The notes under the pieces are model-generated. The model did not search any database. It had not been told where the DNA came from and was given only the letters and a program-made list of their open reading frames with translations. From a virus: 27,209 nt of DNA. Position 1 is the first letter of the stretch. Each line of letters begins with the position of its first letter. The position numbers and the translations under genes are program-made. This document shows, in pieces, positions 1 to 27,209 of the stretch. The stretch is from the IMG/VR virus record IMGVR_UViG_3300013093_000219, positions 1-27,209 of that record; one strand, written 5' to 3'.

Positions 1-501
1 ACTTCCATTGGTGTTGTTGATTGTGGTATTAAACCCTAAAGATAAGGCGGAACCTCCTGCCACTGCTGTGCCAGTACCGCCTTGTCCCATGATGTAACCA
101 TTATTAACAAGTTTAATTACATCGCCTGTTGTACCGCCTGTAAGGGTTAATCCTGCATTTGCTGTTGACGTTGCATATAAATAAATACCACTATTAACAG
201 TAATGGTTACGCAAGTTTTTCCTGCTGAATAACCACTAATAGAAGTTACATTTAATGAAGCATTTGCTGTGCTAGAACTAAAAGTATAAGAAACTGATGA
301 ACGATTTGATTTACCATAAAAAGTGGAAAAACTTACCGTAGTTCCGCTACTTGTTCCTGAGATTGTTCTTAATGTTGAGTTGTTTAAACACAATGCTGTA
401 CCCGCAGTTACAGGTATTTCAGCACCAATTTGATTTCGTGCCGATGATCCACCTGTACAAGTCCCATTTAACCCTAGTGTTCCTGAACTTTCAATAGTCA
501 T
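1..501 (-). CDS. Putative tail-tip / receptor-binding adhesin, partial
   Basis: An open frame from ATG at 501 runs off the left edge, leaving 167 codons with no stop. AAGGA lies just upstream of the ATG, and the gene begins 9 nt after the stop of the fibre gene at 511-2037, so the two are probably co-translated. The protein is rich in Gly, Thr, Ser and Asn. A segment reading VSFSTFYGKSN, near residue 60, resembles the 'SFSxFYGKS' segment common in phage tail and receptor-binding proteins. A later GDVIKLVNNGYIMGQGG stretch followed by a Gly-rich run resembles Gly-rich tip adhesins. Position after a fibre supports a tip or adhesin role. Family assignment is by eye and the C-terminus is not in the window. 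Confidence 0.6.
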   Translation of the reverse strand, partial: MTIESSGTLGLNGTCTGGSSARNQIGAEIPVTAGTALCLNNSTLRTISGTSSGTTVSFSTFYGKSNRSSVSYTFSSSTANASLNVTSISGYSAGKTCVTITVNSGIYLYATSTANAGLTLTGGTTGDVIKLVNNGYIMGQGGTGTAVAGGSALSLGFNTTINNTNGS

Positions 502-510
502 TTTAAATCC

Positions 511-2037
511 TTATGGTGTGCCATATGCTGTTATGTTAGCAAGAGAAATAAAGTTTCCTGATGAATCTAATGAGGCTACACTAGTGCCGTTGTAATTAAA
601 ATAAAGTTTTGTTCCTGTAGGTGTTATGTTCCACCCACTTACTCCATTATAAATAGCACCCGCAGTTGTGGCCGTTGCAGCACTACCGGTTACGTTAATT
701 GTCCACGTACCAGATGCGTTGGTGCCTGCTGCGTCAGCCGCTGTGTAGCCAAGCGCACTGTTAATATTAGTGCTAGTTAAGAATGTTAACCATTGATCCC
801 AAACAAATCCAGATCCTGTGTACGCTAAGAATCCAGGGTTACTTGATGTACCTGTAGTCGGCGCCACAGTGAACGCTGTTGTATTTGCGCTGGTTTGATA
901 AGGTATCTGACCCGATGTTCCACCAACAATATTGATTGCGCTACCGACACCACTAATCCCAGACGTTGCTACATACGCTGGGGTTGCTGCGCCACCAACA
1001 ATAACTTTCCCCGTTTGGTTAGCTAAAAATCCTGTTGAACTTGCACCAGTTTGGTACAGTAAGTTACCTACAGCACCGCCGGTAATATTCGCTACAGAGG
1101 TTGGTGTGGCGCCGGAATATCCAGACGTTCCACTATAACCAGATACACCAGAGCCACTATAACCTGATATGCCACTGTATCCACTGTAACCACTGTAACC
1201 TGATGTACCCACCGCGCCACTATAACCACTGTAGCCAGATGTTCCAGTGCCAGAATAACCTGAGAATCCAGAATATCCTGATATACCTGATCCACTATAT
1301 CCACTAAATCCACTATAACCAGAAACACCACTAAATCCACTAAAGCCTGATTGGCCTGTTGCGTTAATACCGCTAAATCCAGAATAGCCTGAATACCCGC
1401 TAGTACCCTGAGAACCCGAGGCACCTACACCAGAATATCCACTATATCCGGAAAATCCAGACACACCAGATCCGCTGTAACCCGAAAAACCAGATACCCC
1501 GTTTGTGCCGCTGTACCCACTAAATCCTGATGCCCCATTGGTACCTGAATAGCCAGAAAAGCCTGAGATACCAGAATAGCCACTATTACCACTAGTACCA
1601 CTGTACCCAGAGAAGCCACTAAATCCACTGTAGCCGGACCCACCACTAAACCCAATACCGCTATAACCAGAGAAGCCCGAGAATCCACTGTAGCCAGAGG
1701 GGCCTGTTGTTGATGCCCAAACAAATCCGGAACCATTCCAACCTAAGTATGTTCCCGATGTTCCAGGGGGTGCAATAAACGTTGTTGACCCAACGCCGTT
1801 TTGAACTGGGATCTCTCCAGACGTACCGCCCGCAATGTTTGTTGCAGCTACAGCACCGGCTGCAGACGCTAATAAAACAACGTTTCCACTAGTGCCAACT
1901 GCTGTTGATTTATAGTATAACTTACCGTCATAAGAATTAATTGCCAATTCGCCGGCGACAAGATTGGTCCCCGATGGCACTACACCGGAGGTTGAGCTAG
2001 TATATAGTTGTATTTCTGTATAGCCCGAAGCTGCCAT
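511..2037 (-). CDS. Collagen-like tail fibre without S74 domain
   Basis: This 508-aa structural fibre has three parts. Residues 1 to about 105 are a head with the pattern common at phage fibre N-termini (LVAGELAIN, then DGKLYYK). Residues about 113-310 are a stalk of Gly-aromatic-Ser triplets (GYS, GFS, GIS) broken by short SG insertions. The last 200 residues are a Gly/Thr-rich globular part ending in NITAYGTP. The paralogous fibre at 4738-7554 has NNITAYYSDDRLK at the matching point and continues into an S74 chaperone, so this fibre lacks that C-terminal domain. The ATG at 2037 has AAAGGA upstream. It follows the glycosyltransferase cluster and precedes the adhesin-like gene. Fibre identity is fairly safe; the receptor is unknown. 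Confidence 0.8.
   Translation of the reverse strand: MAASGYTEIQLYTSSTSGVVPSGTNLVAGELAINSYDGKLYYKSTAVGTSGNVVLLASAAGAVAATNIAGGTSGEIPVQNGVGSTTFIAPPGTSGTYLGWNGSGFVWASTTGPSGYSGFSGFSGYSGIGFSGGSGYSGFSGFSGYSGTSGNSGYSGISGFSGYSGTNGASGFSGYSGTNGVSGFSGYSGSGVSGFSGYSGYSGVGASGSQGTSGYSGYSGFSGINATGQSGFSGFSGVSGYSGFSGYSGSGISGYSGFSGYSGTGTSGYSGYSGAVGTSGYSGYSGYSGISGYSGSGVSGYSGTSGYSGATPTSVANITGGAVGNLLYQTGASSTGFLANQTGKVIVGGAATPAYVATSGISGVGSAINIVGGTSGQIPYQTSANTTAFTVAPTTGTSSNPGFLAYTGSGFVWDQWLTFLTSTNINSALGYTAADAAGTNASGTWTINVTGSAATATTAGAIYNGVSGWNITPTGTKLYFNYNGTSVASLDSSGNFISLANITAYGTP
1117..1697 (-). repeat. Collagen-like Gly-X-Ser codon repeat (fibre 1 stalk)
   Basis: Nine-base periodic sequence encodes Gly-Tyr/Phe/Ile-Ser triplets, with occasional Gly-Ser or longer interruptions. 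The periodicity leaves the other minus-strand frames free of stops, which produces long spurious open frames. Confidence 0.85.
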
Positions 2038-2040
2038 GTT

Positions 2041-2475
2041 TTATTCCTTTAAATATTCTAAAACGATGTGTGGTTTAACAAATCGCTCGTTTTGGTGTTC
2101 TGTTGCCTCCCACCAAAGAAATTGATTTTTAACTAAGTGTGATCTATCCTTTAATAAATTAATATTTTCGGGATGACCGAATATTATAGGATCAGATGGT
2201 CCCCATAAGACGACGCCTTTTTTATTTTGATCCCAAGCAAGATGCTGAAAAAAACTATCCACACTAATCCAAGTTCTACATGTTTGGATTAAAGATGATA
2301 ATTCTTCCATTGAACGATTTTTTCTAAAATCATCAACAAGCTGCTTTTCACCTTCTATTCCTACTTGGATAATAGGCTCGTCAATCATTGCGATCAACTC
2401 TTTCCAGTAAGGATAATTCTTTGGGTTTTCTTTATTGGTTCTTAGTTGTTGTGCGTAAGGTGCTATAATAATCAT
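2041..2475 (-). CDS. Glycosyltransferase family 9-like protein, single-domain
   Basis: The 144-aa product resembles the C-terminal Rossmann half of GT9 / heptosyltransferase-type enzymes. It has an 'LIQTCRTWISVDSFFQHLA' stretch at residues 62-80, followed by VVLWGPSDP near 88-96, as in the donor-binding domain of GT-B enzymes. Full GT9 enzymes are roughly 320-380 aa, so this is either a truncated enzyme or a small partner subunit. The start ATG overlaps the stop of the upstream GT2 gene (ATGA), indicating translational coupling. It probably acts with the two adjacent glycosyltransferases on a phage fibre or on host surface glycan; the substrate is unknown. Confidence 0.6.
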   Translation of the reverse strand: MIIIAPYAQQLRTNKENPKNYPYWKELIAMIDEPIIQVGIEGEKQLVDDFRKNRSMEELSSLIQTCRTWISVDSFFQHLAWDQNKKGVVLWGPSDPIIFGHPENINLLKDRSHLVKNQFLWWEATEHQNERFVKPHIVLEYLKE

Positions 2476-3440
2476 AAGTACAACTTCCTAAATGCACTAT
2501 CTAAACTATCTTTCCACTTCCAATGGTCCATCTTTTTATAAATGTTCCATTGATCAAGATCACCAAAAAAATTAATTGCTTCTGCTATTGTATTGCCGGG
2601 TATAATGTCCGGATAACAACTAAATACAATTGGATTTTTAATTAACGGTAAGATATGTTTAAACACAATATGATCGCCGCGCCCACAATTTAAAACAACA
2701 ACTGTGTTGTTACGACAGGCTAAAGTGTTGTTAAAAATTCTTTCATCACGGGCGTATAAATCTGCGTTTGTTTCTGCACGTATACCACCTTGTGGGTTCT
2801 TCATGTGCCACGTTACTGCGTCAGGTACTACTAATATTTTGTAACCTTTTTGGTACAACCCATACGTAAATAATGTTTCTTCTCTGTGCGCAACTCGGGA
2901 CAAGCCCAAGTTATAATCATGCACACCAGCACGGTATAAAAAACTACAATGCAGATGCTCAACTTCTTTTTTCCTTTTAATAAACCCCCACTGAATGTTC
3001 GGCTCACTATTGATATTATCAATAGTGCCGGTTACTTGCGACGTATCCGGCATGTATGGTGGTGTTAATATTGAACCACCAACAGCTCCAACATTAGTAT
3101 TAGTCCAACGAAATAGATTATATAACGCATTGGGTTCTGGTACGGCATCATCATCAACACGCCATACCCAATCGTATCCCGCTAAGTTAGCATGTTGGTG
3201 TATATGGTGTTGGCCCTTCTTTTCAGCCACCCGCCACTCCCAAGGTATGCCCTTGATGTCTAACATCTGGAAAAAGTATTGGTAAATCATCTCTTTCCGC
3301 ATGTCCTGAAAATCGTCGTTATCATCAAAAATAATTAACTTATCTGGTAATTTTGTTTGATTGATAATCGCATTTAATACCAAGGGTAGCGTTGTAAAGT
3401 ATCTACCCCTAGTTGCTACGGAGCAGAGTACTTTATCCAT
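2472..3440 (-). CDS. GT2-family glycosyltransferase
   Basis: This is a 322-aa GT-A fold glycosyltransferase. It opens with a short beta strand (MDKVLCSVATRGR), continues LIIFDDNDD near residues 35-43, and carries the metal- and nucleotide-sugar-binding acidic triplet in WRVDDDAVPE (DDD at 96-98). RVAHREETLFTYGLYQKG later in the chain fits the acceptor and catalytic region. I chose the ATG at 3440, which overlaps the upstream stop in ATGGATAA. A GTG 12 nt further upstream is in frame but has no better ribosome-binding site. The gene sits between the GT2-methyltransferase fusion and the GT9-like gene, with overlapping ends on both sides. Sugar and acceptor cannot be inferred. Confidence 0.75.
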   Translation of the reverse strand: MDKVLCSVATRGRYFTTLPLVLNAIINQTKLPDKLIIFDDNDDFQDMRKEMIYQYFFQMLDIKGIPWEWRVAEKKGQHHIHQHANLAGYDWVWRVDDDAVPEPNALYNLFRWTNTNVGAVGGSILTPPYMPDTSQVTGTIDNINSEPNIQWGFIKRKKEVEHLHCSFLYRAGVHDYNLGLSRVAHREETLFTYGLYQKGYKILVVPDAVTWHMKNPQGGIRAETNADLYARDERIFNNTLACRNNTVVVLNCGRGDHIVFKHILPLIKNPIVFSCYPDIIPGNTIAEAINFFGDLDQWNIYKKMDHWKWKDSLDSAFRKLYL

Positions 3441-4656
3441 TCGTCCACTCACAAAGCATCAAATTACTTGGGTTATGGTTATCCACTGGAACCATGGTAC
3501 TTGATATACCGCCATGAAAGTTAATGTAAGCAAACTTAAAACCAGGGAAATCTTTTTCTGTTAATCCGTGTAATTTGTGGTGCTCACCCCAAAAACCTTT
3601 AGGCTCATCATACGGCACAGTAATTAACAATCGCTTACAATGCTGTTTTAATTTTTCTACAATCTCTAACCCATTGTCAAGGTGTTCAATTACCTCAAAT
3701 GCTATAATGTTTGTGTACCTGCCAAACTCAAACGTATTAATATCGGCGTGATAAAATGTTGCGTTGTCGGACCACTGCTGTTCTTTTGCTACGTCAATAA
3801 TAATCGGATCATAATCGAGCCCCATGTATGGGACACTTTGTGGTAAAAACTGATAACCATATCCAGTCGAACAGCCTATCTCAAGTATAGACCCTTGTAA
3901 TAAATTTCTAGCAGCCCACTCGTATCTTTGTATCTCGCGTGGAAACACTACGTCGTCTTTTAAAAATACTGCCCGCTCGTAGTTGTTAGACAATAAGAAC
4001 CGATAATGATCAAGGTTATATTTTTTAGCTAACCTAAGTTCGTTCTTGTAAAAAGTTTCTTTCCAATTTTGTACTAAAAACTCATTGTGTACCGTGCCTT
4101 CTGCGGCGTGGTAAATTGGAAAATCCCCCCTAAACCCTACGTCAACAATTTTGAACCCGTTAAGCTCTGCTTGGTGACAAAAATCAATATCCTCGCAACC
4201 ACCAACCTCATACTGCTCGTCTAACAGCCCAATTGCATCAAACACATGCTTTTGGATCATTACACAAAAAAATACGCCAAAGTAGCTGTTTGTAATACGT
4301 GAGTGCTGTGTCAATACTGCACTAATGTCGCCCACATCTAAACGTTCTAACCAATTTTCACCAAGTATAACCGTGTCATTGTTTAACAATACAATTTTAT
4401 TGGCCCTTGCTACCTTAATACCTTTATTTGTCGCCTTTGCAAACCCTAAAACATCGTCATCCCACAAGGATGTCATGTACGGCATTTTGGTATGCAATTC
4501 TTGCAAATACTCGTTGGTATTATCTGTGCAGCCGTTAGCTAATATAACTAACTCTACCTCGTCCATGTTGGTATGTTTAAGGATTGATTCAACACATGGC
4601 TTTAAATACTTATCACAGTTGTTGTACGTCGGTATTACAATGCTATATTTTGGCAT
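3433..4656 (-). CDS. Bifunctional GT2 glycosyltransferase - SAM methyltransferase
   Basis: The 407-aa protein has two domains. Residues 1 to about 230 are a GT2 (GT-A) glycosyltransferase: YSIVIPTYNN at 4-13, LLNNDTVI at 90-97 as the DxD-equivalent site, and GGCEDIDFCHQAELNG at 152-167 as the acidic catalytic-loop motif. Residues about 240-380 are a class I methyltransferase: SAM-binding motif I ILEIGCSTGYG at 257-267, acidic LDYD at 280-283, HADI at 303-306, and FEVIEHLDNG at 320-329. It could add a sugar and methylate it or a neighbouring group. It is the first gene of its transcription unit, about 40 nt below late-promoter motif A. GTAGAG near the ATG is only a weak ribosome-binding site. 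Confidence 0.8.
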   Translation of the reverse strand: MPKYSIVIPTYNNCDKYLKPCVESILKHTNMDEVELVILANGCTDNTNEYLQELHTKMPYMTSLWDDDVLGFAKATNKGIKVARANKIVLLNNDTVILGENWLERLDVGDISAVLTQHSRITNSYFGVFFCVMIQKHVFDAIGLLDEQYEVGGCEDIDFCHQAELNGFKIVDVGFRGDFPIYHAAEGTVHNEFLVQNWKETFYKNELRLAKKYNLDHYRFLLSNNYERAVFLKDDVVFPREIQRYEWAARNLLQGSILEIGCSTGYGYQFLPQSVPYMGLDYDPIIIDVAKEQQWSDNATFYHADINTFEFGRYTNIIAFEVIEHLDNGLEIVEKLKQHCKRLLITVPYDEPKGFWGEHHKLHGLTEKDFPGFKFAYINFHGGISSTMVPVDNHNPSNLMLCEWTNG

Positions 4657-4700
4657 ATACTCTACAGTATAAAAGGTTAAAGTGAACTACATTCTAACTA

Positions 4701-4731
4701 TATTAATGCAAATTTAATGAAAAAACTGCCT
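4701..4731 (-). promoter_or_regulatory. Putative late promoter A (AGGCA-N16-TGCATTAATA)
   Basis: Read on the minus strand, AGGCA is followed by exactly 16 nt and then TGCATTAATA. It is the most diverged upstream box of the five. By analogy with phage T4 late promoters the predicted +1 is the A at 4695, giving a leader of about 39 nt before the GT2-methyltransferase gene. The unit would read glycosylation genes, fibre 1 and the adhesin. Confidence 0.6.
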
Positions 4732-4737
4732 AGTTAT

Positions 4738-7554
4738 TTAATGTTTTTTATTTATTAATTCGTATAGTTCTCGAATTGCTTCAATAATTAACGGCGCAAA
4801 TTTTTCGTATCGTACGGTTAAATATTGTTCATCAATGGGTGCTGGCGCAACAATTTCAGGCAATACTGCTTGTGTTTTTTGTGCTGACACACCAACTTCT
4901 TTTTGAACTGTATAACCTAATGCTTGCGCTGTTTCGTTAGCTTCGTAATAAAATCCTTCTAATGATAACAGCTTTTCTAAAGCGTTCTCAATTCTACCTA
5001 ATCTTGTTTTTAAACGGTCATCAGAATAGTACGCTGTTATGTTATTTGTAGCGCGAATTTCACCAGCTGTGCCTGATGCTGCGGTACCGACACCTAAACT
5101 GTTTACCTGAGCATTTGAACTTGTTGTAAATGCGCCCGAATATCCACTATATCCAGAATAGCCAGACGTTCCTGTAGATCCATTAGTGCCGCTGTATCCA
5201 GAATAGCCAGACGTTCCTGTAGATCCATTAGTTCCGTTAGTACCGCTGTATCCAGAATAGCCAGACGTTCCTGTAGATCCATTAGTTCCGCTGTATCCAG
5301 AATAGCCAGACGTTCCAGAAATTCCTGCGTCAGTAATTGTCCACGCTGTAAATGTGCCTGAACCTGCGGTGTATAGTACGTTTACAGTTAAAGCTGTGCC
5401 GCTAAAAGCAGTAATATTACCTTCCATGTAACTGGTTGGTGTTGTGGTGTAATAAACACGAACGTATTGGCCTACCGCAAATGCTGTCTGTGTTGGTGAC
5501 GATAAATTGGTTGTAAATGATTTAGAACCGGTACCAATGGTAACAGATGTAGCTGAAGTTAATCCATAGTAACCAATACCACTATAGCCAGAAAAACCAG
5601 ATATACCACTATATCCGGAATATCCAGATATGCCGGAACCACTGTAACCCGAATAACCAGATATACCAGATGATCCTGTTGCGCCACTAATACCAGAAAA
5701 TCCTGAATATCCACTTACACCCGAGCCGCTATATCCAGAAAAACCAGATATACCACTAAATCCAGAATAACCAGATATGCCACTAAACCCCGAATAACCA
5801 GAATATCCAGATATACCAGATGATCCTGTTGCGCCACTAATACCACTAAATCCTGAATATCCCGATACACCAATACCACTATAGCCAGAAAAACCGGATA
5901 TGCCACTATATCCGGAATACCCAGATATACCAGAACCACTGTAGCCCGATATACCACTAAACCCTGAATAGCCTGATACACCAGAGCCACTATACCCGGA
6001 AAATCCTGAATAGCCGCTTATACCAGAGTAACCAGATTGGCCAATTACACCGGAATATCCTGATTTACCGCTGTAACCAGAGTAACCCGAAAAACCAGAG
6101 AACCCACTTACGCCGTTAACAACACCTAAAATAACGGGTTCGTTATTTGGTATGTTGGTTGTTCCAGTGCCCAATGATTTTATTAGGGTTACTGGATAGT
6201 TCCAATAGCTGGTTGATGTGCTTGGATTTGTGTTGGTTGGTGCACCAGTAATTTGCCAAACTTGATAATTATCACTATTAGCTTGGTCTTGAATAATAAA
6301 TTCTTGCGTTTGTGTCAGCTGTGCTAAATAAATATCTATATCAATACCTAACGTTGTTAGATGAGATACGCTTACAATTGTTGCACTAGTTTGTGTGGCG
6401 TTGTTCCATAATAAGTACCCGTCACCAGGATATCCTGTTGTTGCTGTTGTGTTTGCCTTATATTGGAATGCTACTGTAGATGTTCCTTGAGCTCCAGAGT
6501 ACCCACTGTACCCAGATATGCCACTGTAGCCTGATATGCCACTATAACCAGATATGCCACTGTAGCCTGAATATCCTGATATGCCACTATAACCAGATAT
6601 GCCACTATAACCAGATATGCCGCTAAATCCAGATAATCCTGAACCACTATAGCCAGATATACCACTATAACCAGATATGCCGCTAAACCCAGATATACCG
6701 CTGTAGCCGGATATACCACTCCAGCCACTGTAGCCAGAGTAACCAGACTGGCCAACGGCGCCAGAGTAGCCAGATATGCCGCTAAATCCCGAGTAGCCAG
6801 ATAATCCTGAGCCACTGTATCCAGAAATTCCTGAATACCCGCTAAAGCCACTGTAGCCGGATAGCCCACTCCATCCACTATATCCGGAATATCCAGATTG
6901 GCCAACAGCGCCGGAGTACCCAGATATGCCACTAAATCCAGATAATCCTGAACCGCTATACCCTGAAAATCCACTTGTTCCACTATATCCGGATATGCCG
7001 CTGTATCCGGATATACCTGAGTATCCACTCCAGCCAGAGTAACCGGATACTCCAGAACCACTATAACCAGATATACCCGATCCACTGTAGCCTGATATGC
7101 CACTAAAACCTGAATACCCTGATATGCCTGAATATCCTGATTGGCCGCTATAGCCTGATATACCACTAAACCCGGAGTATCCACTATAGCCAGATACGCC
7201 GCTGTAACCAGATGGTCCTTGACCACTAAACCCAGAATATCCTGAGTAGCCGGAGTATCCAGATAATCCTAATCCACTAAACCCTGAATAGCCAGAGTAT
7301 CCAGACAGGCCCGAGTATCCAGACGAGCCGGATATTGGACCAACAACCTCAGTTGATCCGTCGCTATAATAAATAATTAAATCGCCATTAGATGGACTGT
7401 AGGCGATGTTGGTAATTAATTTACCCGGCGAGGCGGCGTTGGCAATCTGTGATACAGATGCTTGCTTAGTAACACCGTTTTGTACTACTACAGTTTGCTC
7501 ATTTCCAGTGAGGGAAGTGGCAACTGGTAGTTGCGTTATTGGTTGATTGGCCAT
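4738..7554 (-). CDS. Giant collagen-like tail fibre with C-terminal S74 chaperone
   Basis: This 938-aa fibre is built of alternating stalks and globules. It has an N-terminal head (about 1-75), Gly-aromatic-Ser stalk 1 (about 78-358), a globule (about 360-475), stalk 2 (about 480-660), a globule (about 661-744), stalk 3 (about 745-808), a short linker, and a C-terminal S74 / endosialidase-type intramolecular chaperone (about 842-938). The S74 hallmarks are SDDRLK near 843, GVSAQKTQAVLPEIV, and YEKFAPLIIEAIREL before the end. Known S74 domains trimerise the fibre and then cleave themselves off just before the SD motif. Pro is almost absent and there is no Lys in the stalks, which is unusual for collagen. 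The ribosome-binding site is weak; the start follows the upstream stop by 5 nt. Confidence 0.85.
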   Translation of the reverse strand: MANQPITQLPVATSLTGNEQTVVVQNGVTKQASVSQIANAASPGKLITNIAYSPSNGDLIIYYSDGSTEVVGPISGSSGYSGLSGYSGYSGFSGLGLSGYSGYSGYSGFSGQGPSGYSGVSGYSGYSGFSGISGYSGQSGYSGISGYSGFSGISGYSGSGISGYSGSGVSGYSGWSGYSGISGYSGISGYSGTSGFSGYSGSGLSGFSGISGYSGAVGQSGYSGYSGWSGLSGYSGFSGYSGISGYSGSGLSGYSGFSGISGYSGAVGQSGYSGYSGWSGISGYSGISGFSGISGYSGISGYSGSGLSGFSGISGYSGISGYSGISGYSGYSGISGYSGISGYSGISGYSGYSGAQGTSTVAFQYKANTTATTGYPGDGYLLWNNATQTSATIVSVSHLTTLGIDIDIYLAQLTQTQEFIIQDQANSDNYQVWQITGAPTNTNPSTSTSYWNYPVTLIKSLGTGTTNIPNNEPVILGVVNGVSGFSGFSGYSGYSGKSGYSGVIGQSGYSGISGYSGFSGYSGSGVSGYSGFSGISGYSGSGISGYSGYSGISGFSGYSGIGVSGYSGFSGISGATGSSGISGYSGYSGFSGISGYSGFSGISGFSGYSGSGVSGYSGFSGISGATGSSGISGYSGYSGSGISGYSGYSGISGFSGYSGIGYYGLTSATSVTIGTGSKSFTTNLSSPTQTAFAVGQYVRVYYTTTPTSYMEGNITAFSGTALTVNVLYTAGSGTFTAWTITDAGISGTSGYSGYSGTNGSTGTSGYSGYSGTNGTNGSTGTSGYSGYSGTNGSTGTSGYSGYSGYSGAFTTSSNAQVNSLGVGTAASGTAGEIRATNNITAYYSDDRLKTRLGRIENALEKLLSLEGFYYEANETAQALGYTVQKEVGVSAQKTQAVLPEIVAPAPIDEQYLTVRYEKFAPLIIEAIRELYELINKKH
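5131..5318 (-). repeat. Collagen-like stalk 3 repeat of fibre 2
   Basis: Near-identical units encode GTSGYSGYSGTNGST, repeated three times. The DNA copies are almost identical, which suggests recent unit duplication by slippage or recombination. Confidence 0.8.
5571..6117 (-). repeat. Collagen-like stalk 2 repeat of fibre 2
   Basis: Nine-base periodic Gly-X-Ser codons include two near-copies of a larger unit containing SGATGSSGISGYSG (around 5640-5690 and 5800-5860), so higher-order duplication is superimposed on the triplet repeat. Confidence 0.8.
6480..7325 (-). repeat. Collagen-like stalk 1 repeat of fibre 2
   Basis: This is the longest stalk, about 280 residues of Gly-Tyr/Phe/Ile-Ser. 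Larger units containing GAVGQSGYSGYSGWSG occur twice (around 6750 and 6895). Trp replaces Tyr at several X positions. Confidence 0.85.
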
Positions 7555-7559
7555 TTATT

Positions 7560-8174
7560 TTATGTGTAAGTAAACCCACCGTGATTGGTGCCAGTTCCAA
7601 ATGCAGATAACACAACAATGTCAACCAATCCTGTTGTTACATACGCCGGCGTAACTGCTGTTATCTCTGTTGAATTAACAATAATAAAACTAGCTGCGTT
7701 TACACCGCCAAATTTAAGATTAGTGACATTAGTAAAGTTTGCGCCCGTAACAACCACGTTAGTACCACCTGCTTTTGGCCCGGTGTTTGGTGTGCAGTTA
7801 TAAATATATGGGTTTAAATTAGTTGTTGTTGGTACTACGTTACTGGCGGTATCCAAATTACCTTGTGACGCAGAAGCTGGTGGCACACCCTCAATTAAAA
7901 CTGAGTTGCCGTTATAAAATCCACTCTGTGTTAATATTTCATTTGGTACAAGCGCTACAGATACGTCAGGTCTTGGAAATCTTAATGCAATGTTTTCAGT
8001 TTGACGTGCTGGTAAACGCCATGGATCGTACTGATCTAAATCGTCCTTGCACACCCGCATACCCGGAAAATTCGGGTCCGGCATTAAATCGACGTAGGCA
8101 AACTTTCTATTGCAGCGGTCACAGACCGCTACAGATAGAACAGTGTTTCCCGTGGTGTCAATGTAAACAGGCAT
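7560..8174 (-). CDS. Structural protein with N-terminal Cys motif and C-terminal IPT/TIG domain
   Basis: The 204-aa product begins with a possible metal-binding knuckle, CDRC at 18-21 with a further Cys at 42. No clear fourth Cys or His ligand is visible. Residues about 122-204 form an immunoglobulin-like IPT/TIG domain: the hallmark GPKAGGTNVVVTGANF, then a VTNLKFGG strand, and ITAVTPA near the end. TIG domains occur in phage tail and neck decoration proteins and bind carbohydrate or protein. AAAGGC precedes the ATG. It lies between a structural unknown and the large fibre, so a neck, tail or fibre-attachment role is plausible but not shown. Confidence 0.6.
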   Translation of the reverse strand: MPVYIDTTGNTVLSVAVCDRCNRKFAYVDLMPDPNFPGMRVCKDDLDQYDPWRLPARQTENIALRFPRPDVSVALVPNEILTQSGFYNGNSVLIEGVPPASASQGNLDTASNVVPTTTNLNPYIYNCTPNTGPKAGGTNVVVTGANFTNVTNLKFGGVNAASFIIVNSTEITAVTPAYVTTGLVDIVVLSAFGTGTNHGGFTYT

Positions 8175-8184
8175 TTAATTGCCT

Positions 8185-8985
8185 TTAAGCTGATTGGCCG
8201 TCTAACTTAATCAGTTTTCCGGTAATAATAACTCCTGCCGCAATAGTCCCAGTACTTGTAACTAATTGCCATTGAATGTCTGATTTTTGGGTATAAACAA
8301 AGGGGTCAGATGATCTATTTGCTGTATATATTGACACAAACGGCTGTTGCAAAACATTTAATTGAACATTGTTTATGTTGTTAATAACCTGTACTTTATA
8401 GGTGATAATTGTACTACCTGTGTAACTATTAGAGGTATTGACCTCAGCTAAATCTAAATAAAACGAGTATCCATTTGGCACAGTATAAATTGTACTTTGT
8501 GATTTACCCACTCCAGTGTTAATTTGGGCCACAATGTTTGCACTTTGTTTAACTGTGATTACACCCTGGTTAGTTTTAAATCCTGTACCGCCAGACATCA
8601 TAATTAAACTATTAATACGCAAATAGCTATTAACCGTTGTCACCCCGGTTGTGCCGTTTAAAAAAATGGTTTCCGAAATTGGGTTGAAGTTTGAGTCTAA
8701 TCCATTAATTAGAATAGAAGCTGCGGTATTATCATTTGCAGATGTGCTTACAACTGTCATGGTAGACGCAGATGTTGGGTATGTATACGTTGTTGCATTT
8801 TCCCAAACAGGAATAAACGTTGTTGTAATTGCTGATTGATATCCAAAAATACTAACGGTTTGGTGCCCGGCAATTTGATTACGTGCAACTTGAAGATCAA
8901 ATGGCTCATACGCACCCTGTACGGATACGGATGGCATGACTGCGGGTTGTTGTATTACTAAATTTGATACTAAGTTTGAGGCCAT
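8185..8985 (-). CDS. Probable virion structural protein, unknown family
   Basis: I do not recognise this 266-aa protein. It is Thr/Ser/Asn/Ile-rich, with a beta-strand-like alternating pattern throughout, no Cys, no signal peptide and no membrane segment, as expected of a tail or head-completion protein. AAGGAAA precedes the ATG at 8985. It lies in the promoter B unit between the 176-aa and 204-aa structural genes. A tail or neck component is inferred from composition and position only. Confidence 0.55.
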   Translation of the reverse strand: MASNLVSNLVIQQPAVMPSVSVQGAYEPFDLQVARNQIAGHQTVSIFGYQSAITTTFIPVWENATTYTYPTSASTMTVVSTSANDNTAASILINGLDSNFNPISETIFLNGTTGVTTVNSYLRINSLIMMSGGTGFKTNQGVITVKQSANIVAQINTGVGKSQSTIYTVPNGYSFYLDLAEVNTSNSYTGSTIITYKVQVINNINNVQLNVLQQPFVSIYTANRSSDPFVYTQKSDIQWQLVTSTGTIAAGVIITGKLIKLDGQSA

Positions 8986-9036
8986 AATTAATTTCCTTAT
9001 AAGTTAAAATAGGGGGCGAACCCCCTAGGCAATTAA

Positions 9037-9567
9037 TTAGCTATTTACATAGCCTTGGCCTACGTTAGTAATAGAGCCGTCGTAGTTACGTGCTGTGTAA
9101 GTGATATCAAATACACCAGCCAATGTACCAGTTACGCCTGAAGTTGTGCCAACAGTATAAGTTACAGTTGCGTCGCTTGTTCCAACGTTTGCTAACAATG
9201 TTGCAACAGCTGCGGTAGAAGTAAACACAATAGGAATTACTCCGCCAGTTGTCGTTGGGGTGATTGTTCCGACTGCTGTGCCGTTAACTGCAACGGTGAT
9301 AACCATACCAGTAAATGCTGATGGGGCTGTTGTTTCGTATAAACGCACGTTGCTGATAATTGCGCCTGCTGGGATAACAACTGGGTCCAAGGAAGTTGAT
9401 GCATTACCTGTGCCGTAAGTTGTAATTAGTCCGGCAGCATTTACGCCAGAGAATGAGTTTTGTTGTGATGCGGATACTGCACCGCTGTTATCAGGAGCAA
9501 TAACGCCGTTATTTGTTGGGTTATTGTATTTGTATACACGGATTGGTTGATTAAATGTTACTGACAT
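9037..9567 (-). CDS. Probable virion structural protein, unknown family
   Basis: This 176-aa, Thr/Val/Gly-rich, beta-predicted protein has no Cys and almost no Lys. A central stretch VIPAGAIISNVRLYETT suggests a jelly-roll or Ig-like decoration fold, but I cannot name a family. It is the first gene after the capsid terminator and is read from late-promoter motif B through a structured leader of about 94 nt. AGGAAA lies 9 nt before the ATG. It could be a head-decoration or tail protein made in high amounts. Confidence 0.55.
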   Translation of the reverse strand: MSVTFNQPIRVYKYNNPTNNGVIAPDNSGAVSASQQNSFSGVNAAGLITTYGTGNASTSLDPVVIPAGAIISNVRLYETTAPSAFTGMVITVAVNGTAVGTITPTTTGGVIPIVFTSTAAVATLLANVGTSDATVTYTVGTTSGVTGTLAGVFDITYTARNYDGSITNVGQGYVNS

Positions 9568-9661
9568 TTTGATTGTTTCCTATCAAGAGTTTATAGCCCC
9601 ACTCAGTCGCTTGATCGTAGCCTCGGGAAGTGACGAGGCCCTGTTGAGGGCGAATCTTCCT
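9568..9661 (-). promoter_or_regulatory. Structured 5' leader of promoter B transcript
   Basis: On the predicted transcript from +1 at 9661 there are two adjoining hairpins: arms GCCCT / AGGGC with a 4-nt loop (9638-9651) and arms GCCTCG / CGAGGC with an 8-nt loop (9620-9639). They share two bases, so they compete or stack. There is no U-run after them, so they do not look like a terminator. A weak 4-bp stem (9587-9604) follows, then AGGAAA and the ATG. Confidence 0.45.
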
Positions 9662-9666
9662 ATACT

Positions 9667-9697
9667 TATTAATGCAAACAAATTAATAAAAGCGCCC
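9667..9697 (-). promoter_or_regulatory. Putative late promoter B (GGGCG-N16-TGCATTAATA)
   Basis: This is a perfect match to the bipartite motif on the minus strand, in the 139-nt gap (9568-9706) between the 176-aa structural gene and the capsid terminator. Predicted +1 is an A at 9661. It would drive the structural genes and the large fibre down to 4738. Confidence 0.7.
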
Positions 9698-9705
9698 TAA
9701 AAAGC

Positions 9706-9734
9706 AAAAAACCCACCTTGTGGGTGGGTTTTTT
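9706..9734 (-). terminator. Bidirectional intrinsic terminator after the major capsid gene
   Basis: A perfect 12-bp inverted repeat (AAAAAACCCACC / GGTGGGTTTTTT) has a 5-nt loop. It lies 17 nt past the capsid stop. On the minus strand it gives a GC stem followed by a U-run, and it reads as a terminator in both directions. Promoter B follows immediately, so the capsid and tail units are separated. Confidence 0.85.
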
Positions 9735-9750
9735 GTTAATGCAGGATATA

Positions 9751-10668
9751 TTACAGACCAGCGGTACCGTAAATGTTACGCGCATCGTGCCAACCTGTAG
9801 CATAACGCTCAGTGGCTTTGTAGCGCATAGAATCAGTCTCGAAGTCACCTTCCATGGATTTCTCCATTGGGCGACGCATAACGAGCATGAGTCCATTTTC
9901 AGCATCAGTCTGAATCCACCAGGCTTTGCTTGAGCTCAAACGAGTAACAACGTGTGCGCCTTTTGGCAACATACCTGTTGACTTGATTGGGTTCAAATCG
10001 TTATCAGCTGTACCAGAACGCAGTACAGACTTAAGAATAACTTCAGCTTGGAATTCTAATGCTGGAGGTACAACTAATTGCTCTGCTTTGAGGCGGATAC
10101 GCTTACCGTTGTTGTCAACAGCAGAACGGATCTGAATCAATATCTGCTCAACAGAGGTTTGGCTCAAAGAAGCTGCGGTAGATAACTGGTTAGAGTATGA
10201 TGCACCGTTAGCGATTGGGTGAGCTGTGTTGATCAACGTTACGCCGTCACCGCCAACATATCCGGATGTGAACGCAAAGTTCAAAATGTTTGCACATAAT
10301 GTTTCTTTGGTTTCAATCATAGACTGGGCTAAGTGTTTAGCAAAAGTTGAACCGATACGGATGTGATCGCCGTCTTCCATCAACACTTTGGTCATAGCAT
10401 ATGCTAAACCATAGATTTGATAGATAAAACGAGTGATGTACAATGTACCACCCTGGTCATAGCTGACAGGAGTTCCGTCAGGCATTGCAGGAGCAGCATT
10501 CATACCGTATAACATTACTTCTTCGTGGTAGTTGCGTGGAATACCTTGGATCTGTTCTACAAATCCTTTCCACTCGTCATCACGTTGTTCATATACACCA
10601 TCAAAGACTTCGTTGATAATCGGCTCGACTACCGCACGAAAGTCTGTACTACGCATTGGGGTTGCCAT
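9751..10668 (-). CDS. Major capsid protein (HK97-fold type)
   Basis: The 305-aa length and the layout fit an HK97-fold capsid, possibly close to the Mu gpT group. It has an N-terminal helix-rich arm with repeated acidic residues (IINEVFDGVYEQRDDEW), a central ETKETLCANILNFAFTSGYVGGDG followed by LINTAHPIANG, and a beta-rich C-terminal part with LVVPPALEFQAEVILKS and a closing WHDARNIYGTAGL. The gene lies directly after scaffold-like and small structural genes and directly before a strong terminator, as expected for an abundant product. AAAGGAACT precedes the ATG. No protease gene is evident nearby. The family link is by eye. Confidence 0.7.
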   Translation of the reverse strand: MATPMRSTDFRAVVEPIINEVFDGVYEQRDDEWKGFVEQIQGIPRNYHEEVMLYGMNAAPAMPDGTPVSYDQGGTLYITRFIYQIYGLAYAMTKVLMEDGDHIRIGSTFAKHLAQSMIETKETLCANILNFAFTSGYVGGDGVTLINTAHPIANGASYSNQLSTAASLSQTSVEQILIQIRSAVDNNGKRIRLKAEQLVVPPALEFQAEVILKSVLRSGTADNDLNPIKSTGMLPKGAHVVTRLSSSKAWWIQTDAENGLMLVMRRPMEKSMEGDFETDSMRYKATERYATGWHDARNIYGTAGL

Positions 10669-10690
10669 GTTTAGTTCCTTTCGTTGTTAA

Positions 10691-11353
10691 TTAGACCGAT
10701 ACCGACGCAGCGGCAAATTGGTTGTTACAGATTTGAACCTGAACGATTGTGTAAGCGTCGCCCCACTGGTTTGTGTTACCAGCTGGGTATGCTACTTCAC
10801 GTCCGAGTCCAACCACACGTACTTGGCCTTGGTTACCAGAACCAACAGCAGTTGCTAACAACGCTGTAGTAGAGAAACCTGCACCACCATTACCGATAGC
10901 GTAGCCATCAGTTACAGTAGAACCAGTTGTTGTGTCAAAGTTATATTCAGTGCCGATAGCCGCAGAAGTTGCTGAACCATTAACTTGAGCTTCGTAAACA
11001 AGTGCTGGATCTGTGAAGATCCAGAAAAGCAAGTTTGTAGAGGCATCAAGGGTTGTTTTAGCAGCATATTTAGCTACAGAACGACGACCGTCTGAGTTTG
11101 TGTATTCGATACCATCAAATACACCATAAACCTTACCACTTGAAGCGGTTTGGTTAGCGATTGTTAATTGACCAGAAGATGTGATCGCTACAGGTTGAAA
11201 CTGCCAGAAAGACTGGCCAGATGACAACGAGTAAGGAGCACTGTAGCTCGTACCTGGGACAAATGTGTTAGTACCAACGAATGGTACTGCACGATCTAAT
11301 CCACTAGGATGATATACAGGTTTCAGGCCAAAGGGTTGAAATGTTGCAGACAT
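10691..11353 (-). CDS. Small head structural protein, possibly decoration protein
   Basis: This 220-aa protein is Ser/Thr/Gly/Ala-rich and beta-predicted. It starts SATFQPFGLKPVYHPSG and contains KVYGVFDGIEYTNSDGRRSVAKY near residues 74-94. It sits between the 183-aa unknown and the capsid gene, the usual place for a head-decoration or capsid-stabilising protein. AAAGGAAAC precedes the ATG. I do not recognise a named family; assignment rests on composition and synteny. Confidence 0.5.
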   Translation of the reverse strand: MSATFQPFGLKPVYHPSGLDRAVPFVGTNTFVPGTSYSAPYSLSSGQSFWQFQPVAITSSGQLTIANQTASSGKVYGVFDGIEYTNSDGRRSVAKYAAKTTLDASTNLLFWIFTDPALVYEAQVNGSATSAAIGTEYNFDTTTGSTVTDGYAIGNGGAGFSTTALLATAVGSGNQGQVRVVGLGREVAYPAGNTNQWGDAYTIVQVQICNNQFAAASVSV

Positions 11354-11378
11354 TTAAGTTTCCTTTGTTTTGAAGTTG

Positions 11379-11930
11379 TTATTGGAAACGAATATTACTA
11401 TTCGCTTTTTGAGCTTCCTTTTCCATTTCCAAGATACCGCCTTCAAGAATTGATCTACCGCCTTTGCCTTCTTGGGCTTGGCCCCGAACGGTTGCAGTAA
11501 TATTACGTTGGTGCTCGAGGGGATCCTCAAGGTGCAACATTTTCATCACTTCTTGATAAACGTCTTCCGGTAATTTGAAAAGAACCATCTCATTACATGA
11601 AACACAGCCTTCAAACTTGCCCGAGTTCATCTTACCTAGTCCTTCAAAGCTCTTCCCTAATTCACTAGCTTTGACTGGTTCATAACCCAATGCCATACGT
11701 TTGTCGATACTGTCATACGTGTTAGTTGTTGACAACCAGCACAGATGCATCCCTGGAATTGCGTCCTTTGGGATATCGGGCAGTGCACTATTTGCCCATT
11801 TATCACGGAACGCGTCAAGGCGTTCCCGGTGTGCGTTGGAAGATGCATCTAACGACGCTCTCTCCTTAACTTCTTGTACACGATCAGCTAAACGATCGTC
11901 TAAATCTCTTTTTATTCTTGTGTTTGCCAT
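11379..11930 (-). CDS. Conserved-looking head-module protein of unknown function
   Basis: This 183-aa protein has a charged helical N-terminus (residues 1-50, rich in Arg, Asp, Lys), then PGMHLCWLSTTNTYDSIDKR and MALGYEPVKASELG, then CVSCNE near residue 110 and a helical C-terminus. The 'readable by residue, then YEPV' pattern is common in phage head-gene neighbours, but the function is not known to me. AAAGGATAA precedes the ATG. It lies between the scaffold-like gene and the capsid genes. Confidence 0.5.
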   Translation of the reverse strand: MANTRIKRDLDDRLADRVQEVKERASLDASSNAHRERLDAFRDKWANSALPDIPKDAIPGMHLCWLSTTNTYDSIDKRMALGYEPVKASELGKSFEGLGKMNSGKFEGCVSCNEMVLFKLPEDVYQEVMKMLHLEDPLEHQRNITATVRGQAQEGKGGRSILEGGILEMEKEAQKANSNIRFQ

Positions 11931-11935
11931 TTTAT

Positions 11936-12904
11936 TTATCCTTTATTATTACGATCATACGCAGCATAAGCGCGGATCATTTTATTTCGTTTATTTACAT
12001 CATCCCACGCGCCTGCGTCCTTAATCGCTTGCACTCGATCACGACTTAGTGTGATGGTGCCCGGCTTGTTCCCAGAAGATTCTGCAGAACGGCTCGATGC
12101 GGTTGGATTTGCACGTTTTGCACCACCTTTACTTGAATAACGGTGTGGCAGACGGTTTGATAAACGACTATCTAGCTCTTCCCAATACTCTGGGTCCGAA
12201 GGATCCCATCCATCGGCTGCTAGTTCGGAGTCAATTACTTTGGCAATTCTACTATCTGTGTCTCGGGCCTGCGGATCGTACCAGGAGTTCTTTTTTAACC
12301 ACGCCGTAGCGTTTTCTTGAACTTCTGTTGACACCGGATTAGGCACGTTTTGTTTTGGCGTCTTTGCCGCTTCAACTTGTTGCTTTTTATAGTGCTGAAC
12401 TTGGTTAAGGCGCTGCTTGGCGTCCGTTAACTGTTCCAAATACTCTACCTGAGCGGCTGCGTTACCATTTTGGGCCGCTTCTAACATCTTCATCTTTGCG
12501 TACTCGACACGGGTAGCCTCATCTTCCAAGGCCTTGTCAATTTGTGCAAACTGGTAAGATGCTGCGGTGTTTTCTACCGCTGCCAACCTTCTTGCTAGGT
12601 CTTCATTCCTGCGCTCAAGTGCTGAAATCTTGTGTTTTGCAGATACTTCGCGTTCTTTTTGTAATGCCTTCTTTAGCCTACGCTCTTCACGTCTAGCCTC
12701 ACGAATCTTTTCACGCTCGTCTTCTGTTTCGCCTTCTTCAATGGCGTCTACGTCGTCTTGATCTTCTTCGTAAACCTGCCCACCTTCGGCTTTTTCTACT
12801 GCCTTTTCATCTTCTAAGATGTCATCAGGATGTTCCCCGACGCTTGCTAATACGGTACCATCTTCACGTTCCTTGATTGGAACGTCTTTTTCATTTTCAC
12901 TCAT
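11936..12904 (-). CDS. Probable capsid scaffolding protein
   Basis: This 322-aa, very acidic, helical protein has an N-terminal third dominated by Glu and Asp (DDVDAIEEGETEDEREK), a Lys/Arg/Glu coiled coil around residues 75-190, then a WDPSDPEYWEELDSRLSNRL patch and a basic Ser/Asn/Lys-rich C-terminus. Composition and place, two genes before the capsid, fit an internal scaffold whose basic C-terminus binds capsid subunits. I start at the ATG at 12904; an in-frame TTG 12 nt upstream is less likely. The ribosome-binding site is weak (GGGA). Confidence 0.7.
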   Translation of the reverse strand: MSENEKDVPIKEREDGTVLASVGEHPDDILEDEKAVEKAEGGQVYEEDQDDVDAIEEGETEDEREKIREARREERRLKKALQKEREVSAKHKISALERRNEDLARRLAAVENTAASYQFAQIDKALEDEATRVEYAKMKMLEAAQNGNAAAQVEYLEQLTDAKQRLNQVQHYKKQQVEAAKTPKQNVPNPVSTEVQENATAWLKKNSWYDPQARDTDSRIAKVIDSELAADGWDPSDPEYWEELDSRLSNRLPHRYSSKGGAKRANPTASSRSAESSGNKPGTITLSRDRVQAIKDAGAWDDVNKRNKMIRAYAAYDRNNKG

Positions 12905-12923
12905 ACTTTTTCCCAAAAGTTAA

Positions 12924-13361
12924 TTAATCGACAAACGCTTTCATTTTTTGTGCGTGACCAAAACTCTTAATACGTGAAATAATTTCGCGTGCTTGTAGTG
13001 TAATAAACACCACGGGCGCTCCGTCATCTCCTGCATCAATCACACAACGATCTCCACCGTACTTAATGGTTCTTACCAAGTCACCTTCTTTACACCATGG
13101 GCCTTCGATCCAATTGCTTAAATCGTCTAGGTTACGGTATGCTAACGGTCCCACTTGAATTACCTTGGCAACGGTTTCGTTAAACTTAATCGTTTGCTGG
13201 GTTTCCTCTACTAAAACAATTCCACCCTTACTCTTTGTTTTTGCACGTCTTAGCTGAACCAAAACACGGTCGCCTGCAACGTCAATACCATGATCTACAA
13301 CGGGGAAACATTCTTCCTCTGAGCGCAGATCTGGCTCGTCTTTCTGTTTTAAATCAATCAC
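12924..13361 (-). CDS. Phage-encoded GroES-like co-chaperonin
   Basis: This 145-aa Cpn10-family protein has GDRVLVQLRRAKTKSKGGIVL at residues 30-50, which matches the GroES barrel strand and mobile loop; the GGIVL tripeptide region binds GroEL in the family. NETVAKVIQVG at 61-71, KEGDLVRT at 91-98 and a C-terminal REIISRI complete the barrel. It exceeds bacterial GroES (about 97 aa) because of an N-terminal extension of about 28 residues, an insertion at about 72-90 and a short C-terminal tail. T4 gp31 is the known precedent: it replaces GroES so that GroEL can fold a capsid protein. The gene is in the capsid unit, three genes before the capsid. The GTG start is supported by AAGGAG 9 nt upstream. 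Confidence 0.85.
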   Translation of the reverse strand: MIDLKQKDEPDLRSEEECFPVVDHGIDVAGDRVLVQLRRAKTKSKGGIVLVEETQQTIKFNETVAKVIQVGPLAYRNLDDLSNWIEGPWCKEGDLVRTIKYGGDRCVIDAGDDGAPVVFITLQAREIISRIKSFGHAQKMKAFVD

Positions 13362-13390
13362 TTTACAGTGCTCCTTATACCTTACGGTAC

Positions 13391-13582
13391 TTAAAAATCC
13401 TCTTCGTCTTCGCTAAGGATCTGGTTAATAATATCCAATGTATCTTGGATACCTTGCTTTTGTCCCACAAAACGTTGGTACGTCGCGTAGTCGTGGACAT
13501 TAACACCTGACGAAATAGCTAGTGTTAAATCAGTATCAGCACTTTTCAAGCGCTTAATTATTTCGGAAACAATATCTTTCAT
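13391..13582 (-). CDS. Small head-module protein, predicted leaderless mRNA
   Basis: The 63-aa helical protein (MKDIVSEIIKRLKSADTD, then VGQKQGIQDTLDIINQIL and an acidic DEEDF end) is the first gene of the unit read from late promoter C. There is no Shine-Dalgarno sequence: TGCATTAATA is followed by five bases and then the ATG. It resembles small head or portal-linked proteins of many phages, but I do not recognise a family. Confidence 0.65.
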   Translation of the reverse strand: MKDIVSEIIKRLKSADTDLTLAISSGVNVHDYATYQRFVGQKQGIQDTLDIINQILSEDEEDF

Positions 13583-13587
13583 ATTTG

Positions 13588-13618
13588 TATTAATGCATAA
13601 AGGCGAAAAAATCCGCCC
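13588..13618 (-). promoter_or_regulatory. Putative late promoter C (GGGCG-N16-TGCATTAATA)
   Basis: This is a perfect match to the bipartite motif. The predicted +1 coincides with the A of the ATG at 13582. The 16-nt spacer also contains CGCC, which can pair with GGCG of the upstream box, giving a small hairpin. It would drive the co-chaperonin, scaffold and capsid unit ending at the terminator at 9706-9734. Confidence 0.75.
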
Positions 13619-13626
13619 TTAATAAA

Positions 13627-13851
13627 TCAATAAAAATTACCGCCACCAATTTCATTGAGGTTTTTATCTGGTCCAACTTTGCTTGGTTTTGTAACCTTAG
13701 CTTGCTTGGCACCAATTTTCCAATTGTTGTCGCGGTGTGATCCAGACGGTCCGTTTTCTACCTTGGTCACGCCTGTGTCGCCGGCCGCTGATGCTTCTGC
13801 TTTGCCTGTCATTTGATAGGTTTTTCTAAAACCCATTTGATCTTTTGCCAT
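13627..13851 (-). CDS. Small basic protein of unknown function
   Basis: This 74-aa, Lys/Gly-rich, probably disordered protein (GFRKTYQMTGKAEAS, VTKVENGPSGSHRDNNWK, GGGNFY C-terminus) directly follows the portal gene. AAGGAC precedes the ATG. No domain is recognisable. The sequence suggests an internal head or portal-associated protein, but that is inference from position. Confidence 0.55.
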   Translation of the reverse strand: MAKDQMGFRKTYQMTGKAEASAAGDTGVTKVENGPSGSHRDNNWKIGAKQAKVTKPSKVGPDKNLNEIGGGNFY

Positions 13852-13852
13852 T

Positions 13853-16744
13853 TTACTGTCCTTCTTCTTGTGGTGGTTGTTGTTGTTGCTGCTGTTGTTC
13901 TAATGCGCCCTGTTGCTGTTGATCGTTTTGCTGCAACTGTTGTGCGTGCTGTTGATCGTTTTGCTGCAACTGTTGCTGATGTTGTTGTGCTGCAATGGCT
14001 GCCTGTGATTGATACTGTTGGTCTTGCTGGGCTTGCTGGTTTACCATGTCGGCTTGTTGCTGAAAATTCTGTTGCTCAATTGCTAAACCATGCTGCCTAA
14101 TATCTGCATTGGCGTCATTAATTGCTTCCATTGCGGATATGTTTTGTTCATGCTCCAACTGCGCCTGTTGTTGGTCCATCTGAGCGCCGGTTGTAATTTG
14201 TGCAATACGCTCACGCGCGGAGTTATTAATGTTTGCCATCGCAATGTCAGTAGCGTTGCGTTGGTTATCAATACTTGTCTGTGTCTGGTACTTAGCCGCC
14301 AGCTCTTGAACTTTTTGCTGCAGTTCAGCAACCTTAAGCTGATAATCTTGTGTAGCTTGTTGTACCTGTGACTGCATCTTGGCCTGAAACTCTTGTGACT
14401 TACGTTCTGTCTCGGCCATTTGAGTTTTAAGCAACACCTGAGCCGTTGGATCTGCATTCATCGCTTGTTGCTGTTGCGCTTGGTGCATCTGTTGGACCTT
14501 TTGTACCAGCGCCATAATGTCTTGCATGTACGGCTGCATGATCTGTTGCGACTCTTGGTCCACAATCTTAGAACCAACTGCCAACGCCTGTTGTGATTCC
14601 CAGTCCAGTGTCTTCTCTTCGTGTAAGTCAAGAATGTCTTTACCGCCGGACACTTTTGCCACAATATTGCGCATTGACTGGAGATAAAACAACATTAAGT
14701 GTTGTTTGATGTGGTCTAAACACACCGGTGCAAATGTAGGTCCAATGACCGGACTACCACCATATACCGGATTCTTGGCGTACTCCAGGTGAACCTGAAT
14801 GTGTGCCATGTGATCTTGGTCGGGGTAGGCCGCAGCCGGTCTGCCCATCGTCATAGAAACATTTTCTAACGCTGGGTTGGATTCTTTAGAGCCCTTTGGA
14901 TTTGGTAATATCTGTTCCGCTTCTGGGATCTTTAATTGATCAACTAAGCGACTATATACGGCGCGCAGGTCAAACATTCCAGGGGGTGCAGACGTTGCCA
15001 TCTGTAACAAGGCTTGATTTTGTGCGAGGCGCTGTGTCTCTGAGAATATATTTGGGTCAGATACAGGCCTTACGTCGGTAAAGTATGCAAAGTCACGAAC
15101 TTCAATTTCTTCGCCGGACTGGTTGTCCATCTCGGCTAGGTACCAGTTATTGATGCGTGAGATAATCTTTAATGACTTGGCTTGCGAACGGTGCAAACGT
15201 GCGTGGATTGAGGAGAAAACCTTAGCGCCCTGCTCAATCAATGCCTGTGTTGTGCCGACGGGCATGTTGTTGTTTGCTTCGCCAATCTTTTCTTCTGCTG
15301 TAGTAACCACGCCCTTAGCAGCGTCGGTTAGCCATCCTAATAGGTTAAACAGTACGCTTGACGGTTGATTGAATGGCAACGGCATCGCCAGCTTGCGTAC
15401 GTCATCTACGCCAGGTGCACCTTCAATTTCTACTACCTGCGTGGGTTCGATCCGATCAGACTGCCCACCAATGCGTCCGCCCTTGAGCTTAAGCATTGTC
15501 TGACTGTTGTTAATATGTGCAGCGTCAAGGAGAGCACGCAGTGCGCCAGTAAGAGCGGCACTAAGACCACCGATAAGGTGAGGTAAACCAATAGCGTAAG
15601 CGCCACGCCAAGGAATAAATTTAAACTCGACGTACCAGTCCAGTTTTTCAAGTTTTTCATCGCCGTCCGCCCAGTTTCTATATAACCCAATTACCTTACT
15701 TGTTGTTTCGTCAATCGTTAAGATGTAAGGCGCACGTTTTCCGTTTGTCTTGTCATCGTCATCAAGACGCATAAAGCATGTAATCTCATAAATACGACGC
15801 AAACCATCAATGTTCTTGCCAGGTAAGTCTCTACCCTCAATCTTGTTGTTTGCCTTTTCAGACTGCGTCATGTCGTTAATCGGCGCGTCAGACGTATACT
15901 CTGAGTCAATGTCAACGTAGATGCCCTGCTCAATACGTTGTAAGAACGTATCTTCTGTAATGTCCTGTACTTCTGTTACACGTTGTGCTGTGTAAAAATT
16001 TGTTGACGCGTACGGCAACAAAATGTTATCAATTGGGATCCATTCGCAAATAGGGCGTGCCTGTTCGCTGTCCCAGCGCCACTTTAAAAACTGTGAACCA
16101 CCGAGTGGTAGCTGTGTTAACAACTGCTCCATCTCGTCGCGGTACTCAGGAATTTGTTCACTAAGCTGCCAATTTAAAAAGTTTGCCTTACGTTCCGCAA
16201 CCTCTAACTTTGATTTATCTGCCGTACCGCGGATGTTTGTTTTAACAATTCCGTCTGGTGGCAATAGTTCTTTTGCTGCACTGGCCGCAAAGTCTACGCA
16301 TGATTCAGCCATAACTGGGTGAACCACTTTAGAAGCTCCGTCAAAAACAGCACCACCAGGAGCGTCTTTACCAAGGCCTGTGCGACGAAGGCCCTCCTCA
16401 TATTGCTTGTCCCGTGTTTTTCTTGCCTCTTGGTCATTGTCTATAAAATCCAGGTAGTCAACAGCTAGTTGGTTTAATGTACCCGAGTCAAAAACTTCAG
16501 CAAGGTTTTGGTAAAACTTTGGGCTTTCTTTTGGTCCTTTTGTTTTTTCCAGGTTAACAATTACAGAACCGTCTTCCAGTTCAATGATCTCCCCTTCGGC
16601 TTCACCTTCATCTAAGCCTAAAGAATCTTCAAGGCTTTGCACTTCGTCTTCTTGAATTTCACCTTCTTCAATGTCTTTATCCCGCTTAGGGTTTAAGGAT
16701 GGCAAGTTGCCGCCTTGTTGCATTGGTATTTGTGGATTTGCCAT
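13853..16744 (-). CDS. Portal protein with long Gln-rich C-terminal tail
   Basis: This 963-aa protein is the candidate portal. It has an acidic N-terminal arm (about 1-75), then a long body with DNDQEARKTRDKQYEEGLRR, the SKVVHPVMAESCVDFAAS stretch, an LPPDG motif and QFLKWRWDSEQARPICEWIP (around 215), which resembles the P22-like podovirus portal core. Residues about 700-963 are a Gln/Ala helix and then an almost pure Gln tail, comparable with long barrel helices of P22-type portals. The gene is next to terL and the head genes. Its start is 3 nt after the previous stop, with only a weak ribosome-binding site (AAAGAATGAAATAA). The assignment is good but not certain. Confidence 0.75.
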   Translation of the reverse strand: MANPQIPMQQGGNLPSLNPKRDKDIEEGEIQEDEVQSLEDSLGLDEGEAEGEIIELEDGSVIVNLEKTKGPKESPKFYQNLAEVFDSGTLNQLAVDYLDFIDNDQEARKTRDKQYEEGLRRTGLGKDAPGGAVFDGASKVVHPVMAESCVDFAASAAKELLPPDGIVKTNIRGTADKSKLEVAERKANFLNWQLSEQIPEYRDEMEQLLTQLPLGGSQFLKWRWDSEQARPICEWIPIDNILLPYASTNFYTAQRVTEVQDITEDTFLQRIEQGIYVDIDSEYTSDAPINDMTQSEKANNKIEGRDLPGKNIDGLRRIYEITCFMRLDDDDKTNGKRAPYILTIDETTSKVIGLYRNWADGDEKLEKLDWYVEFKFIPWRGAYAIGLPHLIGGLSAALTGALRALLDAAHINNSQTMLKLKGGRIGGQSDRIEPTQVVEIEGAPGVDDVRKLAMPLPFNQPSSVLFNLLGWLTDAAKGVVTTAEEKIGEANNNMPVGTTQALIEQGAKVFSSIHARLHRSQAKSLKIISRINNWYLAEMDNQSGEEIEVRDFAYFTDVRPVSDPNIFSETQRLAQNQALLQMATSAPPGMFDLRAVYSRLVDQLKIPEAEQILPNPKGSKESNPALENVSMTMGRPAAAYPDQDHMAHIQVHLEYAKNPVYGGSPVIGPTFAPVCLDHIKQHLMLFYLQSMRNIVAKVSGGKDILDLHEEKTLDWESQQALAVGSKIVDQESQQIMQPYMQDIMALVQKVQQMHQAQQQQAMNADPTAQVLLKTQMAETERKSQEFQAKMQSQVQQATQDYQLKVAELQQKVQELAAKYQTQTSIDNQRNATDIAMANINNSARERIAQITTGAQMDQQQAQLEHEQNISAMEAINDANADIRQHGLAIEQQNFQQQADMVNQQAQQDQQYQSQAAIAAQQHQQQLQQNDQQHAQQLQQNDQQQQGALEQQQQQQQPPQEEGQ
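13915..13975 (-). repeat. Tandem repeat in portal Gln-rich tail
   Basis: A 28-nt unit occurs twice, at 13915-13942 and 13948-13975, with a period of 33 nt (11 codons). It encodes a repeated QQLQQNDQQ. Exact DNA identity suggests recent slippage. Confidence 0.75.
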
Positions 16745-17224
16745 TTATTTCATTCTTTCGTGCATAGCTTTTAACTGTTCATCTTCGCCAGTGTTTAAGT
16801 CCCTAGCATGAAACGCTAATATTCTAGGAAGATTCCAAGAAGATGCAACGTCGTAAGCATTCTGTGCTGCCTCTGGGTAGTTTTGGTTTAGGAGAGCTTT
16901 TCCTATATCATAAATTGGTTCGCCAAACATCGCTCCATGCAATAATGTTGTCCCTGCGTATTTTTTAATTGGTTCTGGAATTGCATTTTTAATTGTGTCC
17001 AGTATAGAGTCATTCACTGGCTTTGACGAAAGTACCGCACTACCGCCAGCAAAATGTTGGATCAACGGATGGTCGTGTGCTAAATGTTCTGTGTGCACGG
17101 GTTTGCCATTAATCATCAACTCCACCTTCATCTGTTCCGGAGAGACAGATCGTCCCTCAGCGTAGCTTGGTAAGCCAGCCTGTTGCATGAGCATCTCTTG
17201 TGGTGTCTTAATTGGGTTTATCAT
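16745..17224 (-). CDS. Unknown protein between terL and portal, predicted leaderless mRNA
   Basis: I do not recognise this 159-aa protein. It has an N-terminal region with KVELMINGKPVHTEHLAHDHP near residues 33-53, then GGSAVLSSKPVNDS, and a helical half with LHGAMFGEPIYDIGKALLNQ near 94-113. I chose the ATG at 17224 rather than an in-frame TTG at 17242, because the intervening bases are the late-promoter motif D. The ATG lies 5 nt after TGCATTAATA. GGATT is at best a weak ribosome-binding site. It ends 3 nt before the portal start. Confidence 0.6.
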   Translation of the reverse strand: MINPIKTPQEMLMQQAGLPSYAEGRSVSPEQMKVELMINGKPVHTEHLAHDHPLIQHFAGGSAVLSSKPVNDSILDTIKNAIPEPIKKYAGTTLLHGAMFGEPIYDIGKALLNQNYPEAAQNAYDVASSWNLPRILAFHARDLNTGEDEQLKAMHERMK

Positions 17225-17229
17225 AATCC

Positions 17230-17260
17230 TATTAATGCACAAATAGTTTAAATTACGCCC
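17230..17260 (-). promoter_or_regulatory. Putative late promoter D (GGGCG-N16-TGCATTAATA)
   Basis: This is a perfect bipartite motif on the minus strand. Its upstream box abuts the terL stop codon. The predicted +1 is the A of the ATG at 17224. It would drive the 159-aa gene, portal and 74-aa gene. Confidence 0.75.
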
Positions 17261-18705
17261 TACTGAGCGTACGGGTTAGAAAACTTTCTATTTAACTGGT
17301 CGTCAATGTACGAGTAGTCCCTAGCCGGCAGTGGGTCTAGCTGGATCCATCCGGAGTCCCTAAGAACTCGTAGCGCCTGTGTAAGTGAGTCTACGTAGTC
17401 ATCGTGACCCTTAGCTTCTGGGAACGAACACACCTGCCTAATGAACCGTTTGGCCCAGTTAGCAAACTCGCCCTTTTGAGTTGGCTCCTCTGGCACAAAC
17501 ACCTTACCCTTGGCTACCAACGGTGCCACAATGTTTAGTCGCTGCACCTTGTCCGCGCGTCCGGGGTTGTACCCCCTTACCGGCAATCCAGAACCCTGCA
17601 GTTCTTGAATGAGTGATATACCTGCTGACTTATCTTCCATGAGGATAAGGTCGGCCTTTCGGCCCTTACCAAACTCATTATCAGCGCCGTAGACCACCTC
17701 CTTAAAGTCATTAATCACCTTACGCCTGAGCTCTGGGTACGCTAGGTGTGCGTCCCATGAGTCTAGCAAAATGATCGCGGTGCCGGCGTCTTCTTGTTCA
17801 AATACTCCCCAAACCGTACACGCTGTCGGATCGTTAACCGTCTTTTCGCTAGTAGCGGGATCGTATGACACGATCACGTATTCTAGCACCGGCGTTGGTT
17901 TTTTGGCTGGCCACATGCGAAAATGTTTACGCTTGATAATGCCTGACGACTCTGGATCCAGGATTTCTCCGTAGATCTCTTGCTTTCCAAGGTCTGACCC
18001 ATCGTAGGCTTCGAGCTGCTTAAAAAATGTTTCAGAGAGGTTGGCCTTGTTGTCGTACGATGACGCATTGGCCACGTACACGTCGCCACCAATCTTACCC
18101 TCGTTCAAGTCAACAATAATCTCTAACGGCTTGGGGGTGGTAGTAATAATCTGCTGTACGCGCTCAATACGGGGGTCTACAAGACGCAAAGTAAACTGCG
18201 CTTGATCGTAGGCATCATCTATGTATTCAAACGCAGCCAGCTCGTCAAACCACGCGCCGTGGTATTGTTTTCCCCGGTATCGTTCTGGCTCGGATCCAGG
18301 GATTCCCTGTATGAGTGAGCCGTTAATTAACGTGATCTCAAGCAGCGACTTGTTGTAGTCCCTAATGATTGACCTTGGTAATATGTTCAGTAGTCCCGAG
18401 TCTCCCTCAAAACACGTTGCGCGGATGTCGTTTGTTGTTGGTGCCGTTACCAGCCAACGGGTCTTGTCAAACTTCCAGGCACGTTCGCCAATCCAATGGG
18501 ACGCGGTCCATGTCTTACCCGCACCCCGTCCTGCCAACATGAGGAACGTATCGTACTCGTTGTCTTCCGGTTCGCGTTGGTGTGGCAGCACGGTCATTTG
18601 GAACTTAACCTGCCATATTGCTGCCTCTACCTCTGGCTTCGGTATGTCCTTGTACTGTTTTGCAAATTCGGCTAGAATTTTTTCTTGTGTTGCGTTTAAC
18701 GGCAT
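17260..18705 (-). CDS. terL: Terminase large subunit (DNA packaging ATPase-nuclease)
   Basis: The 481-aa protein is complete. The ATPase half has Walker A LAGRGAGKT at 57-65, Walker B AWFDE at 151-155 with the catalytic Glu, and coupling motif TTTP at 188-191. The RNase H-like nuclease half has Asp 282 in VSYDPA, an acidic residue in LMEDKSAG near 365, and GHDDYVDS near 445. It pumps DNA into the prohead and makes the headful or site-specific cut. The start overlaps the last codons of the intein-like gene by 10 nt, and its GAGGG ribosome-binding site lies inside that gene. No small terminase subunit was recognised nearby. Confidence 0.95.
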   Translation of the reverse strand: MPLNATQEKILAEFAKQYKDIPKPEVEAAIWQVKFQMTVLPHQREPEDNEYDTFLMLAGRGAGKTWTASHWIGERAWKFDKTRWLVTAPTTNDIRATCFEGDSGLLNILPRSIIRDYNKSLLEITLINGSLIQGIPGSEPERYRGKQYHGAWFDELAAFEYIDDAYDQAQFTLRLVDPRIERVQQIITTTPKPLEIIVDLNEGKIGGDVYVANASSYDNKANLSETFFKQLEAYDGSDLGKQEIYGEILDPESSGIIKRKHFRMWPAKKPTPVLEYVIVSYDPATSEKTVNDPTACTVWGVFEQEDAGTAIILLDSWDAHLAYPELRRKVINDFKEVVYGADNEFGKGRKADLILMEDKSAGISLIQELQGSGLPVRGYNPGRADKVQRLNIVAPLVAKGKVFVPEEPTQKGEFANWAKRFIRQVCSFPEAKGHDDYVDSLTQALRVLRDSGWIQLDPLPARDYSYIDDQLNRKFSNPYAQ

Positions 18706-19685
18706 GTTATAAATCCCTCATTCACTAAAAACGAGCCGTCCGGCCCATCGGTTTCAATGTGTACACATTGTTGTGTTGCGATATTTTCTATTTCTGTGAT
18801 GTACCTACGCGTTTGGTGAATACGAATCGGTGGCGACTCTTGGTTCTCGCACAGTTTGTAACGACTCTTAAAACTTAGTGTGTAGTATTTTATGTAGTCC
18901 CTATAATGCAGCGACGTCTTGCAACCAATTGACTCAACCAGCGACTGTATCTGCCTAATCTCGTTCCAATTGGTGCTGGCTATCCTAAAATGGTCGCGTG
19001 GCTTCTTGTATTGGTTTATTTTTGCGTTAATTATGCCACTTAGTAACTCAATTCGCTGTTCTTCGCTGGCTAGTAGGTAATTGTTTGGTATTTGGTTTGG
19101 TATAAAGGGTATTAATTGCGACTCTATCGTTGGATACACGCTAAAAATGGTTGCTCGGCCTTTTCTTTTGACTGTTTTTGTAATTTCGTAGCCATGATCT
19201 TTGAATTTTTGTATTACTTCTTTGTAGTTTAAGTCTTTTACGGAAAAAATATTAGCTCGCAACCTATTCTTGAACCAGAATCCAAAGATAAACGGTGGTA
19301 CCGGTAGGTCTTGGTGTGGAAATTTAAGCGGTTTACACGTTGGAATAGAGAAAAATAATTTATTTCCTTTATACTTCAATGGTTTATTGATTAATTCTGA
19401 CAACGCCGACAGTACAAGTGGGCGTTTGAACTCACGCTTGCCCTTGTGCTCGAGTGCACGGATTCTGTACTTAGGTGTTTCCAGTAAAAAATTAAGCGCG
19501 CCGTTGCCGCTGATAGTCATCAGGTCACTTAGGTGCACCTTGTAGCAGTTTGACTCAAAATGCTGAACCAATATTACCCTAACCGGGTTACCGTTTTGGT
19601 CAAACACATAGTCTCCTACCTCTACCTTATCTGCACGCTTCCAATAATCAAGCGTTAGTATCTTTTCGTTCGCTGTAATTGCCAT
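18696..19685 (-). CDS. Free-standing intein-like Hint/LAGLIDADG protein, likely inactive for splicing
   Basis: The 329-aa gene has its own ATG and stop. The N-terminus AITANEKILT followed by ADKVEVGDYVFDQNGNPVRV (18-37) is intein block A, with Ala at the position of the splicing Cys1. CYKVHLSDLMTISGNGALNF (47-66) fits block B without its usual His. FIFGFWFKN (132-140) and LLSGIINAK (214-222) fit two LAGLIDADG helices with the catalytic Asp replaced by Asn and Lys. VHIETDGPDGSFLVNEGFIT (308-327) fits blocks F and G, but the closing His-Asn is Cys-Arg, followed by the stop. Upstream the frame is closed by TAG four codons before the ATG. It overlaps the 100-aa gene by 38 nt and terL by 10 nt. 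Motif alignment is by eye. Confidence 0.75.
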   Translation of the reverse strand: MAITANEKILTLDYWKRADKVEVGDYVFDQNGNPVRVILVQHFESNCYKVHLSDLMTISGNGALNFLLETPKYRIRALEHKGKREFKRPLVLSALSELINKPLKYKGNKLFFSIPTCKPLKFPHQDLPVPPFIFGFWFKNRLRANIFSVKDLNYKEVIQKFKDHGYEITKTVKRKGRATIFSVYPTIESQLIPFIPNQIPNNYLLASEEQRIELLSGIINAKINQYKKPRDHFRIASTNWNEIRQIQSLVESIGCKTSLHYRDYIKYYTLSFKSRYKLCENQESPPIRIHQTRRYITEIENIATQQCVHIETDGPDGSFLVNEGFITCR

Positions 19686-19950
19686 GTATATTTTCTAAGA
19701 CCCAAAAATCTAGGAAACGCCCTAACGGCGTTCTAATCTTATTTTGAATTGAGTTGGGTAGGCGCCGCACGTCCATGAATGAATTGACGGCCATTCTAAA
19801 CTTAATGTACGCCAGGGTATCTTTGTCAAACAATTCGGCTGGTGCGTCTACTGTGTAGAAATGGTACGCAGTACAAACAATAACCTGAAATCCCGAGACT
19901 TCTTGTTGTGGGCTTTCCAGTACCCCTTTGATTTGATATGCATATTTCAT
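19648..19950 (-). CDS. First gene of late unit E, unknown function, predicted leaderless mRNA
   Basis: I do not recognise this 100-aa protein. It begins MKYAYQIKGVLESP and contains FQVIVCTAYHFYTVDAPAEL and an Arg-rich helix-like LPNSIQNKIRTPLGRFLDFW. I placed the start at the ATG at 19950, because the two in-frame upstream candidates lie inside promoter motif E. No Shine-Dalgarno sequence is visible; the ATG is 5 nt after TGTATTAATA. It sits where many phages keep a small terminase subunit, but I see no helix-turn-helix evidence. Its 3' end overlaps the Hint-like gene by 38 nt. Confidence 0.6.
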   Translation of the reverse strand: MKYAYQIKGVLESPQQEVSGFQVIVCTAYHFYTVDAPAELFDKDTLAYIKFRMAVNSFMDVRRLPNSIQNKIRTPLGRFLDFWVLENIHGNYSERKDTNA

Positions 19951-19955
19951 GTCCA

Positions 19956-19986
19956 TATTAATACACACATTTTAAAAATACCGCCA
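19956..19986 (-). promoter_or_regulatory. Putative late promoter E (TGGCG-N16-TGTATTAATA)
   Basis: This is the bipartite motif with one change in each box. The predicted +1 is the A of the ATG at 19950. It is the rightmost leftward promoter, at the edge of the control region, and would drive the 100-aa gene, the Hint-like gene and terL. Confidence 0.65.
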
Positions 19987-19996
19987 TTATTTTTGC

Positions 19997-20130
19997 ATTT
20001 GTACCAGTAGTACTAGTAGCGCGGCGTTTTTGACCCTCCCTACTATTTATTTATTTTTTTTAAAAAAAATAATAAAAAATAATAAAAGAGGGGTACTACT
20101 AGTACTACCCAAACACAAATCAAGGACTTA
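19997..20130. repeat. AT-rich palindromic element, copy 1 (134 bp)
   Basis: It opens with ATTTGTACCAGTAGTAC and ends with a 35-bp segment (20096-20130) identical to that of copy 2 at 26051-26184; both copies are 134 bp. Perfect 13-bp inverted arms GTAGTACTAGTAG (20007-20019) and CTACTAGTACTAC (20096-20108) enclose CCCTC/GAGGG arms and a T-rich / A-rich core. The whole can fold into one long hairpin on either strand. The two copies are direct repeats 6054 bp apart. Confidence 0.8.
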
Positions 20131-20137
20131 CAGCAAT

Positions 20138-20163
20138 GTGTTGTTTTTATACAACACTTTTTT
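20138..20163 (+). terminator. Terminator-like hairpin
   Basis: Arms GTGTTGT and ACAACAC (7 bp, 6-nt loop) are followed by six T. It lies just right of element copy 1. No gene obviously needs it in this orientation, so it may end a short RNA that crosses the element. Confidence 0.5.
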
Positions 20164-20211
20164 AATAATTTTTGCAAAAAAAAATTTTTAACTGGAAAAA
20201 TATAGGAACTG

Positions 20212-20287
20212 GTGGCCTGTGGGGCCCCCGGGCGGCCGGGCTGCCACGGGACCCAAACTGGGGTGTGTGGTATAAAAACAACACCCC
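20212..20287. other. GC-rich block with nested hairpins
   Basis: Positions 20212-20247 are almost all G and C, bounded by GTGGC/GCCAC arms, with CCCGG/CCGGG inside. A second hairpin follows, with arms GGGGTGT (20260-20266) and ACACCCC (20281-20287). It contrasts with the A/T tract 40 nt to the left. No function can be assigned. Confidence 0.4.
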
Positions 20288-20405
20288 ATACAGGCAAAGG
20301 AGGGTATTGATAGTAAGTGCTTACATAGGCTAGGCGCCCTCCCTTACCTAGCCGTGCACCAACTTGGTGCATTAAGTAAGTTAGTACTCACTGGGGCGGT
20401 CTATG

Positions 20406-20427
20406 TATGTTAGTGTGTACTAACATA
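20406..20427. promoter_or_regulatory. Palindromic operator-like dyad, copy 1
   Basis: Perfect 9-bp arms TATGTTAGT and ACTAACATA are separated by GTGT. An identical copy lies at 20502-20523, 96 bp away, and both are followed by GCAT. Size and symmetry fit a dimeric repressor or replication-initiator site. Confidence 0.65.
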
Positions 20428-20447
20428 GCATGACGTGACTCTGTCCC

Positions 20448-20466
20448 CTAGCAAGAACCGTGCCAG
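20448..20466 (+). repeat. Iteron copy 1
   Basis: First of three copies of CTAGCAAGAAYCGTGCCAG; this one has C at the variable base. Confidence 0.65.
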
Positions 20467-20501
20467 CCTGCCCTGCCTGCCCAGTCTGTCCCCATTGCCA
20501 G

Positions 20502-20523
20502 TATGTTAGTGTGTACTAACATA
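20502..20523. promoter_or_regulatory. Palindromic operator-like dyad, copy 2
   Basis: Identical to the dyad at 20406-20427. It lies 10 nt left of the second iteron. Confidence 0.65.
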
Positions 20524-20533
20524 GCATTAACGT

Positions 20534-20552
20534 CTAGCAAGAATCGTGCCAG
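20534..20552 (+). repeat. Iteron copy 2
   Basis: CTAGCAAGAATCGTGCCAG. Identity with copy 3 extends five bases further (TTTGG). It lies 86 bp after copy 1. Confidence 0.65.
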
Positions 20553-20574
20553 TTTGGGTTGGCACACTTGTTGC

Positions 20575-20593
20575 CTAGCAAGAATCGTGCCAG
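20575..20593 (+). repeat. Iteron copy 3
   Basis: CTAGCAAGAATCGTGCCAG, 41 bp after copy 2. A GGCAC ahead of it can pair with GTGCC inside it. Confidence 0.65.
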
Positions 20594-20612
20594 TTTGGCG
20601 GGCGCGTCTGAA

Positions 20613-20627
20613 TGAGAATGATTATCA
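20613..20627. promoter_or_regulatory. Fur-box-like palindrome
   Basis: TGAGAAT-G-ATTATCA differs from the classical 7-1-7 Fur site (TGATAAT-N-ATTATCA) at one of 14 defined bases. It lies 20 nt after the third iteron, in the control region upstream of the rightward operon. If functional, a host Fur protein would link this region to iron status. Chance cannot be excluded. Confidence 0.45.
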
Positions 20628-21008
20628 TTACGCCTCGTTGCACAATGTGGTATGCGTGCGCGAGAGATGATGTGGGGTGGACGCCTAATAACTAAACAGA
20701 CAGCATCCCACAATTACCCACCATATCCCACCCGTTGTACGGTCACAACATAGCGATTAAACGCAATTAGAGGCCCCTACAAGCCGTTTTATTGCAGTCT
20801 GATACCCTAGCACCAGCCAACATGAGATCGTTGATCCTAGCGATGCCCCACCCTGCGAGCCTTATATTTATTATGTGCTGTTAGGGCGGATCAGGTTCAT
20901 TGTTTGTATGCCTTCCGCATTATGAGATAGTTCAATTATTTGTTGTTTATTAGGGTTTACCCCAATGACAACAGCGTTGCGATCTGTCAAAGTAGAGTCA
21001 TTGGAAGG

Positions 21009-21025
21009 GCGGTGCTAATCACCGC
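21009..21025 (+). other. Leader hairpin 1 ahead of rightward operon
   Basis: Arms GCGGTG and CACCGC surround a 5-nt loop, about 180 nt before the first rightward gene. There is no U-run. It may be a leader structure or a protein site. Confidence 0.35.
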
Positions 21026-21139
21026 AAGTGCAGAGTAAGGCAGTAGTTGACATAACCCAACGAACAAGCCAAGTACCGCGACACTATAAATCACGGCAAA
21101 CCTAGCGGATAGATCACACGTTAGATGACCTAAAGGGTA

Positions 21140-21158
21140 TAGCAGTTCTTTACTGCTA
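21140..21158 (+). other. Leader hairpin 2 ahead of rightward operon
   Basis: Perfect arms TAGCAGT and ACTGCTA surround a 5-nt loop (TCTTT), ending 46 nt before the first rightward ATG. It is probably within the 5' leader of the early transcript. Confidence 0.4.
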
Positions 21159-21204
21159 CTGACGAGCGCACAAGCGCGAAACCCTAACATAAAGGATACA
21201 CACT

Positions 21205-21495
21205 ATGACAACAGCAACACTATCTAAGCCTGACTTTTCGTTGACCTTTTTGACTAAAGGCAAAGTAATTAACGCGTCATTGATGCCAGTAGTGATGGAC
21301 GAACACGGTATGGAGTTCACATACGATGCGCCTGACGGTACCAATTACTCTATTCACATGGACAGAAACGGTAGGTTCTGCGCCGAGCGCTTTGAGTTTG
21401 TAGAAGATGTGGGATACGAGGTCGTTGAGGGATACAACCACAACGAAGCTAAGAAAATAGCACTTGAGGCAGGCATCATCAAGATGCGTAAGTAA
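21205..21495 (+). CDS. First gene of rightward operon, unknown function
   Basis: The 96-aa protein has AAAGGA 10 nt before the ATG, the best ribosome-binding site in this arm. The sequence has a beta-rich middle (MEFTYDAPDGTNYSIHMDRNGRF) and a helical, basic end. I do not recognise it. First position in an early operon suggests a host-takeover or regulatory role, which is inference only. Confidence 0.65.
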   Translation: MTTATLSKPDFSLTFLTKGKVINASLMPVVMDEHGMEFTYDAPDGTNYSIHMDRNGRFCAERFEFVEDVGYEVVEGYNHNEAKKIALEAGIIKMRK

Positions 21496-21568
21496 GGGTT
21501 TTCCCTAGTTCACACGCCCAACCTAAGTGACGACAATAGATACATCAACACAACACAGGAACATTAAA

Positions 21569-21904
21569 ATGAAACCATTAAACGAATCACAACTGGACGC
21601 ATTGGACGCTTTTGTTAGACACATGGTGTCAGTCAACGACACCAACGGCGCGCTGTACGACTTCGCAGAGCGCGCCATCCGCACCGACGGGGGTGTGTAT
21701 TGGAACTGCAAGTTAAGAGGCGCTAAAGACCTGTACGCCCGTGCTGTGGCATTTTACAAGTCACGGGAAAACGACCTCAAAAACCGTGCAAGGATTGTGT
21801 CCGTGACGCCAACGCCAACGGACTTGACGATCAGCGCCAACATCCAGCTTGGACTAATGCAAGATTACAGCCAGTCACAGCAACGTGGCTGGTCAACCAA
21901 TTAA
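21569..21904 (+). CDS. Unknown small protein
   Basis: I start at the ATG at 21569 with AGGAA 8 nt upstream; an in-frame GTG at 21527 has no ribosome-binding site. The 111-aa product is mostly helical (LDALDAFVRHMVSVND, then YDFAERAIRTDGGVYWN and KDLYARAVAFYKSRE) with a polar C-terminus. Family unknown to me. Confidence 0.6.
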   Translation: MKPLNESQLDALDAFVRHMVSVNDTNGALYDFAERAIRTDGGVYWNCKLRGAKDLYARAVAFYKSRENDLKNRARIVSVTPTPTDLTISANIQLGLMQDYSQSQQRGWSTN

Positions 21905-21915
21905 TAGGAGGCTTT

Positions 21916-22050
21916 ATGTTTTATATCATGTTAGGCAGTTCAATAGTCGCACGGTTTTACAACGAGTCACAGGCGCAGTTATACCTCGCAGGTATCAGCG
22001 CCGACGAGTTGGCAGTTTGGGACTATCGCATCGCAGTTCAACCATATTAA
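21916..22050 (+). CDS. Short 44-aa protein
   Basis: The frame starts MFYIMLGSSIVARFYNESQ and ends AVQPY. TAGGAGG 5 nt before the ATG is a near-perfect ribosome-binding site, the main reason to accept so short a gene. The pattern 'residue run, then SxxQAQLY' looks like the many phage peptides with a compact alpha-beta fold. Function unknown. Confidence 0.55.
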   Translation: MFYIMLGSSIVARFYNESQAQLYLAGISADELAVWDYRIAVQPY

Positions 22051-22066
22051 TAAAGGGGTATTAATT

Positions 22067-22291
22067 ATGACAACAGAATACATTAAAATTAGTAGAGGTA
22101 CCATGATTTACCACCTAACAGGATCAATGTTTGATTCAATGATGCAAGATGATGTTTACATGGAATCTATCATTTTTGACGGTTTTAAGGGGTTTAATAA
22201 CTACACAGATGATGAACTAATCCAAGAGTATAGGGACTACATTAGCGAAGACCCTACACATCCATTAACAATTGAATTAATAGAGGAGTAG
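22067..22291 (+). CDS. Unknown small acidic protein
   Basis: The 74-aa product has TTDDELIQEY-type acidic helices (reading NYTDDELIQEYRDYISED). AAAGGGG precedes the ATG at 8 nt. It is co-directional and closely spaced with its neighbours. No recognised family. Confidence 0.6.
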   Translation: MTTEYIKISRGTMIYHLTGSMFDSMMQDDVYMESIIFDGFKGFNNYTDDELIQEYRDYISEDPTHPLTIELIEE

Positions 22292-22295
22292 CACC

Positions 22296-22457
22296 ATGCA
22301 AAACAACATTATTATTAAAGTAAAAAACCATGAGACTGACGAAATTTTTAATATCGTTGGGCTAGACAACTTCATTAATTTTTTAAACGACAACGATGAC
22401 ATTTTTACTTTTAGTTTAAATAAAATTGATCCAACAACTAACAAAATGGAGTATTAA
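22296..22457 (+). CDS. Short 53-aa protein
   Basis: It reads MQNNIIIKVKNHETDEIF and then NFINFLNDNDDIFTFSL. GAGGAG lies 8 nt before the ATG, overlapping the end of the previous gene. Beta-strand then helix, acidic. Unknown. Confidence 0.55.
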   Translation: MQNNIIIKVKNHETDEIFNIVGLDNFINFLNDNDDIFTFSLNKIDPTTNKMEY

Positions 22458-22459
22458 TT

Positions 22460-22627
22460 ATGGATAAAGATTTTTATTTAGGGTCCATTCGCATATCAGT
22501 ATTCGATCCGCAAACCAATACCGAGATTGCGAATTTATCGAGTGCTGATTTGGAAGACGATACAGTACACCTTATTATGGAAGATGTGGCGAGGTTTTTA
22601 AATTCAAGGGAGACAAGTAATGATTGA
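22460..22627 (+). CDS. Short 55-aa protein
   Basis: MDKDFYLGSIRISVFDP opens a short strand, followed by an acidic helical end (LEDDTVHLIMEDVARFLNS). It starts 2 nt after the previous stop and overlaps the next start by 8 nt, which supports coupled translation. No clear ribosome-binding site. Unknown. Confidence 0.5.
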   Translation: MDKDFYLGSIRISVFDPQTNTEIANLSSADLEDDTVHLIMEDVARFLNSRETSND

Positions 22628-22880
22628 GATTAATTACGAAAAACGCAAGCCAAGCCGTGCTGTTATCATGCGCACCATCGGTGAGTACCTAAAACACGGA
22701 CACACGGACTTTGATATCAGTTGGGGTGAGAATGGTATTGAGTTGAAGTACGAGCCAACGCAAGAGATTTGGTACGGGTGGGGGTGGATCAAGGACATAG
22801 GTGGTGCGGACATAGCAGACGAGTTAACCGCCATCCGCAAAAAAGCACGCAACCAATTACTTAATTTATGGAACAGTTAA
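22620..22880 (+). CDS. Unknown small protein, Trp-rich
   Basis: The 86-aa protein has a basic N-terminus and the aromatic stretch EIWYGWGWIKDIGG. GGGAG precedes the ATG inside the previous gene. Four Trp in 86 residues is high. I do not recognise it. Confidence 0.6.
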   Translation: MIEINYEKRKPSRAVIMRTIGEYLKHGHTDFDISWGENGIELKYEPTQEIWYGWGWIKDIGGADIADELTAIRKKARNQLLNLWNS

Positions 22881-22881
22881 T

Positions 22882-23091
22882 ATGACAAAGCACGAATACT
22901 TAATCCAATACAAAGACGCACCAAAATGGGAGTTGACACGCATGAAAAGTGGAATCAAAATGAACTTTAAATACCTAGTTGTATACCTTGATGAATCGGG
23001 TGATCAAACAAGTGTGCCGTTTTATTACTTAAAGTGGGCAAAGAAGTTTGCAAAATTAGTAGATGGTTTAATAATCAATTTAAAGGGGTAA
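22882..23091 (+). CDS. Unknown small basic protein
   Basis: The 69-aa, Lys-rich protein (TKHEYLIQYKDAPKWE, then KYLVVYLDESGDQTSVPFYYLKW) has an alpha-beta pattern. It starts 1 nt after the previous stop with no strong ribosome-binding site, so translation is probably coupled. Unknown. Confidence 0.55.
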   Translation: MTKHEYLIQYKDAPKWELTRMKSGIKMNFKYLVVYLDESGDQTSVPFYYLKWAKKFAKLVDGLIINLKG

Positions 23092-23096
23092 CAACA

Positions 23097-23282
23097 ATGA
23101 ATACATATAAAATTACAGAAAATGAATTTTCAGCACTTACACGCATGATAGATTTTGCGGAGTATTGGCTACAAGATAGAGAATCAGGTAACGAACAATG
23201 GAGAATGGATAACGAAGATGTAATGGTCGCTGTACAGGCAATGCAAGACATCATAGAAAGGGCTGGATATGAAAATAGTTAA
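23097..23282 (+). CDS. Unknown small helical protein
   Basis: I start at the ATG at 23097, with AAAGGGG upstream; an in-frame GTG at 23034 lies within the previous gene. The 61-aa product is helical and acidic, with LTRMIDFAEYWLQDRES and VMVAVQAMQDIIERAGY. Unknown. Confidence 0.55.
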   Translation: MNTYKITENEFSALTRMIDFAEYWLQDRESGNEQWRMDNEDVMVAVQAMQDIIERAGYENS

Positions 23283-23430
23283 ATGGGCGTTAGTCGCAAC
23301 ACTAGAGGACGGCACTACGCAGGATATCTCTCCTTACGTCGATGAATTTGTAGCAAGAGCGTTAAACCATACTTGCGATTATTGGGAAGACGAACACCAC
23401 GAAATTACAGAGGACGAGGAGACATTATGA
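23269..23430 (+). CDS. Short 53-aa acidic protein
   Basis: MKIVKWALVATLEDGT opens a strand, and the tail is strongly acidic (CDYWEDEHHEITEDEE). AAGGG precedes the ATG inside the previous gene, overlapping it by 14 nt. Unknown. Confidence 0.5.
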   Translation: MKIVKWALVATLEDGTTQDISPYVDEFVARALNHTCDYWEDEHHEITEDEETL

Positions 23431-23642
23431 AATTTATAGTTAAAAGTAGTAGTATTAGATGGGAAAATGGTAGTTTTTACGAAGAGTTTTCGTTTAAAGA
23501 AATTTTAAGAATGTTTTTAAATGGAGACACAGACGAAGAAAAAGATTATATGCTAGAGAATGTTGCAAATTTAAATGTTAACGAAAAATATATGCATGAA
23601 TTTTTTATGGATGATGTATACACTTTTAAGAGGATCGAATAA
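23427..23642 (+). CDS. Unknown small protein
   Basis: ATG overlaps the previous TGA (ATGA), so the start at 23427 is preferred over an earlier in-frame one inside the neighbour. GAGGAG lies just upstream. The 71-aa product reads KFIVKSSSIRWENGS, then FKEILRMFLNGDTDEEK. Unknown. Confidence 0.55.
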   Translation: MKFIVKSSSIRWENGSFYEEFSFKEILRMFLNGDTDEEKDYMLENVANLNVNEKYMHEFFMDDVYTFKRIE

Positions 23643-23818
23643 TGAAAACATATCAAATGCTAGTTACCACATCGTTTACCAAAGTAATTGAAATAGAGGC
23701 GGACGACAAGTATGATGCACGGGACAAGGCTTGGAATTGGATTGAAGAACATGATGCGTTGCATAACGCAGATATTGATACTGAAGTGACTTTCAACGGA
23801 GAGATTACAAATGGCTAA
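23642..23818 (+). CDS. Short 58-aa protein, alpha-beta
   Basis: MKTYQMLVTTSFTKVIEIEADDKYDARDKAWNWIEEHD has the look of the DUF-type phage peptides with 'strand, then ADxxxxAxxxA' helix. AGGA 7 nt before the ATG. It overlaps both neighbours by 1 and 8 nt. Confidence 0.55.
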   Translation: MKTYQMLVTTSFTKVIEIEADDKYDARDKAWNWIEEHDALHNADIDTEVTFNGEITNG

Positions 23819-24023
23819 GTATATTGTAGAGACTGAGTTTTTGTATGGGTGGGAGAACGTGTGGACTAACGGTGAGACTAACGAGCCGACCATGTACGAC
23901 ACGTTTGAAGAGGCGGAGGCAGAGTTAATCGACTTTATTGCAGACACCGTAGAGGACTACAAGGCAGGGTTTTTAGAGGCACCATACACCATTAATCAAT
24001 ACCGTATAAGGGAGGTAGCATGA
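23811..24023 (+). CDS. Small acidic alpha-beta protein
   Basis: The 70-aa protein MAKYIVETEFLYGWENVW has a TFEEAEAELIDFIADTVEDY helix and RIREV end. The 'strand, then F-EAEAEL helix' layout recalls small phage proteins of unknown function. GGAGA 9 nt upstream. It overlaps its left neighbour by 8 nt. Confidence 0.6.
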   Translation: MAKYIVETEFLYGWENVWTNGETNEPTMYDTFEEAEAELIDFIADTVEDYKAGFLEAPYTINQYRIREVA

Positions 24024-24277
24024 ATAAGAACCACAGGTTGGCGTTTAATGCGCTCAAGAAAATAGGTGCGCCAGTATACGAGCGCTCTGACATCCCAAAC
24101 TTTCAGATTAGTGCGGAGGGTTTAGCTTCGGATGCATACAAGGGCTACGACGACACTCAGATATGGGCGGACTACTGGACGTCAGGGTACATCAACCCAA
24201 GAATTGAGCAGATTTTAGAACGGTATGGTTTTCATGCCGAGTGGATTAACGCAGGTGAGATAGGGGTGTACGAATGA
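24020..24277 (+). CDS. Unknown small protein
   Basis: The 85-aa product begins NKNHRLAFNALKKIGAPVYE, with YKGYDDTQIWADYWTSGYINPRIEQILER split across its middle and helical end. GGGAGG lies 6 nt before the ATG. It ends in an ATGA overlap with the next gene. Unknown. Confidence 0.6.
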   Translation: MNKNHRLAFNALKKIGAPVYERSDIPNFQISAEGLASDAYKGYDDTQIWADYWTSGYINPRIEQILERYGFHAEWINAGEIGVYE

Positions 24278-24522
24278 ACGGGAAGATACCACACAAGTTA
24301 TTAAAACGCATACTGTCTGAGGTGGTGCCATGTAACGGGTGTGCGCACGTCCACAGGTGCGGACTGGCTAACATGGCTTGTCAGGACTTTATGGACTACG
24401 CCAACAAGGGTAAGTTTAGTAGCGAGACGCCAAGAGAGCCGACACAACGAATGTACGCCCACGTCTTTTGGGGTAGACAGATATCCGAGTCAACTCAAGT
24501 ATGGGATCATATTGATGGATAA
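24274..24522 (+). CDS. Small Cys-motif protein
   Basis: The 82-aa protein carries CNGC at residues 20-23, then Cys 29 and Cys 36 (CxxC-x5-C-x6-C), followed by QDFMDYANKGKF. Four spaced Cys suggest metal or iron-sulphur binding. Such small Cys clusters recur in phages but I do not know a proven role. The ATG overlaps the previous TGA. Confidence 0.6.
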   Translation: MNGKIPHKLLKRILSEVVPCNGCAHVHRCGLANMACQDFMDYANKGKFSSETPREPTQRMYAHVFWGRQISESTQVWDHIDG

Positions 24523-24655
24523 CAGACTAATATTCACAAAAAACAAAACCGTGTGGAAAGATTATATCTATGCTACAATATTTTCCATAGTGGTCGGTTT
24601 TATGTTAGCGACAGTTTATTTATACAAATTAGGAGAGTTACCATGTTTGAGATAG
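24515..24655 (+). CDS. Small membrane protein
   Basis: The 46-aa product has one predicted transmembrane helix, IYATIFSIVVGFMLATVYLY, after a charged N-terminus (MDNRLIFTKNKTVWKD). It overlaps both neighbours (8 nt and 13 nt). The ribosome-binding site is weak. It is the only membrane segment I saw in the rightward operon; function unknown. Confidence 0.55.
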   Translation: MDNRLIFTKNKTVWKDYIYATIFSIVVGFMLATVYLYKLGELPCLR

Positions 24656-24909
24656 TCGACGAGTTAGGAAAAGTAAACCAAGCCATCGCAGAGTTGGAGT
24701 CAACAGCCCGTAAGTTAAAAGCCGAGTTGGTGGCTAGGGGTAAGGGGACGTACGCTGGCGCACAGTTTGTTGCGGAGGTTCAGGAGTACGACCGCGCCAA
24801 CATCAGCGCCACGTTGGTGCGTGAGTTGGCTGACAAGGATTTTATATCGAAGGTAACACAAATTCAGCACATTAACTCGGTGGTGGTTAAGATGCAGAAG
24901 TCGGCTTAA
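24643..24909 (+). CDS. Small coiled-coil protein
   Basis: I start at the ATG at 24643 with GGAGAG upstream; earlier in-frame starts lie inside the membrane-protein gene. The 88-aa product has an N-terminal coiled coil (VNQAIAELESTARKLKAEL) and then a beta part (FVAEVQEYDRANISATLV). This layout is frequent among phage small proteins of unknown function. Its stop overlaps the sigma-factor start (TAATG). Confidence 0.6.
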   Translation: MFEIVDELGKVNQAIAELESTARKLKAELVARGKGTYAGAQFVAEVQEYDRANISATLVRELADKDFISKVTQIQHINSVVVKMQKSA

Positions 24910-25484
24910 TGAAAGATAATGACTCGCTTACAACGTACCTTCAGGGTATGTTGGCAGAAGACATCAAGGGGCTGACAAAGGACGAGGAGTACGGGCTGTC
25001 TAAGCGCATTCAGTCGGGTGACATGGATGCGCTGAACACGCTCGTACACCACAACTTAAGGCTGGTCGTCTTCATGTTGCGTAAGACGACAGCGTGGCAA
25101 CACAGCATCGTACCACCGGAGGACTTAATACAGATGGGCAACTTGGCACTAATTATGGCAGCCAAGAAGTGGACGCCCACTAAGAATGCACGGTTCGCCT
25201 CTTATGCAGGCAACTATATCTTGCGGTTTGTCACACGGCAGTTAGACAACAGCGAGCGAATGATTAGGCTACCAATTAACGTCGTCGAGGCAATTAAAAA
25301 GATGAACTACGTCGAGCGCCAGCTGAGGCAGGTGTTGGGACGTGAGCCAAAAACACAAGAGTTGGCGACCGAGATGGGGGTATCAACACGCAGGATAAGC
25401 CAGCTGAAGGGATACATTGTCCGCGAGCCGATATCCCTAGACACATTTTTGAACGACAAGAACGAGGAACTGCATGACGACTAA
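24909..25484 (+). CDS. Phage sigma-70-family factor lacking region 4
   Basis: The 191-aa protein aligns with primary sigma factors from region 1.2 to the region 3.2 finger. Residues 22-46 match region 1.2, 49-88 region 2.1-2.2 (NLRLVVFMLRK, EDLIQMGNLALIMAAKKW), 95-122 region 2.3-2.4 (RFASYAGNYILRFVTRQL, RMIRLP), 125-170 region 3 (LGREPKTQELATEMGVS), and 172-178 (REPISLD) the finger. It then ends in an acidic tail, so no region 4 (the -35 and beta-flap binding part) is present. The Trp pair used for promoter melting is Asn-Tyr (102-103), and the Gln that contacts base -12 is Arg (106). The start overlaps the previous stop, so translation is coupled. It probably directs late transcription, like T4 gp55. 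Confidence 0.85.
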   Translation: MKDNDSLTTYLQGMLAEDIKGLTKDEEYGLSKRIQSGDMDALNTLVHHNLRLVVFMLRKTTAWQHSIVPPEDLIQMGNLALIMAAKKWTPTKNARFASYAGNYILRFVTRQLDNSERMIRLPINVVEAIKKMNYVERQLRQVLGREPKTQELATEMGVSTRRISQLKGYIVREPISLDTFLNDKNEELHDD

Positions 25485-25809
25485 GCAACTGGAGTTAACC
25501 AAAGAACAACGGATAGCGTACGACCGATTTATTAGGGCGCGCGACAGGGTGACGAACGGTAAGACGTGGGTCCGACCGTCGGAGTTTGAGGGGTGCTTGG
25601 ACGTCGAGGCATTGAACCACCCGCTGTTTGTGGTTAACGAGCCGTACATGGACTACTTAGAGGCGTTTGATGCGTGGTTAGACATCGAGCCAAGATTCCG
25701 CCAAGAAGAGCGTATGAGGGCTAGTAGGGGGGACTACGGACTGGCGGACAGCTGGGACGATAGGGTAAGCAGGACACAGGATACGTTTTCCAAGATTAAA
25801 GGAGACTGA
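25474..25809 (+). CDS. Unknown protein co-translated with sigma factor
   Basis: This 111-aa, acidic, helical protein contains KEQRIAYDRFIRARDRV, then RPSEFEGCLDVE and YMDYLEAFDAWLDIEP. GAGGAA 7 nt before the ATG lies inside the sigma gene; the two overlap by 11 nt. The partner position invites a role as sigma co-factor, but I see no helix-turn-helix or other motif to support it. Confidence 0.6.
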   Translation: MTTKQLELTKEQRIAYDRFIRARDRVTNGKTWVRPSEFEGCLDVEALNHPLFVVNEPYMDYLEAFDAWLDIEPRFRQEERMRASRGDYGLADSWDDRVSRTQDTFSKIKGD

Positions 25810-25810
25810 C

Positions 25811-26032
25811 ATGGAAAGAGTAAAAGAGGGAAGTATGGGGGTGGCAAACTTGTACGACATCCACGATAAGGATGGAGACTTGATGCGGATCGAGGTCGTC
25901 GATTCCAAAGGTGAGTTTGTGTTCGATATTGTTTGGGACGAAAGAGAGTCACAGACAAAACAGAACAGGGACAACTTTAGAAAGTGGTCGAAGGAGGTCG
26001 TAAGGCGGTATGGTTATATTGTTACCGATTAA
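25811..26032 (+). CDS. Unknown small protein, last of the main rightward run
   Basis: The 73-aa, charged protein reads MERVKEGSMGVANLYD, then MRIEVVDSKGEFVFDIVWDE. AAAGGAG precedes the ATG. It is followed directly by the second AT-rich palindromic element. Unknown. Confidence 0.55.
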   Translation: MERVKEGSMGVANLYDIHDKDGDLMRIEVVDSKGEFVFDIVWDERESQTKQNRDNFRKWSKEVVRRYGYIVTD

Positions 26033-26050
26033 TTTACCCAAGAATGAACA

Positions 26051-26184
26051 ATTTGTACCAGTAGTACCAGTAGTACCACTTATTTATCTTTTTTTTTAAA
26101 TTTTTTTTTTTAAAAAAATAAATATAAAGAGAAGGGTAAAATACCCGTGCTACTAGTACTACCCAAACACAAATCAAGGACTTA
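26051..26184. repeat. AT-rich palindromic element, copy 2 (134 bp)
   Basis: Direct repeat of the element at 19997-20130, same length. Ends are conserved (first 17 bp and last 35 bp identical) while the A/T core differs. Arms at 26061-26073 and 26150-26162 pair with one mismatch. An extra small hairpin GGGTA/TACCC lies in this copy. It separates the sigma operon from the next gene run. Confidence 0.8.
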
Positions 26185-26215
26185 GCATAAAATATCAATG
26201 ACTTAGGAGAAAATA

Positions 26216-26410
26216 GTGATAAACGAGCATGATTTAAACGACTGGGACAACCTCCCACCAAAAAAGCCCCCACAAGGCGACGATACACCATCTGGCTACA
26301 TACCCCTTACCAAAGAAGAAAAACCGCTTGTAGGTACCTCTATTGGCTTCCAAATTGATTCTGACGGCGTAGAGGCAACCGTACAATTCAACATACCGTT
26401 TGGAAAATAG
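26216..26410 (+). CDS. Unknown small Pro-rich protein (GTG start)
   Basis: The 64-aa product has an acidic N-terminus, a Pro/Lys stretch (NLPPKKPPQGDDTPSGYIP) and a beta C-terminus. AGGAGA 5 nt before the GTG makes the GTG start credible. First gene after element copy 2. Unknown. Confidence 0.55.
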   Translation: MINEHDLNDWDNLPPKKPPQGDDTPSGYIPLTKEEKPLVGTSIGFQIDSDGVEATVQFNIPFGK

Positions 26411-26411
26411 C

Positions 26412-26573
26412 GTGTATAAAATATTTGATGAGGACAACAACTACATCCGCTGGGTTAGCCGTAAGGAAGAAGCACAGGCAATACTGGCTACCCGTACGGA
26501 CTGGACGGTTAGGTTTATAAGAACCCAACGTAAAGTCGTCGATTTAACGTCATTCGAAGACGCACCCTTTTAA
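26412..26573 (+). CDS. Short 53-aa protein (GTG start)
   Basis: MYKIFDEDNNYIRWVSRKEEAQAILA is followed by WTVRFIRTQRKVVDLTSF and an EDAPF end. The 'strand, EAQAI helix, WTVRFIR strand, xxAPF end' pattern recurs in phage small proteins. GGAAAA lies 10 nt upstream. Function unknown. Confidence 0.55.
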   Translation: MYKIFDEDNNYIRWVSRKEEAQAILATRTDWTVRFIRTQRKVVDLTSFEDAPF

Positions 26574-26584
26574 GGATAAACAAC

Positions 26585-26791
26585 ATGAACCAACGACTTA
26601 AAGAACTCGCAACCGAAGTTGGTATTAGTGTAGAATATCTAACAAACACAAAACAAATTGTGTTGCTTGAAAAGTTTGCGGAGTTGATCATTGAGGAATG
26701 TGGGGTGGCGTTACATCCTATGTTGCGAGATATGGTAAGCAGAGGGCAAGCGTTTGATTTGATTAAACAACATTTTGGAGTTGAAAAATGA
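26585..26791 (+). CDS. Unknown small helical protein
   Basis: The 68-aa product contains KFAELIIEECG and ends IKQHFGVE, a pattern common in phage early-region peptides of unknown function. AAGGATAAACAAC precedes the ATG. It overlaps the next start by 4 nt. Confidence 0.6.
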   Translation: MNQRLKELATEVGISVEYLTNTKQIVLLEKFAELIIEECGVALHPMLRDMVSRGQAFDLIKQHFGVEK

Positions 26792-27015
26792 CAGCAAATG
26801 AACTACCAGCAAATCAATTGGCTGATTTATTAGATGAAATTCCAGTAGGTGACTTTGAAAGCCTTGACAATCATCACTTTACTAGACAAGCAGCCACCAA
26901 GCTACGCCAGCAACAAGCTGAAATAGAAGCGTTGAAAAACGCAAGAGACTATTGGTGTTTGGCTTACAAAGATGTATTTAATAAATTGGAGACATTAAAA
27001 AATGACAGCAAATGA
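26788..27015 (+). CDS. Unknown helical protein, tandem paralogue 1
   Basis: The 75-aa product starts MTANELPANQLADLLDE and contains RQAATKLRQQQAEIEALKN, a short coiled coil. The next gene begins MTANELADWIE with QAATMLREQQ, so the two are tandem duplicates. AGTTG upstream is only a weak ribosome-binding site; translation is probably coupled. Unknown role. Confidence 0.55.
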   Translation: MTANELPANQLADLLDEIPVGDFESLDNHHFTRQAATKLRQQQAEIEALKNARDYWCLAYKDVFNKLETLKNDSK

Positions 27016-27209
27016 ATTAGCAGATTGGATAGAAAGGCAAGGTAATGGTGGTGCTGGAAATATGCACTCACAAGCAGCCACCATGTTACGAGAACAACAG
27101 AAAACAATCAACAAACTACTTCGGTGGGAAGAACACTATCTTGCAGTCATTGAGTCAATGAGCCAAGACAGCAAACACGCACTAAACCCCGCCCTAAGAA
27201 CCTATGACG
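27002..27209 (+). CDS. Unknown helical protein, tandem paralogue 2, partial
   Basis: The frame is open for 69 codons to the right edge. It shares MTANEL and QAATMLREQQ with the previous gene but then diverges into KLLRWEEHYLAVIESMSQ. It overlaps that gene by 14 nt. The C-terminus is not in the window. Confidence 0.55.
   Translation, partial: MTANELADWIERQGNGGAGNMHSQAATMLREQQKTINKLLRWEEHYLAVIESMSQDSKHALNPALRTYD

Follow-up and report, generated by a model that had tools for sequence, protein, structure and literature searches.

The late sigma factor of Bacillus phage SPO1 is composed of two proteins (gp33/gp34), and the SPO1 late promoter consensus differs from the motif described below. SPO1 gp34 has been identified as the late sigma (PMC9429907). 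The late promoters of phage T4 span 8 bp, with recognition restricted to the downstream site and no domain equivalent to sigma 4, and T4 gp55 and gp33 together have been described as a split sigma (PMC2988020). In the bacterial SigO-RsoA system of Bacillus subtilis, sigma 2 and 3 share a chain, whereas sigma 4 is carried by a second one (PMC10141391). The open-licence papers that could be searched contained no description of the promoter/sigma system that we report here.

The window analysed is the whole 27,209-nt stretch of the viral record IMGVR_UViG_3300013093_000219. Its minus strand carries five copies of GGCR-N16-TGYATTAATA, with 0.01 expected (Table 1); TGYATTAATA alone also occurs five times in the window against 0.46 expected, and none of 100 shuffles reached five. 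The downstream box is TGCATTAATA at four of the five sites and TGTATTAATA at the remaining one (19956), while GGGCG serves as the upstream box at 9667, 13588 and 17230, with TGGCG in its place at 19956 and AGGCA at 4701. A sequence-only reading of this DNA had reported five minus-strand sites with an exact 16-nt gap, no other full copy and an A at the predicted +1. On re-scanning, all coordinates and the strand were correct, the gap was 16 nt at every site, no further full copy of the bipartite motif was present on either window strand, and an A stood at each predicted start, 6 nt past the box. A 37-nt matrix trained on 54 sites from relatives, none of them from the window, singled out exactly these five sites (scores 24.9-39.6), with the next best window position at 4.5 and a top score of 16.5 on 100 mononucleotide shuffles. 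Judged from these sequence features, the five sites are almost certainly late-gene promoters of this phage.

Table 1 Late promoters, associated genes and sigma locus of the window.
Feature	Position	Strand	Description
P1	4695..4731	-	AGGCA 4731-4727, N16, TGCATTAATA 4710-4701, predicted +1 A 4695; matrix score 27.9
P1 downstream unit		-	First gene, ORF 4656-3433
P2	9661..9697	-	GGGCG 9697-9693, N16, TGCATTAATA 9676-9667, predicted +1 A 9661; matrix score 36.0
P2 downstream unit		-	First gene, ORF 9567-9037, downstream of the capsid gene
Intrinsic terminator	9705..9735	-	Strong; 13-pair stem, T tail; closes the capsid unit, directly upstream of P2
P3	13582..13618	-	GGGCG 13618-13614, N16, TGCATTAATA 13597-13588, predicted +1 A 13582 = A of ATG; matrix score 39.6
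63-aa gene	13391..13582	-	ATG at P3 +1, leaderless start predicted; followed by GroES-like and scaffold/capsid genes
P4	17224..17260	-	GGGCG 17260-17256, N16, TGCATTAATA 17239-17230, predicted +1 A 17224 = A of ATG; matrix score 34.4
Gene upstream of portal gene	16745..17224	-	Leaderless start predicted at 17224
P5	19950..19986	-	TGGCG 19986-19982, N16, TGTATTAATA 19965-19956, predicted +1 A 19950 = A of ATG; matrix score 24.9
P5 downstream unit		-	P5 is the first late promoter and heads the terminase unit
First late gene	19648..19950	-	Leaderless start predicted at 19950; orthologues in relatives
Phage sigma factor	24909..25484	+	191 aa; regions 1.2, 2, 3 and start of 3.2; early block; proposed reader of the -10 box
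Conserved 111-aa protein	25474..25809	+	Overlaps the end of the sigma gene, also in relatives

The motif extends across a large phage family seen in metagenomes. Of 201 distinct family sites, 184 have GGCG at a distance of exactly 16 nt upstream, so that the spacing is kept in relatives, and in a collection-wide scan permitting gaps of 12-20 nt, 78 of the 81 new sites showed a gap of 16. In related genomes the sites are on the same strand as the late units and at their heads, with about 6-9 per long genome, and the position and ATG offset of P3 match those in many relatives. In the 201 sites the start context T-A-[G/T]-G and the +1 A are conserved, and the fixed N16 gap of these sites, with the predicted start 6 nt past the box, corresponds to the -35/-10 geometry of sigma-70-type promoters. 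The motif allows late operons to be mapped from sequence alone in many unannotated phage contigs. Repeats in intergenic regions could also be bound by a repressor or by a packaging or replication protein, or mark places where mRNA is processed, and such roles are possible for repeats of this kind, with nothing specific pointing to them here; this is extremely improbable because the strand of the sites agrees with that of the downstream genes, the ATG register (offset 5) and the start context are fixed, and a terminator lies just upstream of P2.

The promoter of a T7 phage polymerase is about 23 bp long. Strict-consensus, multi-copy late promoters are typical of phages with a T7- or N4-like single-subunit RNA polymerase, so such an enzyme could in principle read the motif. 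The spacing, however, fits a -35/-10 geometry and is longer than a T7 promoter, and no match to RNA_pol (PF00940) was found in four long motif-bearing genomes, in a search whose positive control recovered the T7 polymerase at 9.9e-110. We rejected a T7-like promoter and polymerase on this last result, and the single-subunit reading as a whole has only the slightest chance of being right.

The early block of the window instead encodes a 191-aa protein of the sigma-70 family. This ORF matches Pfam Sigma70_r3 (9.6e-10) and r2 (1.4e-6), both over the cut-off, and a PHROG sigma factor (1.2e-31), and the profile of its family matches primary sigma factors in the PDB at 1e-34 and rpoD at 8.6e-32 (hhalign), so that its regions 2 and 3 are homologous to those of sigma-70. 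The chain ends in region 3.2, as do its orthologues, and has no region 4; a weak r4 match (E 0.02) overlaps the region 3 helix-turn-helix. Sigmas of this build, which have regions 1.2-3 and lack region 4, are encoded in motif-bearing genomes. Another motif-bearing genome (G002) carries the 101-aa gene discussed below, but the sigma is missing from its contig, an absence probably due to incompleteness of that contig.

Each genome uses one type of -10 box, defined by whether position 8 of the box is A, G or T, and the promoter classes of the family include those of TGCATTAATA and of TGCATTAGTA; because the box counts behind this typing include overlapping matches, only the box types were used. 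Where the -10 box differs, the sigma orthologues differ mainly in region 2.3/2.4. The columns discriminating A- from G-type sigmas cluster there (6/20 vs 7/171, Fisher p 7e-4), a covariation that is confounded by shared ancestry and has a counter-example in L202, which has a T-type box yet a G-type-like region 2.4. The register of the -10 hexamer may be ATTAAT with a canonical TGn, or it may be CATTAR, which would put the invariant A at -11 and leave a spacer of 17 bp between the hexamer and GGGCGG; both are possible. The family offers a natural series of matched sigma/promoter variants, with three types of -10 box and a single type of -35 element, for testing the rules of sigma-DNA recognition.

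Caulobacter phage RW, MW202545 and Roseobacter phage CRP-901 have homologues of the terminase, portal, GroES-like and capsid genes, arranged as in the window, but the sigma gene and the promoter motif are missing from all three, as is the 101-aa protein. The late genes of many phages use host sigma factors, and a host alternative sigma or activator could recognise the motif while the phage sigma serves other promoters. We regard this as very unlikely, since motif and phage sigma are jointly missing in these three relatives, sister lineages differ in the -10 base and, alongside it, in region 2.3/2.4 of their phage sigmas, and the late units showed no other repeated motif. The phage 191-aa sigma is, from these comparisons, very likely the protein that reads the motif. 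The description of the sites as true promoters of unusual specificity in the sequence-only reading is borne out by a motif that is conserved in the family together with its spacing, its orientation and its place in the operon, by its absence from the three sigma-less relatives and by the covariation with the phage sigma. As for the host itself, the sole bacterial match is a contig binned in the MAG of an uncultured beta-proteobacterium, which is too weak for us to name a host.

The same reading had also hinted at the T4 late box. CATTAATA does differ from the T4 box TATAAATA at two of eight bases, as it had counted, and agrees at the other six. In T4 late transcription (gp55 + gp33 + gp45), as proposed here, a sigma-like phage protein redirects the host core to a short -10-type late box. 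The suggested kinship nevertheless found no support, because T4 has no upstream element or -35 DNA reader, whereas GGGCG at -35 is near-invariant here and this element is conserved at least as well as the -10 box. A T4-type late promoter, with a TATAAATA-like 8-bp box as its sole element, was rejected on this -35 element. A further difference from T4 is that the sigma found here, with its regions 1.2-3, stands close to primary sigma factors.

A near-invariant GGGCG at the exact -35 geometry indicates that something reads it, and the candidate is a protein of about 101 aa that is conserved and co-occurs with the sigma. Pfam Sigma70_r4_2 is matched by 16 of 41 members of its family (best E 0.0057) and a PHROG sigma factor by 10 of 41; the nearest named folds are mostly sigma region 4, with Foldseek PDB E-values >0.5. 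Neither a search of the family against PDB sequences nor a profile comparison with region 4 of primary sigmas gave a significant match, and we therefore hold the region-4 assignment lower than that of the sigma. The phages would be credited with a separate region-4-like chain that has weak family matches and fold neighbours and no significant profile match. In relatives the 101-aa gene lies some 6-12 kb downstream of the sigma gene, and it did not appear in the window, whose right end comes too early for it. No isolated phage among 50,697 records encodes this protein. A 59-aa region-4-like ORF was found in G011 only and so was dismissed as a general partner. On the matches and fold neighbours above, the 101-aa protein is probably the region-4-like partner of the sigma.

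The promoters could also be read by the region-4-less sigma acting alone or with another partner, such as a host factor, the C-terminal domain of alpha, a coactivator of the T4 gp33 kind with no DNA reading of its own or the 111-aa ORF that is coupled to the sigma, while the 101-aa protein does something else. We consider this unlikely. The sequence support for the 101-aa protein as region 4 is weak, the 111-aa ORF is conserved with the sigma whose end it overlaps, and T4 late transcription runs without DNA reading at -35 (PMC2988020). Against this stand the GGGCG element, nearly invariant at its -35 position, and the region-4-like fold neighbours of a 101-aa family that co-occurs with the sigma. 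The 111-aa protein had no family or fold match; since its model matches no DNA-binding fold, it was rejected as the -35 reader, and it is possibly an accessory factor.

We propose that the host core RNA polymerase would take up a phage specificity factor in order to read the five late promoters. The 191-aa sigma would recognise the extended -10 box TGYATTAATA, and the 101-aa protein, resembling a detached sigma region 4 and presumably encoded past the right end of the window, would contact GGGCG at about -35. Transcription would begin with the A that stands six bases past the box. It is likely, on the evidence of sequence and fold comparison, that these tailed-phage late promoters are read by host core polymerase carrying a phage sigma made of two proteins. 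By description, the arrangement resembles SigO-RsoA in being a two-polypeptide sigma with similar chain sizes (about 22 and 9 kDa), and differs in that SigO-RsoA is a bacterial stress system and the phage region-4 chain is weakly supported. It likewise resembles SPO1 by description, where late transcription uses host core and phage sigma-type protein(s), and differs in that SPO1 is unrelated in both phage and host group. With one or two small proteins and a 37-bp promoter, the arrangement suggests itself for compact orthogonal expression. There is perhaps an even chance that the split sigma holds throughout this large uncultured phage family in its full form, in which the -10 chain and its box covary, the -35 chain and GGGCG are frozen and about one third of late operons are leaderless.

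At three of the five window sites (13582, 17224 and 19950), an in-frame ATG starts with the predicted +1 A, as it does at 67 of the 201 family sites. Because the +1 A begins the ATG, the mRNAs from these promoters, about one third of those in the family, are predicted to be leaderless. Shine-Dalgarno-like sequences are found at none of the 67 ATG-at-+1 genes vs 12 of 16 other late genes, and 10 of the 67 have a possible downstream in-frame start. If late mRNAs are indeed made without leaders, these phages could serve as a test case for how such messages are translated in infected cells. At P4, GGGCG overlaps the terminase stop region, and the mechanical ORF start of the downstream gene (17242) falls within the P4 box.

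All five minus-strand sites claimed in the sequence-only reading are present in the window, each with TGYATTAATA (the -10 box) and GGGCG or a close variant (the -35 element) exactly 16 nt upstream. The box alone was found five times against 0.46 expected from the shuffled window, and the bipartite form five times against 0.01 expected, with every match on the minus strand. With a 37-nt position matrix derived from 54 relatives' sites and no site of the window, exactly these five sites came out on top with scores of 24.9 to 39.6; the runner-up place in the window scored 4.5, and among 100 mononucleotide shuffles the highest score was 16.5. The interpretation of the five sites as promoters is supported.

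The window is the entire virus record of 27,209 bases, which is probably a fragment of a larger genome because related contigs reach 57-68 kb. The leftward genes up to ~19950 are the late genes, and many small early-type genes run rightward from ~21200. Between the first late gene and the large terminase lies a free-standing gene that matches a PHROG terminase family, resembles an intein/Hint domain by eye and is conserved among the sigma-bearing relatives.

Features of the window with their coordinates
Feature	Coordinates	Direction	Remarks
Capsid	9751-10668	leftward	late
GroES-like	12924-13361	leftward	late
Portal	13853-16744	leftward	late
Terminase	17260-18705	leftward	late
Free-standing gene	18696-19685	leftward	
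Collagen-like GYSG-repeat proteins		leftward	late; probably tail fibres
Intrinsic terminator	9735-9705		strong; directly upstream of the 9667 site
Sigma factor	24909-25484	plus	early block; sigma-70 regions 1.2, 2 and 3
~130-nt element	19997-20130; 26051-26184		two copies
27-nt repeat	20405-20431; 20501-20527		two identical copies, early intergenic region
CTAGCAAGAATCGTGCCAG	20448-20471; 20534-20557; 20575-20598		three copies, early intergenic region

Relatives of the portal protein are encoded on at least 592 viral contig stretches, 80 of which were fetched. In the closer relatives the motif recurs at matching operon positions, and in more distant ones TGCATTAGTN replaces TGYATTAATA, again with GGGCG 16 nt upstream. 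Among the 358 distinct box contexts in all loci collected up to that count, 184 have GGCG at a distance of exactly 16 nt upstream; every other distance occurs at most five times. Conservation of the spacing in relatives had been set as a check beforehand, and it held: the 16 nt are kept in 192 of the 201 sites with a GGC-type box located 15-17 nt upstream, and in 78 of the 81 further distinct sites obtained by scanning the whole viral collection with 12-20 nt allowed. Long genomes contain ~6-9 copies, on the strand of the late units. In the structural relatives MW202545, Caulobacter phage RW and Roseobacter phage CRP-901, whose portals and terminases are homologous, the whole records contain no copy of GGGCG-N16-TGCATTA; these phages also have no sigma relative. 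Three loci (L047, L062 and L078) show a further -10 variant, GGGCG-N16-CGTATTAGTN, on contigs that carry no sigma gene.

Downstream of the box, the family consensus reads N4-T-A-[G/T]-G; among the N16 sites, 96% have the T and 98% the A. This A is the first base of an ATG, exactly at offset 5 after the box, in 67 of the 201 sites, and in the window this applies to the sites with the predicted +1 at 13582, 17224 and 19950; other ATG offsets within the first 40 occur at most 17 times each. The frame is open through the tested stretch (48 codons) in all 67. A Shine-Dalgarno-like sequence upstream of the +1 ATG was found at none of them, and one precedes 12 of the 16 other late genes of the window. 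If transcription starts at the conserved A, as the spacing predicts, the late mRNAs with an ATG at +1 would be leaderless. Within 25 codons, 10 of the 67 have another potential start in frame that is accompanied by a Shine-Dalgarno-like sequence.

The region 1.2 match of the sigma ORF falls just below the Pfam cut-off. A profile of its family aligns with primary sigma factors across 172-174 positions. The chain stops just inside region 3.2 and lacks region 4, and orthologues in relatives (47-77% identity) end at the same place. Each genome uses one -10 box type, with A, G or T at box position 8. A-type and G-type sigmas have no residue in common at 13 alignment columns, six of which (E. coli positions 423, 429, 432, 433, 438 and 440, numbering checked against MG1655 rpoD) fall inside a 20-residue stretch of regions 2.3/2.4 (Fisher p 7e-4); this covariation is supporting evidence only, because shared ancestry inflates such counts. 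Position 386, which also separates the two types, is presumably close to the pocket that takes up the flipped -7 base in published structures.

Counting the conserved A as +1, GGGCG occupies about -36 to -32, the usual binding place of sigma region 4. A candidate for this region is a protein of ~101 aa that is shared by the six longer genomes of the initial comparison (G002, G007, G011, G016, G019 and G026). The loci of the three motif-less relatives have no counterpart of it, nor does the phage collection contain one. Its gene lies on the strand of the sigma gene, 6-10 kb downstream in most loci with both and more than 10 kb downstream in G005 and G007; in the window's phage it would lie past the right end of the window. 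The C-terminal half (LPxKQxFVLEAFLDGLxYxDIxVTEKYWRYHFxKGxEFIKKEL) is predicted as three helices with high model confidence (whole-chain mean pLDDT 74). Pfam Sigma70_r4_2 matched 16 of 41 family members (best E 0.0057) and a PHROG sigma-factor family matched 10 of 41; the profile gave nothing significant against PDB sequences or primary-sigma region 4. Among named folds, those closest to the model are for the most part sigma region 4, with E-values above 0.5, and include SigW domain 4 on -35 DNA (51 columns, 2.0 Å, TM 0.72 by target); a viral structure library gave the same picture behind one uncharacterised family member. We consider it quite likely that the protein is a sigma region 4, and hold its putative role with less confidence than this identity. 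Several putative recognition-helix residues are invariant and GGGCG is nearly so, whereas variation is seen in both region 2 and the -10 box, as expected of two separate reading heads. Extra lineage-specific region-4-like proteins occur in G007 (L122 ~10274-10822 (+), ~1 kb upstream of sigma) and G011 (59 aa, L111 17514-17691 (-)). One further locus, L208 (CAIPQU010000110.1), carries the 101-aa gene at 7666-7965 and a GGGCG-N16-TGCATTAGTA site at ~8684; its contig belongs to the bin of an uncultured beta-proteobacterium (a MAG), which hints weakly at the hosts.

Judging from gene position, the early genes, including sigma, would be transcribed by the host polymerase. The host core bound by sigma, probably together with the 101-aa protein, would then select GGGCG-N16-TGYATTAATA, a step supported by co-occurrence and covariation. 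Geometry and base conservation point to initiation at the conserved A, and translation of about one third of late operons may begin at a 5'-terminal AUG. Four long motif-bearing genomes yielded no single-subunit phage polymerase. By analogy, the five-site promoter system appears to work like those of T4, SigO-RsoA and SPO1, and it may belong to the two-subunit sigma kind, region 4 being weakly supported. T4 late transcription likewise uses a phage sigma-like protein, termed a split sigma, but its 8-bp promoters are recognised only at the downstream site (PMC2988020), unlike the motif described here with its upstream GGGCG besides the -10 box. In Bacillus SigO-RsoA, sigma 2-3 and sigma 4 are listed in two chains (PMC10141391), and SPO1 late transcription provides a phage precedent (PMC9429907). 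The literature searched yielded no description of this promoter/sigma system, and no earlier report was found of the probable separation of the sigma into two genes or of the predicted built-in leaderless starts.

The window also contains other repeats. The 27-nt copies, which contain the palindrome TATGTTAGTGTGTACTAACATA, and the CTAGCAAGAATCGTGCCAG repeats were not found in most relatives. The ~130-nt element has palindromic GTACTAGTAGTAC-type arms around an A/T-rich tract; its first copy stands where late and early genes diverge, the second after the sigma operon. Possible roles are those of an origin, a bidirectional terminator or a regulatory site for early genes. The element occurs in many relatives (e.g. 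L122 12944-13054; L115 60-81 and 6061-6082; L121 4514 and 11319).
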